Shown: positions 1 to 63,582 of the stretch, in pieces
Layout of the letters: every line of letters starts with the position of its first letter
Numbering within the stretch: the first letter of the stretch is position 1
IMG/VR virus record: IMGVR_UViG_3300046011_007723
Location: 1-63,582 of that record
Source: a virus
Direction: 5' to 3' (one strand)
DNA: 63,582 nucleotides
Translations under genes and position numbers: made by a program
Notes under the pieces: generated by a model
What the model was told of the DNA's origin: nothing
Database searches by the model: none
What the model saw: the letters and a program-made list of their open reading frames with translations, nothing else

Positions 1-664
1 TAACGAAAAAATTGACCTTTCCTTTCTTTAATCCCAAAATAGTTCCTTTGATTTTGTCTTTAACCATTTGAAAGACAGTCATATCAGTTAAGTCACCGTT
101 ATGATCAAAATAATTTAATTCACCATGATGATAGTATGGGAATATTGGATTTCTAGGCACAATATCAGCATTATTAACCCAACGATAATGCTCAATATTT
201 AATGTGTTTAAGAAATTGATATAGGTATAATTCCCAACTCTTGGTGAACCAAAGGTATATAGGACTGGATTTGGCATATCAGGAAATCTGTGGCAACGAC
301 CAGCAATAAGAGTAGCCATAGCCGCGCCTAACGAATGTCCTGTAAGATACACTTTTCTGTTAGGGTATTTGAGGAATAATTTAGATAAGTCATCCCAAAT
401 ATTATCTACAGATGCTTTAAAGCCGTGATGTACTTTACCTATACCGGAACTGCTAGGAACTAATCTGAATCTAATATCCGCGATAATATCTTCAAGTTTA
501 GTAGGTTGTGTTCCTCTACAAACAACAATAATTGTATCAATGTTAAAAAGGAAATAAGCCTGCGAGCCGTTTTTATCCAAAAATATGGTATTCCAATCTG
601 GAAATTTGTAGTCATCAGTGTAAGCTAATTCACTGAATTTTGCCATCATTAACGGCGTAATCAT
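1..664 (-). CDS. Class 3 (alpha/beta-hydrolase) lipase, partial at window edge
   Basis: The reading frame runs off the left edge of the window; 221 residues are visible. The start ATG at 664 follows a GGGGGTG ribosome binding site. Fungal-type class 3 lipase signatures are visible: an RGTQ segment at about 50-53 (oxyanion region), the nucleophile elbow GHSLGAA at 109-115 with Ser111, the FGSPRVGN strand at 138-145, and NNADIVPR at 164-171 with the likely catalytic Asp167, followed by a candidate His near 179-180. The family hydrolyses acyl esters of glycerolipids. In this fibre/lysis region it may attack outer-membrane lipids during entry or release, which is inference. No signal peptide is visible. 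It is the last visible gene of the leftward fibre cluster. The fold call is strong; the role is open. Confidence 0.9.
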   Translation of the reverse strand, partial: MITPLMMAKFSELAYTDDYKFPDWNTIFLDKNGSQAYFLFNIDTIIVVCRGTQPTKLEDIIADIRFRLVPSSSGIGKVHHGFKASVDNIWDDLSKLFLKYPNRKVYLTGHSLGAAMATLIAGRCHRFPDMPNPVLYTFGSPRVGNYTYINFLNTLNIEHYRWVNNADIVPRNPIFPYYHHGELNYFDHNGDLTDMTVFQMVKDKIKGTILGLKKGKVNFFV

Positions 665-673
665 TTTCACCCC

Positions 674-979
674 CTATAAGCGTTTTCTAACGTTGATTTG
701 AACAATTTCCCTACACGTGAGAGTTTTGTTATTGCTATTTGTTATCACAACATCAAATGACATTGTTGGTGGTTCTAATTCTCCAACGCCAAAATTATAC
801 TGCGCAACTCCGTTGATTGCGTCAGTAATAGTCATATTTTTTAAAAGCGTTACTTTGGCTCTATTTACCCATTTGAGTTTTGCTGTAGAACCTGTCATAT
901 TAATTGGTAATGAAGTAAACGCATCTATACATTTCACTTCAAGTATTGATGCTGTATCTCCTTCAACAAAATTGTACAT
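674..979 (-). CDS. Small Ig-like virion protein, hypothetical
   Basis: A 101-residue protein starting at an ATG preceded by an AAGG site. It is rich in beta-strand pattern, with an opening VEGDTASILEVKCIDA and a segment around 'INMTGSTAKLKWV'. This style resembles N-terminal beta-sandwich domains of phage upper-baseplate (BppU-like) proteins and small Ig-fold tail proteins. No catalytic motif, signal peptide or membrane segment is visible. It sits 9 bp upstream of the lipase gene and 19 bp downstream of the giant repeat gene, in one leftward unit. A structural accessory or carrier for the lipase is possible but inferred. Confidence 0.7.
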   Translation of the reverse strand: MYNFVEGDTASILEVKCIDAFTSLPINMTGSTAKLKWVNRAKVTLLKNMTITDAINGVAQYNFGVGELEPPTMSFDVVITNSNNKTLTCREIVQINVRKRL

Positions 980-998
980 TGCTTTACCTTTTTAAATG

Positions 999-3900
999 TT
1001 AAAAAACTTTTGTCTTAATGCTATACACTGTGACAAATTTTGATTGTATGTTTTCTATTGCTGTAAATTTGACTGGGACACTTTGTTCTGAGTCAAATTT
1101 ACTGTGTATGTTGAATTGAGTTGTAAATTTAGTCTTAACTTTATATTTCGTTGAGAATCTACATTTAACCTTGTATCTAACTACACCAATAACAGAATTA
1201 GCCGCGCCCGTATTTAAAGATACAAATGCAGTGTTACCTGCTAATGTTGTTACGGAACTACATGTTACACTACCAATTGAAGTAGAAGCGTTTATACCAG
1301 AAAGTTTTGCCGCTTTATTTTCTGGATTAAGGTTAAATTCACCAACAGTTTCTACGCCATGTACACCAACGTAAGAAGATTTTCCTACTGTGTTAACTCT
1401 TCCAAACGTAGGATTACCGCGTAATTTAACTGTAACATTAGCTCCGGTGTTACCAATTGAAGTGGTAGCAAGATTCCACTTCAACATGTTAACAAGAACT
1501 TTATTTACAACTGCAGTTACTGAATTTCCTAGTAATGAAACAACAACTTTTGTTTCAACATTACCAATTACGGTTGATCCTGATTCGCCTGTTATTGCTA
1601 CTGTTTCTGACGGAGTTTCATTTCCAACAAATAGGTTTGCTGTTGTTCCGTTTAAATTTATTTCTACAAACTTAGAAACGATTCCACTAGATACATAAAC
1701 AGAATTTCCATATATAACGTTTATGTTATTTGAATAAACATCATTAATATTAGTGGTTGACGCGTTTCCAGTTAGCCCTACAATTATATTGGTTGGTTCT
1801 GTTCCAACAGAAGTTGATGCTGTATTACCTTGTATAGTTTTTGTATTAAATACAGAATCAATTGAATTTAATTCAGTTGCTAAAATGTTTCCTGTAGCAA
1901 AGGCATTAACGACACCAATTATATTTCCTAATGTTGTCGAACTAGTCTCGCCAGTTAAACCTACTGTAATACTTTTTGATACATATCCAGCTAATGCCAC
2001 AGAAGAAACTTCGGTTAACCGTATAGAACTTGACTGTGTTACACTATCAATTTGCGTAGATATTGAATTACCAAAAATTGGTAATGATACAGATACCTTT
2101 GCAATTTGAGCTGATGCTTGAGTTCCGGTTAAACCTACTGTAATATTTTTAGTTGGTGAATTAACAGATACTATTACAGATTCACCAAATAAGGTTGCAT
2201 CTGTTGATTTATTTACATTTCCTGTAGATAAACTTATTGCATTACCGCTAACCCCAACTATCGTATTTGTGGGTTCTGTTCCAACAGCACCTGCGCCGGT
2301 GTTACCAAAAATAGATATAGATCTATCAGCGCCAACTGTTCCAGTTGTAAATGTAGAAATTACCCCTATAGTTGAAACACTGCCAAATCGGTATACATAT
2401 CCAACATTAACGTCAGCAGAATTACCGCTAACCCCAACTATCGTATTTGTGGGTTCTGTTCCAACAGCACCTGAGCCGGTGTTACCTGTAATTTCGATTG
2501 AACTTGATTTATTTACAAAACCAACATTAACGTCAGCAGAATTACCGCTAACCCCAACTATCGTATTTGTGGGTTCTGTTCCAACAGCACCTGAGCCGGT
2601 GTTACCTGTAATTTCAGTAGAGTTTGATCCAAAAATTGAACCGCTAACATTTGAAGCATAAACGTTAACAATTTCAATTGAACTTGATTTATTTACATTG
2701 TCAACATATGATGTTGTTAAGTTACCGCTTAATCCTACAGTAACATTTGTTGGCTCTGTTCCAACCGAACCAGTTGCTGTATTACCAGAAATACTAGTGA
2801 CACTAAATTTATCTAAATTTCCAGCATTAACGTCAGCAGAATTACCGCTTAATCCTACAATTAGATTAGTTGGTTCAGTTCCTATGGATATTGCTGCTGT
2901 ATTACCAAAAATCCCTAATGATACAAAGCTAGCAACATTTCCTACTTCTGTTGTACAATCAACATTAGAAATTAGGATATTTGCTTTAATAACACCAGCA
3001 TTAACGTCAGCAGAATTACCGCTTAATCCTACAATTAGATTAGTTGGTTCTGTTCCAACAGAACCTGAACCGGTGTTACCAGAAATACTAGTGACACTAA
3101 ATTTATCTAAATTTCCAGCATATGACGAAATAGCGTTACCGCTAACTCCAACTATCGTATTATTTGGTTCTGTTCCAACAGAACCTGAACCGGTGTTACC
3201 AGAAATACTAGTGACACTAAATTTATCTAAATTTCCAGCATTAACGTCAGCAAAATTACCGCTTAATCCTACAGTAACATTTGTTGGCTCAGTTCCAACA
3301 GAACCAGAACCGGTGTTGCCATAAATTGAAACAAAATTAGATTTTGTTATGTCACCAAGTTCAAAGGCGGCGTAAGCATAATTTAATTGCTGTGTAGTAT
3401 CAATAGATATTGCACCAGCATTAACTGCTATTTGGTTTCCTGTTGGGTCAAATAATATGTTTACATCACTTGACCCAACACCGGTGTTAGTCAAATTTCC
3501 AAAAATACTACTTTCAATAAATTGAGATGTAGTTAAATTATTTGTTGAAACTGTACTTTCGTTACCGCTTAACCCTACAATTACATTAGTTGGTTCAATA
3601 CCTATAGATATTGCTGCTGTTGTTCCACTAATAGATACATCAGAATACTGAATTACATTTCCAGTATAAAAAACAGAGTCAACACCTGCAATTGATATAT
3701 TATTATTTGTAAATATATCACCAGCATATGACGAAATAGCGTCACCGCTTAACCCTATTTCTATGTTATTTGATAATGTTCCTACTGCTGTAGTTGCAGT
3801 GTTACCAGAAATTGTTAATGAAGTAGATTCTGTTACATTACCTATTGAACCAGATGTTGTATTTTCGTTTACATTTAAAGATAAATTTGCGTTTACAGAA

Positions 3901-5087
3901 TTTATGTATGATGTGGCTAATTCGTTTGAAATTGTTAAATTTCTAAATGTAGTAACCGCGCCGGCGTTTGATTCCGAAGATATACCTGTAGATGCAACAG
4001 ATAAAGATTGCGTGACTGTCCCTACGGATAAACTTGCTCCAGTACCAGTTAATCCTATAACAGTATTATTAGTCTCAACCCCGATAGCAGTTGATGCGAC
4101 GTTACCGTTTAATCCTATAACAGTATTGTTAGGCTCGGAACCGATAGCAGTTGATGCTACAGTACCAGTTAAACCTATAACAGTATTATTAGTCTCAACC
4201 CCGATAGCAGTTGATGCTACAGTACCAGTTAAACCTATTATGGTGTTATTGGGTTCAGACCCGATAGCAGTTGATGCGACGTTACCGTTTAATCCTACAT
4301 TAATGTCATTACCAACTATTCCTATAACAGTTGATGCTGTATTACCGGTTAAACCAACAACAGTATTGTTAGGCTCGGAACCGATAGCAGTTGATGCGAC
4401 GTTACCGTTTAATCCTACATTAATGTCATTACCAACTATTCCTATAACAGTTGATGCTGTATTACCGGTTAAACCTATTATGGTGTTATTGAGTTCAGAC
4501 CCGATAGCAGTTGATGCTGTATTACCGGTTAACCCAATAGAGGTTAGTTTTGTTAAATCCCCAACAACAGAACCAACAAATACACCAGACGTGGAGTAAG
4601 TTGAAGTTGGTGTCAACGAATTCAATAATATAGATGCTGCGACATTTGCAACAGTAATATTTTTAGAATTTGTTACTGTACCAGTATTTGATGTTAATGT
4701 GTTACCTGTACTTGCAATTTGAGAAGATTGCGCAACTAAGCCTACCGATACAGCGGCAGAATTTCCAGTTATATTGACTGTAACATTAGAAACAAATGAA
4801 TTTACGCTACCTGTAGCAAAGACAGATAAAGTAGCTATTGAATTTGTGGTTGGTTCTGTTCCTACTGCTGATGTAGCAGTATTACCAGAAATAGATACGG
4901 TATTTGAAGTTGAATATCCTACTGTACCGATATTAACGGTTGCGGATGCACCAATTAGCGGTATGTAAGCTATATGATTTACAGACGCAACAAAACCTGA
5001 CCCCATCGTAATGAAGCCAGATTCCATGTAACTTGCATCTATAAAATCACTAAGATAATACGATGAATTGTTAGATATAATAGACAT
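999..5087 (-). CDS. 1362-aa repeat-built fibre/adhesin protein
   Basis: Nearly the whole protein consists of 20-22-residue imperfect repeats of the form V-G-L-(T/S)-G-N-x-A-S-x-x-(I/V)-G-(T/S)-E-P-x-N. A beta-solenoid or beta-roll built from stacked Gly/Thr/Ser/Asn turns is expected. Similar VG-TG repeat proteins occur as tail-fibre-like proteins in marine myoviruses (family knowledge). The N-terminus (about 1-40) is non-repeated and may attach to the virion. The last 57 residues switch to a different array of six 10-residue units ending in K-F-x-T-like motifs. There is no signal peptide or membrane segment. The repeats keep long antisense frames open, and these are not genes. Role: probably a long side fibre or virion decoration. 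Confidence 0.8.
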   Translation of the reverse strand: MSIISNNSSYYLSDFIDASYMESGFITMGSGFVASVNHIAYIPLIGASATVNIGTVGYSTSNTVSISGNTATSAVGTEPTTNSIATLSVFATGSVNSFVSNVTVNITGNSAAVSVGLVAQSSQIASTGNTLTSNTGTVTNSKNITVANVAASILLNSLTPTSTYSTSGVFVGSVVGDLTKLTSIGLTGNTASTAIGSELNNTIIGLTGNTASTVIGIVGNDINVGLNGNVASTAIGSEPNNTVVGLTGNTASTVIGIVGNDINVGLNGNVASTAIGSEPNNTIIGLTGTVASTAIGVETNNTVIGLTGTVASTAIGSEPNNTVIGLNGNVASTAIGVETNNTVIGLTGTGASLSVGTVTQSLSVASTGISSESNAGAVTTFRNLTISNELATSYINSVNANLSLNVNENTTSGSIGNVTESTSLTISGNTATTAVGTLSNNIEIGLSGDAISSYAGDIFTNNNISIAGVDSVFYTGNVIQYSDVSISGTTAAISIGIEPTNVIVGLSGNESTVSTNNLTTSQFIESSIFGNLTNTGVGSSDVNILFDPTGNQIAVNAGAISIDTTQQLNYAYAAFELGDITKSNFVSIYGNTGSGSVGTEPTNVTVGLSGNFADVNAGNLDKFSVTSISGNTGSGSVGTEPNNTIVGVSGNAISSYAGNLDKFSVTSISGNTGSGSVGTEPTNLIVGLSGNSADVNAGVIKANILISNVDCTTEVGNVASFVSLGIFGNTAAISIGTEPTNLIVGLSGNSADVNAGNLDKFSVTSISGNTATGSVGTEPTNVTVGLSGNLTTSYVDNVNKSSSIEIVNVYASNVSGSIFGSNSTEITGNTGSGAVGTEPTNTIVGVSGNSADVNVGFVNKSSSIEITGNTGSGAVGTEPTNTIVGVSGNSADVNVGYVYRFGSVSTIGVISTFTTGTVGADRSISIFGNTGAGAVGTEPTNTIVGVSGNAISLSTGNVNKSTDATLFGESVIVSVNSPTKNITVGLTGTQASAQIAKVSVSLPIFGNSISTQIDSVTQSSSIRLTEVSSVALAGYVSKSITVGLTGETSSTTLGNIIGVVNAFATGNILATELNSIDSVFNTKTIQGNTASTSVGTEPTNIIVGLTGNASTTNINDVYSNNINVIYGNSVYVSSGIVSKFVEINLNGTTANLFVGNETPSETVAITGESGSTVIGNVETKVVVSLLGNSVTAVVNKVLVNMLKWNLATTSIGNTGANVTVKLRGNPTFGRVNTVGKSSYVGVHGVETVGEFNLNPENKAAKLSGINASTSIGSVTCSSVTTLAGNTAFVSLNTGAANSVIGVVRYKVKCRFSTKYKVKTKFTTQFNIHSKFDSEQSVPVKFTAIENIQSKFVTVYSIKTKVF
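1002..1175 (-). repeat. Six 10-residue repeats at the C-terminus of the 1362-aa protein
   Basis: The C-terminal region reads as six successive decapeptides: KYKVKCRFST-like, KYKVKTKFTT, QFNIHSKFDS, EQSVPVKFTA, IENIQSKFVT and VYSIKTKVF. Each has alternating hydrophobic residues and a K/R-F pair near position 7-8. This pattern suggests six short beta strands forming a cap or a triangular beta-helix end. It differs completely from the VG-TG array before it. Confidence 0.7.
1190..4960 (-). repeat. Long coding tandem repeat array (60-bp unit, 120-bp higher-order unit)
   Basis: Inside the 1362-aa gene the coding repeats are also near-identical at DNA level. For example the block 4261-4380 is repeated almost exactly at 4381-4500 (period 120 bp). 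The block starting at 2401 recurs at 2521, and related 120-bp periodicity is seen at 3001-3240. Such identity implies recent duplication or gene conversion, and the array is likely to vary in length between relatives. Confidence 0.85.
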
Positions 5088-5189
5088 TAACTTGTAGGCA
5101 TCCTTTGCAAATTAGTTAGACTAGCACTTATATCATATCAATTATCGTATTATATACACAAATAATAATATAAGATTTACAATTATTTA

Positions 5190-5648
5190 TTATGCAATTC
5201 TGATTAACGCATTAGAAGCATCATTTGTAGGCATAGTCAAAGTAAATGTACCAGCAGTAACAGTTTGCGCACCAAAAGTATGAACTGAAACCGCATTTTT
5301 ACCTGCGGCTGTGTCATTATAAATAAGAACAGCATCAAATGCGGTTGTTAATGTCACACCGGTAAAAACAATTGAAGCAGAAGGCGTAAAAAATGCTGTT
5401 GTGCCAGAAGTTGTTGGTGCTGTTGCAGTTGTCACACCTATGCCGCCGGCGGTATAACCTGTTCCTGTAACTTCACCAGTTGATGAATAAGCACTAGTTC
5501 CCGCGCCTAATGAAGCTGTTGTTAAAAATAATGCAGCTTTAAATGTATCTTTAGTAGTCGCAGCACGAACTACTGTTGTTCCAAAGGCATGCACCCCATT
5601 AAGAATATCTTGTTTGAAGCTTGTTGCCATTGCTTGGGTATTAGCCAT
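5190..5648 (-). CDS. Conserved small virion protein
   Basis: A 152-residue, Ala/Thr/Gly-rich protein without charged clusters. It begins with a short helix-like stretch containing 'SFKQDILNGVHAFGTT' and continues as beta-rich sequence ending 'NDASNALIRIA'. The same start pattern (SFK.-ELLNG.H.FG) is common in small structural proteins of marine phages (family recollection, function unknown). Its ATG overlaps the stop of the 64-residue gene upstream, so the two are translationally coupled. No enzyme motif is seen. Probably a head or tail decoration protein. Confidence 0.75.
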   Translation of the reverse strand: MANTQAMATSFKQDILNGVHAFGTTVVRAATTKDTFKAALFLTTASLGAGTSAYSSTGEVTGTGYTAGGIGVTTATAPTTSGTTAFFTPSASIVFTGVTLTTAFDAVLIYNDTAAGKNAVSVHTFGAQTVTAGTFTLTMPTNDASNALIRIA

Positions 5649-5842
5649 TAAAATTCTCCTATTACTGTCTCTGAAAATGTAGCGGGTTGTTTAAGTGTTA
5701 AATGAACGTCACGTCTGACTAATTCTCCATCTAAATGGTATTCAGTCCAATTTGATATTTCATTATCTGATTCATCAGAACCTTCTGTTTTTATAAGTAA
5801 AGATTCTTCCAAATCACCTTTTGTTGTAAAAATTAATGCCAT
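5648..5842 (-). CDS. Small conserved hypothetical, coupled to the 152-aa virion protein
   Basis: A 64-residue acidic protein beginning MALIFTTKGDLEESLL. The start ATG follows a GAGGAATA site. It ends within the start codon of the next gene (stop/start overlap at 5648). A TATAAATA late-promoter element lies 42 bp upstream, so this is the first gene of a short late unit with the 152-aa protein. No known domain is recognised. The pairing with its neighbour recurs in related phages as far as I recall. Confidence 0.7.
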   Translation of the reverse strand: MALIFTTKGDLEESLLIKTEGSDESDNEISNWTEYHLDGELVRRDVHLTLKQPATFSETVIGEF

Positions 5843-5883
5843 TATTATTCCTCATTATTATTTATAAATTCAATATTACTTTA

Positions 5884-5891
5884 TATTTATA
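5884..5891 (-). promoter_or_regulatory. T4-type late promoter (TATAAATA)
   Basis: The minus strand reads TATAAATA, the exact T4 late promoter core, 42 bp before the start at 5842. A second TATAAATA at 5859-5866 lies too close to the start codon to leave room for a leader with the ribosome binding site. There is no -35 element, as expected for gp55/gp33-dependent promoters. Confidence 0.7.
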
Positions 5892-5903
5892 TGAAATTAT
5901 CTT

Positions 5904-7607
5904 TTATACCCCAGTTAGATAACTATTTGCATTTGCTGTCCAAGTAATCCCTGTGCTATTTCCATATAATACCACTGATGTATTTGCAGCTGGAGAAAAT
6001 GTTCCAGTTTTAGTTAATGCAGCACTTGAACTATAAATTCCAGTAACACCTCCAGTATTTGCCCATGCACCAAATCTAAATTCTACTAAAGGTACACCGC
6101 CGAAATTTGAAGGATTTAAAAATACTGCTTCATAAATAGAAGTAGAAGCTCCAACTGCTGCTCCTGCAGCATTTCCCGTTCCTTCGTATCTTATTCGCAC
6201 ATAATTAGCAGTAGAAATATATGCTACAGATTGATAACTTCTATCTCCGGCATTCATCATAAATTTATCCCTTGCTGGATTAGATGCACTTAACCCGCTA
6301 TATAAAGAAGATCCACTACCAAAGGTAATATATGAATTTGAACCAACATAACAACTGGTGTATCCAGTATTATTAAATGTCCAAGTAAAGGGAAATGGTA
6401 CGTTTACACTTGCATCATCGGAAGATGCTCTCTGTAATGAAGTCCATGTTCCGCCAGTAGTTGGTGGCCAAGGTGTTGTTGAAGACGCACCTAATTTAGG
6501 AACAGCATTTCCAGATGCTACGGCATATGTAGCAGTAGAATCAGTAACAGTTATATTTGAACTTGTTGCAATTATAGTTCCTGATGTGCTTCCAGTTCTT
6601 ACAGATAATGTAAATACTGAGCTTTCTGCAATACCATTTGCAAATAAAGCTTTTACTACAGACCCAGCTCCTGATGATACTGTAATTGACCCGCTTAATA
6701 GACCATCAGTAAATCTTGATCCTGTCATTGTAGTACCAGAAACAGTATTTATAGTGTAATACAACGTAACAGAACTAGCAGGTGTTATGCTAACATTAAA
6801 CGTAACAGAGTTTCCTTCAACTACAGTTGTTACATTAGGCGTTACCGTTCCTGTAGGATTTGTTGATGTATCATCAACTGTTATGGATGCTGTTCCTAAA
6901 TTATAAGCACCAAAATATGCGGCAATAGAAAGAGATTCAAATCCTTCAGTAAGTAAATCATTTAAAAAACTATATGATATTATATTTTGTGAATTTGTTG
7001 AAATAGTCCAAGAAGTTCGTAAGGTTGTAACGTCTGCAGAAGATATAGTTCCTGAATTTTGTAGCGAAATCGTTTTAGATGTGTATCCGCCACAATTTCC
7101 TAACGTTAATATTAAATTAGGCGCGGTGCCCTCATTAGTTGATGCTGTGGTAAATGCAAATGTATTTACAGTAATTGCAGGAATTGTGAAAACTTGACTG
7201 GTCCAAATAACAGGACCAGTAATACTGCCAGTTCTAACCTCTACTTTAAATGTTTTAGAAGTTTTTGATGGGTTTCCAATAAACGCAGGGTATAAAGTAA
7301 AGGAACCTGTTTCACTTGCAACAGATATCGTAGAATTTGTTGTAACAAAATCAGACGAAACAGTTGTTATATGCGAAATAGTTTGATATAACGTCATACT
7401 AGAACTTGCGCCCTTTACATATAGTGTAAATACTCCATTAGTATTTTCATATATGGTATAATTTGTTGCTGCATTAAGAAATATATCATATGGCCAAAAG
7501 CCTGCCTTTACATAATTATACTCATCAAATAAGTCAAATACACCAGAAGCAGAACTAGAACTTACTATAGACGAATTTCCAAATATTAAACCCGAATTTC
7601 TTCTCAT
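5904..7607 (-). CDS. Tail fibre/adhesin with Calx-beta-like repeats
   Basis: The start is set at the ATG at 7607, six bases after a GGGTG site and overlapping the stop of the upstream gene (TAATG); this gives 567 residues. The N-terminus contains a motif with 'SGVFDLFDEYNYVKAGFWP', a pattern seen at the head of many phage adhesion proteins. The middle (about 50-370) holds two or three beta-sandwich repeats with 'EGNSVTFNVSITPA' and 'DSTATYA'-type signatures resembling Calx-beta or other Ig-like folds. The C-terminal 200 residues are Tyr/Ser/Gly-rich with 'FPFTWTFNNTGYTSCYVGSNSYITFG', typical of jelly-roll binding domains. Likely host or glycan binding, which is inference. Confidence 0.75.
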   Translation of the reverse strand: MRRNSGLIFGNSSIVSSSSASGVFDLFDEYNYVKAGFWPYDIFLNAATNYTIYENTNGVFTLYVKGASSSMTLYQTISHITTVSSDFVTTNSTISVASETGSFTLYPAFIGNPSKTSKTFKVEVRTGSITGPVIWTSQVFTIPAITVNTFAFTTASTNEGTAPNLILTLGNCGGYTSKTISLQNSGTISSADVTTLRTSWTISTNSQNIISYSFLNDLLTEGFESLSIAAYFGAYNLGTASITVDDTSTNPTGTVTPNVTTVVEGNSVTFNVSITPASSVTLYYTINTVSGTTMTGSRFTDGLLSGSITVSSGAGSVVKALFANGIAESSVFTLSVRTGSTSGTIIATSSNITVTDSTATYAVASGNAVPKLGASSTTPWPPTTGGTWTSLQRASSDDASVNVPFPFTWTFNNTGYTSCYVGSNSYITFGSGSSLYSGLSASNPARDKFMMNAGDRSYQSVAYISTANYVRIRYEGTGNAAGAAVGASTSIYEAVFLNPSNFGGVPLVEFRFGAWANTGGVTGIYSSSAALTKTGTFSPAANTSVVLYGNSTGITWTANANSYLTGV

Positions 7608-8281
7608 TATATCACCCATTCCATAGTAACTACTTGCCCATTTTGCCCTGAAGGAGATACACTAGTTCCATTAGATATAGAATATGGAGAAGGGGCACCA
7701 AATAAAGCATTGACATATGTAACAGTAAACCCATTAAAAGTTGAAGAACCCCTATTGACACTAGAAGCTTGTGTGCATGTTTGTATAGTTTGTGAAGCAC
7801 CCCATGCAAACCCTATTGTATATACACCTGGTGGTAAAACTGCACCAGAAGAAAATCTAATCATTGTTTGTCCAACACCAGTAGAAAGTGCGATACCTGA
7901 AAATGAAGTAGATTTTATTTGAGATCCATTAGTGTTACTGCCTGAAGCTATATAAATCAACCCTGTTAGTGAATTTGTATTTGGAGTCACATAATTACCA
8001 ATTGTAAATCCGTTTAAGGTAGCGGTTTTTCCTGTAGTTGTTATTGTAATAGCATCAGTACTATTACCACCATACGCCCAATAGTTCGAACCAGGTGAAC
8101 CGACCATACCAGCACTTGTCGTATAATTACTTGAAACGCCTTCTGTTACACTTGAATTTCTAGATAAATATACAATTTGCCCAGGATCACTAATCAACGA
8201 CCTTGTTAGGTTATGTACACCAGTAGTTTTTGATTGTTGACCAGTCCCAATCAAACCATTATTGGTTGTATAAAACCCCAT
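7607..8281 (-). CDS. Beta-rich virion/adhesin protein, hypothetical
   Basis: A 224-residue protein with an N-terminus reminiscent of the 567-aa neighbour (short 'xxxGLIG' opening then 'GVHNL'). The body is Ser/Thr/Gly-rich and the end, 'NGQVVTMEWVI', is compact. It is coupled at both ends: its start overlaps the stop of the 120-aa gene at 8281, and its stop overlaps the start at 7607. No catalytic motif is visible. A fibre component or receptor-binding tip is plausible. Confidence 0.65.
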   Translation of the reverse strand: MGFYTTNNGLIGTGQQSKTTGVHNLTRSLISDPGQIVYLSRNSSVTEGVSSNYTTSAGMVGSPGSNYWAYGGNSTDAITITTTGKTATLNGFTIGNYVTPNTNSLTGLIYIASGSNTNGSQIKSTSFSGIALSTGVGQTMIRFSSGAVLPPGVYTIGFAWGASQTIQTCTQASSVNRGSSTFNGFTVTYVNALFGAPSPYSISNGTSVSPSGQNGQVVTMEWVI

Positions 8282-8643
8282 TATGAAATCTCCTCATAAG
8301 AGCATATAGCTTCAAGGCTTGTAGTTGCACTAGCAAATAGCCTAATAGAATCATTTTCTTCAAGATAAATTGATGTGTCTTTAGATAGTAAAACTAAAGT
8401 TGCATATCCAGGAACAGATACAGCAAAGGCTAACCTGTACGAAGTTGTTTGATTTTTATAAACATCAGCGGTTATACTTGCTGCCGATGTTCCAACTATA
8501 TTTGAAATGGTAAGCGAATTAATTTTAAACACTTTACCTGAGCCAGATGCATTTGTAACAATAGCAGTTGCCGATGTTCCAACTGCCTGACCAACTGTTT
8601 TTCCAGTAATTGTAGATACACTTACTATATTGGGAGCTGCCAT
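8281..8643 (-). CDS. Conserved small virion protein
   Basis: A 120-residue beta-rich protein starting MAAPNIVSVSTITGKT. It has alternating hydrophobic/Thr residues and an acidic patch 'YLEENDSIRLFAS' near the C-terminus. Similar 'APNIV.V.TITGK' proteins recur in marine phages as structural proteins (family recollection). Likely a small ring or fibre-associated beta-sandwich. It shares a junction with the next gene. Confidence 0.7.
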   Translation of the reverse strand: MAAPNIVSVSTITGKTVGQAVGTSATAIVTNASGSGKVFKINSLTISNIVGTSAASITADVYKNQTTSYRLAFAVSVPGYATLVLLSKDTSIYLEENDSIRLFASATTSLEAICSYEEIS

Positions 8644-8655
8644 AAATTTTCCTTA

Positions 8656-8943
8656 TTAACCAAATACGATAGCCATTGCTATAGCCTTTCCTGTTGTAAT
8701 ACCGCCCCCGCCGCCAGTTGGTGCTGCTGACGTCCAAGTAGTTCCGTTTGATGTTAACACATTTCCTGTTGTTCCAGGTGCAACTGTTTGCAGTGCTGAT
8801 GTACCATTTCCTAATAAAACATTATTTGCTGATAATGTGGTAACACCAGTTCCGCCGTTTGGTACAGTCAACGGTGCGCCTAAAGATAAAGAACTAGCTG
8901 TTGTGTCAATTCGATCGTTTACGTGATTTAAACTAATAGCCAT
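8656..8943 (-). CDS. Short fibre module protein (GGTG/NNVLLGNGT motif)
   Basis: A 95-residue protein whose middle matches the module found in the longer fibre gene at 15137-15976: 'GGTGVTTLSANNVLLGNGT', then 'VAPGTTGNVLTSNGTTW' and 'TSAA'. It then ends with a Gly run and a short hydrophobic tail. It looks like a stand-alone fibre anchor or shaft fragment, either a small trimeric fibre component or the stump of a truncated fibre. Start and stop are intact with a ribosome binding site, so it is called as a gene. Confidence 0.65.
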   Translation of the reverse strand: MAISLNHVNDRIDTTASSLSLGAPLTVPNGGTGVTTLSANNVLLGNGTSALQTVAPGTTGNVLTSNGTTWTSAAPTGGGGGITTGKAIAMAIVFG

Positions 8944-8945
8944 AA

Positions 8946-9239
8946 TTATACTCCTATTGAACCTGCCATATCATCTTGAACTGCCACCCAATTATACACT
9001 TTTTCTAAAAATGCAGAACCAGTTTGCGATTCAATTTCAGATAATGGGGCAAAATATCTACGAAAATCGATATCTTTGGTTTCATCATCAATAGGTTTTG
9101 TAGCATAACCAACAACATCAATCATTACTGAAAATGTAGCACCACGTTGACGAGAAATTGATGCAGTAACTACTCTGAAATAGGCACCAGAAAATGGTAC
9201 ACCAAAATTTGATGATTTTAAATCTAATTGTAATGCCAT
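8946..9239 (-). CDS. Hypothetical protein of the fibre cluster
   Basis: A 97-residue mixed protein with a beta-rich N-terminus ('GVPFSGAYFRVVTASISRQR'), an acidic linker rich in Asp, and an amphipathic C-terminal helix ('LEKVYNWVAVQD'). It is two bases from the next gene and 20 bases downstream of the 582-aa fibre. It could be a fibre chaperone or small fibre-associated factor, but no family is recognised. Confidence 0.6.
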   Translation of the reverse strand: MALQLDLKSSNFGVPFSGAYFRVVTASISRQRGATFSVMIDVVGYATKPIDDETKDIDFRRYFAPLSEIESQTGSAFLEKVYNWVAVQDDMAGSIGV

Positions 9240-9259
9240 GCATATTCCTTTTAATATTA

Positions 9260-11008
9260 TTATGCGTAAATTACTTCAACTGAATCTAAATTACAAAGCC
9301 ATCTAATAGAAGTTGTCAATTTAGCACCACTAGTTACTGCTAAAGCCTTATTAGTATTATCTGCTGTGAATGTAGGTTGGGTTGTTAAACCAATAGTATC
9401 AACAATGGTATCTATTGAGATGCTAGAAATACTTACCGTTCCGCCATTATTTACGATAGCGCCCTTAATCATATACGAAGCCATATTAGCAGATGCAGTT
9501 TGTTTTGCAATAAGCATTCCAGAAAAAGTCATAGCTTGATTGGTTGCTACAATAAGTTGATTGGTTGTTGATGCTGCTCCAGCATTAGATGTTAATACTA
9601 CTGTAGTTGTAGTTGTAGTTGTTGCAATTAATATTATCTTACCAAATTGCGAATCTCCATAAGAAGCTAAAACATACCCACTATATGCAAATTTACCAAT
9701 TTGCGCGGCTGTTGCATAGCAACCAATTGCTACAGAATAAGAAGCAGTTGCACTAGCTGAAACGCCAAGAGCTAAACCAAAAGATCCTGAAGAAATCGCT
9801 GCTTGTCCAATAGCTACTGAATATCCTCCAGTTGCTTTGGCGAGATACCCAATAGCTATGGCGGTTTGCCCTCCACTTGCACCATAACTACTTGTATTAT
9901 TACCAATTGCGGCAGCGAAACTATCAACTCCGCTAGCATAAGATGCTCCTAGAACAATTGCTCCAGGTGCAACAGCCACAGCTCCTGTGCCTGAATAACC
10001 AGAACCAATTGCTACGGAATCAGCTGAAGTGGCTTTGGCTAACCTACCAATTGCGATACTATTTGCCCCAGTTGCCCCATACGAACTTGTGTTATTTGCA
10101 ATAGCCGCTGCGAAACTATCTGTACCGCTGGCATATGAACCTCCTAGTGCCATTGCTCCTGCGCCTGTGGCGGCGACTGAACCTTGACTATTAGAATTTA
10201 TACCAAACGCTACTGAGTTATTTGAACCAGCTACAGAAGAATACCCATAAGCTATTGAAGCTCCCCCACTTGCAGTTGAACCGTTACCCATAGCAATTGA
10301 CTCGCTACCAGAAGCAATAGGTCTTGAATATGCCGCAGTAAAATTTTCAGCATACGCTCGCATAGGTTTCTTATCATCAGTTTCCCAGTTTGTACCGTTA
10401 CAAACAATAGCTAAACCTTCACCACGTCTTAAAACTAAAGTAGCTGCACCATCAATCGTTTCAGACGCATTAGGGTCAATAGTAATTGCATCGGCAGCTG
10501 TATTAGAACTATTCCAAATTGTACAAGTAAATCCAGCACCTAAAGTTGCGGCTGATGTTAAACTAATAGTAAATATACCACTGGTGCAGTTTATGATTGA
10601 ACCTAAATCGCTTGCTACTACTGTATATGCTGCAGTCTTATTTGAAATAGTTTTTAAGGCTTTAGATCCACCCAAAGCACTTAGTGCATCTGCTGCTGTG
10701 ATTGCTCCTGTTCCACCACTAGTAATTGCTAATGTTGTACTTAATCCAGCAGCAGTACCTGTTGTGTTTTGATTTAATGTAGGAAATGTACAATTTGTAA
10801 GATTACCACTAGTTGGTGTACCCAATGCAGGTGACACCAAAGTTGCATTATTTGTCAATACAGGTGAGCCTGTTCCAGAAGGAACAGGCAACGTATATGG
10901 TGCGGTGTTAGTTCCACCAATAGCAACTAACAAATTTGATAGGTTATCATCTCCTTCTTGATTTGTAAGAGGAGAACCTTTATTATTTCGGAGGGTTAAT
11001 GTAGACAT
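9260..11008 (-). CDS. Tail fibre with YadA-like head repeats
   Basis: A 582-residue protein. Residues 1-45 (MSTLTLR-N-KG-PLTN..., GGTN-APYTLP) match the N-terminus of the 1085-aa fibre at 19108-22365, so both probably use the same attachment site. Residues about 135-215 form a beta-rich domain ('TISLTSAATLGAGFTC...'). Residues about 225-430 are trimeric-autotransporter (YadA-like) head repeats: about ten units of the form 'A-S-A-IG---A--SVAIG'. The C-terminal 150 residues contain a small folded tip. A trimeric fibre that binds the host surface is the likely role. A TATAAATA late promoter lies 28 bp upstream. Confidence 0.85.
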   Translation of the reverse strand: MSTLTLRNNKGSPLTNQEGDDNLSNLLVAIGGTNTAPYTLPVPSGTGSPVLTNNATLVSPALGTPTSGNLTNCTFPTLNQNTTGTAAGLSTTLAITSGGTGAITAADALSALGGSKALKTISNKTAAYTVVASDLGSIINCTSGIFTISLTSAATLGAGFTCTIWNSSNTAADAITIDPNASETIDGAATLVLRRGEGLAIVCNGTNWETDDKKPMRAYAENFTAAYSRPIASGSESIAMGNGSTASGGASIAYGYSSVAGSNNSVAFGINSNSQGSVAATGAGAMALGGSYASGTDSFAAAIANNTSSYGATGANSIAIGRLAKATSADSVAIGSGYSGTGAVAVAPGAIVLGASYASGVDSFAAAIGNNTSSYGASGGQTAIAIGYLAKATGGYSVAIGQAAISSGSFGLALGVSASATASYSVAIGCYATAAQIGKFAYSGYVLASYGDSQFGKIILIATTTTTTTVVLTSNAGAASTTNQLIVATNQAMTFSGMLIAKQTASANMASYMIKGAIVNNGGTVSISSISIDTIVDTIGLTTQPTFTADNTNKALAVTSGAKLTTSIRWLCNLDSVEVIYA

Positions 11009-11036
11009 TGGAATATCCTTATAAATTCGATTACTA

Positions 11037-11044
11037 TATTTATA
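11037..11044 (-). promoter_or_regulatory. T4-type late promoter (TATAAATA)
   Basis: A TATAAATA core on the minus strand, 28 bp upstream of the 582-aa fibre start (11008), in the short gap after the holin-like gene. Confidence 0.7.
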
Positions 11045-11046
11045 TG

Positions 11047-11433
11047 TTATTTACCAATTTCTTTTTTGGCTCTTGGCTTTCTAACCGGCGTTGGTTTAAC
11101 TGCTTTTAATATTTTGTCTGGAACAACGACAGCTTGTTTTTTATCCAAAAAACGCTCGACTGCTTTGCTAAAATAATAAAAGGCTATTATGTCAATACCA
11201 ATATCTTTACATGCCCAAAGTGGTAAAGTCGCATCACTAGGCGACACGCCAGTTCCCAAATAAATGATGTTTCTGAATACTTGTGAAAGTAACCCAACAA
11301 CAGCTAACAGTAACCCTATTTTATGCCAAACTGGATACAAACGAAGTCTGTCGCTAAGTAAGCCGCAAAACAATATTGCGGAAGCAAGTATGTTAAAAAA
11401 TGTTAATGCTACAAATCCAACGTCTGCTATCAT
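11047..11433 (-). CDS. Small membrane protein, holin/antiholin-like (second of a pair)
   Basis: A 128-residue protein with two clear hydrophobic segments (about 5-24 and 38-58), a possible third amphipathic one near 78-92, and a strongly basic tail (…RKPRAKKEIGK). It lies 2 bp after the 140-aa membrane gene, which has a similar basic tail. Size, membrane topology and pairing fit a holin/antiholin or two-component holin. No family is recognised with certainty. Location among fibres and near a lipase fits a lysis function by inference. Confidence 0.65.
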   Translation of the reverse strand: MIADVGFVALTFFNILASAILFCGLLSDRLRLYPVWHKIGLLLAVVGLLSQVFRNIIYLGTGVSPSDATLPLWACKDIGIDIIAFYYFSKAVERFLDKKQAVVVPDKILKAVKPTPVRKPRAKKEIGK

Positions 11434-11435
11434 GT

Positions 11436-11858
11436 CTATTTACCGGTTGGTTCTTTTGGTGTTCTAGGTTTTCTTGGTTTAGTAGGCGGCTTTCTGGTAG
11501 CTTTTGGTGCAGCTCTTGTTTTACGCAGTTCTTGAGTCACTTCAAGAATATCTTGCCCTTCTCTATTATCGAAAAATTTGGCTATGAATGATAACACACC
11601 CACAGCACAAATTCCGATAATATAACCAACTCCCATTATAGATTCAGTATCAGTAGGCGGTATTTCAAGCATGCGCAAAGCAATCCCACAAAGCGCAAAA
11701 CTAGCTCCGATTGACATCCCGCCAATCATTAAACCGGCTACGAATTCACCGTATTTATGGAGCTGTTTTGGTTGCCAAAATAAACCGATACTGATACCAC
11801 CAAGAAATGCTGAAAAACTACTAAACAGTTTGGCAACCAGTGGAATAGTCTCATTCAT
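11436..11858 (-). CDS. Putative holin with three membrane segments and basic tail
   Basis: A 140-residue protein. Hydrophobic stretches at about 8-27 (KLFSSFSAFLGGISIGLFW), 38-62 (VAGLMIGGMSIGASFALCGIAL) and 75-93 (VGYIIGICAVGVLSFIAKF) are typical of a class I holin. The C-terminal 40 residues are very basic and Pro/Lys-rich (KATRKPPTKPRKPRTPK), as in many holins whose cytoplasmic tail controls timing. A TATAAATA late promoter starts 36 bp upstream. It is co-transcribed with the next membrane gene. An alternative is a generic phage membrane protein. Confidence 0.7.
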   Translation of the reverse strand: MNETIPLVAKLFSSFSAFLGGISIGLFWQPKQLHKYGEFVAGLMIGGMSIGASFALCGIALRMLEIPPTDTESIMGVGYIIGICAVGVLSFIAKFFDNREGQDILEVTQELRKTRAAPKATRKPPTKPRKPRTPKEPTGK

Positions 11859-11894
11859 TTTAAATCCTTTTAATTGTTTCTTGATGTGTTTAAT

Positions 11895-11902
11895 TATTTA
11901 TA
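11895..11902 (-). promoter_or_regulatory. T4-type late promoter (TATAAATA)
   Basis: A TATAAATA core on the minus strand, 36 bp upstream of the putative holin start (11858) and directly after the stop of the 126-aa gene. Confidence 0.7.
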
Positions 11903-12283
11903 TTAAATTACGTCTAATTCTTCATGGGTGGTGGCGGCTTCAATCACCGCAATTTTAGCAACTAATTCAGTATTTTTTAATTTTAATTCGTCAAAATCGT
12001 TTTCTATAGAAGCATGAATAAGTTGATTCACTTCTTGAACATAATCGGATTTTAATTTATTGATAGCGTTAATCTTACGTTCGCCAACAGTTGCATCTAT
12101 AATAGAATAACTTATTTCTATTGGAGTTTTGTCCCAATCATATGTTGGAACAACTGCTTGTTTTGATGTTACAGTAGGCATAGGTTGTAATTCTACAGCA
12201 TCTCTCCACAAACCATCATCAGTAAATGGAATTCTAAAAACATGAGGTGCTGCTGCTGAACCATCTAATTTAATTTTAATCAT
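11903..12283 (-). CDS. Hypothetical protein, possible fibre assembly factor
   Basis: A 126-residue protein. The first 60 residues are beta-rich (MIKIKLDGSAAAPHVFRIPF…). The last 60 form a long amphipathic helix pair with coiled-coil character ('VQEVNQLIHASIENDFDELKL'…) and an acidic end. This beta head plus helical tail is seen in small fibre-assembly chaperones, but no motif proves it. It follows the unknown protein at 12284 with no gap. Confidence 0.55.
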   Translation of the reverse strand: MIKIKLDGSAAAPHVFRIPFTDDGLWRDAVELQPMPTVTSKQAVVPTYDWDKTPIEISYSIIDATVGERKINAINKLKSDYVQEVNQLIHASIENDFDELKLKNTELVAKIAVIEAATTHEELDVI

Positions 12284-13042
12284 TTAATTCTCCTTGTAAT
12301 TGATATAAGTTGATTTCTTTTTGTGTAACCATTTTCTATAGAATCCTGGTGCTCTAGTTCTATAGGTAAAATTTGCTTGACCTGATTCTTTTTGTGTTAT
12401 CAACCCAACATCAGCAGTAATATCTTCTCTTTTATAAGGTATAACATGAAGCAAAGGCGTTCCAGCATATATTTTAACATGCATCTTTCTTAAAGGTGAA
12501 AACATTACATTGATTGTATGGTATGCGTCATAATCATTGATTCCTGGATAAAGGAACAAATCTCTTAAGAACGGAGAATGAAATAACGCAGGCATAACAA
12601 ATGCAGAGTATCCTGGTTTTGTAAACACTTTCCATGGGCAAGGCAATTTTAAAGCGTGAGGTGCAATATCATCGTCAATATTAGCTGAACCTGCTACAAC
12701 ACTATAATCCATTCTTTCAAATTGTTTGCATGCAACACCCCCACCCATTCCAATAACAATGTCAGCTTTTTGTTCATCAACTATGATTTCAAAATCTTCC
12801 CATGCAGGAATAATATATCCAGTTCTATAGTAATCGTGCATCCCAGGACATGCAGCAAATTTATGAGAGTTATTCCGTTCTGCATATTTAGTTTGCTCAA
12901 TCAACCAATCTGGTTTAATATCCATTGCTCGTTTTACTGGTTGACCGATTTCATATCCAGGAACATCACAACAAAATTTAATCATTGGCGAAGTATCGGT
13001 AGCGTTAAGCAATGCTGATTTGATATTAGATAATATAGACAT
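12284..13042 (-). CDS. Unknown protein A of a paralogous pair
   Basis: A 252-residue cytosolic-looking protein related to its neighbour at 13042-13761. Shared landmarks are a 'P-D-W-L/Y' motif near 43-48, 'C-x-x-M-x-D...G-Y/F-I-I-P' near 65-80, a 'K-PGYS--F--P--H' block near 140-157, a 'D-Y-D-x-I/H' segment, and 'AGTP-L/I---IP-KRE' near 195-210. It is cysteine-richer than its partner (two adjacent Cys at 24-25). The pattern suggests a double-stranded beta-helix (cupin-like) fold, but no complete metal triad was identified, so the function is unknown. It is coupled to the partner by overlap at 13042. Confidence 0.7.
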   Translation of the reverse strand: MSILSNIKSALLNATDTSPMIKFCCDVPGYEIGQPVKRAMDIKPDWLIEQTKYAERNNSHKFAACPGMHDYYRTGYIIPAWEDFEIIVDEQKADIVIGMGGGVACKQFERMDYSVVAGSANIDDDIAPHALKLPCPWKVFTKPGYSAFVMPALFHSPFLRDLFLYPGINDYDAYHTINVMFSPLRKMHVKIYAGTPLLHVIPYKREDITADVGLITQKESGQANFTYRTRAPGFYRKWLHKKKSTYINYKEN

Positions 13043-13761
13043 TATTTTTTCACTCTAAGATTGTTTACATAATAACTGTTTTGGTTATCTTGTCTTGCTC
13101 TAGTAATTTCTCTTTTGTTCCATTCTTTTTCAGTAAATGGTCTTACTGAATATTTTGATATAGTGTTTTCGCGTTTAAATGGTATGCATTGTATAATTGG
13201 TGTACCTGCTGGTAAAATATCATCAAAGTTATCAGCTAACCAGACAGTAGGAAAGTTAATTTCTCTATCATATACATCGGTATCAACAACAGCACCCAAT
13301 GTCAGAAACCTAGTTTCCAAATGATTTATTGGGGCAACAAACATACAAGAATATCCAGGAGGAGTCTTGATTACAAAATGATTGATAAATTTTATCAAGT
13401 GTTTTCCTGGGAAAGGGAATGCTGGTCCAACTTGTTCCTGAGCATGTTCTTCAGTTAATCTAACATAAGGATTTTCTGTTATATCAATTAAAGAAGCATC
13501 TTCGTTAGTTCTAATATGAATATCGCCAGCTAAAGGTATAATGAACCCATTAGTCATAGCATCTATCATTGGTAGACATTTCTTAGCATTCATTGAGTGA
13601 CCGCCTTTATGGTCACGACCAGTTTTACTATATGCTGGAATAGCTTTATACCAGTCAGGAATAAACTTGCTTGCTGGAGCAGGTGGTATTAATACATTAG
13701 CATGCTGTTCTGTTGTTAAAAATTCAATCAAAGGTGTTTTAAATACCGATATCAAAGACAT
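13042..13761 (-). CDS. Unknown protein B of a paralogous pair
   Basis: The start is chosen at the ATG at 13761, which has a GGAA site and gives 239 residues. An upstream in-frame ATG at 13800 would overlap the oxygenase gene by 20 bases. It shares the landmark order of its paralogue: 'IPDWYKAIP', 'CLPMIDAMTNGFIIPLAGD', 'PPGYSCMFVAPINH', and 'AGTPIIQCIPFKRE'. It lies directly downstream of a PKHD-type 2OG-Fe(II) oxygenase. Similar proteins occur in marine phages as hypotheticals (recollection only). A tandem duplication followed by divergence is the simplest origin. Confidence 0.7.
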   Translation of the reverse strand: MSLISVFKTPLIEFLTTEQHANVLIPPAPASKFIPDWYKAIPAYSKTGRDHKGGHSMNAKKCLPMIDAMTNGFIIPLAGDIHIRTNEDASLIDITENPYVRLTEEHAQEQVGPAFPFPGKHLIKFINHFVIKTPPGYSCMFVAPINHLETRFLTLGAVVDTDVYDREINFPTVWLADNFDDILPAGTPIIQCIPFKRENTISKYSVRPFTEKEWNKREITRARQDNQNSYYVNNLRVKK

Positions 13762-13780
13762 AATATATTCCAAAGTTAAG

Positions 13781-14383
13781 TTATTTGAATTTTGGACCAA
13801 GTACCCAGCAAACTAGACTTCTACGTTTACCAGATAATACTGGAGTTACTTGATGGGGAACAAAGGCTGGGAATACTAAAATGTCACCCCTTTTAACCTT
13901 CGTACTATTTATCTGCTCTGGATTTCCTCCTGGAATAAGCTGAAATTCACCGCCGGTAAACTCAGTTTCTGGATCAGAAAGAATAACAGAAATACCTAAT
14001 TTTCTATGATTTGGACCAAACGTATCTTTAAAATCTCCGTCAATGTGCCAACCATAAAAACCTCCTTCAGTATATGTAGTATATTGAAATGCGTCAATAT
14101 GCGATAATTCAAATTGAAATTTATCGGTATTAATTCTAGCAATAATTTCGGCCATTTTATTAAACAACCAAGCAGTATCTTGTTCTGGATGTATCCATGA
14201 TACTTTGCTATTTCTTATTTTTGGGTCATCTATCCCGCCATCTTTAGAAGATCCAACTTTAGCTTGTAGAAATTCTAATCTATCTCCGATTTTAATAATT
14301 TCATCGATGTCTTCTGGCGTAAATGCACCTGACCAACAAATAATAGGTTCAAGAGCAGAGTTGATAACGGGTATAGTATACAT
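13781..14383 (-). CDS. PKHD-type 2OG-Fe(II) dioxygenase (PiuC/prolyl-4-hydroxylase superfamily)
   Basis: A 200-residue protein with a complete non-haem iron site: H113-x-D115 in the segment 'GGFYGWHIDGDF', distal H177 in 'FPAFVPHQVTPV', and Arg187/188 in 'GKRRSLVCWV' for 2-oxoglutarate. The intervening 'LSDPETEFTGGEFQL' is the usual family strand. Such enzymes hydroxylate protein side chains (often Pro) or small molecules using O2 and 2-oxoglutarate. Size (about 200-225 residues) is normal. Placement between adhesin genes suggests a virion protein substrate, which is inference. Confidence 0.92.
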   Translation of the reverse strand: MYTIPVINSALEPIICWSGAFTPEDIDEIIKIGDRLEFLQAKVGSSKDGGIDDPKIRNSKVSWIHPEQDTAWLFNKMAEIIARINTDKFQFELSHIDAFQYTTYTEGGFYGWHIDGDFKDTFGPNHRKLGISVILSDPETEFTGGEFQLIPGGNPEQINSTKVKRGDILVFPAFVPHQVTPVLSGKRRSLVCWVLGPKFK

Positions 14384-14392
14384 AATAAATTC

Positions 14393-15124
14393 TCACAAAG
14401 TAAAGGTAATTGTGGCGTATCCGCCAGTTGGTATTGTTATTGTGGTGGCTGTTCCATATTTAGGGTTCGCTATTGCTGTTGCAGGGACGACAGTTGCTAC
14501 TCCTCCAACCCCTCCTGGAAAGGTGATACCTAGTATATTGGCAGCAGTTCCGGTTGTATAATTTGTTGCATATGTTCCCGAATTTCCAGCAACATAGTTT
14601 CCAGGAGTGTACGATGCAGAGTTAATATTTCCTGGAACAGGTTCATTGTAATAAGATAAATTATTGGTGGTAGATGATGCGGAAGGTTGTGCGGTGGTAT
14701 TAAAACCCGAAGTAAAATTATAAGATGCCGCATAAATGTAAAGATACTGAGGTGATGGTGCTGTTGTGTACGTAGTGGACCATGTAGTATATGCATACTC
14801 ATTTCCTCTATAGTAATAAAACCCTAATGGAGAAGCCGAATTAGCATAAGCGTAGCTACTATACACAATGTATTCATTCGCGTGGGCATTTAAACCAGTT
14901 GTTACTGGATTAGTAGTTGATGGTGTATATGTTCCTGCATTAGTATATGAATTATCAAAATAATTTCCAGGTACAGTAGTTCCTGTGCCACCTCTTCCGG
15001 TTACATAAACTTTTTGCTTACCATATTTTGGATTATACGTGCCTGACGTATTAAATGTCACAGCAGTAGTATCAGCAACATTCGTTGTTTCATGTAAAAG
15101 CATTTTAAATAATTTAGAAAACAT
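14393..15124 (-). CDS. Tyr/Thr/Gly-rich fibre protein
   Basis: A 243-residue low-complexity protein rich in Tyr, Thr, Asn, Gly and Ala. A 'TSGTYNPKYGKQKVYVTGRGGTG' segment near 28-50 recurs in diverged form near the C-terminus ('IANPKYGTATTITIPTGGYATITF'), suggesting a two-ended sandwich. The Tyr-rich middle ('YIVYSSYAYANSAS', 'YYYRGNEYAYTTW') resembles receptor-contact loops. There are no membrane segments. Probably an adhesin tip encoded downstream of the 279-aa fibre; it starts 12 bases from that gene. Confidence 0.65.
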   Translation of the reverse strand: MFSKLFKMLLHETTNVADTTAVTFNTSGTYNPKYGKQKVYVTGRGGTGTTVPGNYFDNSYTNAGTYTPSTTNPVTTGLNAHANEYIVYSSYAYANSASPLGFYYYRGNEYAYTTWSTTYTTAPSPQYLYIYAASYNFTSGFNTTAQPSASSTTNNLSYYNEPVPGNINSASYTPGNYVAGNSGTYATNYTTGTAANILGITFPGGVGGVATVVPATAIANPKYGTATTITIPTGGYATITFTL

Positions 15125-15136
15125 TTAATTGCTCCA

Positions 15137-15976
15137 TTAAGCGTTTCTTACATCAGCCATTGATAAACTACCAACAAGCGAACTTCCTGCATCATAAGTA
15201 AAGAATGTCCAAATATCAATAGCATTTGCAGTTACTGTGCTTGGTGGTACAATATTTCCTGTCCATTTTGGTAATACTGCTGCACCATGTCTCCATGCAA
15301 CTGAAGTTGTTGCGGTCAATGCTGTTACGTGAGATAAAACTACAGAGAATGAGAATACAGTTCCGGAAGTAGCTTTACTTGCCAAATTGGTAAATGTGAT
15401 GGTAGCAGAAGTCGTTCCTGATGGTAAAGGAATTATAATATTGTTCGAATTTACTGTTGAAAAATCAACCGCAATTGTGGCAGCAGTTCCAGAAATTCCT
15501 GTTACGGTATATGTATTATCGACTAAAGGTAGCGTAGACCAAGTAGCAGTAGATCCGTCTGTTGTTAGGAATTTGCCACCAGCACCAGATTGACTTGGCA
15601 ATGAAATTGGTATAGTTCCCCAAGTAGCAGTAGATCCGTCTGTTGTTAGGAATTTGCCACCAGCACCAGATTGACTTGGCAATGAAATTGGTATAGTTCC
15701 CCAAGTAGCAGTAGATCCGTCTGTTGTTAGGAATTTGCCGTTATTACTTGTCTGTGACGGCAATGTAATAGGAGCAGCAGCAGATACCCAAGTCGATCCA
15801 TTACTTGTTAGGATATTACCATTTGTTCCTGGAGCTACTACTTGTAATGCATTAGTGCCATTACCTAATAGAACATTATTAGCGGTTAACGAAGTTGCTC
15901 CAGTGCCACCAACAGAAACAGGCAATGGTGCGGTGTTATTCCCAGTTCGTAAAAATGTTGAAAGATTTTTAGGCAT
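15137..15976 (-). CDS. Tail fibre with 27-residue shaft repeats
   Basis: A 279-residue protein. Residues 1-20 ('PKNLSTFLRTG…PLPV') match the start of the fibre at 18215-18925. Then comes the GGTG…NNVLLGNGT…LTSNGSTW module shared with 8656-8943. Next are three 27-residue repeats (LPSQSGAGGKFLTTDGSTAT-type) encoded by 81-bp DNA repeats, then a C-terminal beta domain of about 130 residues. Short phage fibres with such TTDGSTATW repeats are trimeric shafts (family knowledge). A TATAAATA late promoter lies 35 bp upstream. Confidence 0.85.
   Translation of the reverse strand: MPKNLSTFLRTGNNTAPLPVSVGGTGATSLTANNVLLGNGTNALQVVAPGTNGNILTSNGSTWVSAAAPITLPSQTSNNGKFLTTDGSTATWGTIPISLPSQSGAGGKFLTTDGSTATWGTIPISLPSQSGAGGKFLTTDGSTATWSTLPLVDNTYTVTGISGTAATIAVDFSTVNSNNIIIPLPSGTTSATITFTNLASKATSGTVFSFSVVLSHVTALTATTSVAWRHGAAVLPKWTGNIVPPSTVTANAIDIWTFFTYDAGSSLVGSLSMADVRNA
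15541..15740 (-). repeat. 81-bp tandem repeat in fibre shaft
   Basis: The units start at 15541, 15622 and 15703 (period 81 bp, 27 codons). The first two are almost identical and the third diverges after about 36 bp. The unit encodes one shaft repeat. Exact repetition implies recent expansion and a likely hotspot for length change. Confidence 0.9.
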
Positions 15977-16011
15977 TCCCTTTTCCTTGTATGTTTAATC
16001 AAATAATAAAC

Positions 16012-16019
16012 TATTTATA
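16012..16019 (-). promoter_or_regulatory. T4-type late promoter (TATAAATA)
   Basis: A TATAAATA core on the minus strand, 35 bp upstream of the fibre start at 15976, in the gap after the 75-aa gene. Confidence 0.7.
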
Positions 16020-16041
16020 GGTTTGTTATCTGTTGGTGTTG

Positions 16042-16269
16042 TTATTCTGGTTTTATAATAGCAGTTGAAGTTTCTCGATCAATAGTCATAATTCCATTAC
16101 AAGCAATATTCCAATCATTGCCATCAGTTTCATCCCATACTGGTACGGCTATATCCAAATGTTTGAACAGATATTCTTTATCGTTTTCAAATACTCGCCA
16201 AACGTGGTCTAATGAACCACGCCCTTCTTTTCCTCGAGTTTTGTTGAATCTTATTAGATATTTGTTCAT
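16042..16269 (-). CDS. Small hypothetical protein
   Basis: A 75-residue mixed alpha/beta protein (MNKYLIRFNKTRGKEGR…) with aromatic residues and one Cys, ending 'TIDRETSTAIIKPE'. Its start overlaps the stop of the oxygenase gene at 16266 (ATGA), so the two are coupled. No domain is recognised; it may be a partner of the oxygenase. Confidence 0.6.
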   Translation of the reverse strand: MNKYLIRFNKTRGKEGRGSLDHVWRVFENDKEYLFKHLDIAVPVWDETDGNDWNIACNGIMTIDRETSTAIIKPE

Positions 16270-16925
16270 ATAATTTCAACGTCTGAATTAGGACAAACCG
16301 ATGGTTGGTATTGTACATTCAAATTGAAATGGACAAATTTAATTGGATCTTCATTTGCATGTCTAGTAAATGCATGAGGCAACCATGAATTAGAAAACAT
16401 TAGTAATCCAGGTTTAGGCTCAAAATTAATCATTTTACTAGCAAGTGTAGCACTGTTAAAATCTTGTTCTGGAAGATCTATTTGAACCTTTCCTGGACGT
16501 GGATCATGGAATACTACTCTTGAACAATTTTCTGGAGTTTCTAAAAAATAGAATCCGACTATCTGAGCACCATAACCATGGACGTGTTGTTCCATAGATG
16601 AATGTTTATAATGTTCTTGAGTCCACATTTCAGAAAATGATACGACACTATTAGACATATCATAACCTTGTTCGCTAAGAATATTCCAAGCGGTTTCACC
16701 TACAAAACTAGCAAAGTCTTCGATTCTTGAATCGTCATAATAATTTCCACTCATGACAACTGGATAAATTTCATCCAAATCATGTTCTTTTTTGGACTCT
16801 GCAAGATATTCTTCAGAGACTTCTGTCACAGATTCCAAAAAGTCTGGACGTTCAATTAGATACATTGCACATGGAAAATGGTATGCTACTTCTAATTTTG
16901 GTTCATTTTTATCGCTAGTTGTCAT
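16266..16925 (-). CDS. 2OG-Fe(II) oxygenase, marine-phage type
   Basis: A 219-residue protein. The segment 'QHVHGYGAQIVGFYFLETP' (113-131) matches the 'H-x-H-…-G-x-Y-Y-L' iron-binding pattern of the putative 2OG-Fe(II) oxygenase family common in cyanophages. 'SRVVFHDPRPGK' (135-146) and 'SNSWLPHAFTRH' (178-189) supply the later strands and the distal His184. Candidate metal ligands are H114/H116 and H184. It differs in type from the PKHD enzyme at 13781, so two unrelated oxygenase subfamilies sit in one fibre cluster. Likely substrate unknown; protein hydroxylation is plausible. Confidence 0.85.
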   Translation of the reverse strand: MTTSDKNEPKLEVAYHFPCAMYLIERPDFLESVTEVSEEYLAESKKEHDLDEIYPVVMSGNYYDDSRIEDFASFVGETAWNILSEQGYDMSNSVVSFSEMWTQEHYKHSSMEQHVHGYGAQIVGFYFLETPENCSRVVFHDPRPGKVQIDLPEQDFNSATLASKMINFEPKPGLLMFSNSWLPHAFTRHANEDPIKFVHFNLNVQYQPSVCPNSDVEII

Positions 16926-16941
16926 AATAAATTCCTATAGT

Positions 16942-17364
16942 TTATATTTCGGTAGGAGCTGGAATTTCTTCCCAGTTATTAATTTCTCCATTCCATTTAT
17001 ATATACCAGTTTCAGGCATAGGAATCGGTGGAACGTATGAACATGAATTTTCGTTAAATACCCATGCAGTAAAGTTTTCACGGTTTGGTAGCGATGCCCA
17101 TGCGTCTTTTACTTTTTGTTGTTTTATGGTTTTTTCCGCTTCGTCCATAGGACGCATCATCCAAATATCTTTGTAAATGCCATCAACTAGATGATATTTT
17201 GGGTCATCAGAATCAAATTCTTCATATATTCCTAATTCAGGTCTTTCTACTCGTTCAAATGTCACCCAATGTTCTGGTATTCCACCAAAGGCTTGAAGTA
17301 AATTTTCTTCTAACGCTGGATGATTTTTTGGTAAATTGTTTTCTGTTTCTATATAAAGTTTCAT
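16942..17364 (-). CDS. Adhesin-linked accessory protein (candidate chaperone)
   Basis: A 140-residue protein with the conserved end seen in many marine-phage fibre-linked proteins: 'FTAWVFNENSCSYVPPIPMP' followed by 'GIYKWNGEINNWEEIP'. The N-terminal half is acidic and helical. The start ATG overlaps the stop of the polyglycine adhesin (17364), so it is translated directly after it. This is the position held by dedicated adhesin chaperones in other phages. The chaperone role is inferred from context. Confidence 0.65.
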   Translation of the reverse strand: MKLYIETENNLPKNHPALEENLLQAFGGIPEHWVTFERVERPELGIYEEFDSDDPKYHLVDGIYKDIWMMRPMDEAEKTIKQQKVKDAWASLPNRENFTAWVFNENSCSYVPPIPMPETGIYKWNGEINNWEEIPAPTEI

Positions 17365-18218
17365 TATAAATCTCCTGTATCAGTGGATGGGAAACTACGA
17401 GTCGTTCCTGGCCAAATGATACGAACTGCACCTTTGCCACCTGCAGAAGAGTAATTAGTACCTATATCATAAGCACTACTTCCGCCGCCTCCATAATTAC
17501 CTCCAGTGCTACCATTTCCAGTGCCGCCATCACCACCACCACTTCCACCGCCTCCACCGCCTCCAAAAAATCCAGCCCCAGCGCCATTTGGTCCTTGACC
17601 TAATAACCCAACACCACCGCCACTTTTTTGTCCGCACTGTTGCATGTTAGATCCACCACTTCCGCCACCGCCACCGCCAGCACCGTCTGATCCAGATGTA
17701 CCATTGGTAGAACCACCATTACCAGAATAACCTGCAGCTCCGCCTGCTCCAGCATGCCCTCTTGCACATGACGTTTGTGCGCTACCTCCAGTACCACCTC
17801 CATCATAAGTCCCCGATGGACCACCCCCGTATGCAATGCCACCATAAGAACCACCACTTCCACCAGTCGCTGCAGTTGTTGATCCATTTACAACAAAAGA
17901 AGATGTGCCTCCGTCAGTACCACCACCAGCACTCGTTTGTTGCGGTCCACCAGCTCCAACCACTATGCTATAAGAATTTCCTGGAACAACAGAAATATTA
18001 TTTCTATATGCTAGACCGCCGCCAGCACCACCGGAACCAGGAGTTCCAAAACAAACAATAGTTGCCCTAGCACCACTGCCACCTCCACCAACTACAACAA
18101 CAGAAACTGAAGTAACTCCTACAGGAGCAACCCAAGTATATGTACCCGCTGTAGTGTAAGCTTGTTGTCCTCCATTGTTAAACTTACCTCCCAATATAAC
18201 CTGCATAACACCTGTCAT
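17364..18218 (-). CDS. Polyglycine-rich tip adhesin (gp38-like architecture)
   Basis: A 284-residue protein. It has a compact N-terminal beta domain (about 15-45, 'GTYTWVAPVGVTSVSVVVVGGG') followed by roughly 220 residues that are nearly half Gly, arranged as Gly-rich runs separated by short loops ('SYGGIAYGGGPSGTYDGGG', 'CARGHAGAGGAAGYSGNGG'). It ends 'GGKGAVRIIWPG'. This is the pattern of polyglycine-II sandwich adhesins such as T-even gp38, where the loops between Gly motifs contact the receptor. Five Cys are present, unusual for such proteins. It overlaps the 236-aa fibre upstream and the accessory gene downstream by shared start/stop bases. Confidence 0.85.
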   Translation of the reverse strand: MTGVMQVILGGKFNNGGQQAYTTAGTYTWVAPVGVTSVSVVVVGGGGSGARATIVCFGTPGSGGAGGGLAYRNNISVVPGNSYSIVVGAGGPQQTSAGGGTDGGTSSFVVNGSTTAATGGSGGSYGGIAYGGGPSGTYDGGGTGGSAQTSCARGHAGAGGAAGYSGNGGSTNGTSGSDGAGGGGGGSGGSNMQQCGQKSGGGVGLLGQGPNGAGAGFFGGGGGGGSGGGDGGTGNGSTGGNYGGGGSSAYDIGTNYSSAGGKGAVRIIWPGTTRSFPSTDTGDL

Positions 18219-18925
18219 GACACGTTACCTGTTACAACACATACGGTTGAACTTACAAAAAGAATCGTAGCAATCCCGCGAGTAGCTAAAGTTATAGACG
18301 TTTTTACCGTGTTTGTTCCGCCAATATATGCTGTAGGCGCACTGGTTGTGATAGTGATATTACCTGTTGTGTTGTTAAAAACAGAAATTGCATCGCCATT
18401 AGCAAAGGTAGAAGTCGGCACAACAATAGAACCGCTTGTTCCAACGCCAACATATTTACCAACATCTACAGTAGTTAATGTGTAAGCAGTGGTTTTATCT
18501 GAACCCGTTTGAGGAATATTTTTATACCCTACAGCATTTGTCCCATCTACTGTACAAGATGACAGCGTACCGCTTGTTGGAGTGCCTAATGCTCCACTTG
18601 GTGCAAGATAATCTGTACCAGCAACAGCATTCGATAAAGCACCACCAGAATTAGCCTTTAATAATGATGTTCCAGTAGGCGGCGCCAAATAATCCGTTCC
18701 TGGAACTGCTACTGTTAAAGCATTTGTTCCATTACCTTTAGCAATACCGCTGATGGTTCCAATCGGCGCTTGGTAATCTGTACCGGAAATAGCAGCAGTG
18801 AATCCTGATACTCCGTTTGCTTTCACAACGCCGGTTAGCGTAACAACACCTGTTCCGCCAAATGGGACTGGAAGAGGTGTCCCAGTCGATCCACCTCTTA
18901 TAATATTTGAAAGACTTTTTGCCAT
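18215..18925 (-). CDS. Short tail fibre carrying the polyglycine adhesin region
   Basis: A 236-residue protein. The N-terminus ('KSLSNIIRGG…PLPVPFGGTG') matches the fibre at 15137. It is followed by three 'GTDYLAPP-GTSLLKANSGGAL'-type shaft repeats also present in the 1085-aa fibre, then a C-terminal beta domain of about 90 residues. It overlaps the start of the adhesin gene by four bases (ATGA), suggesting the two proteins form one fibre-tip complex. Confidence 0.8.
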   Translation of the reverse strand: MAKSLSNIIRGGSTGTPLPVPFGGTGVVTLTGVVKANGVSGFTAAISGTDYQAPIGTISGIAKGNGTNALTVAVPGTDYLAPPTGTSLLKANSGGALSNAVAGTDYLAPSGALGTPTSGTLSSCTVDGTNAVGYKNIPQTGSDKTTAYTLTTVDVGKYVGVGTSGSIVVPTSTFANGDAISVFNNTTGNITITTSAPTAYIGGTNTVKTSITLATRGIATILFVSSTVCVVTGNVS

Positions 18926-18935
18926 TTTTATTTCC

Positions 18936-19082
18936 TTATGGTTGAGTTGGCCAAATCACGTTAAACGGAAATCCTTCTTGACCAGTAATATCTCTTAGTT
19001 CCTGTCTATATATCGACCAAGCATCTTCATTACTACTAGACACAAGTTTAAATCTAATATAAGCAAGATTGTTAAAATTATG
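18936..19082 (-). pseudogene. C-terminal remnant of a tail-assembly chaperone
   Basis: A frame open from a stop at 19080-19082 to a TAA at 18936-18938 encodes about 47 residues ending 'WSIYRQELRDITGQEGFPF' then 'NVIWPTQP'. This is the typical C-terminus of phage tail-assembly chaperones (Phage_tail_APC-like, pattern W-x-x-YR-x-x-LRD-…-GFP-…-WP). There is no ATG and no ribosome binding site, and the upstream residues are in other frames or belong to the fibre end. It is most likely the stump of a chaperone gene lost when the 1085-aa fibre was replaced or rearranged. Confidence 0.75.
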
Positions 19083-19107
19083 CTAGTAGTAATGGTGTTA
19101 TCATAAT

Positions 19108-22100
19108 TTATATCTGCACTAGTAATTTGGTTGATGATAATGCAGTTCCAATATATAAAGAAGAATAGTTTGATTGTAATACACCAGTTAATTCATTCAC
19201 AAAATATTTTTTAGCTGTAGTCAATGATGTTTGATTAGTGACTACAGAACCTGTTGTTGATATTGTAGCAGTCTGACTGTTTGTATATGCAGCAGTTGAA
19301 ATACCAATAACGTTGTCTAAAGAAAAATCAGACGGCTTAATTACTATGCTTTTTAACCCATAACCGGCAACTTGATGATCATTAAAAGAAATAACTATTC
19401 TTTGATTTGTTGAATCATAAATTGTGGATGAATATGAGTACGCATCATCAATAGATGTGTTGATATTAATTGGGGTAGAAAACACAACGCCATTTAATGT
19501 AAGAACCCCTATAACTAATTTTCGAGTATATGTTGAGTTACCAAAAAATAAAATACCAATATTACCTGTAGGCATAGACACTATATTTATCGAGTAACTT
19601 CCAAATGTACTCGTTAATAACCCTCGATAAAATACTGATGTTGTTGAAAAATCAATACCGTTTTCATTTATATTACCAATAGAAACATTATTTTGCTCGT
19701 TTGCGGCCCAAACACATATAACTTTTTTATGAATTAAATTATATGAAGCAGCAAGAAATTGAACAGCTGAGCCTGGACTATTGGCAAAGTAATCAGCTGT
19801 TCCAAAGGAAATACTTGTTCCGCTTACTGTCCCAACAATAGCCTTAGCTGAACCAGCACCTAGATAACAAATTACAACTTTTTGATTAATTGAATCATAA
19901 ACTGGTGATGTGATAGTTACTGCCCCAGTTTGGAACTGAACAGCTGTTCCAAAGGAAATACTTGTTCCGCTTACTGTCCCAACGATAGCGTATCCTCCAT
20001 TACTTACATAACAAATTACAACTTTTTGATTAATTGAATCGTAAGTGGACGATATGTATGTGCTAGCTCCTGCATTAACTGTAACTCGAGTTCCAAAGGA
20101 AATACTTGTTCCGCTTACTGTCCCAACAATAGCATACGCAGAAGAAATTGCGTAACAAATAACAAATTTTTGATTAGTTATATCATATGTTATAGATATA
20201 TAAGTCACAGTGCCTGCGTCAAATTGAACAGGAGTTCCAAAGGAAATACTTGTTCCGCTTACTGTCCCAACGGTGGCGTATCCTGTGCCAGCAATACCAT
20301 TCGTATAACAAATTACAACTTTTTGATTAATTGGGTCGTATGCAGATGAAGTATAACCAGCAAATACATTACTAGATAGCGCCGTAGCTGTACCAATGGA
20401 GCTAGAACCACTTATTGTAGACGCTACTGTACCATCACTTTTAAGGTAAACGACGTCTCCATTTGCTAAGGTACCAGAAGCAACTGCAGTAAATGTACCA
20501 GCAGAAGCAGGCACAGCAGCAGATGTCCATGTAGTTCCATTAGATGTCAATACATTACCAGACGTTCCTGGAGTAACAGCAGCCAAATAATCTGTTCCGG
20601 CAACAGCATTTGATAAAGCGCCGCCTGAATTTGCTTTCAGTAATGATGTTCCTGAAGGAGGAGCAAGATAATCAGTTCCAGCAGTTGCTGCTGTTAACAA
20701 ATTGGCACCATTACCTTTAACTAAGCCGCTAATCGTTCCGATAGGAGATTGGTAATCTGTTCCAGCAACAGCAGTCGTTAAATCTTTTCCAGTTCCTTTG
20801 GTTATACCGGCTAATGTAACTGCTGATGTAACGTTACCTAATACACCATATGGAGTTTGTAGTAATTTCCAGTTTGTTCCTGTTGCGTTATAAACAAAAG
20901 AAGCATATGTTCCGTTGATATCAAGATAAACTAAGGTATCTCCTTCAACAGTATTCGAGCCGCCGCGTGCTACATTCAAATTATATGTATAAAATGTTCC
21001 AGCCACGTCAACGATATTTACGATACTTCCATCTGCTGGGCTTGTTGGTAAGGTGACAGTAAAACTGCCTAGAGTCGTATCACAACGAACCAAATCTCCA
21101 ACTGAAGCTGTATAGCTTGCGACTTTAACAGGAGTAGTAAACGTTCCGACACCGGTAGGCGTTTCTAAAATTCTCCAGTTTCCTGTACCTGACCCAGTTG
21201 AATTGAAGACCAAAGAAATATATGTCCCGTTCATATCAAGAATTAAAGAAGTAGTATCTCCTTCAATCGTTTTAGAACCCGCCGCTAAAACTGTCAAATT
21301 GTAAGTGTTAAACGTTTCGTGCGTATCAACGATACCAACAATATCACCATCAGTAGGAGAAGCAGGTAAAGTAATTGAAAACGCACCAGCTGTTGTATTA
21401 CATCTAACAAGGTCATTTGCAGCAGCAGTATAACCGTTTGTAGTTTGAATAGCAGTAGCCGTTAACCCGCCACCACCGATAGAACCCCATTTAGCGCCGT
21501 TATAACCTTCAAATACTGCTAGGTCGGTATTAAATCTTAAGTTACCTGCCGCAGCTGTTCCTGGTCGAGTACCGGTTGTTCCTGTCGGTAAGCCTAAACT
21601 AGGAGCAGAAATGTTAAGAGTTGATGGTGAATATATAGCACCACGATTAACATAAAGAGCATAGTTTGTAGCACCGCCGTAAGCATCTGCATATAAACCA
21701 ATATTAGAACCACCAACATGCACATCTAATGCAGTTCCTGAAATACCAATAGCATTTCCTGTGTCTAAACTTGATGATACACGACCAACACCAGCCATAC
21801 CAGCAGATAATGCTACACCGGAGGTATAACCAGAACCATATAACCCATACCCATATTCAGCAAATGTAGTCGTACCTGTAACCGCACCGGTATTATTAGC
21901 AGATAAAGTAATTGTCGTTCCACTTATTCCAGTTACTGTAGCGTCTGGAGCAATACCTGAACCAGTTACACCTTGACCAACAGCAATTTCTGCATTAGCC
22001 GCGCTAATTGAAATTGTGTTAGCGCCAGAAGTACCAGTAGCAGTAGAAGTTGTTGTTGTCGCTTTAGTTTCGCCAAGTAAACCAATATTATGTGGAGAAT

Positions 22101-22365
22101 TTATTTGATTTGTTGTAACATCACTAACAATAGCGCCTGCATTTGGAAATCTAGCGGCAGATGCGCCATCACCCATAGAAACAGTGCCTGTAAAGGTTGG
22201 GCTATTTGATAGTACAATTGTACCGCCACCAGAAGGCGCAGTGGGTAAGGTATAAGGAGCTGAGTTTGTTCCACCTAACGCAACAAGTATGTTTGTAAAA
22301 TTGGCATCCACCTCTGCGTTTGTTAGTGGAAACCCTTTGACCGTTCTAAGGGTGAGCGTTGACAT
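19108..22365 (-). CDS. Long tail fibre with seven propeller-like repeats
   Basis: A 1085-residue protein. Residues 1-45 share the attachment sequence of the 582-aa fibre (MSTLTLR…PLTN…GGTN…APYTLP). The middle has two copies of a ~90-residue domain ('NDLVRCNTTAGAFSITLP' and 'GDLVRCDTTLGSFTVTLP') and 'GTDYLAPP' shaft repeats. Residues about 680-1010 contain seven units of about 45 residues centred on 'YD-x-x-NQKVVICY … AIVGTVSGTSISFGT', the last three degenerate. Seven four-strand units suggest a seven-bladed beta-propeller head for receptor or glycan binding (inference). It ends near the chaperone remnant. Confidence 0.85.
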   Translation of the reverse strand: MSTLTLRTVKGFPLTNAEVDANFTNILVALGGTNSAPYTLPTAPSGGGTIVLSNSPTFTGTVSMGDGASAARFPNAGAIVSDVTTNQINSPHNIGLLGETKATTTTSTATGTSGANTISISAANAEIAVGQGVTGSGIAPDATVTGISGTTITLSANNTGAVTGTTTFAEYGYGLYGSGYTSGVALSAGMAGVGRVSSSLDTGNAIGISGTALDVHVGGSNIGLYADAYGGATNYALYVNRGAIYSPSTLNISAPSLGLPTGTTGTRPGTAAAGNLRFNTDLAVFEGYNGAKWGSIGGGGLTATAIQTTNGYTAAANDLVRCNTTAGAFSITLPASPTDGDIVGIVDTHETFNTYNLTVLAAGSKTIEGDTTSLILDMNGTYISLVFNSTGSGTGNWRILETPTGVGTFTTPVKVASYTASVGDLVRCDTTLGSFTVTLPTSPADGSIVNIVDVAGTFYTYNLNVARGGSNTVEGDTLVYLDINGTYASFVYNATGTNWKLLQTPYGVLGNVTSAVTLAGITKGTGKDLTTAVAGTDYQSPIGTISGLVKGNGANLLTAATAGTDYLAPPSGTSLLKANSGGALSNAVAGTDYLAAVTPGTSGNVLTSNGTTWTSAAVPASAGTFTAVASGTLANGDVVYLKSDGTVASTISGSSSIGTATALSSNVFAGYTSSAYDPINQKVVICYTNGIAGTGYATVGTVSGTSISFGTPVQFDAGTVTYISITYDITNQKFVICYAISSAYAIVGTVSGTSISFGTRVTVNAGASTYISSTYDSINQKVVICYVSNGGYAIVGTVSGTSISFGTAVQFQTGAVTITSPVYDSINQKVVICYLGAGSAKAIVGTVSGTSISFGTADYFANSPGSAVQFLAASYNLIHKKVICVWAANEQNNVSIGNINENGIDFSTTSVFYRGLLTSTFGSYSINIVSMPTGNIGILFFGNSTYTRKLVIGVLTLNGVVFSTPININTSIDDAYSYSSTIYDSTNQRIVISFNDHQVAGYGLKSIVIKPSDFSLDNVIGISTAAYTNSQTATISTTGSVVTNQTSLTTAKKYFVNELTGVLQSNYSSLYIGTALSSTKLLVQI
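19340..20380 (-). repeat. Coding repeats of the propeller-like head
   Basis: At least four copies of a near-identical segment (for example at 19806, 19941, 20091 and 20231, all containing CAAAGGAAATACTTGTTCCG) mark units spaced about 130-150 bp. Weaker units extend to both sides, for seven in total. Confidence 0.75.
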
Positions 22366-22421
22366 TATTAATTCCTTTAAAGTTGGAGGTGTTACCGTTA
22401 TTATTTTTTAACAATTTATAA

Positions 22422-22428
22422 TATTTAG
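22422..22428 (-). promoter_or_regulatory. Putative late promoter variant (CTAAATA)
   Basis: CTAAATA on the minus strand, 57 bp upstream of the 1085-aa fibre start. A TATAAAT-like sequence lies just downstream of it. The same element at the same cassette position precedes gp25 at 41751. Confidence 0.5.
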
Positions 22429-22444
22429 TGCTTAAAAATAAAAC

Positions 22445-22473
22445 TTTACTTTATGTTTCTAAACACGTATAAT
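22445..22473 (+). promoter_or_regulatory. Early-type promoter P1 (TTTACT-N17-TATAAT)
   Basis: The -35-like element TTTACT is at 22445-22450 and a perfect -10 TATAAT at 22468-22473, with a 17-bp spacer. The leader starts AGCCTAGTCGGGC…; its AGCCT can pair with AGGTT (one G-U). It points toward the 3' end of the leftward baseplate operon, so any transcript would be antisense. Confidence 0.75.
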
Positions 22474-22518
22474 AGCCTAGTCGGGCGTGAATTGAGGTTA
22501 AGCGCTTAAAAAGTAAAA

Positions 22519-22549
22519 AAGCCGGTAAACTGTTAAGTCATACCGGCTT
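22519..22549 (-). terminator. Intrinsic terminator of the baseplate-periphery operon
   Basis: A perfect 9-bp stem AAGCCGGTA/TACCGGCTT with a 13-nt loop, followed on the minus strand by TTTTACTTTTT. It lies 8 bp after the stop of the 67-aa gene, so it ends the leftward operon. Confidence 0.85.
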
Positions 22550-22556
22550 ATGAATA

Positions 22557-22760
22557 CTATTTTGATAAGACTTGTCTAAGTAAATTCTTTAATTCTGATA
22601 GTTCTGATTTAAGGTCAGCCACTTCAGAAGATAAAGAATGTGTTTTATTATTTTCTTCGCGCATTTGTTTAAATTTACGCATTTCATTAATGTCTACATT
22701 CACTATCGAATTTGACCGTTCATCCCGTTTTAAACTAGGATTATCTTTTACAGTAATCAT
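22557..22760 (-). CDS. Small coiled-coil protein at the end of the baseplate operon
   Basis: A 67-residue protein with an N-terminal 'ITVKDNPSLKRDERSNSIVN' pattern and a C-terminal heptad-rich helix (about 40-67). Small proteins with 'V-x-x-NP-x-L-x-RD…AI-N' sit beside baseplate genes in many marine T4-like phages (recollection; function unknown). It overlaps the stop of the 619-aa gene (ATGA). Confidence 0.7.
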   Translation of the reverse strand: MITVKDNPSLKRDERSNSIVNVDINEMRKFKQMREENNKTHSLSSEVADLKSELSELKNLLRQVLSK

Positions 22761-24616
22761 GATGTCGCCACGGCTCTCAAATTTTTAACTCTAGGGAAAT
22801 TAACAGGGTTATCCGAATACATCACCACTTTAACAATAAAGGTTTTAAACGAATTGTAATTAACCTTTCCAAGTTGATAATAAAAATCATCAAGTTTGTA
22901 CTCATCAATAACAAAATCATTATCGGTTGATGAATACTGAATATCACCTTTCAATGGGATTTGTACATATGAATGGTCTTCAAACTTAGCAAAATCATCA
23001 CCGGCAACCGCCTTAATAAAAACTTCAACAGATGTTCCATGTCGTCTATTAACATCAAGCAAAACGCGAATTCCGGTTGCATCAAACCCATCAGCCAATA
23101 CTACCTTTTTCGTCACGTATTTAGCCGCCGCGCCACCGCGATATGGGTCAGTTTCATCAATAAGTAAATCCAGTTTGGTGTTAATAGCGTTCTGAAAGAA
23201 CTTCATATTAATTTTATCTTTCTGTATAACAGGAGAAAGATTAGTATCCGTTGATGATAAGGTGTATTTCACATATGGAGTGACGTTTGGTGCAAGTGTG
23301 GTTCTTTGTGATAGTTTCACATTGGTGTTATTGTTGACTGAAATATAACTAGAATCCAATTTAGAATAATACTTTAAAGATGTTCCAGCGATTTCTTTAT
23401 CAGGAGAAGTGATGCTAATCATATCAGAAATAATAGAATCTGAGTCTTTGATTAGTGGTATTTCAACATCAAGCGAATTCGTATTGAATACACATTTATG
23501 AAGATTAAACATCATATCTTTAGTTTGGTCGGCTGTCCATGTTCTGGCGTTTTGCGACATAAAGAATGACCCGACATTACCGTCTGGATTCGTTGAAATT
23601 AGCTTGCCCGTAGACAAATCTGTAGAACCTAATTCTGAAACAAAAACGCGGTATTTTGCGTTGTCTGAACCAACAACAATCGCATATTCTCCAGCTTCAA
23701 GATGAATAGGATCGCTGAACGTAAATGTTGTAGCAGTTGGGATAGGCGCTATGCTAGTTCCTGTTGGTAAATTAACAGATGCATAAGGTATCTCAACTCT
23801 TGAGTTTGTTAAATGCGAATCAGAAGAAGGATAGCCGTTAACCGTTTTTGTCACATAAATCCAAGCTGTTGAGTTTGACCCAGTATCAGGTTTCTGCGAG
23901 AAATAGATATCAGCCTTAGAAAGGAATAAGCCGTTAGGGTATTCTTTAGGATTAACGTAAAATGATTGGGCAACTGGATCAATAACAATATTTAGTTTTT
24001 CGTCAGAAGAACCTGTTACAACATACCCCTCACCAGATGTTCCTTCATATGATAATTGTATATCACTATGTCCTCCACTATGGTCGTCACCGTTAACAAA
24101 AATGTAAAACGTTTTAGATGGAACAACAAAATTGCCGTCAAATTGCACACCTCTTTTTATTCCTGTTGGTGTTTGAGTTCCAACAGCAGCAGTGCCTGTT
24201 TTCCAAGCAGTTTTACTGTCACTAACAGATATCTGTATATTAGAACCACCGTTCGCTAATGTAGCCGGCGTAGGTGAGACGTAGTGTATATTTATATTTT
24301 TTCCAATTAAGTTATCGGAAACTGTGACCTCTACCCTGCCTCTCCATCCATATAATCCACCATCGTTTGTTGCTGTGCCTATTGTTATGCTGGTACTTTC
24401 AATTATGGTCTGTTTTATATTTGATACTGCAGTTGTTTTTAATTCAGGGTTAGCCTTATTTATTGGAACTGCAGCTGATGTTGAATTTACAGTAAGTTTT
24501 AAATCTCCGCCTTTACTCGTTAAATATGGGCTAAAATACACAAGACACTCAATGGAGCCGGTTAATTCGGCTCCATTAACATTGCCAACGGGTAAAATTC
24601 CGTTAAATTTATTCAT
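22757..24616 (-). CDS. Baseplate/fibre-anchor protein matching the C-terminal half of DUF4815 proteins
   Basis: A 619-residue protein. The hallmark 'VIDPVAQSFYVNPKEYPNGLFLSKADIYFS' (about 210-240) followed by 'IYVTKTVNGYPSSDSHL' is found in the C-terminal part of the large DUF4815-type structural proteins of cyanophages, where it forms the peripheral baseplate arm. Here it is a separate gene starting 8 bp after the stop of the 3384-aa protein, with its own AAGGA site. The last 150 residues contain a beta domain with 'NRRHGTSVEVFIKAV'. It probably assembles with the giant protein at the baseplate edge. Confidence 0.8.
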   Translation of the reverse strand: MNKFNGILPVGNVNGAELTGSIECLVYFSPYLTSKGGDLKLTVNSTSAAVPINKANPELKTTAVSNIKQTIIESTSITIGTATNDGGLYGWRGRVEVTVSDNLIGKNINIHYVSPTPATLANGGSNIQISVSDSKTAWKTGTAAVGTQTPTGIKRGVQFDGNFVVPSKTFYIFVNGDDHSGGHSDIQLSYEGTSGEGYVVTGSSDEKLNIVIDPVAQSFYVNPKEYPNGLFLSKADIYFSQKPDTGSNSTAWIYVTKTVNGYPSSDSHLTNSRVEIPYASVNLPTGTSIAPIPTATTFTFSDPIHLEAGEYAIVVGSDNAKYRVFVSELGSTDLSTGKLISTNPDGNVGSFFMSQNARTWTADQTKDMMFNLHKCVFNTNSLDVEIPLIKDSDSIISDMISITSPDKEIAGTSLKYYSKLDSSYISVNNNTNVKLSQRTTLAPNVTPYVKYTLSSTDTNLSPVIQKDKINMKFFQNAINTKLDLLIDETDPYRGGAAAKYVTKKVVLADGFDATGIRVLLDVNRRHGTSVEVFIKAVAGDDFAKFEDHSYVQIPLKGDIQYSSTDNDFVIDEYKLDDFYYQLGKVNYNSFKTFIVKVVMYSDNPVNFPRVKNLRAVATS

Positions 24617-24624
24617 AAAAATCC

Positions 24625-27600
24625 TTAGTAAAAATATCTTCTAATTGCTAACGCATATACAACATCAGATGGACGTACATCAGATTTTGTGAATGTTTTA
24701 GTAAAATCTCTTTTGTGAAGTGTACCAACATCAGAATAATAATATCTAAACAAATCAGGCACGGATTTTTCTAAAATTGCATTATCGCCAGTGCTTACTC
24801 CACCCATAGCAAAATACTGAATTTCAGTTGAGTTTGGTAATACAAAATCATTATACCAATCCGCATTTTCATTTAATTCATCAATCCAATCTTTTGCTTC
24901 TTGGAAAGAATTTACTTGCATAGACCAAGGGTGTCTCGAAACTCTATAGCTTGAGCCATCAGAATATTTAAATAAATTTGCCTTTGGTACAACAATTAAC
25001 CCATCATCATACTGGATATCCGGTTTGTTATCAAGTTGACCTATCCTCATCCCCTCTATCCAAAATTTACTATTATTTTTATCATTAAAAATAATAGAAG
25101 ATACATTTTGTATCCCTGAAGGGACATCAATACTCCACTTTAAATTTTCCCCGTGTTGTATATTTGTTGTGTCAATGTTAAACTTAACAACGCGATTTGT
25201 AGCCCAAATAGAATTATCTTTAGTGGTAACGCTAATTGTTGCATTTGATTTCTCTTCTTTAATAGACAAAAATGCATTTAAAGAAGAACTACCATCTGTT
25301 GGTCTATTTAAGAAAAATCCAGCGCTATAGACCCCATCCATATTTGATATAGTGGATAGCGCCTTAAACTTAAATTCATAATGACAAGTTGCTCCAGGTT
25401 GATCATATGTTAAATTTCTTAATGCTGGGTTAGCTGAAATACCAACCTCAATATTCGTAATGTCAGAAACAGACACTCCAATATATTCAACAAGGTCAGA
25501 ACTATAGGTTAACGATGTTGGTTTGATATTATTGTACCCAGAAACCGTAAAATATTCACCAGTTTTAACTTGGGTTATCGAGTTTCTATTTATATCAAAG
25601 AATTCTATAGTTTGATGTGGTTTAGATGAATTAACAATATAAGCCTTTGACGTTAATGGCGAACCGTTAGTTGCATATTCAGCTGTACTTGGTTTAACCG
25701 TTAATGTGATTTCTGTCGTTGAGTCAACAATACTATTATCGTCTAATTTAACCAAAACATAAGATTTACGCGCTAATTTTACTCCAGCGTAACTATGCGT
25801 TGATGCTTCTGAATAGTTATAATGTGACTCTGTAAAATCATCAAAAGCTTCAACTTTAAATTTTCTGCCATTATTTGATACAACGGTATAATCGTATGTA
25901 TCTGTAACAATAGCATTAGTTGGAGTTATTGTAAACTTAACGACATCTCCTTCTTTCTTAGCATTATTTATAGATTGTGAATCATTTTCAATAGTGTATG
26001 ATTTTGGTAACACTATAATTTTCTGACATTCAACAGGGTAAATAACATCACCAGAATTATCTGAGGGGACAAATTTTATTCTGCACTTTTTATTGACAGA
26101 AGAAAGGAATCCAGTTGGTACAGTGTATCTAAACGCAGCAACATTATCTGTGTCCAAATTTGATTGGGTAAACTGCAACAAATTACTGACTGGAGTTAAT
26201 GCATTTCCATATTTGTCTGTATAAGTTATCCCTGAAATCGCAACAAAACTTCCAGTGCTATAATCAAATAAACCTACAGAATAAGAAGTATCTTTTATTC
26301 TTGGCGTAACAACAACATAATAAGATAAATTTTCAAAAATTTCATGTGAACTATCAATAGAAACCCCTTTGTTGGTGTCTGTAAATGTTGATGCTATGAT
26401 ATCACCATTCATAATTTTAGCCGTAATAAATCCAGCAGTATCAGTTTTAGACTTAACTTTTATCGTTACAACATTTGTTCCTGTTAAAGAAATAGCAGGA
26501 GTAATAACACCTAATGAACTAATGTTAGTCAAAGGAGTATCATTCACAGTAACATCGATATCACTAAACGTAATCCCAGACAAAGGTAAAGTCAAAGTAT
26601 GTACATCAGACGGCAAGAAAAACTCATTAGGTGTAAACGTCATGATAGATGCCGCGCCATTGTAAATTGACCTTGCTGGCGATGCTTCATATATTTTAAT
26701 GGCGTTAACGCCCGTATTTGTTGAGATAGATGATGTACCGGTGATAGTTGAACTTGTAATGTTAGCTGTAATTGTACCAATAGTGTAGCTGTTAGATGTT
26801 ACATTAATAACAACAGCGTCGTTTCCACTCAACTCTGGGCAACCTGATAACGCGCCGGTTGATGGTGTTATACCAACTGGTGTGCCGTTAACTTTAACAA
26901 CAATATCTCCAGCAACTAAAGTTTTTAATGGCAGTTTTAACGTATGTATATCAGTTGACAAAAAATGCTCTGGTGTAAACGTTATTGTTTCATTTTTACC
27001 ATAATACACGGTTGTATTACCTGAAACAGAATACGATTTTTTGATTCCAGAATTAGTTGTCAATGCTGTATAATTTGTAATATTAGAATCAGCAACATTG
27101 GTCAAAACAGCTTTAACCGTACCAACAGCCCAACTGTTTGTCGTTACGTTTATTGTTACAGTATTATTAAATTGTAATGTTGGGCAACCTGATAGTGTGC
27201 CGTTTGATGATGTTATTGTCACTGGTTCACCGTTAACAGTTACAGAAACATCAGATGCAACTAAATTTGTTAATGGAAGTGTTAACGTATGTGTATCAGT
27301 TGACACGAAATTCAACGGCGTAAATGTTATCGTTGTATTCAACCCATTCATTATATTAGCTTGAGTTGTTGGGGTATATGAATACGATTTAACAATACCT
27401 TTATTTGTTGTCACATAAGTATTTGATGTGATTCCAGAATCAGCAACATTGGTCAAAACAGCTTTAACCGTACCAATCGCATTGCTACTAGATGTAACCA
27501 CAACATTAACAGTATTATTAAATTGTAATGTTGGGCAACCTGATAACGCGCCGGATGGTGTTATTGTCACTGGTGTTCCATTAACAGTTACAGAAACATC

Positions 27601-30600
27601 AGTTGCAACTAAATCCACCAGCGGCAGTTTTAACGTATGTATATCAGTTGACACGAAATTCAACGGCGTAAATGTTATCGTTGTGTTCGACCCATTCATT
27701 ATATTAGCTTGAGTTGTTGGGGTAAAATTAAACTCTCTAAAATTCGCGCTGTTGATAGTAACCAATTGACTTGCGTTAGGACGATCCGCACTTCCAAAAA
27801 ATTCAATTTTTGGTGTAATGGTCCCAGAAGCCCAACTATTAGATGTAACCACAACAATAACAGCGCCGTTTCCAGTTAATGCTGGGCAACCTGATAACGC
27901 GCCGGTTGACGGTGTTATACCAACTGTTGCGCCGTTAACAGTTACAGAAACATCAGTTGCAACTAAACCCACCAGCGGCAGTGTTAACGTATGTATATCA
28001 GTTGATGCGAAATTCGACGGCGTAAATGTTATTGTTGATGTTCCTGTATTAGTAAGAGCATAAAAAGTTCTTGAAGACTTATAATATTTAAGAGGAAGCG
28101 CTTCACTTGTTACAGTTACCGCATTTGATTTACTAAATGAGGTTGTGTCAGCAGATTTAATGATATAACATATTAATGCGAATTTATCATTGGCTACAAC
28201 ACCGGCTGATGCATTGACCTTAAAATTAAAAATCCCGTTTGTATATGATGTCACATCATATAATATTGCGGTTGATGCAAGTTCAGTATTCAACGCAGTA
28301 TTTGTCGTTGTTTTGGACGTAGAGCTAACCGCAGAACCGTTTGCTGTTACTGTAAAGTAAGAACCATGCGTAGACAAATCTTTTGCATCTGTAGAATTTC
28401 CTGCTACAGGAGTAATAGCAAGATATAATTTATCTGAACCGCTAAGAACAACAGATGTTTCCACAGCAATATCTGACGTTGTTCCAACTATAACACTAAA
28501 CGCATTCTCAGTTTTATTTTTCCCGTTTCTATGGATACTCAAAGATATAGGAACCACAGGTTTGGTACTAACGCTCAAGTCTTGAGATTTTGTTAACTGA
28601 ATAAGAACTGTAGAACTTGTGACAGAATTTATTTTTACATTTATAATGTTACCTGTTGTTGTGGTTGCGGTGTTCTTTTTAATCCAGATTTCTTTAGAAA
28701 TCTTTTTATTAGAATCAACTTTACCAACAACACGTATAGAGGATTCAGGGTTTACTTCTGCAATTAAACCTAATGTATTGCCGGTTGACGTGATATCAAA
28801 TGTTACTGTGTCATCTTTATTCAAATTAGGAACATCAATTTCAACTCTAATTCGGTAAGAGTTAGTTGAATCTGGAAGTTCTAAACCAGTTATTTTAGTT
28901 TCTGTTGCATCATAAAAATTAATATTTGCTGTTGGTGTATTGACAGCAACTAATGAAATTTCAGAGTTTGATGCAGATGCCACAGTGCTAGAAGAATCAG
29001 TGACCGTTAATACAATTTGTTTGGTTGATGCAATACCTTTAGAATTTCTTGTAATAGGTATAGATAACGAACCGCCTACTGCAATGCTACCACTTCCACT
29101 ATAAGTTGAAAAATAATCAGAAATGTTACTAGCATCAGCAAACGCAATAGACCAAGTAACATTTCTAGCAGTGTTTTCATTTAAAATAGTTACGTTATAA
29201 TTTACAGTTCGACCAACATCAATAGTTGAACTGTCTTTCGTAATTTTAAAGGTTCTTGTTGCGTTATTCAATAACAATGAATCTTTAGCAGATAAATTAC
29301 GAGAAGTTGGTTTAATTTCTGCATTTAGTGTAATATTACTAGGCACACCAAGACTAAAACCAACATCAACTAAATTAGAAACAGCAAGCAATTCAGCAGA
29401 AGTCATTGTTGTAGAAAATGTGTTTGTATTACCAGCAAACACATAAACACCAGCCGCAGATGGTACAGGATTTGGTGTAATATTAATCGAAAATATTTCA
29501 GATGTTGGAAAGTTACTTTGGGCGATTAACAATTTAGCAGAAGAAGCCGTACCGCTTGTGCTAGTAGGGTTAATCGTAGTCAAATCTCCAGTATTTGTGC
29601 TATTTCTAAATGAAGTTGACAACGTTGGCTGGACAGATTTTGTTAAATTAAAATTGTTAGATGTCAGCGTATTTTTGCCATTGTATAGCAAAGAAACATT
29701 AAAGGTTTTGTCTGTTGTAGCTAATCGATTAGCTACAGCAGTGAGGCTAAATGTCAATGTTCCTGTTCCATCTAATACTCCAGATGTTTTATTCAATGTG
29801 TATTCATTAGGCGCAAGATTTGATACCTTAATTTCTGTTATTTTGGTCCCAGCAGCAGCTGCGCCATAACTTGAAGTTACAGAAAAATTAATTGTTCCTG
29901 CATCCGTTATACTTGAATTAGCAGTTTTATCCGCAGATATTGTTGTTGTTTCTTCGTTGTTTTGGATGTAGCAAATAGAATTTATGCCTTTGCCTTTATT
30001 TGCGCCAGTTAACTCCAATTTTAACGTTTTTGCCGCTGTCAATACCAGACTGTTTGAAACTGTAACAGAAACGGTTAATGTAGTTCCAGTGAACGAAGTT
30101 ATAACAGGTGAAAGCACATAGCCGGTTAAAGTCGTAATATCAACGTCATTGGCAGTGATAACAAATGGAATCGTGTCAGATAGCGCATTTGTTGTATAAT
30201 GGTTCGTTTCTAAAGCGAATGTTATTCTAGACCCTTGTGATACGTTAGAAGAAAATGCGTTATTTGATAGTTTGTAATATTTCGTATCAAAATTACCTAT
30301 GATTTTAACTACATGCTCTTTGGAATTACCAGATGCATCAGTGAAAACATATCGATACTGTCCATTTTTATCTTTATAAACAGTTTCTCCTGCCACATCG
30401 TCAGCAGATACGCTTCTAGTCAATACATGCGTAGGGTTAGCGTTTGATGTATTAAAAGGGTTTGCTGTTGTAAATGACGATGTGATATCCACTTCAGCTG
30501 CACTGCCAATTTTCTTATAAACTTTATATGAAATTGGAATATCAGCTTCAGCATTATTAGATTGGAACGACACATTAATTGTATCAGTTGTTGCTACTGA

Positions 30601-33600
30601 AACTGGTCCACTCACAGAATATGCTGTTTTAACAGGGTTCAACAATTTAATAGTAGAGGATAAAGATGACCCATATAAAAATTCAGGATATTTCGTAATG
30701 TCTCTGCTAGATTTATTATGTGGCGTAACCGTTAGCGTAATTTTTCTAGCAGCTTGAGATGCCCCATCATCTGTTACTTTCAATTTAATGACTGCTTTAC
30801 CAGCTGAATCAACGGCAAACGTAAACGATGTCAAAGATGTAATTGCTGTTCCATTTAAAGTTTTAGAATCAAAGGTAGCCGTTCCATCTGTTACAACAAC
30901 TGTGCCAGTAAAGTCACCTTTCAAATCGTAATTGATTGCGTTGAATGTAAAGGTAAAGTATTCTCCTTCACTCACAACATAACTAGAAGGTTCAATAGTA
31001 TAAGTCGCAGTTGGTTTAGGGACTTTCAATTCAGTTACAACAGCATCGCCAACTTGGTCTCCAGTCACAACACTAATTGGTTTTGTATCAGCATATTTTG
31101 CGCTCATATCAACATAATAGTTAACAGAAACATATGATGATGCGTATTCTTTACCTGCTGGATTATTAGAGAAAGTGATTACAAAGGTAGATCCTTCTTT
31201 CCCTTGAGGAATAACAATATAGCCGGTTGCGTTGCCAGAATCATCGGTGGTTGGTTGTTGAGTTAGGAACGTAGAACCAGTCAAATTTGTTACAAACCCA
31301 TCTTCTTGTAATTCTTTTCCAAAGAAATAATATAATTTTGTGTTAGCCAACATATTGGTGACTTTATATTGTATAACACGCTCACGTGTAACCGGAATAA
31401 TATTCTTACTGAAATTATAGGTTGTTCCTGACACGATTTTATTTTTAGATGTTGCAATATCAATAAAATCCGCGTCGGCAGAAGTAATAGCAGAAGTTGA
31501 TAAGGTAGCGCCTGATTTCGGATCCCAAGCATTCCATACCGTAACCGGCACAAGATCTGATGTTCCAGCTAATTGTTTAATTGTATCTGCATCATTAACA
31601 GGCAACAATTCTTTGACCCAATGGTCTGTGTCAGGTTTTAACACAGCAGAACCAGAAGCTGTTGTTACGTTATACGGGTTAACAGATACTGTTGTTGAGT
31701 ACGAGTTAACGCCGGTTAATTTTGTTGACGTATAAGGTAAAGTGATTGTGTTAGAGTTAATACCAATTCCAGTTGTAGCTAAATTAGCATGAGCTGTTTT
31801 AGTGTAAAATTTTGGTCTTAATTCATTTTTGTCATAATCAATCTCAGTTTGCATATCTGGATTGGTGACGTCAGCAACATTTTTACCTTGGAACGCATCA
31901 ACTAAGAATCCGTTGTTGAATAATGGAGTGCCATTATCATCAGTAAAGGTTTTTGATGAGGTATCTTTTTCAAGCATTGATAATGAAGTATAGTATTCAA
32001 CATTTTCAATTCTGCCTTCCAAAACGCCGATATCTTTCATCGTATATCTTTTGTTTTTAACTAAAGATAATTTTGTAGATTTTTCATCATCAGTATAAGC
32101 GTCATAGGTAATAGAGCAAATATCCATAGCGTCTGGATTAGACGCTGGATTAATAGGTTGTCTAGCAGGAATACCTTGTATGATTTGATATTTACCTGTT
32201 TTGTCTAAAGATAATTTGTCAATTCTACCGAGGTAATAGTCAACATCTAAAATAGCATTAGAGAATGGTAAAATAAATGTATCAAACCCAGCACCATTTT
32301 CTTTTTGAACAGGTCTAAAATCTAAACAGTTTCTTAGTTTATATGTTGAGAATGAAACGCTGTCGTAATAATTGCCAATATCAGAATAAGAAACCGCAAT
32401 AGTATTATTTACAACAAGAGGTCCTTCGCCAGAATGTACATAATAATCAAACACGGCTAAAATTGATGTTGTAGTAGTAAAGGCGGTTTTTCTACTTATA
32501 AATCCATTGCCATAATATGAATCAGTTTGACCGTTATCAATTTGGAATGTAGAACCAATATTTTCATATGCAGTTGTTCCTAACGTTGTACCAGAAATAT
32601 CGTATAGTTTACCGTTACGCATAACAACAGAATTTGCACTATATGATACTAATTCATCATATGCCCCTGCATAAATTTTACTTCCAATTTCATAAGCGCC
32701 CGTAAATTTATGAATATCAGATACACCCAAACTTTGCGTAGCTGCAGAATCCTCTAAAAACGTGACCTTTTTGCCATAATTAGAAACTAATGTTTTTGTT
32801 CTTACAGCCTGACCAGACATGTTTATAGTTGCTATGATATCAACAACACCATTGAATGATGCATCATTAAAATCAAAACTGATAGAAGAATTCGTATCTG
32901 GATTTGTGCTAACTGTAATATCTATTTGCGATAAATCCAAAACAGAATTAACCACATATCCATTTCCAGAAGATAAGGATAATAGAGCAATTGTGTAATT
33001 AATATTGTTTGATGTCCCTGAAGATGGAACAAAATCTTTTGTTAATGAATCTGACGTCAACGAACACACGCCGCCGTAAACTGGAACAGATTTGAACAAT
33101 TTTTTTGTTTCATATGAAATGCTAGAAACAGTTTTAATATTACCAAGTGGAATTGGAAACACCAATAGTCTATTTGCGGTATCTGATATTTTAGCTGATG
33201 TTAATGTTGCTATAAATTCTCCTGTTTTTTCTCCAATTGAAATCACAGAAGAAAAAGAATCTGACGTTAACGATACATCATCAAGATAAAGCTGGTATTC
33301 GCCATATGAAACTGGAATAAGGTTAATGACCCTTGCTGTCCCAATAATAGTGCCTGTGCTATTATACAGATTTACACTTGAAGAAGATGTGATATCAGGG
33401 AGACTTCCTGATATTGAACCTACAGTAACATAGTTTCCATACTGCGTTGCAACAGTATAATCTGTTGTGCTTGCAAATGTTCTTGGTTTAGTTAATTGAA
33501 TAGAACTAACACCATTTTTTTCAATCTCATATCCTTTGACGTAAGCCTTACCCGCTGCTACATTTAGTGTCAATAATGTTTCGTCTGGGTTAGCCTTTAC

Positions 33601-34779
33601 CGTAGGCAATAAACCATTTACAATATAATCTCCAGATTCATCGTATGTTCTACGAGCAAATATATCCTCAAGATTAGAATAGATAGGTAGACGTTGGTCT
33701 GATTGAACAACGCCATTTTTAATGTGGCAAATATCAATGAAATCTTCAGAAGATAAAGATTGTTCTTGATATCTAACGGCGGTTGCTTCTAACGATATAA
33801 AGTATCTATCTGCACCTGGAGCAGCATAATTATATGAACCAAACGAAGGATCTAATAACGTAGCATCAGAATCTGCTGTTATGATTGACTCTATAGCCTT
33901 TAATCCAATAACAGTGGATAATGAAACCGTAAAACCTATTGCATCAGTTACTAAAGTGTTTGCGCTGCTTTTAAGAACTAGGTTTGTGTTATCAGCAATC
34001 GATAAAACTGTTCCAATGAGTTTATTATCAATTGTAAAAATATCATCCCCAACACTTAATTCTGTTGTGAATAATGTACCAACGCCGGTAATATTAGCAG
34101 AACTTGTTGATGCTGTTATTGTTCCCGCGTAAAGCCTTTTAACATATTTAGAAACAACAATAGTTTGGCTCGGGCAATATACAAAAGAATTTTTTGTGTA
34201 AAATATGCCTTCGTCAATACCAAATAAAACAGAATTTCCAGATACAGTATCGCCTGTTGCTTCAGTAGAAAACGATCTAAAAATAGAGGTTGTTCCGATA
34301 ACTGGATTTGGGACAGAATACACATCAAGACGAACATTATTGCTGACGTATTTAGATGATGACCCTGCTGACCCACCAGAAATTAATGTCGCATAAATTG
34401 TTTTTGGATCAGTGTCTGTTTTTTGTGTAACCGCCTTAATCAAATATTTTCTATTATCTGAGTTAACTACATCTTCGCTGTTAACGATTAGATATTTTCC
34501 GATAATATTATTGTCAAAAACAATAGCGCCGTTATTGAACGATTCAGCAATTTTAAAATATGTTACATTAAAATCAACTGTGTGTGCTGCACCATCAACC
34601 ACTGAACCATCTTCAAAAATATGGTCAGCAAATTTCGTTACTTGATTTTGAAGTATTGATTGTATCTGTGTTAATTCTCTAGCCTGAACAGCTGCTCCAG
34701 GTTGGAAAAGTATTTTATGAAATCCTTTTTTATGATCATAATCATCATAATAAGGATCTATGTTCAAATTCATTGGCAT
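24625..34779 (-). CDS. Giant baseplate-periphery protein (DUF4815 N-terminus plus Ig-like repeats)
   Basis: A 3384-residue protein, one of the largest in such phages. Residues 1-60 ('NLNIDPYYDDYDHKKGFHKI…FQPGAAVQARELTQIQSILQ') are the diagnostic DUF4815 start; this region continues to about 1090 and replaces T4 gp10-type proteins. A VTG-x-GT-x-F module occurs at about 215-275. From about 1220 on, the protein is a chain of Ig/Calx-beta-like domains ('YVVSEGEYFTFTFNA', 'NPVKTAYSVSG…'), including five close 115-residue repeats. The C-terminal 150 residues are distinct, with a Trp-rich helical patch 'AKDWIDELNENADWYNDF'. Likely a baseplate-anchored surface-reaching arm. A CTAAATA element lies 39 bp upstream. 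Confidence 0.85.
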   Translation of the reverse strand: MPMNLNIDPYYDDYDHKKGFHKILFQPGAAVQARELTQIQSILQNQVTKFADHIFEDGSVVDGAAHTVDFNVTYFKIAESFNNGAIVFDNNIIGKYLIVNSEDVVNSDNRKYLIKAVTQKTDTDPKTIYATLISGGSAGSSSKYVSNNVRLDVYSVPNPVIGTTSIFRSFSTEATGDTVSGNSVLFGIDEGIFYTKNSFVYCPSQTIVVSKYVKRLYAGTITASTSSANITGVGTLFTTELSVGDDIFTIDNKLIGTVLSIADNTNLVLKSSANTLVTDAIGFTVSLSTVIGLKAIESIITADSDATLLDPSFGSYNYAAPGADRYFISLEATAVRYQEQSLSSEDFIDICHIKNGVVQSDQRLPIYSNLEDIFARRTYDESGDYIVNGLLPTVKANPDETLLTLNVAAGKAYVKGYEIEKNGVSSIQLTKPRTFASTTDYTVATQYGNYVTVGSISGSLPDITSSSSVNLYNSTGTIIGTARVINLIPVSYGEYQLYLDDVSLTSDSFSSVISIGEKTGEFIATLTSAKISDTANRLLVFPIPLGNIKTVSSISYETKKLFKSVPVYGGVCSLTSDSLTKDFVPSSGTSNNINYTIALLSLSSGNGYVVNSVLDLSQIDITVSTNPDTNSSISFDFNDASFNGVVDIIATINMSGQAVRTKTLVSNYGKKVTFLEDSAATQSLGVSDIHKFTGAYEIGSKIYAGAYDELVSYSANSVVMRNGKLYDISGTTLGTTAYENIGSTFQIDNGQTDSYYGNGFISRKTAFTTTTSILAVFDYYVHSGEGPLVVNNTIAVSYSDIGNYYDSVSFSTYKLRNCLDFRPVQKENGAGFDTFILPFSNAILDVDYYLGRIDKLSLDKTGKYQIIQGIPARQPINPASNPDAMDICSITYDAYTDDEKSTKLSLVKNKRYTMKDIGVLEGRIENVEYYTSLSMLEKDTSSKTFTDDNGTPLFNNGFLVDAFQGKNVADVTNPDMQTEIDYDKNELRPKFYTKTAHANLATTGIGINSNTITLPYTSTKLTGVNSYSTTVSVNPYNVTTASGSAVLKPDTDHWVKELLPVNDADTIKQLAGTSDLVPVTVWNAWDPKSGATLSTSAITSADADFIDIATSKNKIVSGTTYNFSKNIIPVTRERVIQYKVTNMLANTKLYYFFGKELQEDGFVTNLTGSTFLTQQPTTDDSGNATGYIVIPQGKEGSTFVITFSNNPAGKEYASSYVSVNYYVDMSAKYADTKPISVVTGDQVGDAVVTELKVPKPTATYTIEPSSYVVSEGEYFTFTFNAINYDLKGDFTGTVVVTDGTATFDSKTLNGTAITSLTSFTFAVDSAGKAVIKLKVTDDGASQAARKITLTVTPHNKSSRDITKYPEFLYGSSLSSTIKLLNPVKTAYSVSGPVSVATTDTINVSFQSNNAEADIPISYKVYKKIGSAAEVDITSSFTTANPFNTSNANPTHVLTRSVSADDVAGETVYKDKNGQYRYVFTDASGNSKEHVVKIIGNFDTKYYKLSNNAFSSNVSQGSRITFALETNHYTTNALSDTIPFVITANDVDITTLTGYVLSPVITSFTGTTLTVSVTVSNSLVLTAAKTLKLELTGANKGKGINSICYIQNNEETTTISADKTANSSITDAGTINFSVTSSYGAAAAGTKITEIKVSNLAPNEYTLNKTSGVLDGTGTLTFSLTAVANRLATTDKTFNVSLLYNGKNTLTSNNFNLTKSVQPTLSTSFRNSTNTGDLTTINPTSTSGTASSAKLLIAQSNFPTSEIFSINITPNPVPSAAGVYVFAGNTNTFSTTMTSAELLAVSNLVDVGFSLGVPSNITLNAEIKPTSRNLSAKDSLLLNNATRTFKITKDSSTIDVGRTVNYNVTILNENTARNVTWSIAFADASNISDYFSTYSGSGSIAVGGSLSIPITRNSKGIASTKQIVLTVTDSSSTVASASNSEISLVAVNTPTANINFYDATETKITGLELPDSTNSYRIRVEIDVPNLNKDDTVTFDITSTGNTLGLIAEVNPESSIRVVGKVDSNKKISKEIWIKKNTATTTTGNIINVKINSVTSSTVLIQLTKSQDLSVSTKPVVPISLSIHRNGKNKTENAFSVIVGTTSDIAVETSVVLSGSDKLYLAITPVAGNSTDAKDLSTHGSYFTVTANGSAVSSTSKTTTNTALNTELASTAILYDVTSYTNGIFNFKVNASAGVVANDKFALICYIIKSADTTSFSKSNAVTVTSEALPLKYYKSSRTFYALTNTGTSTITFTPSNFASTDIHTLTLPLVGLVATDVSVTVNGATVGITPSTGALSGCPALTGNGAVIVVVTSNSWASGTITPKIEFFGSADRPNASQLVTINSANFREFNFTPTTQANIMNGSNTTITFTPLNFVSTDIHTLKLPLVDLVATDVSVTVNGTPVTITPSGALSGCPTLQFNNTVNVVVTSSSNAIGTVKAVLTNVADSGITSNTYVTTNKGIVKSYSYTPTTQANIMNGLNTTITFTPLNFVSTDTHTLTLPLTNLVASDVSVTVNGEPVTITSSNGTLSGCPTLQFNNTVTINVTTNSWAVGTVKAVLTNVADSNITNYTALTTNSGIKKSYSVSGNTTVYYGKNETITFTPEHFLSTDIHTLKLPLKTLVAGDIVVKVNGTPVGITPSTGALSGCPELSGNDAVVINVTSNSYTIGTITANITSSTITGTSSISTNTGVNAIKIYEASPARSIYNGAASIMTFTPNEFFLPSDVHTLTLPLSGITFSDIDVTVNDTPLTNISSLGVITPAISLTGTNVVTIKVKSKTDTAGFITAKIMNGDIIASTFTDTNKGVSIDSSHEIFENLSYYVVVTPRIKDTSYSVGLFDYSTGSFVAISGITYTDKYGNALTPVSNLLQFTQSNLDTDNVAAFRYTVPTGFLSSVNKKCRIKFVPSDNSGDVIYPVECQKIIVLPKSYTIENDSQSINNAKKEGDVVKFTITPTNAIVTDTYDYTVVSNNGRKFKVEAFDDFTESHYNYSEASTHSYAGVKLARKSYVLVKLDDNSIVDSTTEITLTVKPSTAEYATNGSPLTSKAYIVNSSKPHQTIEFFDINRNSITQVKTGEYFTVSGYNNIKPTSLTYSSDLVEYIGVSVSDITNIEVGISANPALRNLTYDQPGATCHYEFKFKALSTISNMDGVYSAGFFLNRPTDGSSSLNAFLSIKEEKSNATISVTTKDNSIWATNRVVKFNIDTTNIQHGENLKWSIDVPSGIQNVSSIIFNDKNNSKFWIEGMRIGQLDNKPDIQYDDGLIVVPKANLFKYSDGSSYRVSRHPWSMQVNSFQEAKDWIDELNENADWYNDFVLPNSTEIQYFAMGGVSTGDNAILEKSVPDLFRYYYSDVGTLHKRDFTKTFTKSDVRPSDVVYALAIRRYFY
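26330..28085 (-). repeat. Five tandem ~115-residue Ig-like units in the giant protein
   Basis: Each unit carries 'T-I-T-F-T-P-x-x-F-x-S-T-D-x-H-T-L-x-L-P-L', then 'D-V-x-V-T-V-N-G-x-P-V', then 'L-S-G-C-P-x-L' and ends '…TN-G-I-x-K-S-Y'. Units 2 and 3 are almost identical in protein and share long DNA identity (27100-27720). Unit 5 is the most diverged. Confidence 0.85.
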
Positions 34780-34817
34780 ATTCTAGTTCTCTTATTGTTA
34801 TTGGTTAACGATACAAT

Positions 34818-34824
34818 TATTTAG
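34818..34824 (-). promoter_or_regulatory. Putative late promoter variant (CTAAATA)
   Basis: CTAAATAA on the minus strand, 39 bp upstream of the giant protein start at 34779, in the 55-bp gap after gp8. Confidence 0.6.
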
Positions 34825-34834
34825 GCTATTTTCT

Positions 34835-36451
34835 TCAAAATTTAATTACTGTTTGCAGAGAAATAGTTTGCTCATTCGATTGATAAAACGCATATCTGTT
34901 ATCTATATAAAGAATGTCCCCACTAAATATATCAACATTAGGCGTAACTAATGCATCAATTCTAAAAGTTATACTTGGATTTGATGTAACAGCCAAAAAA
35001 TTTGCGATCGATAATGGCACATTATCTTTAGGTTGTAATAGTAAAGAGCCGCCCGTTGTATTAGCTTTAGCTGAAACAACCACAAATTCTTTTCCTACAT
35101 AAGTCCCAGACGTCAAATTAACGATTGTGTCATTAGGGTAATCTGTTAAATTGAATGCACCAAAAGTCGTTGCTGTATAACAGTTTGACCCTAGAATTCC
35201 TGTATAGGGTAATAAATCAGAACCAACTGGATTTTTAATTAAACCAAATTGTCTGTAATCATTATCAATATTAAAGCCGTTAATGTTATCATTATGTACA
35301 GATGTGGCAAACATAATACGATTTCCGAATAACTCTTTTATCGCATTTCTACCGTGTCCGCCATATGGAGAAATAATTGCACGAGCAGTAGCTTCATGTC
35401 CAATTGTATCTATAATTGTAATGGTTGCGTAGGTATAATCGTATCCAGGATTTGTTATGGTCATTGCCTCAATTTGATTTGACGCATTGATTACAGGTAC
35501 GGCAATGCATCCCTGCCCATCTCCCTCAATTACAATTTGCGTTGTTGGTGAATAATCATATCCACCAAATGTAACTTTAATTCTTTCTATGGTACCATTA
35601 ATCGCGGCTAATTCAACATTTGATTGTTGTGTTGTAACAGAACCATAATCTGTTGAAGACGTTATAACCGCGCCCGTTCCAGGATTCAAATTGCTATCTG
35701 TAATCTGGTATTCGATATCAAGATATCCCTCGCCATGATCGTTAATAATAGCGCCGGTAATTTCTCCGGTCACATTATCAATATCAAGAGATATGTCTGC
35801 ATCAGTTCCTGTTTGGGAAACAATAGTGACTTCTGTCGTTGATGGGTGATAACCAGAACCACCATTTACTATCACAACATTATCTATACCACCATTGTTA
35901 TAATACCGCGTTGACATAGATGTATCAACTGGTAAAAATAATGGAGTCATAAATTTACGTTGGAAAATGATAGGTATGGCGTACATAAATTTCCAAATGT
36001 ACCCATCAACTTCTTTAAACGGTAGCGTATCCGTATTAGATGGTTGAACAGTTGATGGTCTACCGTTATTATTATTCAAACATTTGTAAACATTATTTGA
36101 TGAATTTACGATATAAAACTTGGCAGATTCTAGTGAAGTTGCCCCAGAACTAGCCAAGTTTGTAGTCGAATAAGAATCATCATAATCATCATAAACTGTA
36201 CCGCTGACCCAGTTTATTCTAGGGATAACGTAAGAAATATCGTTTACAGAAACACGTTTTATGAAGACAACATCTCTTTTTGTTTGTTGTTCATATGTAA
36301 ACGTTTTTGATGGATTTTCTGGTTGGTCTAACGTATTATACGGTAAACTTTTCCCCAAATAATAATAAAATTTTACAGTGTTGCTTTTAATATCACGAAA
36401 AGTTGATTCAGCTAACGCTATGTGAAACCCTTGGCTAAGTATGGAGCTCAT
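34835..36451 (-). CDS. gp8: Baseplate wedge protein gp8-like
   Basis: A 538-residue protein. The stretch 'WVSGTVYDDYDDSYS' (80-95), 'FYIVNSSNNVYKCLNNNNG' (about 112-130) and 'VDGYIWKFMYAIP' (about 148-160) matches the conserved core of T4-like gp8 in cyanophages. Residues about 190-360 hold four 'I-x-x-GG-x-GY/YDY' beta repeats. It is longer than T4 gp8 (334). gp8 dimers are part of the baseplate wedge and help connect to the outer ring. It sits between the giant arm protein and gp7/gp6, in an order comparable with T4 wedge genes. Confidence 0.85.
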   Translation of the reverse strand: MSSILSQGFHIALAESTFRDIKSNTVKFYYYLGKSLPYNTLDQPENPSKTFTYEQQTKRDVVFIKRVSVNDISYVIPRINWVSGTVYDDYDDSYSTTNLASSGATSLESAKFYIVNSSNNVYKCLNNNNGRPSTVQPSNTDTLPFKEVDGYIWKFMYAIPIIFQRKFMTPLFLPVDTSMSTRYYNNGGIDNVVIVNGGSGYHPSTTEVTIVSQTGTDADISLDIDNVTGEITGAIINDHGEGYLDIEYQITDSNLNPGTGAVITSSTDYGSVTTQQSNVELAAINGTIERIKVTFGGYDYSPTTQIVIEGDGQGCIAVPVINASNQIEAMTITNPGYDYTYATITIIDTIGHEATARAIISPYGGHGRNAIKELFGNRIMFATSVHNDNINGFNIDNDYRQFGLIKNPVGSDLLPYTGILGSNCYTATTFGAFNLTDYPNDTIVNLTSGTYVGKEFVVVSAKANTTGGSLLLQPKDNVPLSIANFLAVTSNPSITFRIDALVTPNVDIFSGDILYIDNRYAFYQSNEQTISLQTVIKF

Positions 36452-36458
36452 AATAATC

Positions 36459-36905
36459 CTAAGAAATTGTGATTACCCATGTGATTGTAATTGTGTCACT
36501 TGCTTCTTTTGTGATGACAGGAAATACTGTTCTAGCCAACATATTAGTAGTAACGCCGGTTGCGTGGTTAAATAGACCGGCTTCAGTAATTGCGCCCGTA
36601 TTTTCTCCAGCACCAAACGTAGCAACATAAGTTACCGTGTTCAAATATGCTGTAGTTGATGTCAAAGCTTTACGAGTAGAAATTTGAGTCCCTAACGCAA
36701 TATCGCTAACAGCTGCAGCTGTTGTACCTGAACCAACAGCCATATATGACATAGCGCCTGTGCCGCCAGATAATAATGTGGCAATAATAGTTTTACCAGT
36801 TGTTACAACTAGGTTAGATACCACTTTGTCTGTTACTTCGTTTTTGCTATTAGTTTTAACAATAGAAACAACACCGGTAACTGCTGATTGTGAATTTAAA
36901 ATCAT
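36459..36905 (-). CDS. Conserved small virion protein of the wedge operon
   Basis: A 148-residue beta-rich protein with 'SYMAVGSGTTAAAVSDIALG' and the C-terminal 'ITEAGLFNHATGV…MLARTVFPVITKEASDTITITW'. This ending is common in small structural proteins linked to baseplates and fibres of many phages. It has no enzyme motif. It lies between gp8 and gp7, 7-9 bp from each. Likely a small tail/baseplate decoration. Confidence 0.75.
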   Translation of the reverse strand: MILNSQSAVTGVVSIVKTNSKNEVTDKVVSNLVVTTGKTIIATLLSGGTGAMSYMAVGSGTTAAAVSDIALGTQISTRKALTSTTAYLNTVTYVATFGAGENTGAITEAGLFNHATGVTTNMLARTVFPVITKEASDTITITWVITIS

Positions 36906-36914
36906 TTTTATTCC

Positions 36915-38852
36915 TTAAAAGGTTGTAGTGGTTGTGCCTTCTGCGTAATCTATCGAATACGTTTCTAAAAAGTAAGCCATTGATGGTCTGTTTAAAGATA
37001 TAGACCCAATATCTGTAAACTGTATAGATTCTGATAAAGGCTTATTAAAAATTTTTGTTCTAACATCAGATGCTGTAATAGTTTCTGTTAAATTTTTACC
37101 TAGAATTTTATAATAAAATTCAGAATATGTAATATTTTCAAAAAAGTTTTTATTTATTAATTTATATGAATTATCTGGTATATTAACAGAATCAGTTAAT
37201 AACGCCTTTCCAAACAATTTACTTCTACTATCTGTTCCAGTAATAGTATCAAAAAATGGCTTTTCAATGAGAGTAGAGTGATTATCAGTGAATAGTAAAA
37301 TTTCTTTGAATAATTTTTTGAAGAAATATCCAATTTGCTCAATAGAAAGTGAAGCATCAATAGTATTATTTAATGCGTATTCACCAAACATCAAATAGCC
37401 GGCTGGGTTTACCACATTCTTAACAATATCTTTGTACAATTTAATATCTTCTGATACTTTAATAGCATAAGAATAAATTTGATAATAATAGTTATCTTGT
37501 AACACAAATGCATCAGAAGGAAACCCATTACTGGTTGTGTATGTTCCTGGATATTTACGAATAACACCCATCAAAACCTGAACGATAGCCGTATTTTCAT
37601 CAGAAATATAATATCCTGGAGTAACCGTATAATCTGAATGGAATGTTGCTAATGTTGAACCAGCGTAATCAGGAGCAGCATAATTTATGAAATAATTTTG
37701 ATATGTAATTATACCATCTTCAACAAACCCGCTTGTGTAGTCATACAAATAAGATGGATCAAACGTTTCAGATTTATTGAATCCAGAAACCAAATTGAAA
37801 TACACATCATCAACATAACCTGAACCAAAGGAAATTAATTGTAAAGATTCAATACCGCCGGCTGAATTAATTTTAACGACCTTACATTTTCCACCATTTC
37901 CATTTGCACTGTTTAAATCATATATTTGACCAAGTTTGAATTTACTGCCTTTCTTTTCAATTCTGATATTAGCAATGGTTGGTTGTATTGTACACCAAAT
38001 ATCTTCAAATAAAATAGAATTATAAACTTCTAAATCTTCATGGTAAAAAGAATCCATAAAGATTTCGTATTGCCCGTTATTTACCGCCCTAACTCTGCTA
38101 ACATAAACTTCAATTGTTTTATATTCTGTTTGTATGCTAACATATTTACCGGTTAACGCATATGGGTCTACGACTGAAGTTTTAAACTGAATAGAAGAAA
38201 CAGCTTCAATATAAGCTTGGTCTGCTAATGTTAATTTTGTATCAGATTGTATAGATTGTACTGTACCAATAATTACATTAGTATCTGTTTTATGTAGTAT
38301 AGAACCAATTTGTATATTTGTAAACTGAGTATTATACCCCGTCACAATTCTACTGGTTTTAGATATAGAAATCGACCCAGTTTGGTATTCATACGTTTTA
38401 TCATTTAACCACGCAGTTGATATTCCTTTATCGTTAGGGTTAACTGATACAAGAACAGAGACTTCTTGTTTCCATCTTCCATCAGAAGCCTTTAAAATGA
38501 AATCTTTTGGATAAAAAATATCAATCTCTTTACCAAACAAATGTCTAAACAATATTCTTAAAGATTCTTCTGAACCCTTAGCTGAATAAAATTCTTTAAT
38601 ATGTTTTAAAAGTAATTTTTCATCTGTAGTGTTTATCGTAGGTAAATCTGAAATCCCTAACTCAGATTTAATCTGTTCTACAAATATATCTAAATTATCG
38701 TCTAATGATTTTAAATTACCAAACGCCCTAAACTCTGTTTTTTCAATATACGAATAATACAGTTCTAAAAATTTTATGAAATTACTATATTTTGGTATGG
38801 TAAATTCAGGAAATTGAGACGATATTATTGAGGATAGTTTAGTTTTATCCAT
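36915..38852 (-). CDS. gp7: Baseplate wedge initiator gp7-like
   Basis: A 645-residue protein. The N-terminal 130 residues carry the conserved pattern of gp7-type wedge proteins in marine T4-like phages: 'FPEFTIPKYSNFIKFLELYYSYIE', 'LLLKHIKEFYSAKGSEESLRILFRHLFGKEI' and 'YPKDFILKASDGRW'. A VTG-Y-x-T-x-F module lies at about 160-215. The C-terminus has four repeats of a 'D-S-x-I-x-F/Y-x-K-x-L-x-E-x-I-x-x-S/T-D' type. It is shorter than T4 gp7 (1032). In T4, gp7 joins gp6 and gp53 at the wedge core. It ends 2 bp from gp6. Confidence 0.82.
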   Translation of the reverse strand: MDKTKLSSIISSQFPEFTIPKYSNFIKFLELYYSYIEKTEFRAFGNLKSLDDNLDIFVEQIKSELGISDLPTINTTDEKLLLKHIKEFYSAKGSEESLRILFRHLFGKEIDIFYPKDFILKASDGRWKQEVSVLVSVNPNDKGISTAWLNDKTYEYQTGSISISKTSRIVTGYNTQFTNIQIGSILHKTDTNVIIGTVQSIQSDTKLTLADQAYIEAVSSIQFKTSVVDPYALTGKYVSIQTEYKTIEVYVSRVRAVNNGQYEIFMDSFYHEDLEVYNSILFEDIWCTIQPTIANIRIEKKGSKFKLGQIYDLNSANGNGGKCKVVKINSAGGIESLQLISFGSGYVDDVYFNLVSGFNKSETFDPSYLYDYTSGFVEDGIITYQNYFINYAAPDYAGSTLATFHSDYTVTPGYYISDENTAIVQVLMGVIRKYPGTYTTSNGFPSDAFVLQDNYYYQIYSYAIKVSEDIKLYKDIVKNVVNPAGYLMFGEYALNNTIDASLSIEQIGYFFKKLFKEILLFTDNHSTLIEKPFFDTITGTDSRSKLFGKALLTDSVNIPDNSYKLINKNFFENITYSEFYYKILGKNLTETITASDVRTKIFNKPLSESIQFTDIGSISLNRPSMAYFLETYSIDYAEGTTTTTF

Positions 38853-38854
38853 GA

Positions 38855-40669
38855 TTATCTACTCTTTGTAAATACATAACTAGAACCACCAAATGCAGTT
38901 GAATCAACAATAGCATCAATCTTTATGTTATTTGTGTCTAATTGAACAATGTTATGTTGTCTTGAAATAACATCATTAGAAGACGGCTTAATTAAAAATT
39001 CAAATTTTGTTCCGACTAACCTTGAAATTGAAACTTCAGTCAAATTAATAGTGCCACCCAAATAATTTACAGTTCCAAATGTACCAGCAGAATAAATTTT
39101 ATTGTATTCTGAATCCAACGAATATTTTTTAAGATTACCAAGACCATCATCTTCTAAATAAAATATAGTTGATGTATCTCCCGTAATATAGAATCCAGTA
39201 GTAGTTACTGCTTCCTCAGGTACACCAGCTGAATAAATAGGGTTATGTAAATCTATTGTATATGGCGTTTTTGTATTGAAGTAAACGTTAATTGGTCTAC
39301 GAATCAAAATATTAGTTATGTTAGATAAAATAGATTTATCAACATTGTCTATCAATTTTAAGAATTTAGAGTATCTGAAAACTGAATCAAATTTCTTAAG
39401 GTTTGTATCGTTATATTCTCTAACAACATTATCAATCGCTGTTATTAAATCATTTTTGGTTCTAGTGGTAGCCGCCTTATCATAATGCGCTACAATATCA
39501 ACTTGTAAATTGATATAATTTGGATCTACAAATTCTGGTGTAACACCTATGACGTTTCTGTTTTTCAACAAATCTACTTTGATTAATTCTTTTTCAGACG
39601 TTGATAATTTGTTAGAATATTTTGGTTTAATACACATAAACACTTTACCGTAGACCGGCGGTATATTATCTTCACCACCCCAAACGTTAATCGTATCTAT
39701 ATTGGTGTAGTTAGCCTTTATAACAGAAAGATAGTCATTAGCTGTTACCGCCCTATTATGTGAATTCAATAATTTTGGAGCGTTAAATCTAATTTCAGAT
39801 GCTGTTTCTGGTTCATCACCACCAGAAGATGGCATAACAGTAATAACAAAAGATGAACCACCCAGTTCAATAATGCTTCTTGTTAACGCAAATTGTCTAA
39901 TATCGTTAGCATCTGCTCTATTAGTGATAAAGTATTCAATCGTTACAATATTTCCGTTTGTTAACGCCTTACCTAATTTATCATTTCCAAATGTAACTTC
40001 AAAATTATTGTCGTAAATTTCTCTTAGGAAAAATACAGTATCTGTTGATTTTACATTAAGGATATCATTTGCTAATGTATATGTTGTAACATTAGTTGAT
40101 GAAGAAGATTCTTTTACGAAAATTTTTACCGTATCAACGTCAACATTTTTGTTAGAAATAATATATTTTGTTGTATCATAAACAGTATATGTTTCATAAT
40201 TTGGGATGCCTTCTTTAATCTCTATAGCATTTGCTCTATAAACTCCATTTATAGGTACAATAGGAATATCTTCCGTATTATAAAAGAAATATGGGGTTCC
40301 GTTAGAGTTACAAGAAAACGCAGAATATTTTGGCAAAATAGCTGAAGCCGGCGTTAACGTAGGATTAGAAATAATTAAATCCACTACAGCAGTTGCGCAT
40401 TTAGCCGATCTAGGAGTGTAACCAAGAGTACTCGCTAAAGATACAACACTTTCCCTTTTTGACGCGGTATCTAAAAAAGATTCATTAAGCGCCATATTTG
40501 TATACAGCGAATTGTAGTGAGTATTGTATGCAAGCAAATCAACTAAGATAGATAAACCAGAACCCTCAAAATCATAATCAGATAAAGTTGACTGACCTTT
40601 TAGAAAGTTTTTAAGATTATTTTTTATGTTATCAAAGTCAAGTTCAGAAACATTTATTTGTTTATTCAT
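38855..40669 (-). CDS. gp6: Baseplate wedge protein gp6 (baseplate J-like)
   Basis: A 604-residue protein, close to T4 gp6 (660). The N-terminus has the diagnostic 'LDFDNIKNNLKNFLKGQS', 'GSGLSILVDLLAYNTHYNSLYTNMALNESFLDTA' and 'LGYTPRSAK'. The middle has 'FNAPKLLNSHNRAVTANDYLSVIKANYTNIDTINVWGGED', the baseplate-J-like core that forms the iris ring around the hub. The C-terminal beta domain is typical. It overlaps the gp25 stop by one base (40669). Confidence 0.93.
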   Translation of the reverse strand: MNKQINVSELDFDNIKNNLKNFLKGQSTLSDYDFEGSGLSILVDLLAYNTHYNSLYTNMALNESFLDTASKRESVVSLASTLGYTPRSAKCATAVVDLIISNPTLTPASAILPKYSAFSCNSNGTPYFFYNTEDIPIVPINGVYRANAIEIKEGIPNYETYTVYDTTKYIISNKNVDVDTVKIFVKESSSSTNVTTYTLANDILNVKSTDTVFFLREIYDNNFEVTFGNDKLGKALTNGNIVTIEYFITNRADANDIRQFALTRSIIELGGSSFVITVMPSSGGDEPETASEIRFNAPKLLNSHNRAVTANDYLSVIKANYTNIDTINVWGGEDNIPPVYGKVFMCIKPKYSNKLSTSEKELIKVDLLKNRNVIGVTPEFVDPNYINLQVDIVAHYDKAATTRTKNDLITAIDNVVREYNDTNLKKFDSVFRYSKFLKLIDNVDKSILSNITNILIRRPINVYFNTKTPYTIDLHNPIYSAGVPEEAVTTTGFYITGDTSTIFYLEDDGLGNLKKYSLDSEYNKIYSAGTFGTVNYLGGTINLTEVSISRLVGTKFEFLIKPSSNDVISRQHNIVQLDTNNIKIDAIVDSTAFGGSSYVFTKSR

Positions 40670-41727
40670 TATCGTGTACGTTCCAATGTTAAGTTAAGCG
40701 TGTACGGCAAATTAGATTCTGCAATGTAAAATTCAATATTAATTTTTGCCGAATTTGTACTGTCTTCTGGACTAACAAGAACATCAACTTGCGTTACCGT
40801 TGCTCTTGGTTCATAATCGAATATCACTTCTTTGATGGTTCGTTTAATGATTTGCGCATATGCAGCAGAACCACCAGCAAATAAAAGATTTGTGATTTGT
40901 GAACCTAAATTTGAATTAAATGGTCGTTCATAATTTATTGTTCTTACAAGGTGTTCTATTGAAGTTTTTACCGCGTTAGCGTCAATCTTAAAGGTTATAT
41001 CGCCTGGGTGCGAAAATGTAAAATTAGCATCTGATATTGTAATAAAATTACTAGAATCTTCAAGCTCTATTACAAATATCACATGTTCAATATTTTCAAG
41101 AACATTATCTGTTACCGTTTTTATTTGAACATAGGCGTTATACACATTTTGAGATTTCTCATCAAATGTTAATGTACCACTAAGATAGTCTGAAATATTA
41201 AAACTCAAATCTGAATTTCTAGGATATTCACCAACAACATCATAAGAATCTAATCCTAAAATTTTATATTTTATAGGGTAATTTTCTGTGTCTGAAAAGT
41301 TTGTAGTTATATCAAACCGGATGACACCAGATTCTATTTGATTATTGGATAGGTTGGAAATATCTAAATAATATTCTAGTCCATTTCTTTTAAATTTAAA
41401 AGTTGACTGTGATATTGTAGAATAGGTTAGCTGTAAATATGTTTCGTCATACAAATCTGTCATTATTGATAATAAAGCATTATTGTATAACGTTAATGAC
41501 GCATCAGATTCTATAGATTTAACCTTACCTACGAATGAATTCGAAACATAAAGGTTGTCATCTATAGAAAGATAACGGGTGAATTCGGTATCAAACCCAG
41601 TTACAATTGGTGAGCCTGATGTATATGTAAGATATCCTTTTCCTGAAATGCGTTCAAATGCCGATGGGTTAGGCATAAAGTTGAGGTCAATATCTCTATA
41701 GCGTTTTAGTGTTGACATATTCTGCAT
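40669..41727 (-). CDS. gp25: Baseplate wedge protein gp25 with an added N-terminal module
   Basis: A 352-residue protein. The C-terminal 105 residues are the gp25/GPW lysozyme-like wedge domain: 'DANAVKTSIEHLVRTINYERPFN…GSQITNLLFAG', then 'VIFDYEPRATVTQVDV'. In T4 the whole protein is only 132 residues. The extra N-terminal 245 residues contain a module 'GKGYLTYTSGSPIVTGFDTEF…VGKVKSIESDASLTLYNNA' (about 30-85) also seen in gp7 and the giant protein, and one or two beta domains. The start ATG lacks a clear ribosome binding site; an alternative ATG at 41718 is similar. It is first in its operon, 24 bp after a CTAAATA element. Confidence 0.85.
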   Translation of the reverse strand: MQNMSTLKRYRDIDLNFMPNPSAFERISGKGYLTYTSGSPIVTGFDTEFTRYLSIDDNLYVSNSFVGKVKSIESDASLTLYNNALLSIMTDLYDETYLQLTYSTISQSTFKFKRNGLEYYLDISNLSNNQIESGVIRFDITTNFSDTENYPIKYKILGLDSYDVVGEYPRNSDLSFNISDYLSGTLTFDEKSQNVYNAYVQIKTVTDNVLENIEHVIFVIELEDSSNFITISDANFTFSHPGDITFKIDANAVKTSIEHLVRTINYERPFNSNLGSQITNLLFAGGSAAYAQIIKRTIKEVIFDYEPRATVTQVDVLVSPEDSTNSAKINIEFYIAESNLPYTLNLTLERTR

Positions 41728-41750
41728 TAAATTTAAAGTGAAGATACTAA

Positions 41751-41757
41751 TATTTAG
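41751..41757 (-). promoter_or_regulatory. Putative late promoter variant (CTAAATA)
   Basis: CTAAATA on the minus strand, 24 bp upstream of gp25, part of cassette copy 2. It would drive the gp25-gp6-gp7-gp8 wedge operon. Confidence 0.6.
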
Positions 41758-41773
41758 TGCTTAAAAATAAAAC

Positions 41774-41802
41774 TTTACTTTTTACTCCTAGAAGCGTATA
41801 AT
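41774..41802 (+). promoter_or_regulatory. Early-type promoter P2 (TTTACT-N17-TATAAT)
   Basis: TTTACT at 41774-41779 and TATAAT at 41797-41802, 17-bp spacer. It starts a transcript about 60 nt before the 125-aa gene. Confidence 0.85.
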
Positions 41803-41869
41803 AGCCTAGTCGGGCGTGAATTGAGGCTAAGCGCTAAATTAATCATGATATTAACTTTATTGGGTATTT

Positions 41870-42247
41870 ATGGAAATTGAAACTATTACACTAGATGAAG
41901 AACGAATTGAACGATTCTTAAATGAATTTAAAGGTGAAGTTCAACCGTGGACAAAAGATAATCTATTAGAAAAACAAATGTTCAAAGGTTTGTTTGTGAC
42001 TAGACAGGCGGCTATTGAATACCTGTATAAAATGGATGCTGATGTACTAAAGCGTGAAGAATATAAAGATACCGGTATTATGTTACGCAGAGTCAAAGAA
42101 CCTAAATCTGGAACCATTTACACAGAAAGAAGTAAAGAAGGGTTTCCTGGAATATGCTATGATTATTTGTGTTGGTTGATATCAAGTTGGGTGCCAAAAT
42201 CGGATATAAATATAACACAATTTAAAACACCCAAACCAGATAAATGA
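41870..42247 (+). CDS. Isolated plus-strand gene of unknown function, probably early
   Basis: A 125-residue protein not recognised. The N-terminus is acidic (MEIETITLDEERIERFLNEF). The middle has a helix 'VTRQAAIEYLYKMDADVLKRE' and the C-terminal part is basic/aromatic with 'CYDYLCWLISSW'. There is no signal peptide. It lies alone between two leftward late operons, with its own early-type promoter and a hairpin terminator, so it is regulated separately from all neighbours. Early expression and cassette-like placement make it a candidate host-takeover or regulatory protein, which is inference. Confidence 0.8.
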   Translation: MEIETITLDEERIERFLNEFKGEVQPWTKDNLLEKQMFKGLFVTRQAAIEYLYKMDADVLKREEYKDTGIMLRRVKEPKSGTIYTERSKEGFPGICYDYLCWLISSWVPKSDINITQFKTPKPDK

Positions 42248-42252
42248 ATTTA

Positions 42253-42275
42253 TTAGGCGGCTAAATACCGCCTAA
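42253..42275. terminator. Hairpin terminator between convergent units
   Basis: A perfect 8-bp stem TTAGGCGG/CCGCCTAA with the 7-nt loop CTAAATA, followed by TTCTTATTTG on the plus strand. It lies 6 bp after the 125-aa gene and just beyond the stop of the needle gene (42279), so it may serve both strands. Confidence 0.8.
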
Positions 42276-42278
42276 TTC

Positions 42279-45089
42279 TTATTTGTATAAGATAAATGTG
42301 CCGTGTTTATATGTTCCATTTACGCCGGTCATTTTCTTAACATTTTTATCTAAACTTGTATATTCTCTATTATATGCAATATGAATCCAGTTCCAACCTT
42401 TAGCCGTATCATACTCAAGAATCATCTGAGAATAAGCCGGTAACAATTTATCTAATGTTATTGCTAAATTATATACATCTTCATGGGATCTAGCTGGATT
42501 ATACCTAATATCCATAGCCATACCTTTAAAGTGGTCAGAAGTTTTAGACCCACTTTTATTGCCTTCTGTTCTAATACCATCGTTAATAGACCATTTACCA
42601 CTAGGATCTTGCGCTGAGTATTTACCGCTTGTTGGTCCAAGTAAATCATAAATTGGTTCAGCAATATTTTCAGCAAGATAGGCTAAATTATCAACCAACT
42701 CAGAAACAGTATATTTTCTTATCGCGCTTTTAGGGTATATAGATCCAGGAGGTAACATAATATCAGCAATATGTGTTCCTGGTTGTACAAAATTGCCAAG
42801 ACAAAAATGTTTAGAAATTTTAAAGTTTAATGGGAACGATTTATTAGCCGCTATCGTGTTGTGTAAATTTGAGTCGCTTGATAAGTTCAATTTAGATCCT
42901 GGTTTCAATGCATATCCTCCAAGTGATGAATTTGTTAAAGCATCACTCCCTTCCGCGTTAGGCGTTAACTCGTCTTGTGTGTCAATTGTTTTATCTGGTT
43001 GACCCCCATCTAATACTGACCGTTCAGCATTTTGTTTATCAATAAGCGCCTTTCCAGCTGGACTGCTATTGATTTCTTCTTCAGACTCAAACTTCATAGC
43101 AGAATCACAACGGCGTTCACCAGTTTTTAAAGGCTCTAAATTAACGCCAGAACTCGCACGTTTATCAGGATATTTGCCTGTCAATGTACTGCGTTTAAAG
43201 TAGATAGATTCTGATGTTGTATTAGTGGTTTGGTTTTCATCACCAACAACAACAGTAGATTGTGGATTATATGAAACTGTAACAGGAGTTGCTTTTGGTG
43301 CGTCAATTGAACTATCTGTTCCTTTACCGGCTTCTTCTAATTGTGTATGCACATACTCTCCAGAATCTTTTGCTGTTAGTTTAACATATTTTTGAAGTGG
43401 TACTTTACCAGTCAAATTGATATTTCCAGCTTTAATGTATGCGTCGCTACCAAATAACGCAACATTTCCTTTAGCATTCAGCGTGCCAGTTCCATCTGTA
43501 TACAACAACAAATTCCCTTTAGAGTTTATCGTTGTAGTTGTAGCTGACTCCATTCGAATAGCCGCACCCGCCTTAAAGGTTATATCGCTAGGAGATTCAA
43601 AGGCTAATTTACCATATGGAGTTTTAAAAGTCATACCGCCGTATGTTTTCTTTTTCTTATCCTTTTCGTCAGGCAACTCATCAATTTTACCATATTCAAT
43701 GTTGAAGTTTTTGCCTACCGAAATCTCAAAGTTTTCTGCTACATTAATCGATAAGTTATTAGCAACACCAATTGTAGCATCACCGTGATATATCATTTCG
43801 GTGTTACCGTTAACCTCTACCGTTGAATCTCCTTGACATAAAAGATTCATATCACCAACGATTGTTACATTACAAGCGCCCTTAATATAAACATTACCAT
43901 TTCTTTCTGTAATCCAATAACCATCACCAATGATTTGATTTACCTGTGTGCCGTTTTCATCAACTTCGGTATAAGTACCGGCTCTATGGAATAGGTTAAT
44001 CCTTTCAGCATTAGGTGAATCGTCAAACTCTAAAATGTGTCCACTTTCGGATTCCATTACTTTATTGAATGGATACATAGTAGAGTAAGGCGCTGACGGT
44101 TGAGAAAACGATGAATCATTAACCGAAGGAATATCTGTGTTACGCATTGAATCTTTAAATTCAACACAGGTATTTTTAATCATTCCACGAGCAAGCCGGT
44201 TTGTGTCAGCTTCGTTCATGTATTCCCGTAAAGGGTATTTCCCGAATGGGTCTGTGAATCCATTTTTACTTAGGTTTCCGTCACGGTTATCGGTAAGCGC
44301 TTCCTGTTTATATTTTGGATGAGTTTTAATTTCTTCTAAAGAGTGTTGTGCGTCAGTTCCGCCAGCATTTTTGTTTGTTGGTTTTGGGTTAATGATAGAA
44401 TCAACGATCGGAATCGTACCTTTACCGCCGCTAAGAAAAAACTCATAATATTTTCTTTTTTGCGCGATTTGCCCAGCGGGTTCTCCTGGATTAAAATACC
44501 GTTCAATAATGTTGAAAATATTAGGATCTGTTTGTCTACTTTGTAGTTTAGCTAAAGAACCAAACTTACATACCAACAAACATATAAGCGCCCGCGTATC
44601 GTTATTATTTTCACTGCTTAATGCTATTTCAGGATTCTTAACAAAATCTAAATCATCCCACCCCATACCTTTGGCGGCTTTAGTTGCAGCTGAATAAGTA
44701 GCAAACCCCGTTAACTGTACGAACCCTCTACCAAAATACCTAGATCCTTCTTGGTAACTTCCGTGTGGATAACTTGTCCCATACAACCAACCAAAAAACT
44801 GTTCCTTTGTTTTTCTACCGGCTTTAACTGAACCACCATATTCTCGTCGAGCAGCTTCAGTTGCCCGTTTAAATTGCCCTAATGCGGCATAACTATAATA
44901 TGCAGATTCTTCTGTCGCCAAAAACGTACATTCACGCATAAGAATACCGCAAATGGCGGCTTGGCAATTATCGTTTGTTATTCCTGATGCTTCAAGTTGA
45001 GCGATAATACGTTTAAAATTGTTAATTCTAAGTTCGCGTTGTGAACTCTTATTGTAATCGCCAGGAAGATTATCTGTTGCTATAGTCAT
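42279..45089 (-). CDS. Baseplate hub needle with GH19-like and M15 peptidase domains (gp5-like)
   Basis: A 936-residue protein. Residues about 20-220 resemble GH19 chitinase/endolysin domains, with a candidate catalytic Glu53 in 'ILMRECTF' and the family signature 'RYFGRGFVQLTG' at 117-128. Residues about 350-560 match the T4 gp5 C-terminal part: 'RINLFHRAGTYTEVDENGT', then a run of short beta repeats ('ITERNGNVYIKGACNVTIVG') that forms the triple-stranded needle. The C-terminal 170 residues contain an M15-type D-Ala-D-Ala peptidase pattern: S851-x-H853 with D860 ('SDHFKGMAMDI') and H903 in 'WIHIAY'. Thus two peptidoglycan-cleaving domains flank the needle. T4 gp5 has one lysozyme plus an OB-fold. 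Confidence 0.88.
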   Translation of the reverse strand: MTIATDNLPGDYNKSSQRELRINNFKRIIAQLEASGITNDNCQAAICGILMRECTFLATEESAYYSYAALGQFKRATEAARREYGGSVKAGRKTKEQFFGWLYGTSYPHGSYQEGSRYFGRGFVQLTGFATYSAATKAAKGMGWDDLDFVKNPEIALSSENNNDTRALICLLVCKFGSLAKLQSRQTDPNIFNIIERYFNPGEPAGQIAQKRKYYEFFLSGGKGTIPIVDSIINPKPTNKNAGGTDAQHSLEEIKTHPKYKQEALTDNRDGNLSKNGFTDPFGKYPLREYMNEADTNRLARGMIKNTCVEFKDSMRNTDIPSVNDSSFSQPSAPYSTMYPFNKVMESESGHILEFDDSPNAERINLFHRAGTYTEVDENGTQVNQIIGDGYWITERNGNVYIKGACNVTIVGDMNLLCQGDSTVEVNGNTEMIYHGDATIGVANNLSINVAENFEISVGKNFNIEYGKIDELPDEKDKKKKTYGGMTFKTPYGKLAFESPSDITFKAGAAIRMESATTTTINSKGNLLLYTDGTGTLNAKGNVALFGSDAYIKAGNINLTGKVPLQKYVKLTAKDSGEYVHTQLEEAGKGTDSSIDAPKATPVTVSYNPQSTVVVGDENQTTNTTSESIYFKRSTLTGKYPDKRASSGVNLEPLKTGERRCDSAMKFESEEEINSSPAGKALIDKQNAERSVLDGGQPDKTIDTQDELTPNAEGSDALTNSSLGGYALKPGSKLNLSSDSNLHNTIAANKSFPLNFKISKHFCLGNFVQPGTHIADIMLPPGSIYPKSAIRKYTVSELVDNLAYLAENIAEPIYDLLGPTSGKYSAQDPSGKWSINDGIRTEGNKSGSKTSDHFKGMAMDIRYNPARSHEDVYNLAITLDKLLPAYSQMILEYDTAKGWNWIHIAYNREYTSLDKNVKKMTGVNGTYKHGTFILYK

Positions 45090-45877
45090 TGTGTTGCCTG
45101 TTCATCTGTTGTTGGTACAATTTTATCAGCAGGATTAAAATTTTTGTTGAAGAATGTCAACATAACATTATCACCATCTGGAGCAAAGAAATATTTTGAT
45201 TTAAACCCATCCACCGGTTGGTCAAATAAAGATTGTTTATCTGCCGACCATTGAGCAGGATTTTCAAGATGTAACACATAAGAAGTTAATTCGTCATCAT
45301 ATGTACCTGAGGCAACAATATCACCATTGCCATCTTTTTCAACTATTCGCCATTCGTTAATACCTAACGTTGCGTTAGTTGTATTGATTAATTGATATAT
45401 GCTATCTGGCATAGTTTCATCTAAGTTAGATTCTTCTGATATAACCCCGTTAACTAAATCCATAACTTTACCAGCCATTTTCTCGACTTCAGCCGCCGCG
45501 TTAGGATTACCAGATGTTGTACCTAAAATACCATTTTCATCAGTAAAGATAACTTCATTATGTGCTTCAGTGTATAACTGAGCAGAAAGTGTTTGAGGAA
45601 TACCGCCTACGCTACCCAACATCAATGGTTGTTGTTCGTATTCATCTACAAAAACTACGACAACCCATGTGCCTGTTACAACACCAGTTGGGCTCCATCC
45701 TATACCATTCATAGATGCGTTATTAATAGGCATTACTGGATATGCCCAAGGTAGCATATCTGTTGGAAGTTCCTCTTTATTTTCTGTATGTTTTCCAACA
45801 ACCCTAACTCTACATCTACCGAGCATTAGTGGATCAAGTCTTGATTCAACCACTCCAAAGAAAAAATTACTCATCAC
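45086..45877 (-). CDS. Separate gp5 OB-fold hub protein
   Basis: A 263-residue protein whose first 120 residues are the gp5 N-terminal OB-fold: 'FFGVVESRLDPLMLGRCRVRVVGKHT', 'LPWAYPVMP', 'GIGWSPTGVVTGTWVVVVFVDEYEQQPLMLGSVGG'. The remainder is an acidic helix and a beta domain. In T4 this fold is part of one polypeptide with lysozyme and needle. Here the needle gene starts in the ATGA overlap directly downstream, so both are made in tandem. It should sit on the gp27 ring. Confidence 0.88.
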   Translation of the reverse strand: MMSNFFFGVVESRLDPLMLGRCRVRVVGKHTENKEELPTDMLPWAYPVMPINNASMNGIGWSPTGVVTGTWVVVVFVDEYEQQPLMLGSVGGIPQTLSAQLYTEAHNEVIFTDENGILGTTSGNPNAAAEVEKMAGKVMDLVNGVISEESNLDETMPDSIYQLINTTNATLGINEWRIVEKDGNGDIVASGTYDDELTSYVLHLENPAQWSADKQSLFDQPVDGFKSKYFFAPDGDNVMLTFFNKNFNPADKIVPTTDEQATQ

Positions 45878-47229
45878 GCCGCCCGTTCAACTTCGTTTAA
45901 ATCTATTGATAAACTATCTTTCATTAATAACATCACACACTGATGATTTTGGTTTGTTATTATGTGCCTAATTGCTGTTATAAGATAGTTACCGCTTAAT
46001 AATTTATCTTCTTGTTCATCTTCTAATTCAAGATTACATACTTTATACAATACAAAGCTGACTCTTTGACCCACAGTATAATCTGTTCTTCCTAATACCG
46101 TAATTTCAATTTGCTGTGTATCCATCAGATTCATTAAAGAAAGCCGGCGCTGAACAATTTTTGAATTAGAAATATCGTGATTTCCTTCAAAAATAGCGTT
46201 TGCCTTTTCCATCATAATGTAGGCGTTTTCTTTTGTATTAATAGACTGTTTAGAAATAGGAGCAAATTCGTTTAGCCTAATTTCTTTATCATAGTTGGTC
46301 TTATAATCAAACGCAATATTCCGATAGGTTTTATTGGTTATGTTATGTACGATAAGATTAGAAGCAAAGGTTCCACTTCTGTTTCTATCGATATAACTAA
46401 AAGATTCAACCACGTTGAAGTCTAATACTCTAGAATAGGTTTTCTCAAAGTCAAACGTTGTAGTTCTGTTTTCTTTATCTGTAGGGATATCTCTGGTAAA
46501 GTTGTCTCTTCTAAATTCACGTGTTATATCATTTCTAAATAAAGCTTCTAATGAAATAAAGTTTAAGCCGTTACGATTCTCAAAAAACAAAAATGTCGGA
46601 GACCCTTCAGTTGTTTTATCTCCGTTTGACGCAGGCATACTTATTGCGTGCTCAGCCAAATAATTAAGATTTTTAACAGGCGACCAAAAATTAGAAACGT
46701 AAGCGTGACCGTTTGATGTTTCTTCAATATTGAATCTTTCCAGCTGTTCGTCAGTTAATTCTTTAGAATCATTTTGAAAATACGAATATTGTTTAAGAAT
46801 ATCAGACGCGATATCAGATATTTTAGCTTCGTTATATCCCTTTGAAATTTTTATGTTCATATCTAATAAAGCTTCAATAGATACAAAATGAAGCGTATAG
46901 CTAACTAGACGATCATTTGTATATTGTCTATCTGAAATTTTATAAACATAAAATCTACCTTGTATTGAATGATTTTTATCATCAGGAAACCCTGGAGTGA
47001 TAATATCCAAGTCAAGCATTTCTTCGCCAACAATAGGCAATTTATTGATTAACGCTAACGCATCTTGTATTACAATAGTCCCATTTATGAATGGCGAAAA
47101 AATATCTTCATAAACATTCATACCAATAAATACATTTTGAAGATCTACAACAAATGATGTGTTTATTGATACAATCTGCATTTTATTTATTGCAACTTCA
47201 CCTGCAAATGTTAAATTTCTAGTAATCAT
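45874..47229 (-). CDS. gp27: Baseplate hub protein gp27-like
   Basis: A 451-residue protein (T4: 391). It has the pattern of hub proteins related to gp27: 'VVDLQNVFIGMNVYEDIFSPFINGTIVIQDALALI', 'LVSYTLHFVSIEALLDMNIKISKGY', and a C-terminal 'GNYLITAIRHIITNQNHQCVMLLMKDS'. The gp27 trimer forms the ring above the needle. Position between gp53 and the gp5 OB gene, with four-base overlaps on both sides, supports the call. Confidence 0.8.
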   Translation of the reverse strand: MITRNLTFAGEVAINKMQIVSINTSFVVDLQNVFIGMNVYEDIFSPFINGTIVIQDALALINKLPIVGEEMLDLDIITPGFPDDKNHSIQGRFYVYKISDRQYTNDRLVSYTLHFVSIEALLDMNIKISKGYNEAKISDIASDILKQYSYFQNDSKELTDEQLERFNIEETSNGHAYVSNFWSPVKNLNYLAEHAISMPASNGDKTTEGSPTFLFFENRNGLNFISLEALFRNDITREFRRDNFTRDIPTDKENRTTTFDFEKTYSRVLDFNVVESFSYIDRNRSGTFASNLIVHNITNKTYRNIAFDYKTNYDKEIRLNEFAPISKQSINTKENAYIMMEKANAIFEGNHDISNSKIVQRRLSLMNLMDTQQIEITVLGRTDYTVGQRVSFVLYKVCNLELEDEQEDKLLSGNYLITAIRHIITNQNHQCVMLLMKDSLSIDLNEVERAA

Positions 47230-47786
47230 AAGTCAGTAATTTCTTTTATAATATAGGTTATTATTTCCGCAGGGATATACTTTAAATTTCGTTTTTCTTC
47301 ATTCAGTATTGTTTCATAATCGTAATTAGTTACGCCGTATGAACTAATGTAATTAAGATATTCTGTATATTCTGTAGTTGTGACAGAAGGATACCCCGCC
47401 GGCTGTTCTACCTTTACCGGTGTTGTTATTTTTACTATGATACCATCAACTATTTTTTGGCAGTGATGTATTCCATAAATATCATCATATTTTTCTTTGA
47501 CGTATTTATCGAACACTTTAGTTGGAATAGGAAAATCTGTTAAATAGTCAAATCTATCATTTAAAAGCATAAGCGTCCAATGATAGTTTGGTGTTCCGTA
47601 TATTTTTTCAGAAATTATTTCTGGAGTATCTCCATCTTGAATAACATAATATTCATATGAAGTAATTTTATCTTTTATAATTTCTTTGAATCTAATATTA
47701 TGCGTGATGTCCTTCAATACAATTAATTGTTCTGCATCGTTAATATTAAAAGGGTAATAAAGCTTTGGTACATTTGTGAAATACAT
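47226..47786 (-). CDS. gp53: Baseplate wedge protein gp53
   Basis: A 186-residue protein (T4: 196). The diagnostic central motif 'YYVIQDGDTPEIISEKIYGTPNYHWTLMLLN' is a LysM-like turn typical of gp53. The C-terminus ends 'IPAEIITYIIKEITDL'. In T4 gp53 clamps gp6 and gp7 of the wedge. It overlaps the gp27 start by four bases. Confidence 0.92.
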   Translation of the reverse strand: MYFTNVPKLYYPFNINDAEQLIVLKDITHNIRFKEIIKDKITSYEYYVIQDGDTPEIISEKIYGTPNYHWTLMLLNDRFDYLTDFPIPTKVFDKYVKEKYDDIYGIHHCQKIVDGIIVKITTPVKVEQPAGYPSVTTTEYTEYLNYISSYGVTNYDYETILNEEKRNLKYIPAEIITYIIKEITDL

Positions 47787-47788
47787 TT

Positions 47789-48775
47789 TTAGTATCCTCT
47801 ATTAAGAACAGCATCTTTATCAAGCGTTGCTAATTCTTTAAACTCCAAAGTCATTGTAATATGATTTGGTGAACCATCAGCAAATGTTGAAAATTGTCCA
47901 ATAGGAGCATAGTTGATAGAAACCTTTTCTAAGACACATGTGGTATGTTGATGGACGTTATTATTCAAATCTTGATCAAAATAGTAATAGATGTCAAATT
48001 CAGCTGGGTATTTGTACATTAATGTCCCAAGCGTCAATTCTGGCATCATATTACCTTTAAATTGACGAATAATATCTTGAACTGTATCTGATTCTTTTTT
48101 ATTTTTTGGAGAAAATGTGTACGAAAAAGAAAAAGTCCTAAAATCAACCCCTTTGAATAATAATTCCTTTTGGGGATTCATCACAGTTCTATTAGCAAGG
48201 TTTATCAAATCAGGTGTATTTTTAACCGCTGAATTTACACCCTCTTTCATCTTGTTAATCATTTCTGTTCTTTTTGCGTCTTTTGCGTTCATTCCATTTG
48301 TTGGAGTGGCAGTTAACGTTGGTAGAACAAATAATCTATCAGTTAAACTCATAGATTCATAATTAGCACCGTATGTTGCGCTAAGAGCCGGCGGCGTATA
48401 AAGTACGATATTACAAAATCCATTTTTAAGTGGTGTCGGAATAGATGGGCTTTCTTTACCGCTAACTGCTCTAGCAGCAACAGCCGCTTGTTGAGCTGCT
48501 GATTGTGAACGTTCTCCTCCACCAGCAGACCATTCTTTAGATAATGCGTCTAAAGAAGAAAAAACTGTACCTAAGATATTTCTTGCTGTACTATTACTTA
48601 ATGTGTTTACAGCATTAGAAATAACCTTTGCTTTTTTGCTATCTAATTTTGTTAATGGGTTTCTAAAGGAAGAATCTGATAACACAAACATTACATAATT
48701 TGAGCCATACGGATTATCTTTTTCTGAACGAAGATCGTCAGGATATACCAATGTTTTAACAGTAGGCGAAGCCAT
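47789..48775 (-). CDS. Baseplate tail-tube cap/initiator, gp48/gp54-like
   Basis: The start is set at the ATG at 48775, which has an AAGGA site; an upstream in-frame ATG at 48811 has none. This gives 328 residues. The C-terminal half carries the conserved 'NPQKELLFKGVDFRTFSFSYTFSPKN', 'ESDTVQDIIRQFKGNMMPEL' and 'YPAEFDIYYYF' of the T4 gp48/gp54 family, which caps the hub and starts tube polymerisation. gp48 and gp54 are homologous, and this sequence alone does not settle which one it is. A TTAAATA element about 44 bp upstream may be its late promoter. Confidence 0.85.
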   Translation of the reverse strand: MASPTVKTLVYPDDLRSEKDNPYGSNYVMFVLSDSSFRNPLTKLDSKKAKVISNAVNTLSNSTARNILGTVFSSLDALSKEWSAGGGERSQSAAQQAAVAARAVSGKESPSIPTPLKNGFCNIVLYTPPALSATYGANYESMSLTDRLFVLPTLTATPTNGMNAKDAKRTEMINKMKEGVNSAVKNTPDLINLANRTVMNPQKELLFKGVDFRTFSFSYTFSPKNKKESDTVQDIIRQFKGNMMPELTLGTLMYKYPAEFDIYYYFDQDLNNNVHQHTTCVLEKVSINYAPIGQFSTFADGSPNHITMTLEFKELATLDKDAVLNRGY

Positions 48776-48841
48776 AGAGGAAAATCCTTTTAAATAAGTT
48801 AAATGAACCACATTATATTATTTAAGCCGCTAAATAAAATT
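48775..48841. promoter_or_regulatory. Divergent late control region between gp48/54 and gp4
   Basis: TTAAATA elements occur on the minus strand (48819-48825) and plus strand (48790-48796), each about 44-46 bp from the gene it would serve, and a CTAAATA lies directly before gp4 (48830-48836). They resemble the late promoter core but none is a perfect TATAAATA. Confidence 0.4.
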
Positions 48842-49309
48842 ATGAGAAAAACTAGATTTCCAAAACCAAGAAAATGGTTCCCCAAAAACCCAGAAAAGTA
48901 TGTTGGTGATGTAACTAATATCATATCAAGAAGCAGTTGGGAAACCAAATTTTTAAATTGGGCAGATAATAATCCTGCTATAATTTCATATTCATCTGAA
49001 GAAACGGTTATACCTTACATATCTATAACGGATATGAAACCACATAGATATTATCCTGATTTTAAAATTAAGGTAAAAGATGCACAAGGTAATATTAAAA
49101 CCTATATTGTTGAAATTAAGCCTAATTCACAAAGAAATCCTCCTATATATAAAGGAAAGAAAACCCAAAGATACATAAATGAATGTTCTACGTTTATGGT
49201 TAACCAATCAAAATGGAAAGCGGCAGAAAGTTTTTGTAAAGAACGTGGGTTAGGGTTCATTGTATTAGATGAATATGATTTAGGTATAGCACAAAGGAAA
49301 ACAAAATGA
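48842..49309 (+). CDS. gp4: Head completion protein gp4
   Basis: The start is placed at the ATG at 48842 because the resulting 155-residue protein matches T4 gp4 in length (150) and layout. An ATG at 48803 would add 13 residues not seen in relatives. Diagnostic: 'RKWFPKNPEKYVGD', 'SRSSWETKFLNWADNNPAI', 'SEETVIPYISITDMKPHRYYPDF', 'IVEIKPNSQ', and 'QSKWKAAESFCKERGLGF'. The E…PDF…EIK arrangement is a PD-(D/E)XK-type nuclease-like core. gp4 finishes the filled head before tail joining. It is coupled by ATGA to the next gene. Confidence 0.92.
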   Translation: MRKTRFPKPRKWFPKNPEKYVGDVTNIISRSSWETKFLNWADNNPAIISYSSEETVIPYISITDMKPHRYYPDFKIKVKDAQGNIKTYIVEIKPNSQRNPPIYKGKKTQRYINECSTFMVNQSKWKAAESFCKERGLGFIVLDEYDLGIAQRKTK

Positions 49310-50049
49310 TACAGCAAGATGTTGAAAGTCCAAGTCCGGCTGCAATTAAAAAACTAAGAACAAAAAATGGGTTAACCTTACAAAAGGCGGCAACTTTAGC
49401 CGGCGTTGCGTCATCTACATTTGAGAAAATGGAGAATGGCGTTATTAAAATGTCAGGCGATACTTGGGATAAACTGAATCGTAAGACAGCGGTAAAGCCT
49501 AATATAAAAGCCACCTTAGAAACATCAACTAATTATGAGTTGAAAGATTTGGTTTTAAAATCTAAAGCGTGGTTTAATTCTGAAGCAAAATCATTAGCAG
49601 CATCAACCACATTAAAGGTTAGCGGTAGAGCAACTGGTTCTCCTGTTCCTGGAGAAATGTATTCATTTTACTATGATGCTAAACACAAAGATACTTTACC
49701 TTACTGGGATAAATTTCCATTGGTATTTCCTTTCAGAATTATGCCTGATGGGTTTTACGGTATTAATTTACATTACTTACATTACAAAGAACGGATTATA
49801 TTATTAGACGCATTGGATGCGGTTGCTACATCCCCTAGAAAAGAAGTATCAAAAAGATTACAAATTTCGTATTCAATATTACAGCAGGCGGCTAAAAATA
49901 AAAAATTCGAAAAATGTATTCATAGATATTTGTTTGCTCATTTGAAAACCCCGTTAAAAAAGATACATTCAGATAAATGGATTTTAAGCGCGATGCTACC
50001 AAACGAAATGTTTGTTGGTGCGACGACTAAACAAATATGGAGTTTATAG
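49306..50049 (+). CDS. gp2: DNA end protector gp2-like with N-terminal HTH
   Basis: A 247-residue protein. Residues about 8-55 look like an XRE-type helix-turn-helix ('AIKKLRTKNGLTLQKAATLAGVASSTFEKMENG'). Residues about 110-247 match the gp2-like family of T4-type phages: 'GEMYSFYYDAKHKDTLPYWDKFPLVFPF', 'DGFYGINLHYLHYKERI', 'KCIHRYLFAHL' and 'IHSDKWILSAMLPNEMF'. In T4, gp2 binds DNA ends in the head and protects them from RecBCD, and genes 2 and 4 are neighbours as here. The HTH is not expected in gp2. The gp2 assignment is good but rests on motif memory. Confidence 0.78.
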   Translation: MIQQDVESPSPAAIKKLRTKNGLTLQKAATLAGVASSTFEKMENGVIKMSGDTWDKLNRKTAVKPNIKATLETSTNYELKDLVLKSKAWFNSEAKSLAASTTLKVSGRATGSPVPGEMYSFYYDAKHKDTLPYWDKFPLVFPFRIMPDGFYGINLHYLHYKERIILLDALDAVATSPRKEVSKRLQISYSILQQAAKNKKFEKCIHRYLFAHLKTPLKKIHSDKWILSAMLPNEMFVGATTKQIWSL

Positions 50050-50643
50050 ATGAGTAAAGGCAAAGATTTAATTAATTTCATAGCACTGGTTAAAAATGAC
50101 GGGTTAAGTAAAGCCAGTCATTTTGATGTTGATATTTTTATGCCCAAAGCTTTTGATAACGAAGCTGGTAGATCGTTATTTAATGAATTCAGTCATTTGA
50201 CAATGTTATGCGAATCAACTGTTCTTCCAGGTGTTATGATAGGTCAAACTGTTTATGAAACTTTTGGTGAGCAAAGAAAAATCGTAACATCTAAACAGTT
50301 TAATGACATTTCTTTAACATTTATTTGCGATATTAATTTAGTGACGCGCCGGTTTTTTGAAGCATGGACGGAATATGTAATTGACCCTGTTACAAGAACA
50401 ATGGGATATTATGATGATTTTACAACGACTATGACTATAGGTATAAATGATGGCGCTTCGGAAGCATTTAATAACAAACAAGGCGATAAAAAAAGAGATT
50501 CTAATCGCAGACTGACGATGACATTGTATGAAGTTTACCCTAAACAAATTCAAGATATAACATTAAGCTATGAAGAAGCTGGATTTGCTAAAGTTACCGT
50601 AGATTTGTCATATAAGTTCCATTCTATTGCAGTTGGTGCATAA
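50050..50643 (+). CDS. Tail-tube-like protein (gp19 fold)
   Basis: A 197-residue protein with the tube-protein pattern: 'LCESTVLPGVMIGQTVYETFGEQRKIVTSKQFNDISLTFICD', 'RRFFEAWTEYVIDPVTRTMGYYDDF', and an ending 'LYEVYPKQIQDITLSYEEAGFAKVTVDLSYKFHSI'. It probably has the gp19/VgrG-like tube fold and could be a second tube protein, a tube terminator or a hub-tube adaptor. It starts at the base after the gp2-like stop. The main tube and sheath genes are not in the window. Confidence 0.75.
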   Translation: MSKGKDLINFIALVKNDGLSKASHFDVDIFMPKAFDNEAGRSLFNEFSHLTMLCESTVLPGVMIGQTVYETFGEQRKIVTSKQFNDISLTFICDINLVTRRFFEAWTEYVIDPVTRTMGYYDDFTTTMTIGINDGASEAFNNKQGDKKRDSNRRLTMTLYEVYPKQIQDITLSYEEAGFAKVTVDLSYKFHSIAVGA

Positions 50644-51066
50644 ATGAAAATTGATGATAATTTGGCTACTGTGTTCAATTTAGATACGAACATAATTGAA
50701 GGTGAGATTGTAGGTGAAGTAACGAAAGCGCCGTTAGTGAGAGCAGAACCGTTTGAAGCTGAGAATGATTTTGAATACGCAAGAGAAAATATAAAATCAT
50801 TAATAGCACAAGGAGAAGACGCGCTTGAGTCTATAATTGACATAGCAAAATCTAGTGAAGCTCCTAGAGCGTTTGAAATTGTAGCCGGTTTATTGAAACA
50901 GCTTTCAGATATGAACCATCAGGTCATAGATTTACATGTTAAGAAAAAAGGCTTAAAGGGTAAAGTTGAAAGTGAATCTCCTAAAACTGTCACCAACAAT
51001 AGTATATTTGTTGGTACAACTAGCGAGTTGAATAAAATGATTAATGATTTGACGAATAAGGGATAG
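50644..51066 (+). CDS. gp16: Terminase small subunit gp16
   Basis: A 140-residue protein (T4: 164). Family signature: 'DFEYARENIKSLIAQGEDALESIIDIAKSSEAPRAFEIVAGLLKQLSD' (helical core that forms the ring), then 'VIDLHVKKK' and the C-terminal 'TNNSIFVGTTSELNKMIND'. It recognises DNA and regulates the gp17 packaging ATPase. The large subunit gene is not in the window. It is the only packaging-motor gene inside a cluster of baseplate-hub genes. Confidence 0.9.
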   Translation: MKIDDNLATVFNLDTNIIEGEIVGEVTKAPLVRAEPFEAENDFEYARENIKSLIAQGEDALESIIDIAKSSEAPRAFEIVAGLLKQLSDMNHQVIDLHVKKKGLKGKVESESPKTVTNNSIFVGTTSELNKMINDLTNKG

Positions 51067-51067
51067 T

Positions 51068-51781
51068 ATGTTACCACAACCTAAAAAAAGCGCCCCAGTT
51101 TATACAACAAAAATTCCATCTTCTGGGGAAACAATTAAATTTCATCCATTTTTAGTACAGGATGAAAAGGCATTATTGATTGCTCAAGAATCAGAAGATC
51201 TTGATGTAATGATTGATACAATTTTAGACGTAATAAGCCGTTGCGTTCTAAGCCCACTTGACACTGATAAGTTAGCTATATTTGACATCGAATACATATT
51301 CCTTCAAATTAGAGCAAAATCGGTAGGTGAAACCGCAGAGTTAATATTTTCATGTGATGATTGTGTTACACCAACATCTAAGGTTAAAATCAGTTTCAAT
51401 TTAGAAAACATCAACGTTGAGAAAAACCCTAAGCATACAAAACGAATTTCTTTATTTGATGACGTAGGCGTTATGATGAAATACCCTGCGTACAAATCAT
51501 TGAAGTTGCTGGATTCAAATTTGAAAGATACAGAAATGGAATTCGATTTGGTAATTGATAGCGTTGATTACATTTATGATAAAGAAGAAATACATCACAT
51601 CTCAGATTACACTAAAGAAGAAGTTGTTGATTTCTTTAACGCCTTAACAAAAGAAAACTTCAACAAGGTTTATGAATTTTTTGAAACCATGCCACAAATG
51701 GTTCAACGGGTAAAATACAAATGTCCTGATTGCGGTAAAGCGCATAATAAAATTATAGAAGGGATCGAATATTTTTTTTAA
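51068..51781 (+). CDS. gp26: Baseplate hub/tail assembly protein gp26 (T4_baseplate family)
   Basis: A 237-residue protein (T4: 208). Typical features: 'TKIPSSGETIKFHPFLVQDEKALLIAQES', 'FDIEYIFLQIRAKSVGE', a first C-x-x-C ('SCDDC', about 99-102), 'MMKYPAYKS', 'VVDFFNALTKENFNKVYEFFETMP' and a second C-x-x-C-G-x-x-H ('CPDCGKAH') near the C-terminus. The two Cys pairs could bind zinc. It ends in a run of eight T (51772-51779) reading TTT-TTT-TAA. A -1 slip there would continue into the next gene. Confidence 0.9.
   Translation: MLPQPKKSAPVYTTKIPSSGETIKFHPFLVQDEKALLIAQESEDLDVMIDTILDVISRCVLSPLDTDKLAIFDIEYIFLQIRAKSVGETAELIFSCDDCVTPTSKVKISFNLENINVEKNPKHTKRISLFDDVGVMMKYPAYKSLKLLDSNLKDTEMEFDLVIDSVDYIYDKEEIHHISDYTKEEVVDFFNALTKENFNKVYEFFETMPQMVQRVKYKCPDCGKAHNKIIEGIEYFF
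51772..51781 (+). promoter_or_regulatory. Possible -1 ribosomal frameshift site (T-TTT-TTT)
   Basis: Zero-frame codons TAT-TTT-TTT-TAA end gp26. The heptamer T-TTT-TTT (51772-51778) allows P- and A-site tRNAs to re-pair one base back. The next codon would be TTA, then ATG-GCA-ATG of the 61-aa gene in the same frame. The product would be a gp26-61aa fusion of about 299 residues just upstream of the tape measure. Confidence 0.5.
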
Positions 51782-51966
51782 TGGCAATGAGCCACGATAA
51801 TTTGCTGAATTATATGAAGACGAATTTTGCCCTTATTCAATATCATAAATACAGCATAGGCGACATTGAAAGATTAATGCCATTTGAAAGGGAAATATAC
51901 GTTTCGTTGTTAATTATGCATTTGAAAGAAGAAAAGGAACGAATAGAAAGGAATAAAAGAAAATGA
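51781..51966 (+). CDS. Small tail/baseplate assembly protein (gp51-like position)
   Basis: A 61-residue helical protein: 'LNYMKTNFALIQYHKYSIGDIERLMPFEREIYVSLLIMHLKEEKER'. Marine T4-like phages encode the same short protein between gp26 and the tape measure, often labelled baseplate hub/gp51; it is much shorter than T4 gp51 (249), so homology is uncertain. Its ATG overlaps the gp26 stop and its own stop overlaps the tape measure start (ATGA). Position and size are those of the T half of lambda G/GT-type chaperones. Confidence 0.75.
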   Translation: MAMSHDNLLNYMKTNFALIQYHKYSIGDIERLMPFEREIYVSLLIMHLKEEKERIERNKRK

Positions 51967-54857
51967 GTAAACGGGATAAAAGTTTGACCGCATTACTGGA
52001 TAAGCAGGCAAAACAGGTGTCTGATATCAAAGAAGATACTAATGAACTAAAAGAAAAAGCTGTAGAGTTAAAGGAAGAAATAAAAGTAGCCACCGGAACT
52101 GTCACAGGCTCACCTATTCAAACAGGAAGTAAAATTTTAAATGCCACTGCCGATTTACATTCATTAGTTGATAATTCATTTGAGAATACAGATTTCGGTA
52201 AACTTTTATCTAACATCGATAAAGGCATCAACGATAAAAATAGTAATTTATTAAAATTGATGGAATCCTTAAAGGGCAAATTTTCTTCATCTTTTATTAA
52301 TAATACAACAAATTCGAATTCAGTATCTGATAATACAACAAATTTAAACGATAAATTTACAACAAATAATCAAAAATTTGAACCTCCGATTAGAAGAGAA
52401 CCACCAAGTAGGTTCTTTTCTGGTATTGATGCGTTTCAGAAAAAGCTTGGTGTAAAAGATTATTCTATGCTGAGTAAGCGTATAAGTAATGCCTTAGCAT
52501 TTACAAAATACGATTTGAGCGAAAAACAAAAGCCTGAATTTGAACAGGTTATACCTGAAAAGAAAGCAAATAAAAGCGCAGTAAAAGCTGTAGAATCATC
52601 TGTACAGTTTTCTCCGTTAGCTAAACTTGCCGCCGATACAAAATCACATAAGGCTTATGTTGATAAGGTATTAAAGGAAAATCCTAAGCTTTTGAAAAAG
52701 GGTAATGTTGAAGAAGTAAAAGGCAAACTGTTAGCTGAGTCAAAGGAACTGAGAAAACAGGCTAAAGAATATGTTGAGTTTGAAAAAGATTTAAAGGTAT
52801 TAAAAGAAAACAACTTAACACAAGACAGTAAATTGATTAAGACCATCGAAACTAAGATGGAAAAAATCAAAAAGTATGTTGAAAAAACTAATCGATTAGA
52901 AATAAAAGAAGCGCCGGTAAAGGCTGAATCAGTAAAACCAGAATCAGTAAAACCAGAATCAGTAAAACCAGAATCAGTAAAACCAGAATCGGTAGACAAG
53001 GTTAAACCAGAATTTAAACCAGAATCAGTAAAACCAGAATCAGTAAAACCAGAATCAGTAAAACCAGAATCGGTAGACAAGGTTAAACCAGAATTTAAAC
53101 CAGAATCAGTAGACAAGGTTAAACCAGAATCAGTAAAACCAGAATACATAGACAAGGTTAAACCAGAATCAGTAGACAAGGTTAAACCAGAATCAGTAAA
53201 TTCATTTACATCTTTAACTGAAGCCGAGCATAAAGACAGCAACACTAAGTCTCAAGAAGAAATCGACAATTCTAAATTCCAAGAAAACCTACTTAATCAA
53301 AATAAACAGCAGTTAGACCTATCGAGTAAACAATATAAAACCTCTGATGAACAATTAAAAGTTCAAAATAAGATGTATGAGATTTTACAGAGATTTGAAA
53401 GTAAAGGTTTTGGTGGAGGAAACAACAAAAATGATGATTCAGTATTTGATGATTTTTTAGGCGGTGAAAAAAGAGACCGAACCCCTAAACGAAATCCTAC
53501 AAGAACTTCTAGAAGAAACCCAAAAGGAAATATATTAAAACGTGGAGCAGCTAATGTTGCGCGTGTAGTAGGAGGTATGGCGGTAGGTGCGGCAACAGCT
53601 GGTAAAGCTGTTCTAGAGTCCGGTAAAGCCGCTGTTGGTGCTATTGGGGCAGCTGCTAAAGGAATACCAACTAAAGCCGTAGAGCTTGCCGAGACTGCTA
53701 AGGGTTCTGTGTCAAAGGTAGCAGGTGCAGCTAAAACTGGTGTTGCTAAAGTAGTAAAATCTGAAGCGTTAAAAGATACAGGTAAACTGATATCAGAATC
53801 TATAGCAAAACGCCTACCGAAAGCCGCATTGAAAGCCGCTGGAAAATCTATCCCAGGAATAGGTGCATTAATAGGATTAGGTGCTGCTGCTGTCTCATTA
53901 GCTGAAGGTGATAAGGTAGCCGCCGGATTAGAAGCTGTCAGTGGATTAGGTTCAGCGGCAACTGCTATTCCTGCTACAGCGGCATTAGTCGCTAAAGAAG
54001 TTTATGAAGATGTTTACGGAATTAAACCGGAAGAAGACCCAGAAGCTGGAACCAGATTAACTGAAGTCAAAAACCAAGTTTGGGAAGAGATGAAAAAGTT
54101 AACTGGCACTGAAGAACCAAAAGCTGAGGAAACACCTAAAGAAGACGCGGGTAAACTATTAGAAGGAATTAAACCGGAAGATAAACCAAATGAAACATCA
54201 GAAATGGTTGCTGGTGTTCCTGTTATTAAAGGTCAACCGTTAACAAAAGAACAAATTTCAGCAACAGATATAGCAATAAAATTAGGTAATAAGCCATCAG
54301 TAGATGTTAAAGAAGCATATGATTTATCTAAAGGAAATAAAGGTGAGAATACAGCTAGTGTAAACGGTCAACCGGTAAAGGCTGAACCTGCAACAAAAGA
54401 TTACAATACTGAGTTTAAGAAGGTTGAGGAAGAACGAGTCAAAGCCGCAAAACAGTTATCTGAATCATCAAATACTGAAGAAGATATAAAAATCTTTAAA
54501 GAACAATTAAGTAAGGTTGAAGATATGAAAGTTAACCTACTTGCTGAAAGGGATAATAAGCCTAAAGACCAAATTAGAAAAATGTTGGAAGATAATGAAG
54601 ACCCAACGACTGCTAGATTTTATCAATTAAAACCTACTGCCGAAAAAGTTGATTCATCAAGGGAATTAATTAAAGCAAGTACAGAGTCTGAAGATGCTAG
54701 AATGGCGGCGGGTAATAACGGTGATTCTGGTACGACTATTATATCACCAACAACGATAACAAACTCTAATCAAACTAATGTAGTAAGAAAGGATGTTAAA
54801 AATAATGATGGTTCGTTAAACCGGTTGTTTGATAGCCGATACAAATTTAATTCATAA
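51963..54857 (+). CDS. Tape measure / hub length-determining protein (gp29-like)
   Basis: A 964-residue protein. Residues 1-45 form a coiled coil ('LDKQAKQVSDIKEDTNELKEKAVELKEEIK'). Residues about 320-415 are a PESVK/PESVDKV repeat array, and residues about 510-690 are Ala/Gly-rich with hydrophobic stretches ('IPGIGALIGLGAAAVSLAEGDKVAAGLEAVSGLG'). The C-terminus ends with '…TTIISPTTITNSNQTNVV…' and 'LNRLFDSRYKFNS', as in structural/tape-measure proteins of related phages. T4 gp29 has 590 residues, so a longer tail is expected if it scales. It is last in the plus-strand operon. Confidence 0.75.
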   Translation: MSKRDKSLTALLDKQAKQVSDIKEDTNELKEKAVELKEEIKVATGTVTGSPIQTGSKILNATADLHSLVDNSFENTDFGKLLSNIDKGINDKNSNLLKLMESLKGKFSSSFINNTTNSNSVSDNTTNLNDKFTTNNQKFEPPIRREPPSRFFSGIDAFQKKLGVKDYSMLSKRISNALAFTKYDLSEKQKPEFEQVIPEKKANKSAVKAVESSVQFSPLAKLAADTKSHKAYVDKVLKENPKLLKKGNVEEVKGKLLAESKELRKQAKEYVEFEKDLKVLKENNLTQDSKLIKTIETKMEKIKKYVEKTNRLEIKEAPVKAESVKPESVKPESVKPESVKPESVDKVKPEFKPESVKPESVKPESVKPESVDKVKPEFKPESVDKVKPESVKPEYIDKVKPESVDKVKPESVNSFTSLTEAEHKDSNTKSQEEIDNSKFQENLLNQNKQQLDLSSKQYKTSDEQLKVQNKMYEILQRFESKGFGGGNNKNDDSVFDDFLGGEKRDRTPKRNPTRTSRRNPKGNILKRGAANVARVVGGMAVGAATAGKAVLESGKAAVGAIGAAAKGIPTKAVELAETAKGSVSKVAGAAKTGVAKVVKSEALKDTGKLISESIAKRLPKAALKAAGKSIPGIGALIGLGAAAVSLAEGDKVAAGLEAVSGLGSAATAIPATAALVAKEVYEDVYGIKPEEDPEAGTRLTEVKNQVWEEMKKLTGTEEPKAEETPKEDAGKLLEGIKPEDKPNETSEMVAGVPVIKGQPLTKEQISATDIAIKLGNKPSVDVKEAYDLSKGNKGENTASVNGQPVKAEPATKDYNTEFKKVEEERVKAAKQLSESSNTEEDIKIFKEQLSKVEDMKVNLLAERDNKPKDQIRKMLEDNEDPTTARFYQLKPTAEKVDSSRELIKASTESEDARMAAGNNGDSGTTIISPTTITNSNQTNVVRKDVKNNDGSLNRLFDSRYKFNS
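52920..53205 (+). repeat. PESVK tandem repeats (15-bp unit) in the tape measure
   Basis: A unit equivalent to CCAGAATCAGTAAAA (PESVK) is repeated more than ten times, with PESVDKV and PEFK variants, and a higher-order block occurs twice (about 52956-53095). The near-identical DNA copies make this a slippage-prone, probably length-variable linker. Confidence 0.9.
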
Positions 54858-54859
54858 TG

Positions 54860-54893
54860 AAAGACCCGAAACCTTAGCCGGAATCGGGTCTTT
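54860..54893. terminator. Strong hairpin terminator after the tape measure
   Basis: A perfect 10-bp stem AAAGACCCGA/TCGGGTCTTT with a 14-nt loop and TTTTTT at the right end. It starts 3 bp after the tape measure stop and precedes the convergent leftward gene ending at 54898, so it may work for both strands. Confidence 0.9.
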
Positions 54894-54897
54894 TTTG

Positions 54898-55107
54898 TTA
54901 TATCTCATCACCGTAAATCCATTCATAACGATGATTCAATTTTACGATTGATAATAAATTTATACACTGAAGCGCTACCGTAGTGACAAACCACCAATTA
55001 TAATATGAGTTTATAGACATATATACAATCACAGCATTAAGTAATACACCAACTATAACCATCAAACGAATTTTTAATTTTAATAAATTTTGTTTGTTTG
55101 AAACCAT
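54898..55107 (-). CDS. Small membrane protein
   Basis: The start is placed at the ATG at 55107, directly after the upstream gene, giving 69 residues; a longer frame would overlap that gene. It has two hydrophobic segments (about 12-30 and 36-54) with 'YYNWWF' between them and a charged tail 'KLNHRYEWIYGDEI'. No family is recognised. Possible inner-membrane phage protein such as a superinfection or lysis modulator. Confidence 0.6.
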   Translation of the reverse strand: MVSNKQNLLKLKIRLMVIVGVLLNAVIVYMSINSYYNWWFVTTVALQCINLLSIVKLNHRYEWIYGDEI

Positions 55108-55108
55108 A

Positions 55109-55798
55109 TTATTTCCGATGTCTAAAGCTTTGTTTAAGGTCAAACCCATGAGCAAGAATTTTGTCTTTATTTTCAATTTCTACTGGCGGTTTAATATCAG
55201 GAGATCCTCTCATAACATTACCCATAAAATATGAGATGTCCTGAAATAGTTTATCTGCTGGGTAAATAGAAGCAAATCCAAGTTCAGATAAAATTGGAGC
55301 TTTATATTTAGATTCGTAAGAGTCACCAATAAATAACAGTTCACCAAACCCTGTGTGGTCAAACCAAAACACTGGAGTATTTAATTTGGCATGAATACCG
55401 GTCAACTCTTTAACAAAGTTTGCATTACCTACTAAGTCTTCATACGAACGTTTTTTTCTAAAACGATGTATATCTTTAGGAAAGAAAAAGTCATATTGTT
55501 CGCGGGTAAAAACTTTATATGGAGAATTGACATACATCAACCTTTCTCTGTATATCAAATACAAAACACCATTGACTGAAAGCCATCTGTAATTTGAGCT
55601 TTTTTCGTTGCCAATACTAAAAAGTTTGTTATCTAATGCATATTTATATTCTCTGACCAATCCTAATGTTTCCTTTAGAATAGATTTAGTTTCATCATTG
55701 TTAGGAATAGGCTTTCTGTTAAAAACGATTTTCTCATCAACGCCATATTGGTGAGCAAGATAATCATAATAATCTTTAAAGTCGCTGATAATTTTCAT
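55109..55798 (-). CDS. Conserved phage protein of unknown function (GFD-SFRH family)
   Basis: The start is taken at ATG 55798 ('MKIISDFKDYYDYLAHQYGVD'), giving 229 residues. An ATG at 55813 adds 5 residues within the upstream gene. It ends with the conserved 'PVEIENKDKILAHGFDLKQSFRHRK'; middle motifs are 'TPVFWFDHTGFGE' and 'PILSELGFASIYPADKLFQDISYFMGNV'. The family is widespread in phages and some bacteria, with no known function (recollection). It is probably cytosolic. Confidence 0.75.
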   Translation of the reverse strand: MKIISDFKDYYDYLAHQYGVDEKIVFNRKPIPNNDETKSILKETLGLVREYKYALDNKLFSIGNEKSSNYRWLSVNGVLYLIYRERLMYVNSPYKVFTREQYDFFFPKDIHRFRKKRSYEDLVGNANFVKELTGIHAKLNTPVFWFDHTGFGELLFIGDSYESKYKAPILSELGFASIYPADKLFQDISYFMGNVMRGSPDIKPPVEIENKDKILAHGFDLKQSFRHRK

Positions 55799-56031
55799 TA
55801 ATATTTTTCCCATAATACTTTATTGTGGAAAGCCATCATATCGATAGCTAAATCTTCTGCGTTCAAATTATATAACTTGCCAAAGGCATAAGGCTTTAGC
55901 TGGTCAAATTCTGCTAACAAATCTTTAATTTTATCAAGGCGTTCTTCGCTAGAATTAATCTCGTCATCAAACTTCATCAACAACCTGCCTAATGTTGGTC
56001 CGATATGATTATAAAACATTGTATCAGACAT
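55798..56031 (-). CDS. Small hypothetical protein
   Basis: A 77-residue mostly helical, acidic protein ('FDDEINSSEERLDKIKDLLAEFDQL'). Its stop overlaps the next start (55798) and its start overlaps the end of the 47-aa gene, forming a tight three-gene unit behind promoter P3. No domain is recognised. Confidence 0.65.
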   Translation of the reverse strand: MSDTMFYNHIGPTLGRLLMKFDDEINSSEERLDKIKDLLAEFDQLKPYAFGKLYNLNAEDLAIDMMAFHNKVLWEKY

Positions 56032-56167
56032 TAGCAGTTCTCACAATTTCTTGTTGAATCACAACCCATTCCATCAATTCTTTTTGGGTGTTGGTTTTAG
56101 CCTGCATAGGTTCAGGTTTAGCGCCGGCGGTTTGTAAAGTTTTTTCTAACACAGATTTAAAATTCAT
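56024..56167 (-). CDS. 47-residue small protein
   Basis: The frame from ATG 56167 to TGA 56024 encodes 47 residues (MNFKSVLEKTLQTAGAKPEP…), helical at both ends, with a GAGGTG ribosome binding site seven bases upstream and an eight-base overlap with the next gene. Promoter P3 lies 29 bp upstream. Spacing, site and coupling support a real gene; function unknown. Confidence 0.7.
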   Translation of the reverse strand: MNFKSVLEKTLQTAGAKPEPMQAKTNTQKELMEWVVIQQEIVRTANV

Positions 56168-56195
56168 TTAACACCTCAATTTTTAAGTTCAAGGA

Positions 56196-56224
56196 ATTAT
56201 ACCTTAATTTTAATTTAAAGTAAA
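56196..56224 (-). promoter_or_regulatory. Early-type promoter P3 (TTTACT-N17-TATAAT)
   Basis: On the minus strand TTTACT (56219-56224), 17-bp spacer and TATAAT (56196-56201), 29 bp before the 47-aa gene. The extended -35 context is AAGCTTTACTTT. Confidence 0.85.
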
Positions 56225-56232
56225 GCTTTATT

Positions 56233-56388
56233 TTAATTTATCTCTTCAGATTGGTAAGTTGTTCCACACCCATTACATACGTGCCACTCATAACCGGCGG
56301 GTGGATTAATATCATAATGGAACATATTTGAGCCACAATCACATATGAATGTTTCGCCGTTAATTTTTAGGAAGTGTGTTTCGTTCAT
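56233..56388 (-). CDS. Zinc-ribbon small protein
   Basis: The start is taken at ATG 56388, right after the upstream stop, giving 51 residues. 'FICDCGSNMFHYD' and 'WHVCNGCGTTYQ' supply a C-x-C and a C-x-x-C pair, a compact zinc ribbon. Such small phage zinc ribbons often act as nucleic-acid or protein adaptors. A specific target cannot be given. Confidence 0.7.
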   Translation of the reverse strand: MNETHFLKINGETFICDCGSNMFHYDINPPAGYEWHVCNGCGTTYQSEEIN

Positions 56389-56389
56389 T

Positions 56390-56620
56390 TTACTCGACCC
56401 ATCCCATAAGCACATCAAACTCTGAATATTTTTGATAAACCGGTTTAAGCGTTTCAGAAAAATATTGGACAGTTTTTACATAAAACTTATCAGAATCATT
56501 AATTCTTAGTTTCTCATTGAGTTCTTTAACCGTTTTAAACTCAAATGATGATTTAACTTTAACACCACCATTAACGGTATCTCTGTTACAAATAATATCT
56601 CTGTATCTAAATGTTGCCAT
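56390..56620 (-). CDS. Hypothetical protein
   Basis: The start is at ATG 56620, preceded by AGGAG, giving 76 residues (MATFRYRDIICNRDTVNGG…). Upstream in-frame sequence belongs to the overlapping 220-aa gene and is not used. It has a mixed alpha/beta pattern with one Cys. It lies 13 bp downstream of the 220-aa gene and 1 bp upstream of the zinc ribbon gene. Confidence 0.7.
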   Translation of the reverse strand: MATFRYRDIICNRDTVNGGVKVKSSFEFKTVKELNEKLRINDSDKFYVKTVQYFSETLKPVYQKYSEFDVLMGWVE

Positions 56621-56633
56621 GGTATTCTCCTGA

Positions 56634-57296
56634 TTAAGCGTAAATTGTATTGTCGATGTATTCGTAGTGAACCTGTTTACCATCAAGATCCGAATAGACC
56701 TCGCGAAGTTTACCTTTAATTTTTCTGCCAGGCTCAACTTTCCATTTAACTCCAGGAGAATAAAAGAATTCTGCGGTATCAATATCCATACCAGAATTAA
56801 CGATTTTATTCCACTGACGAGCATCGCTCCATTTCCATACAGAATTAGTAGGCGTTTCTCCTTCTTTAACTGCGACAACAATTTTACCGCCTTCCGGAAC
56901 CAATTTTGAAATAGCGGTATTTTGAGTTCTAGACAGCATGCAGTAAAGGTAAGCAACCTCAACGCCATTTTGAACCCAGCTTTTACCTATAGAGCAGTTG
57001 CCGCCAAAAAGTTGGTTAAACTCTTCAAACAAAGAAGTTTCGATTTTGTATTTACCTTTGATAACAGACGAACGGTTATCGTCTTCATCATATGGTAGGT
57101 ATTGACCGCCCATATAAACTTGGTCTCCCCATTGATACCCATCGCAAGGCGCATGAAAACGACCATCTTTACCGATGGTCGGCGCAACGCCGGCGCTTTC
57201 AACAAGAGATTTAAATGCGTTCTCACGACGAGTATCGTAAGCAGAAACAGCGGTTTCAACAGCAGCTTTGATAACAGAAAAAGTTAATTTAGACAT
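56634..57296 (-). CDS. Hypothetical phage protein
   Basis: The start is the ATG at 57296 after a CGGAGTG site (a GTG nine bases upstream is in frame but too close to it), giving 220 residues. The sequence starts 'SKLTFSVIKAAVETAVSAYDTRRENAF' and later has 'CDGYQWGDQVYMGGQYLPY' and 'FGGNCSIGKSWVQNGVEVAYLYCML'. It looks cytosolic with no known motif. It is the first gene behind promoter P4. Confidence 0.75.
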   Translation of the reverse strand: MSKLTFSVIKAAVETAVSAYDTRRENAFKSLVESAGVAPTIGKDGRFHAPCDGYQWGDQVYMGGQYLPYDEDDNRSSVIKGKYKIETSLFEEFNQLFGGNCSIGKSWVQNGVEVAYLYCMLSRTQNTAISKLVPEGGKIVVAVKEGETPTNSVWKWSDARQWNKIVNSGMDIDTAEFFYSPGVKWKVEPGRKIKGKLREVYSDLDGKQVHYEYIDNTIYA

Positions 57297-57342
57297 AATA
57301 TACACTCCGAAAATTAGGATTTAAGTTCAATTTATAGATTCT

Positions 57343-57370
57343 ATTATACTATGTTTTTTGTAAAAGTAAA
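57343..57370 (-). promoter_or_regulatory. Early-type promoter P4 (TTTACT-N16-TATAAT)
   Basis: TTTACT (57365-57370) and TATAAT (57343-57348) on the minus strand with a 16-bp spacer, 46 bp before the 220-aa gene. Same AAGCTTTACTTTTA context as P3, P5 and P6. Confidence 0.85.
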
Positions 57371-57398
57371 GCTTTTTTTTATCTTTTTTTAAAAATAA

Positions 57399-57432
57399 TT
57401 TACATTGCGTCAAGGTGTAAATTCATACTCAT
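57399..57432 (-). other. 10-codon mini-ORF with weak hairpin
   Basis: After an upstream GGAG, ATG 57432 opens a 10-residue frame (MSMNLHLDAM) ending at 57400. Its second half forms a 6-bp TTTACA/TGTAAA hairpin followed by an A/T-rich run. This may be an operon end, an attenuator-like element or a decayed gene start. Confidence 0.35.
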
Positions 57433-57446
57433 TATAAAGTCTCCAA

Positions 57447-57635
57447 TTAAATTAATTCAACAAGGTCTTCATCTGCTTCTATTGTTGCTGTAATGCTATG
57501 TCCAGATTCCAGATAGGTATCGCCTACATTATTAACATCACCAAAAATATAATTGGTTCCATTTTGAACGCGCTTAACTGTAATGATATTTTTACCATCT
57601 CTGGTTCGATATGATTTATTTGTTTGCAGTTTCAT
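57447..57635 (-). CDS. Small hypothetical phage protein
   Basis: A 62-residue beta-rich protein (MKLQTNKSYRTRDGKNIITVKRV…) ending 'ADEDLVELI'. The pattern 'L-x-x-x-K-x-Y-x-T-R-x-G' with a C-terminal 'DLVEL' recurs in small phage proteins of unknown role. It overlaps the upstream gene by 20 bases. Confidence 0.7.
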   Translation of the reverse strand: MKLQTNKSYRTRDGKNIITVKRVQNGTNYIFGDVNNVGDTYLESGHSITATIEADEDLVELI

Positions 57636-57849
57636 TATCTTTCAACCCGTAATGTTCTTTAATAGCAGCATCAACATTTTTTGCCACAGTTCTACCGGCT
57701 TCATAATTGACTTCATCTTCAATATAATATAGAACATCCTCTATAACCAGTTTTACAAGTTTAGCCATTTGTTCTCCAAATTCTTCATTTTCATCAACTA
57801 AGGATTCGTCCCATCTTTTAATCAATTTTTCAATTTCAGTTTTCATCAT
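57616..57849 (-). CDS. Small acidic hypothetical protein
   Basis: A 77-residue helical, acidic protein. The start context GGAGTAAATGATGAAAAC offers ATG 57849 or the better-spaced ATG 57846; the same 18-base context precedes the 91-aa gene. No domain is recognised. Confidence 0.65.
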   Translation of the reverse strand: MMKTEIEKLIKRWDESLVDENEEFGEQMAKLVKLVIEDVLYYIEDEVNYEAGRTVAKNVDAAIKEHYGLKDNETANK

Positions 57850-57857
57850 TTACTCCG

Positions 57858-58133
57858 TTATAACCCTAACAATTTTCGTTCTTCTAACGTTAATCTTGAA
57901 ATTAATTCTTCTCGTTTTTGTTCTTTAAGTTTTGGGTCGTATTCATCAAATGATTCATAAACATTCCATAATTTTGAAATTGTAACTGTCTTAACGTCTC
58001 GATAACCTTTTTGTAATGCGGCACACTTCATCGCATCCTCATAATTTACAAAATATGCTACATGATTGTTAGTATATCCATCAGTTTCAGTTACTTCATT
58101 TGCTGTAAATTGAACATTGTAAGTTTTCATCAT
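57858..58133 (-). CDS. Small hypothetical protein
   Basis: A 91-residue protein with 'YNVQFTANEVTETDGYTNNHVAYFVNYEDAMKCAAL' and a basic helical C-terminus 'KREELISRLTLEERKLLGL'. Start as for the 77-aa gene (58133 or 58130). Cytosolic; unknown role. Confidence 0.65.
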   Translation of the reverse strand: MMKTYNVQFTANEVTETDGYTNNHVAYFVNYEDAMKCAALQKGYRDVKTVTISKLWNVYESFDEYDPKLKEQKREELISRLTLEERKLLGL

Positions 58134-58143
58134 TTACTCCAAT

Positions 58144-58470
58144 TTATAATAGTTTCTCAACGCGACTAACTTCATAAATTTCAATAGTTTCTATTGTATG
58201 GAAACCATATTCTGTTACAGGAAGAAAATCCCAAAATATATCAAGAACTTCTTCGTCTTCTTCAGCCGTTTCTTGGTTTACATATACATCATATGCATGT
58301 TCGCCATCATCGCAATTTTCGTTATAATTGAAATTATGATAGCTTGAATTAGATTTAATCTTTTGAATTAAAGGCATTATAATCGCTAATGTTTCATCGC
58401 TGATTGCAGTAAACTTACTTGCATAATCACCATCATTCATATCTACTTTTACTAAAATATAATTTGCCAT
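58144..58470 (-). CDS. Small acidic hypothetical protein
   Basis: The start is taken at ATG 58470 (MANYILVKVDMNDGDYA…) with a GAGAAAT site, giving 108 residues and avoiding overlap with the upstream gene. It is very acidic in the middle ('NENCDDGEHAYDVYVNQETAEEDEEVLD'), a DNA-mimic-like charge pattern. Function unknown. Confidence 0.65.
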   Translation of the reverse strand: MANYILVKVDMNDGDYASKFTAISDETLAIIMPLIQKIKSNSSYHNFNYNENCDDGEHAYDVYVNQETAEEDEEVLDIFWDFLPVTEYGFHTIETIEIYEVSRVEKLL

Positions 58471-58471
58471 T

Positions 58472-58834
58472 TTATTTCTCACATCCAGGATATTTACAAA
58501 ATAGGTTATGTAATGGACAAACGCCATTTACTTTTTCAGCACACTGTTTTCGCGCATCAGGTTGTTTTCTGCGTCGCGGGTAATTAATTCCCCACGTGTT
58601 AATAAATTCTATTGCGTCTTCATCACTTTGGCAATATACATAACCCATATTGCCCCATTCTCTGGTAGCACTTTCCTCGCACCATAATTCTAATTCATCT
58701 CTTTGGTTGCCGCCATAATATGTCATTTCAAAACAATATTTGAATCTGTTTTTATCCGGATTATATGGAAGCATACATTTGATTGTAGTTCTAGGTAATG
58801 GTTTGGCTATTTCACTATCATAATCAGTTATCAT
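58472..58834 (-). CDS. Cys-rich-tail hypothetical protein
   Basis: A 120-residue protein. The last 25 residues contain four Cys ('CAEKVNGVCPLHNLFCKYPGCEK'), a motif of the kind 'G-x-CPL-x-N-x-x-C-x-YP-x-C' shared by small phage proteins. It probably binds metal. The N-terminal 80 residues are mixed and contain 'WGNMGYVYCQSDEDAIEF'. Confidence 0.7.
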   Translation of the reverse strand: MITDYDSEIAKPLPRTTIKCMLPYNPDKNRFKYCFEMTYYGGNQRDELELWCEESATREWGNMGYVYCQSDEDAIEFINTWGINYPRRRKQPDARKQCAEKVNGVCPLHNLFCKYPGCEK

Positions 58835-58850
58835 GTTGTTTAGCTCTAAT

Positions 58851-59096
58851 TTATTTTAAATCAAACCGGTTTCTAATTCTTTTCGCGCATTCATCCACAA
58901 TAAATCCATCCGCTGTACCGTAATGTTCAGTTTCTGTTGCAGACAAACATTGACTAATACATTCTTGAATAATCAACTTGGCAAACCTATCTATTATCTC
59001 TTGCGGTATACATGGTGTAGAATCTTCTGATATATCCCAGTTTTGTTTATATTCAGTAACCGATTGCTGTAATAATTCCAATACTTTATTATTCAT
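58851..59096 (-). CDS. Small phage protein of the 'II-EC' family, copy 1
   Basis: An 81-residue helical protein with 'RFAKLIIQECISQCL' and a C-terminal 'CAKRIRNRFDLK'. It resembles the next two genes upstream (shared 'A-x-x-IIQEC' helix and a terminal basic/aromatic end). This short family is frequent in large phages; function unknown. It overlaps the upstream gene by four bases. Confidence 0.7.
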   Translation of the reverse strand: MNNKVLELLQQSVTEYKQNWDISEDSTPCIPQEIIDRFAKLIIQECISQCLSATETEHYGTADGFIVDECAKRIRNRFDLK

Positions 59097-59368
59097 CGTT
59101 CAACTCCAAAATGTTTAGATATAATTTCACTGCTGATTTTTAATGCTGTATCATCGAGAAAACGATCGTAATAATCTAAGTCGTCATATGAGTCAAAGGA
59201 ATCGCTTGCGCTCATTGTTTTATCGCCCTCATTACAATTTTCTTTTTTAAGTTTGTATATTTGACATTCCAGCTGTTTAACATAAACATATATTGAATGC
59301 GGCACTTTAAAATGCTCTGATAATTTAGTTTCTATATTCGTACAACATATAAAATATGAGAATGCCAT
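59093..59368 (-). CDS. Small phage protein, related ending (copy 2)
   Basis: A 91-residue protein. The start at 59368 has a GGAG site and overlaps the previous stop (TGATG). An internal ATG at 59215 with a weaker site would give only 40 residues ('MSASDSFDSYDDLDYYDRF…'). The end 'ISSEIISKHFGVER' resembles the ends of its neighbours. The acidic Asp/Tyr-rich middle is unusual. Confidence 0.6.
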   Translation of the reverse strand: MAFSYFICCTNIETKLSEHFKVPHSIYVYVKQLECQIYKLKKENCNEGDKTMSASDSFDSYDDLDYYDRFLDDTALKISSEIISKHFGVER

Positions 59369-59595
59369 CAGTTTACTCCAAAGTGTTCTTTAACGTACCT
59401 AATAATCTCCGTTGGTTCTTCTGGATGAATTCTGTAGATGGGATTTTTCCATCCATTTTGTAATATAACCGTACAGCATTCTTGGATAATCGATTCAGCA
59501 TACTTTTCAACGTCCCGAGTCAAGTTAGAAGTATTCCATCCGTCATCATCAAGTAATTTAACTTGGTATGCAATTTCTTTAATTTTATCTTTCAT
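59368..59595 (-). CDS. Small phage protein of the 'II-EC' family, copy 3
   Basis: A 75-residue protein with 'EKYAESIIQECCTVILQNGW' and the ending 'IIRYVKEHFGVN'. It is the clearest member of the three-gene family. Translationally coupled to the next gene. Confidence 0.7.
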   Translation of the reverse strand: MKDKIKEIAYQVKLLDDDGWNTSNLTRDVEKYAESIIQECCTVILQNGWKNPIYRIHPEEPTEIIRYVKEHFGVN

Positions 59596-59607
59596 AATTC
59601 TTTCTCC

Positions 59608-59904
59608 CTATAGTTTAGCAAGAGCATTTAATACTCTTTTTGAACCACCAGATTTATTCATAACAAATAAACCTTTAGACATCGCAGATACGGCACCAAT
59701 ACCGCCGCCGTCAGTTCCCCAAATGCTACCAGGAGAGGTTTGTGGCAATAAACCAAGAATAGAGTAGTATTCCATATCAGCGGTTACAAATTCTTCTCTG
59801 CCGCTAATAGGTTTTTTGATGGTCAAAATAGAACCGCGAACTTCAACAGTCCAGCCTAAACGAACAGCGGTTTCTTTAATAGAAAGGGCAACTTCTTTAC
59901 TCAT
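59608..59904 (-). CDS. Conserved small phage protein (NKSGGSKRVLNAL ending)
   Basis: The start is ATG 59904, ten bases after GGAG (an in-frame GTG lies nine bases upstream), giving 98 residues. 'GSIWGTDGGGIGAVSAMSKGLFVMNKSGGSKRVLNALAKL' is a well-formed Gly-rich C-terminal half seen in other phage hypotheticals. Behind promoter P5. Role unknown. Confidence 0.72.
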   Translation of the reverse strand: MSKEVALSIKETAVRLGWTVEVRGSILTIKKPISGREEFVTADMEYYSILGLLPQTSPGSIWGTDGGGIGAVSAMSKGLFVMNKSGGSKRVLNALAKL

Positions 59905-59952
59905 CTTACACACTCCAAATAATTTAATTACGGTTTAACTTCATTACGATCT

Positions 59953-59980
59953 ATTATACTATGTTTTTAACAAAAGTAAA
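59953..59980 (-). promoter_or_regulatory. Early-type promoter P5 (TTTACT-N16-TATAAT)
   Basis: TTTACT (59975-59980) and TATAAT (59953-59958) on the minus strand, 48 bp before the 98-aa gene. The leader AGATCGTAATGAAGTTAAAC is shared with P6. The promoter begins just inside the gap after the 63-aa gene. Confidence 0.87.
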
Positions 59981-59983
59981 GCT

Positions 59984-60175
59984 TTATTTTAAATTATTTT
60001 TGCTTAGACTGTTATAAACAATTGTCGCTTCTTTTTTAGATTCAGCAAAAGATTTTATTCCTCTAGTATCAGAGTAGCACCAAATTTCAAACTCTTTTTT
60101 AGACCAGCCATATTGACGCATTTTGTATTTTTCTAATGCTAGCGCCGCACGTTCAATTACATCATCCTTTTCCAT
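59984..60175 (-). CDS. Small hypothetical protein
   Basis: A 63-residue basic helical protein (MEKDDVIERAALALEKYKMRQYGWSK…) with a Trp-rich middle. It lies 5 bp after the 55-aa gene. No family is recognised. Confidence 0.65.
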   Translation of the reverse strand: MEKDDVIERAALALEKYKMRQYGWSKKEFEIWCYSDTRGIKSFAESKKEATIVYNSLSKNNLK

Positions 60176-60180
60176 TAGGC

Positions 60181-60348
60181 TTACTCCACTTCTTTAGTAA
60201 CAGCGATTACATATTCATGGTCGCGACTAGAAGAGTTAATTGCCACGCTCACGCTACCCACTAACTTCCACCCATCGTTTAAGTGTCTGGTGACCGCGAG
60301 GTCAAACATTTCGAGATCATATTTAGTGATAGTTTTAAATTTAATCAT
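60181..60348 (-). CDS. 55-residue DUF1737-like protein
   Basis: The frame from ATG 60348 (CGGAG site, nine bases) to TAA 60181 encodes 55 residues. The pattern 'FDLAVTRHLNDGWKLVGSVSVA' followed by 'HEYVIAVTKE' matches small DUF1737-like proteins (…LN-GW-L-G…Y-Q-A…) found in T4-like phages. Behind promoter P6, first of a two-gene unit. Function unknown. Confidence 0.72.
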   Translation of the reverse strand: MIKFKTITKYDLEMFDLAVTRHLNDGWKLVGSVSVAINSSSRDHEYVIAVTKEVE

Positions 60349-60393
60349 TTTTCATCTCCGGTTTATCATTAAGGTTTAACTTCATTACGATCT

Positions 60394-60421
60394 ATTATAC
60401 TATAATTTATAAAAAAGTAAA
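60394..60421 (-). promoter_or_regulatory. Early-type promoter P6 (TTTACT-N16-TATAAT)
   Basis: TTTACT (60416-60421) and TATAAT (60394-60399) on the minus strand, 46 bp before the 55-aa gene. Same leader as P5 (AGATCGTAATGAAGTTAAAC). Confidence 0.87.
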
Positions 60422-60458
60422 GCTTTTTTTAATTATTTTTAAATTTATTTTAGGCACA

Positions 60459-60496
60459 AAAAAGCCGCTCTACCAATTAAGATAGAGCGGCTTTTT
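60459..60496. terminator. Terminator hairpin, copy A
   Basis: A 14-bp perfect stem AAAAAGCCGCTCTA/TAGAGCGGCTTTTT with a 10-nt loop. It can terminate on both strands. It sits between the 152-aa gene stop (60512) and P6. The core is identical to copy B. Confidence 0.92.
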
Positions 60497-60511
60497 GTTG
60501 TATGATTTGTG

Positions 60512-60970
60512 TTATTTATTATTGAATTTATCAGCTAAATTTTTCAATCTAAGTTCACCATCTTCTTTGCTGATTTTGCCTGTATTTACGGCATTTTTTA
60601 TGCCCCAAGATTTAACTATAGCGCCGGTTGCTGAATTTTGAAATTCTTTATGTGCTTTTTCTTTAGCCAATGTTTCTTTTTCTTTTCTTTGTTCATCTGC
60701 AGTTTTTCCAAATTTATCACCTACAGTTTCAACTCCAAGTTGTTTAGCCAACGTTTCCGTCATACCTACAACCATACCATTTTTGATGGTAATTTTATTA
60801 GCATCAACTCTTGATTCCTTAGGGAATTTTGGGTGGTCAATAGAATAATCACCCCAATCTGGGTCTTTTGTTGCTTTTAACGGCGTTACTATTTGTACAT
60901 TTCCCTGTTTCAATTTAACGGGTTTGACTTGTTCATTTAAATGTCCAGTGAATTCTTTATAACTTAACAT
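60512..60970 (-). CDS. Hypothetical protein flanked by duplicate terminators
   Basis: The start is ATG 60970, directly behind GGAGGAATAT, giving 152 residues. The N-terminus 'MLSYKEFTGHLNEQV' is of the short 'M-x-S-(F/Y)-K-x-F…NE' type found on various T4-like phage proteins. The rest is lysine-rich with a helical C-terminus ('KEKETLAKEKAHKEF…'). It is probably cytosolic or virion-associated. No promoter of the TTTACT type is visible directly upstream, so it depends on read-through past copy B or an unseen (perhaps late) promoter. Confidence 0.75.
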   Translation of the reverse strand: MLSYKEFTGHLNEQVKPVKLKQGNVQIVTPLKATKDPDWGDYSIDHPKFPKESRVDANKITIKNGMVVGMTETLAKQLGVETVGDKFGKTADEQRKEKETLAKEKAHKEFQNSATGAIVKSWGIKNAVNTGKISKEDGELRLKNLADKFNNK

Positions 60971-61000
60971 ATATTCCTCCATAAAATATTATTTAAAACA

Positions 61001-61036
61001 AAAAAAGCCGCTCTACCAATTAAGATAGAGCGGCTT
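61001..61036 (-). terminator. Terminator hairpin, copy B, after gp32
   Basis: The same stem-loop as copy A (11-bp stem AAGCCGCTCTA/TAGAGCGGCTT, loop CCAATTAAGA), followed on the minus strand by TTTTTTT. It lies 19 bp after the gp32 stop and ends the gp32 unit; on the plus strand it lacks the T run. Confidence 0.92.
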
Positions 61037-61054
61037 AACTAATCTTTAAAAGGA

Positions 61055-61984
61055 TTATCCGGCGGCGGCAATTCTAGCAAAATATGCCATTACGTCTTCA
61101 TCGTCATCGTCAGACTTTGAAGCCGCAACAGGCGCTGGAGCTGACGCAGTCATATAAGATGAAGCAGATTCAACCTTAACCGGCGCTTCAGCGTAAGAAT
61201 TAGTCATAGAGTTCGCGTTAGGTACAGCTGGCGAATCAGGATTAATAACTGAATTTAATTTTCTAGATAATTCTTCATAAGTTTTAAAGTTAGAAGGCGC
61301 TAAAAAGTCATTCAGCTGATATTGTGCATTTACAGCAGCAACAAGTTTGGCTTCGTCACCACCGAATAATTCGGATGGTTCAGCAAAAACTGATTGGTCA
61401 TAATTAGGATAACCTTCAACGGTACGGATACGCAATTTAAAATTAGCGCCTTCCCATAAATCAAACACATTCACTGGTTTATCATCAGCAAAGGTTGGTT
61501 TTGCTTTATCCATAATTTTGTCAAAAATCTTTTTACCAAATTTAAAGATAAACACTTTGCCGTTATTAGCAGGATTCGCTGGATCGTCAAGAACTACGAT
61601 ATTTGCAAAGTATTGTAGGCGGCGTTTTCTAGCACGCGCCAAATCTTTATCCTTTTCATTACCGGTATTCCATAATGCAGAATTAGCAATAGAAACGGGA
61701 TCTTCCTGACCAATAGTGGTTAATGAATTTTCAATAAACCATTTACCGGTTGGTCCTTGAAAACCATGATTATAGATTTTCACCCAAGGTAAATCATCAC
61801 CCTCTTTTTTAGGTAAAAAACGAATAACAGCTGAACCGTTGCCAGCTTTATCACGAGTCAACTTCCAGTAACGTTCATCATCACTATTGTTAGTTTGTGG
61901 ATTAACGATTTTTTCCATTTCAGCGGTAATAGCGCCGAAGTCAGCATTACGCATTTTTCTTAAAGATTCGATATTGATTGTCAT
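61055..61984 (-). CDS. gp32: Single-stranded DNA-binding protein gp32
   Basis: A 309-residue protein (T4: 301). The basic N-terminal region ('ESLRKMRNADFGAITAEMEKI') serves cooperativity; the core has 'DERYWKLTRDKAGNGSAVIRFLPKKEGDDLPWVKIYNHGFQGPTGKWFIENSLTTIGQEDPVS', 'RKRRLQYFANIVVLDDP' and 'VNVFDLWEGANFKLRI'. The tail is acidic ('SKSDDDDEDVMAYFARIAAAG'). The Cys residues of the T4 zinc site are absent, as in cyanophage gp32. It coats ssDNA during replication and recombination. Own promoter P7; ends before terminator copy B. Confidence 0.95.
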   Translation of the reverse strand: MTINIESLRKMRNADFGAITAEMEKIVNPQTNNSDDERYWKLTRDKAGNGSAVIRFLPKKEGDDLPWVKIYNHGFQGPTGKWFIENSLTTIGQEDPVSIANSALWNTGNEKDKDLARARKRRLQYFANIVVLDDPANPANNGKVFIFKFGKKIFDKIMDKAKPTFADDKPVNVFDLWEGANFKLRIRTVEGYPNYDQSVFAEPSELFGGDEAKLVAAVNAQYQLNDFLAPSNFKTYEELSRKLNSVINPDSPAVPNANSMTNSYAEAPVKVESASSYMTASAPAPVAASKSDDDDEDVMAYFARIAAAG

Positions 61985-62049
61985 ATTATTTCCTTTATTT
62001 ACGATAGATTACGATGTATTTACGATTAGTCAACTGCCCTAACTTTCAT

Positions 62050-62078
62050 ATTATACGTTAATACACTATGAAAGTAAA
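62050..62078 (-). promoter_or_regulatory. Promoter P7 for gp32 (TTTACT-N17-TATAAT)
   Basis: TTTACT (62073-62078) and TATAAT (62050-62055) on the minus strand. It overlaps the last codons of gp59 and lies 65 bp upstream of gp32, giving gp32 an extra transcript of its own. Confidence 0.82.
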
Positions 62079-62647
62079 CTTGATTGTCGATAAACATTTT
62101 TCAGTTTATCTAAATCATATTCAACGAATCCGGACAGTTTTTTGATTCGAAGAAATTCTTTTTGAAACATTGGATATTCGATATCCAAAAACCCAAACAT
62201 TTTATTTAATATGTTCATGGTTTCAATAGTAATAAAGCCGCCCATAAACATTCTGAACGTTAATGGTATTTCACCATCTTTAAATTCAAACAGGTTTGTT
62301 TCACCTTTATCTAGTTCCCATTCAATTTTAGCAAGATCGTCTTTAAAGACGTTAGTCAAGCTTTGTTTACGTTTTAGAAAAAGTAGGTAATTATCAACGC
62401 ACCCATCATCAATAGCATAAATAAAATTAGGATACCCATAAGCAATATTAGCCGCCGTGAACTGGATAACTTCCATGTCAGATTTAAAGTATTTGCTAAC
62501 AGCTTCAAACAATTTATAATCCTTTCTGCTCAAATATGCCGAATAGCTTGTTTTTGTTTTACCCTTATTAGCAAACACATCATAATTATTTGACGTGAAA
62601 TGTAGCTTTATAGAACTGTAATATTGATAAATCTGATACCCGTTCAT
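62066..62647 (-). CDS. gp59: Helicase loader gp59
   Basis: A 193-residue all-helical protein (T4: 217). Signature 'GYQIYQYYSSIKLHFTSNNYDVFANKGKTKTSYSAYLSRKDYKLFEAVSKYF' at the N-terminus and 'YLLFLKRKQSLTNVFKDDLAKI' in the middle. It loads gp41 helicase onto gp32-coated DNA and sits directly between gp33 and gp32 as in T4. Starts at the stop of gp33 (62647). Confidence 0.9.
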   Translation of the reverse strand: MNGYQIYQYYSSIKLHFTSNNYDVFANKGKTKTSYSAYLSRKDYKLFEAVSKYFKSDMEVIQFTAANIAYGYPNFIYAIDDGCVDNYLLFLKRKQSLTNVFKDDLAKIEWELDKGETNLFEFKDGEIPLTFRMFMGGFITIETMNILNKMFGFLDIEYPMFQKEFLRIKKLSGFVEYDLDKLKNVYRQSSLLS

Positions 62648-62862
62648 TATACGTCCAGAGTAGCAACTTTAGGCAACATACCGTTTGCGACAAATTCGTT
62701 TTCTAGTTTACCCCGAATAGAGCGATTAAGCATAGGCACAACATCTACTACATCAAGATAATGCTCTTCGCAATATTCGAGGATAATATCTAGCACAGGT
62801 TTTTTAGTTACAGCTGATTCAGTTTCAATAAAAATTGAGAATTCATTAGATGTTTTAAACAT
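62647..62862 (-). CDS. gp33: Late transcription coactivator gp33
   Basis: A 71-residue protein (T4: 112). The core 'VLDIILEYCEEHYLDVVDVVPMLNRSIRGKLENEFVANGML' matches short gp33 proteins of marine T4-like phages. gp33 binds the RNA polymerase flap and links it to the gp45 clamp at late promoters. It is coupled to gp59 and preceded by P8. Its presence supports reading TATAAATA sites in this window as late promoters. Confidence 0.85.
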   Translation of the reverse strand: MFKTSNEFSIFIETESAVTKKPVLDIILEYCEEHYLDVVDVVPMLNRSIRGKLENEFVANGMLPKVATLDV

Positions 62863-62886
62863 AAGTTCTCCATTACAAAAAATACA

Positions 62887-62915
62887 ATTATAACTTATTT
62901 TAGTCTAAAAGTAAA
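62887..62915 (-). promoter_or_regulatory. Promoter P8 for gp33-gp59 (TTTACT-N17-TATAAT)
   Basis: TTTACT (62910-62915) and TATAAT (62887-62892) on the minus strand, 24 bp before gp33. The -35 overlaps the region just before the stop of the hydrolase gene. Confidence 0.82.
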
Positions 62916-62918
62916 GCG

Positions 62919-63404
62919 TCACGCCCGTTCTCTATAAAACCCATGTTGCCCGACTTTAGTCACTAAGGCAATTCTCATTTGTTTGACGTATTTAAGTTCG
63001 TTATCTTTAAAGAAAAACAACGAGCCTTTTGATACATCTCTAAGTTCATGATTATAAATCATTCTGGCTAGGTAATAACTGTCAAATCTTTCTTTTCCCG
63101 TTTTAGGGATAGGCGGTAAATTCATACATGCCCATGAGAATTGACAAATTAGCCTTCCATGTTTATGTCCCTTTTGGTGAACCACTTCACATACAGTTTT
63201 TGGAAAGGATTTATGACGTAACCGGTTCATTACCACTTGACCGACTAGGACTTTACCTACCAATGGTTCGGAACGAGATTCTCTAAAGATCGCGTCCCCC
63301 AAGCAATTGATTTCTGATTCAAGAAATTTACTTTCTTCATGTTTAGCGTAGACTGCTGTAGTTGACGATAACACAATTGCTGCTGATAATATTAGTTTTA
63401 ACAC
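62919..63404 (-). CDS. Secreted SleB-type cell-wall hydrolase (endolysin candidate)
   Basis: A 161-residue protein with a cleavable-type signal peptide (MLKLILSAAIVLSSTTAVYA, likely cut after Ala20). The mature part is a SleB/CwlJ (Hydrolase_2) domain: 'INCLGDAIFRESRSEPLVGKVLVGQVVMNRLRHKSFPKTVCEVV', with catalytic Glu42 in the E-S-R-S-E segment, then 'CQFSWACMN'. The family cleaves peptidoglycan glycan strands. Export by the signal peptide would place it in the periplasm without a holin. It is the most likely lysis enzyme in the window. Confidence 0.9.
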   Translation of the reverse strand: MLKLILSAAIVLSSTTAVYAKHEESKFLESEINCLGDAIFRESRSEPLVGKVLVGQVVMNRLRHKSFPKTVCEVVHQKGHKHGRLICQFSWACMNLPPIPKTGKERFDSYYLARMIYNHELRDVSKGSLFFFKDNELKYVKQMRIALVTKVGQHGFYRERA

Positions 63405-63425
63405 AATTATTTTTCCTATTAGTTC

Positions 63426-63457
63426 AGAGTAAGCCGTACAACAATTAAGCTTACTCT
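63426..63457. repeat. 9-bp inverted repeat between two genes
   Basis: AGAGTAAGC (63426-63434) and GCTTACTCT (63449-63457) with a 14-nt spacer. It overlaps the stop of the partial gene at 63451. Neither strand shows a T run, so it may be a weak terminator or processing signal rather than a classic one. Confidence 0.5.
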
Positions 63458-63582
63458 TTACCCAAATCAGTATATAATGTTCTTACTGGTAATTTGGATT
63501 TGGTTATTTTCTCATTGACCAGTTGCTTTCCTAAAATCATCCCGACATTGTTTAGCGGATAACAACCAATTTTTAACAGGTT
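63451..63582 (-). CDS. C-terminus of a gene cut by the window edge
   Basis: An open frame of 43 codons enters from the right edge and ends at TAA (63451-63453). The residues '…NVGMILGKQLVNEKITKSKLPVRTLYTDLGKE' are hydrophilic and helical. No family is recognised; this is 47 bp upstream of the hydrolase gene. Confidence 0.65.
   Translation of the reverse strand, partial: NLLKIGCYPLNNVGMILGKQLVNEKITKSKLPVRTLYTDLGKE

What the first reader, a model, noticed from the sequence alone, without database searches (positions are those of the whole stretch)
22421..41829. A divergent promoter cassette present twice, one full and one empty
Two ~75-bp elements (22421-22500; 41750-41829) share two identical blocks around a variable spacer. 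Each has a leftward CTAAATA late element and a rightward TTTACT-N17-TATAAT promoter with a conserved leader whose AGCCT can pair with AGGCT or AGGTT. Copy 2 drives a single unknown gene with its own terminator. Copy 1 faces a terminator hairpin and no gene. This looks like a slot for early cargo genes at the head of late operons, with copy 1 having lost its gene or never received one.
Basis: partly seen in the sequence, partly recalled or inferred. Interest (0 to 1): 0.75.

Follow-up and report, generated by a model that had tools for sequence, protein, structure and literature searches.

The report
Mobile early-promoter cassette in T4-like phages
A short, repeated DNA unit that switches on transcription early in infection is scattered through an uncultured family of T4-like viruses, sometimes carrying a small gene and sometimes none, and at one gene-less site it has stayed unchanged while everything around it drifted, so it probably does a job of its own.

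Summary
The duplication is real. Both copies are a sigma-70 early promoter (TTTACT-N17-TATAAT) plus a conserved ~33-nt leader around a variable spacer. The window is part of an uncultured T4-like phage, and the same cassette occurs at about ten different sites in over 20 relatives. Copy 2 plus its 125-aa gene moved as one block: it is 99% identical to a phage whose flanking gp25 gene is 79% identical, with the left breakpoint at the cassette edge. Copy 1 has no gene and points against two late operons. The hairpin it 'faces' terminates the opposite strand, and the proposed AGCCT hairpin lies mostly upstream of the predicted start and shows no covariation. A third copy in the same virus is cut off from its gene by a homing endonuclease gene.

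The 'empty slot' idea is only partly supported. At the gp15/gp18 junction, every group contig examined has the same gene-less antisense cassette. In the most diverged one (gp15 74% identical, fourfold sites 39%) 24 of 24 nt of -10 and leader are unchanged while the spacer is randomised. Gene-less copies therefore seem to be maintained. Closest known kind: the PeSL regulatory cassettes of RB49-type phages, but these copies lack the stem-loop.

The parts
22422..22428 (-). CTAAATA, T4-type late -10 element at the head of the leftward 1085-aa tail gene (19108-22365)
   Evidence: TATAAATA/CTAAATA lies within about 60 nt upstream of 7 late operon heads and of none of 19 early genes; the same element recurs at gp25, gp18 and endonuclease genes of relatives
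22420..22452 (+). copy 1, shared block 1: late element, A-tract, and -35 TTTACT at 22445-22450
22453..22465 (+). copy 1 variable spacer; resembles copy 3 of the same virus (ATGTCCTCAAACACG in L003), not copy 2
22466..22512 (+). copy 1, block 2: -10 TATAAT (22468-22473), discriminator, predicted start ~22480, conserved leader GTCGGGCGTGAATTGAGGTTAAGCGCTTAAAAA
22519..22549 (-). hairpin with T-run on the minus strand: terminator of the leftward 67-aa gene
   Evidence: fold z -5.6 on the minus strand
22557..22760 (-). 67-aa virion protein gene (phrog_473), antisense target of copy 1 transcription
19108..22365 (-). 1085-aa tail fibre-like gene whose head carries copy 1
   Evidence: phrog_4302, phrog_972
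41751..41757 (-). CTAAATA late -10 element of the gp25-like gene
41749..41781 (+). copy 2, shared block 1 with -35 TTTACT at 41774-41779
41795..41835 (+). copy 2, block 2: -10 TATAAT (41797-41802) and leader, shortened by 16 nt at its 3' side relative to L009
41870..42247 (+). 125-aa early cargo gene of unknown function; homologues in L009, L012 and (without cassette) L132
42252..42276 (.). bidirectional terminator hairpin between the cargo gene and the convergent gp5-like gene
40669..41727 (-). gp25-like baseplate wedge gene, head of the late operon beside copy 2

Best explanation
The two elements are copies of a dispersed, mobile early-promoter cassette of a T4-like phage group. Each is a host sigma-70 promoter (A-tract, TTTACTTT, 15-17 nt free spacer, TATAAT) with a fixed GC-rich discriminator and leader. 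The cassette spreads and recombines through its own short identical blocks. Where an early gene lies behind it (copy 2), it gives early transcription to a gene placed inside the late region, and cassette plus gene travel as one module. Copy 1 is a gene-less copy that should fire early into the 3' end of the opposing late operon and make an untranslated antisense RNA. Gene-less copies are not simply vacated slots: the one between gp15 and gp18 is kept in all relatives examined, so the promoter plus the first ~25 nt of transcript appear to be the functional unit. Shown by sequence: copies, dispersal, module exchange, conservation. Inferred: promoter activity, start site, RNA, and any function of the gene-less copies.
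For: Over 20 relatives hold the cassette at about ten kinds of site. Of 22 loci found with the promoter half alone, 20 carry the leader; among 10 distinct copies the leader is 94% identical on average and the spacer 56%. Window versus L009: gp25 is 79% identical, but 41764-42228 (cassette plus gene) has 4 substitutions and one 16-nt indel, breaking at the cassette's left edge and the gene's end. Presence and absence vary: L131/L132 have the gene but no cassette. Copy 1 is a mosaic, with its left block from copy 2 and its spacer like copy 3. gp15/gp18 gene-less copy: 24/24 nt of -10 and leader core conserved in L142 while gp15 is 74%, fourfold sites 22/56 and the spacer 5-6/15. The six other perfect promoters in the window lie in the early-gene region at 56-63 kb.
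Against: No transcription data. The leader pattern was used in one of the two searches, so only the promoter-half search gives an unbiased conservation figure. All relatives are metagenome contigs; joins at an ~80-nt repeat (notably L027) could be assembly chimeras. Concerted evolution among copies could also hold the leader constant, although the adjacent spacer is not held. Copy 1's own conservation cannot be tested.
Confidence: 0.75

Rival explanations
1. Empty cargo slot: copy 1 is a promoter that lost its gene or never received one and has no function now.
For: Copy 2 shows that cassette plus gene can move as one module. Copy 3 of the same virus is orphaned by an inserted endonuclease gene. 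Distant relatives lack everything at the copy-1 site, so it is a recent arrival.
Against: The equivalent gene-less copy at gp15/gp18 is conserved in all relatives examined, far above neutral sites. No gene remnant lies behind copy 1. In L131/L132 the cargo gene is there without a cassette.
Confidence: 0.3
2. Transcript-primed replication origin: the early promoter makes a G-rich leader RNA that stays hybridised to the DNA (R-loop) and primes replication, so no downstream gene is needed.
For: T4 oriF and oriG need only ~100 bp, a promoter plus an A+T-rich element, and oriE seems to use an early promoter (PMC3016281). The cassette is a promoter plus a G-skewed leader (skew 0.47-0.69), with the following 40 nt 68-88% A+T. 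It is gene-independent and conserved at gp15/gp18.
Against: No origin assay. The A+T richness behind the gene-less copies (68-72%) is close to the window mean of 65%. Many copies lie in front of genes. T4 origins share no sequence motif. No clear GC-skew switch at either copy.
Confidence: 0.12
3. Antisense or interference control: early transcription from gene-less copies runs against the late operon and keeps gp15/gp18 or the tail gene silent before the late switch.
For: Gene-less copies lie immediately upstream of a late promoter and fire against the preceding late gene at two different sites.
Against: Late genes need the late sigma factor anyway (general knowledge of T4). Most copies are not antisense. 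The cassette fires away from the late promoter beside it.
Confidence: 0.2
4. Homing-endonuclease target: the conserved leader is the recognition site of the GIY-YIG endonuclease found next to it, which spreads the cassette.
For: In L003 the endonuclease gene sits exactly after GAGGTTAAGCG of the cassette, and L022 has one next to a cassette remnant.
Against: Two of the four endonuclease insertions of this family found (L019, L024) have no cassette next to them, and most cassettes have no endonuclease gene.
Confidence: 0.07
5. RNA leader switch: AGCCT pairs with AGGTT/AGGCT in the leader to control early mRNA.
For: Pairs can be drawn; 92% of cells form standard pairs.
Against: AGCCT lies upstream of the predicted start. 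There is no change on both sides of any pair, AGCAT copies break it, and the fold is no better than shuffled sequence.
Confidence: 0.04

Closest known systems
PeSL (promoter early stem-loop) cassettes of T4-type phages RB49 and phi1 (Arbiol et al. 2010; Comeau et al. 2014; neither paper held here)
   Same: Repeated sigma-70 early promoter with a variable spacer between conserved -35 and -10 blocks, a conserved leader, many copies, and a link to gene-module exchange. RB49 read here: AAAAAAGTTGTTGACA-N-TATAAT-RCACMCATCGAAACGA at about 20 sites, one of them (+ strand, 73841) driving small genes inside the late region between genes 8 and 9.
   Different: Different sequence family. A stem-loop terminator adjoins only 7 of 21 cassettes and neither window copy. 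The RB49 sites read here nearly all have a start codon close behind; here gene-less antisense copies recur and are conserved, and many copies are stacked on a second early promoter.
T4 early promoters and T4-type late promoters (TATAAATA)
   Same: Host sigma-70 type -35/-10 with A-tract; late element TATAAATA/CTAAATA at late operon heads.
   Different: A long fixed leader shared by many copies; divergent early/late pairing at several late operon heads.
T4 origins oriF/ori(uvsY), oriG/ori(34), oriE
   Same: Promoter-dependent ~100-bp units that need no gene (PMC3016281); one copy here lies beside a gp25-like gene and one beside a tail-fibre gene.
   Different: T4 oriF and oriG use middle promoters and share little sequence; origin activity untested here.

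Membership tests
PeSL cassette of T4-type phages | strong sigma-70-like early promoter | tested here: met
   perfect TATAAT, TTTACT-N17 spacing, A-tract; shared with the promoters of the early genes; activity not measured
PeSL cassette of T4-type phages | adjoining stem-loop transcription terminator | tested here: not met
   neither window copy has one just upstream; 7 of 21 relatives' cassettes do
PeSL cassette of T4-type phages | several near-identical copies in one genome | tested here: met
   two in the window, a third in G001, which is 100% identical to the window over the shared parts
PeSL cassette of T4-type phages | mediates exchange of gene modules between related phages | tested here: met
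   cassette plus gene 99% versus flank 79%, breakpoint at the cassette edge; one exchange only, mechanism inferred
PeSL cassette of T4-type phages | forms encapsidated mini-circles | not testable with these tools
   needs DNA from virions
T4-like R-loop origin | promoter plus A+T-rich unwinding element | tested here: inconclusive
   promoter present; the 40 nt after the leader are 68-88% A+T, near background for gene-less copies
T4-like R-loop origin | replication initiates there | not testable with these tools
   no coverage or nascent-strand data

The most novel reading that the evidence does not exclude
The cassette is a gene-independent functional unit, a dispersed early promoter plus ~25-nt leader kept at gene-less antisense sites (copy 1, gp15/gp18) because its short RNA or R-loop does something itself, for example priming replication at several sequence-related origins.
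Probability: 0.2. Interest if true: 0.75.

Novelty: new variant of a known kind. Interest (0 to 1): 0.5.

Why it matters
PeSL cassettes are known as shuffling points that bring early genes under control. A cassette family that is also conserved where it has no gene suggests that such repeats can have a function of their own, and it gives a defined 24-nt unit to test. It also documents the exchange of a promoter-plus-gene module between uncultured phages whose neighbouring genes are only about 80% identical.

Tried and rejected
Leader hairpin AGCCT/AGGTT: rejected. tRNA or Rfam match at copy 1: none. Copy 1 + transcript ending at the 22519 hairpin: no T-run on the + strand. Cultured phages with the cassette: none (only short chance matches). 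Copy 2 protein family: no Pfam or PHROG match and no tblastn hit in phage records; AlphaFold model too poor to use (pLDDT 39.7), so no fold search was made. A possible distant relative in L004/L026 behind another cassette is only borderline (BLAST E 9e-4, hhalign probability 34). GIY-YIG endonuclease as general mobiliser: only 2 of 4 insertions adjoin a cassette. Close relatives with copy-1 flanks: none. The first RB49 promoter pattern was the wrong one (TTTACT, zero hits); TTGACA found them. PeSL papers not held, so PeSL features come from memory, a citing paper and RB49 itself.
Full report
Observation. The window is a 63,582-bp virus record of a T4-like phage: baseplate, tail and lysozyme genes match T4-type families. 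The two elements are as described. Block 1 is identical at 22420-22452 and 41749-41781, block 2 at 22466-22497 and 41795-41826, separated by a variable spacer. Block 1 is not a chance match (0 of 100 shuffles). Perfect TTTACT-N16/17-TATAAT occurs eight times against 0.2 expected; six lie on the minus strand in the early-gene region at 56-63 kb, and the two cassettes are the only + strand sites and the only ones in the late region.

Corrections. The hairpin at 22519-22549 is followed by T only on the minus strand and is the terminator of the leftward 67-aa gene; it gives no U-tract to a + transcript. With TATAAT at 22468-22473 the start is expected near 22480, so AGCCT (22474-22478) is not transcribed. 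The leader folds no better than shuffled sequence (z -0.23), and across ten distinct leaders no pair changes on both sides while AGCAT copies break the helix. The CTAAATA element is the late promoter of the adjoining late gene: TATAAATA/CTAAATA stands at late operon heads in the window and stays at gp25 in relatives that lack the cassette.

Relatives. The leader alone finds 22 stretches in IMG/VR and the promoter half alone also 22, plus one contig filed under a Lake Pavin MAG. No cultured phage record has it. Of the 22 loci found by the promoter half, 20 carry the leader; mean pairwise identity among 10 distinct copies is 94% for the leader and 56% for the spacer. Contexts: gp25 head with the 125-aa gene; gp17 head; after the tail-tube terminator; before a primase operon; among early genes near a DNA polymerase; a phoH-like region where the -10 is lost (L019); and gp15/gp18 with no gene. 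In five of these slots a second early promoter stands 39-61 nt behind the cassette. Only in three slots (gp25, L011, L014) does it look like the sole promoter of a gene.

Module exchange. The gp25 slot was compared between the window, L009, L012 and L131/L132. gp25 flanks are 79% (L009) and 83% (L012) identical. Window versus L009 from 41764 to 42228 has four substitutions and a 16-nt indel, and identity collapses at the gene's end. Cassette plus gene were therefore exchanged as one unit with a breakpoint at the cassette's left edge. L131/L132 have a 38%-identical gene in the same slot but no cassette, so the two parts are separable.

The same virus. Contig G001 is 100% identical to the window over all shared parts and extends it to the right. 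It holds a third cassette; compared with L023, homology stops exactly after GAGGTTAAGCG, where a reverse GIY-YIG endonuclease gene is inserted between cassette and early genes. Copy 1's left block equals copy 2, including the late element that differs in L009/L012, while its spacer (ATGTTTCTAAACACG) resembles copy 3 (ATGTCCTCAAACACG). It looks like a recombinant (inference).

Gene-less copies. Copy 1 has no ORF or gene remnant behind it. Distant relatives have the two flanking genes adjacent with neither cassette nor terminator, and no close relative with these flanks is held. The informative comparison is the gp15/gp18 junction. All six group contigs with a readable junction (L138, L140, L141, L142, L143 and the short L020) have a gene-less cassette pointing into the 3' end of gp15; L139 (=L027) has the cassette joined to the tube gene and may be recombinant or chimeric. 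L142 is the diverged one: gp15 DNA 74%, fourfold sites 22/56, spacer 5-6/15, rest of the intergenic region 63-67%, but 24/24 for the -10 plus first part of the leader, with TTTACTTT kept. This is a footprint of constraint, not of a vacated slot. Concerted evolution between copies is possible but would have to spare the adjoining spacer.

Mechanism. Best supported: host sigma-70 RNA polymerase starts at each cassette early. At copy 2 this expresses the 125-aa gene inside the late region, ending at the 42252-42276 hairpin. At copy 1 it should yield an untranslated antisense RNA. Promoter activity and RNA are inferred. What the gene-less copies are for is open; early antisense interference and R-loop priming of replication are the candidates. 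T4 oriF and oriG minimal origins are promoter plus A+T-rich ~100-bp units, and oriE seems to use an early promoter (PMC3016281). The leader is G-skewed, but A+T richness behind gene-less copies is near background.

Comparison. RB49 sequence read here shows the same architecture in another sequence: AAAAAAGTTGTTGACA, variable spacer, TATAAT, conserved RCACMCATCGAAACGA leader, often after a terminator, and one copy in the late region driving RB49p140-143. These are, by my knowledge of the field, the PeSLs; that PeSLs mediate gene shuffling is stated in PMC4503421. The window copies lack the stem-loop, so they are not filed as PeSLs, but they work like them. Hence: new variant of a known kind.

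Noticed in passing
window 59980 (-), 60421 (-); L004, L008, L011, L014, L019, L021, L026 and others: A second family of early promoters with its own conserved leader, AAAATAAAGCTTTACTTTT-N-TATAATAGATCTTAATGAAGTTAAACCTTAA...GGAG, present in many copies directly in front of start codons.
   Followed up: partly
L004 ~9960-10060, L005 (minus strand), L026 ~8540-8640: Possible structured leader RNA upstream of tRNA clusters (GGTAGCCTAGTCGGTTTGGATCGGGGTTACTATCAAAATTGG...), sharing TAGCCTAGTCGG with the cassette leader.
   Followed up: no
L018, L027, L029 (gp15/gp18 junction): The promoter spacer TTAGACCAATG is repeated inverted in the last codons of gp15 about 60 nt away (9-11 nt perfect); absent in L142. 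Unexplained.
   Followed up: partly
L003 11651-12373, L022 3044-3787, L024 222-860, L019 3107-3748: GIY-YIG homing endonuclease family with its own late promoter (TACTAAATATTTTGTAC) and hairpin upstream, inserted at different sites.
   Followed up: partly
L027: Contig joins the tail-tube flank of one cassette site to the gp15 flank of another exactly at the cassette: a recombinant or an assembly chimera.
   Followed up: partly
L022 3863-4461: Three cassettes in near-tandem beside gp17, the third with its -35 half replaced by the 3' end of the preceding gene.
   Followed up: no
RB49 terminator-promoter junctions (L135-L137) versus L014/L023/L026: The text after the terminator, TTTTTTATTGCCTAAAA, is nearly the same in RB49 cassettes and in this group; chance or shared ancestry not tested.
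   Followed up: no

Follow-up and report, generated by a model that had tools for sequence, protein, structure and literature searches.

A gene 26 homologue in the genome of an uncultured phage, T4-like as judged by its genes, ends in a run of T residues that overlaps the start of a small open reading frame (ORF) in the −1 frame. This layout raises the question of whether the two frames encode separate proteins or are joined by ribosomes that slip at the overlap. We analysed the 63,582 nucleotides of IMG/VR record IMGVR_UViG_3300046011_007723 (hereafter, the window), in which the neighbourhood of the site is T4-like, with profile matches to gp53, gp48, gp4, gp2, tail tube and small terminase homologues. 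The features at the junction are as follows.

51068–51781, + strand: gp26, the putative short tail-assembly chaperone (TAC-N), 237 aa; matches to PF12322 and phrog_150, AlphaFold2 model.
51772–51778, + strand: slip heptamer T-TTT-TTT, with the P- and A-site Phe codons at 51773–51778; identified from the sequence and from conservation in 51 of 57 junctions.
51778–51966, + strand: −1 frame extension, a gp51-like C-terminal part of 62 aa after the shift; matches to phrog_634 and phrog_150.
51781–51966, + strand: 61-aa ORF read from its own ATG, overlapping the gp26 stop; unlikely to be the main product, with no ATG in 30 of 51 junctions.
51963–54857, + strand: large ORF of 964 aa, the probable tape measure gene on position and size only.

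The last codons of gp26 are TAT (51770–51772), TTT (51773–51775), TTT (51776–51778) and TAA (51779–51781), and the eight-T run spans 51772–51779. A tandem −1 slip at 51772–51778 would bring TTA (51778–51780) into the reading frame, followed by ATG GCA ATG from 51781, so that the residues after the shift would read Leu-Met-Ala-Met. The post-slip frame is that of the 61-aa ORF, and the fusion would comprise 237 + 62 = 299 aa. The original prediction, which had described the TAT-TTT-TTT-TAA ending, the eight-T run with its heptamer and a fusion of about 299 aa, is exact on each of these points. Among the 48 ORFs of at least 100 aa in the window (18,872 codons), T-TTT-TTY occurs in frame only twice, and just the gp26 occurrence lies near the end of its ORF. 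The AT-rich window also holds 102 in-frame slippery motifs of the general form X-XXY-YYZ. Because such motifs are common there, a single slip site in the window is little proof; it is conservation across relatives that places the gp26 site beyond chance.

A nucleotide search in phage records returned just a 53-base match, so we used proteins to find relatives and gathered 80 IMG/VR loci by gp26 protein similarity alone. Two scans with other gp26 queries yielded few or no new loci. Both parts were readable in 77 entries, two of which are the window's own sequence. The small frame lies at −1 relative to gp26 in 77/77, and every one has T-TTT-TTY either immediately before the gp26 stop or one codon further upstream. 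Alignment of related junctions, the check proposed in the original prediction, thus found the T run and the −1 relation conserved throughout, with spaced, non-overlapping junctions, which would have spoken against the shift, in none of the readable entries. To these we added isolates, and the site is present in every one of them: Kyanoviridae cyanophages, Pelagibacter phages, Sinorhizobium phiN3, Agrobacterium OLIVR5, Stenotrophomonas Marzo, Xanthomonas X1, Cronobacter S13, Vibrio phi-ST2, Aeromonas AS-yj, Pseudomonas pf16 and Acidovorax ACP17. From these comparisons, the same slip device appears to be conserved in marine and other T4-like phages. Removal of near-duplicates left 57 non-redundant junctions, 51 of which carry T-TTT-TTY. 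The six heptamer-free junctions comprise four Ackermannviridae-like cases, one T4-type gp26 without a −1 partner and one with a 1-nt deletion. One relative (L119, around 2256) has a slip site one T shorter than near-identical phages; the loss leads into the +1 frame, not to a natural fusion, and could reflect a sequencing error in the homopolymer.

Two properties of these junctions bear on how the downstream frame is read. The six bases T-TTT-TT are invariant in 51/51 heptamer junctions, including both wobble positions (51772 and 51775), which keep T even where TTC is the preferred Phe codon. The remaining wobble columns of the last ten gp26 codons all vary; the most conserved reaches 0.91 of 2 bits and is the Shine–Dalgarno-like position discussed below. 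Against each gene's own codon use, the invariance of the two wobble positions has log10 P values of −14.6 and −11.9, uncorrected for relatedness. Past the site, the −1 frame stays open for 56–67 codons and the 0 frame for 0–8 codons; in Mosig, gp26 continues for about nine codons beyond the slip site before its stop. Differences in the −1 segment are 0.556, 0.358 and 0.611 at codon positions 1, 2 and 3, which indicates protein-level conservation of this frame starting at the slip site. Within the open −1 frame, as far as 12 codons beyond the site, 30 of the 51 junctions have no ATG and 15 have no ATG, GTG or TTG. A conserved stretch of the small frame that lacks a start codon must be entered from upstream. 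In annotation records, the small gene begins at one or another internal ATG or is absent (ACG-2014j, S13 and AS-yj), and the frameshift is marked in none of the annotation records read for relatives.

Profile searches connect both parts to the T4 hub proteins. gp26 matches PF12322 (T4_baseplate; E 6e-59) and phrog_150 (baseplate hub; E 2.5e-59), and the 61-aa frame matches phrog_634 (gp51, 'baseplate hub assembly catalyst'; E 2e-25). The small frame additionally aligns with the end of the phrog_150 profile (positions 236–281 of 282), which suggests that the phrog_150 family already includes fused members. The phrog_150 score is 237 bits for the virtual fusion compared with 202 for gp26 alone, and the fusion spans the junction in its matches to both phrog_150 (4–286) and phrog_634 (180–298). 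T4 gp51 (249 aa) aligns with the virtual-fusion profile from end to end (1–249/1–295; E 1e-14), whereas T4 gp26 (208 aa) aligns with the short part only (E 2e-25); Acinetobacter PhT2 gives the same pattern. The −1 reading of the downstream DNA matches the T4 gp51 C terminus (E 1e-6), and its 0 and +1 readings gave no match to it. T4 gp26 and T4 gp51 both match PF12322, as does gp26 of the window. The arrangement differs: T4 has separate genes 26 and 51 on opposite strands, a two-gene layout shared by Aeromonas 44RR, whereas the frames overlap in the window lineage. T4 gp26 ends in GAG-TTC-TTT-GAG, without the heptamer. T4 gp26 and gp51 are hub assembly chaperones (PMC3004832), and the correspondence of T4 gp26 to the short form and of T4 gp51 to the fusion identifies gp26 and gp26-51 as putative short and long tail-assembly chaperones. 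Most likely, the chaperone pair comes from two genes in T4 and, as the comparison suggests, from slippage in the window lineage.

On this evidence, gp26 and the 61-aa frame very probably constitute one gene that yields a tail-assembly chaperone pair by −1 slippage. Most ribosomes would stop at the TAA at 51779 and release the short protein gp26 (TAC-N). A minority would slip one base back with two Phe-tRNAs on T-TTT-TTT (51772–51778), pass the gp26 stop and produce the 299-aa long form gp26-51 (TAC-NC). If the pair works as G/GT does in lambda, the tape measure protein would be coated by the short form, and the extension would serve to bring in tail or hub proteins. We infer the slippage event, its efficiency and these binding roles from comparative evidence; the conserved slip site and frame, the absence of start codons and the alignment of the fusion with T4 gp51 over its full length are direct observations.

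The main alternative is that the 61-aa protein is a separate product, made by reinitiation at the ATG at 51781 through coupling on the TAATG that overlaps the gp26 stop (51779–51781). This overlap in the window is a point against slippage, as reinitiation could also yield the 61-aa protein on its own. An ATG at the junction recurs in a few relatives (L005, L040 and L060), TAATG is found in some Ackermannviridae-like phages, including 1.255.O, K452 and LIMEstone1, and many annotators list a separate gp51. Coupling is nevertheless improbable, as the junction and its vicinity lack an ATG in most relatives, and the 15 junctions without any start keep a frame that is protein-conserved from the slip site. 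The distant gp26 stop in Mosig and the equivalence of T4 gp51 to the full-length fusion also argue against it. The ATG overlapping the stop, raised in the original prediction as a possible sole role of the T run, is incidental, given that most relatives lack it.

Slippage on the T run by RNA polymerase would be another route to the fusion, through mRNAs with an extra U that are translated conventionally. An inserted base in the run leads to the same frame as a −1 shift, and T8 in the window and several close relatives is long enough for some transcriptional slippage. However, most relatives, including the TTC-preferring Stenotrophomonas, Xanthomonas and Agrobacterium phages, have T6 followed by C, which is too short for efficient slippage by the polymerase; moreover, the heptamer is invariant in its codon phasing and the Shine–Dalgarno-like bias upstream fits stimulation of ribosomes. 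Transcriptional slippage, which had been raised in the original prediction, is therefore unlikely for the family but may occur at the T8 of the window; overall, we regard it as very improbable. That the T run is a by-product of a conserved Phe-Phe ending in an AT-rich phage has next to no probability. The Phe-Phe ending is indeed conserved and the window is AT-rich, but this account is contradicted by the wobble T in 51/51 junctions, found in TTC-preferring phages and matched by no other column in the last ten codons, and it leaves the missing starts of the conserved downstream frame unexplained.

Ribosomal slippage, our preferred reading, might be aided by elements on either side of the heptamer, for which the window offers two candidates.

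51758–51763, + strand: GAAGGG, a weak form of a Shine–Dalgarno-like element, 8 nt before the heptamer; probable stimulator, from the GAG bias in relatives.
51782–51794, + strand: small hairpin TGGC-AATGA-GCCA, 4 nt after the heptamer; possible stimulator, weak, from the 81-nt fold.

The Glu codon located 15 bases before the first Phe is GAG in 23/30 junctions, compared with 132/672 elsewhere in the same genes (P 1e-10). In many relatives, the result is GAGGG or GGAGGG, about 10 nt ahead of the heptamer; in the window, it is the weaker GAAGGG. In dnaX, a Shine–Dalgarno-like element upstream at a spacing of about 10 nt helps −1 shifting. On the downstream side, the 81-nt fold past the site in the window has a z-score of −2.0 (8 of 200 shuffles as good) and consists of the 4-bp hairpin and a modest stem. 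Across relatives, the 80 nt after the site have a mean fold z-score of −1.42, with 29% below −2, the lowest of the 22 positions scanned. We found no consensus RNA structure common to all relatives, stems varying by lineage and register; only the average downstream stability stands out among them, not any shared stem. An Rfam search of the window junction gave no match. The weakness of both elements in the window is a point against the slippage model. In S-PM2 (L082), a perfect 14-bp hairpin (TGTTCTATAATAAT/ATTATTATAGAACA; z −8.4) lies directly past the slip site.

The Ackermannviridae junctions vary. Det7, CBA120, K751, IME250 and Bue1 have a gp51-like −1 frame, no ATG at the junction and a gp26 that ends in ATT-TTC-ATT-TAA, and SUMAE and TSW001 have CTT-TTC near the gp26 end. 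The junction reads TAATG in 1.255.O, K452, LIMEstone1, Cygsa01 and GR28A, where translational coupling is possible. In the Ackermannviridae loci of our set (L125–L129 and L096), the −1 frame is conserved at the gp26 stop without a heptamer, and most have no start codon at the junction. We tentatively suggest, with slightly less than even confidence, a composite dnaX-like signal made up of GGAGGG at fixed spacing, T-TTT-TTY and lineage-specific stems, with the same −1 fusion arising in Ackermannviridae (Det7, CBA120, K751 and Bue1) without a heptamer at AUU-UUC-AUU-UAA, where a single Phe-tRNA may be what slips. If true, the heptamer-free Ackermannviridae site would represent a type of −1 site that has been little described.

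The locus resembles lambda gpG/gpGT in having a short protein with a predicted −1 extension and a slip site where the short gene ends; in lambda the tape measure gene comes next, and here the next ORF is a probable tape measure gene. The slip site is T-TTT-TTY here and G-GGA-AAG in lambda, gp26 is longer than the lambda short protein and we know of no sequence relation between the gp26 family and lambda gpG/gpGT. The G/GT-type interpretation in the original prediction gains support from the match of the fusion to T4 gp51 over its full length. The lambda work (Levin 1993; Xu 2004) is covered in a 2016 review, which in its account of the G-T shift calls it conserved in long-tailed phages 'except T4' (PMC5009743). 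Contrary to the initial view that no such shift is described for the gp26 family, these genes for chaperones were identified by Vladimirov, Gautam and Davidson (2022), whose work is cited in two papers for poly-T slip sites and for a two-gene solution (PMC10885494 and PMC12846349). As summarized in the PRFect paper (PMC10885494), the set in some T4-like phages is one short copy and one long fusion copy; the Adele paper (PMC12846349) cites the same work for poly-T sequences as recognized −1 signals in the TAC-N genes of T4-like phages. Judged by these summaries, the gene family is the same and the phenomenon already known, so that the window adds a case; possible additions to the known picture are the Shine–Dalgarno-like element, the downstream RNA structure and the heptamer-free Ackermannviridae sites. 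The chaperone frameshift of Vandenendeviridae and Andersonviridae (GTTTTT; PMC12846349) likewise uses a T-rich −1 site ahead of the tape measure gene, and there too the part beyond the shift was misannotated as a gene of its own; these are different phage families from that of the window, and the likeness is one of layout.

The AlphaFold2 model of gp26 is a confident one, with a pLDDT of 90.5. In a structure search with this model, the HK97 chaperone 2OB9 was among the ten best PDB matches but not significant (best E 0.87, best probability 0.69, TM 0.52 by target). Named predicted viral structural relatives were mostly baseplate hub subunits or hub assembly chaperones, and a PDB sequence search with the gp26 profile gave nothing significant. 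Together, the comparisons settle the most likely identity of the gp26/gp51 pair in a marine phage group of very high abundance, and many public gp51 annotations are probably wrong, either starting at an internal ATG or missing the frame altogether. Frameshifting and two separate genes would be alternative routes to the same chaperone pair within one family, and the junctions, a natural series of slip sites that diverged long ago, come with two candidate stimulators that a simple reporter could test.

In most relatives, a large divergent ORF without a tape-measure family match lies directly 3′ of the putative frameshift pair. The ORF at 51963–54857 gave no family match in PF and phrog profile searches and no clear sequence relation to T4 gp29; its position and size make it the probable tape measure gene. 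At 52926–53198 it contains tandem repeats of a 15-base unit (GAATCAGTAAAACCA) in about 10 copies, which sit within an 81-base unit, encode KPESVKPES repeats and could vary tape measure length. Elsewhere in the window, the homologue of the DNA end protector gp2 (49306–50049) has an extra N-terminal HTH_3 domain (residues 14–64; E 4e-5) followed by its phrog_429 part (66–245), and a very large ORF of about 3,380 codons occupies 24628–34779 on the − strand.
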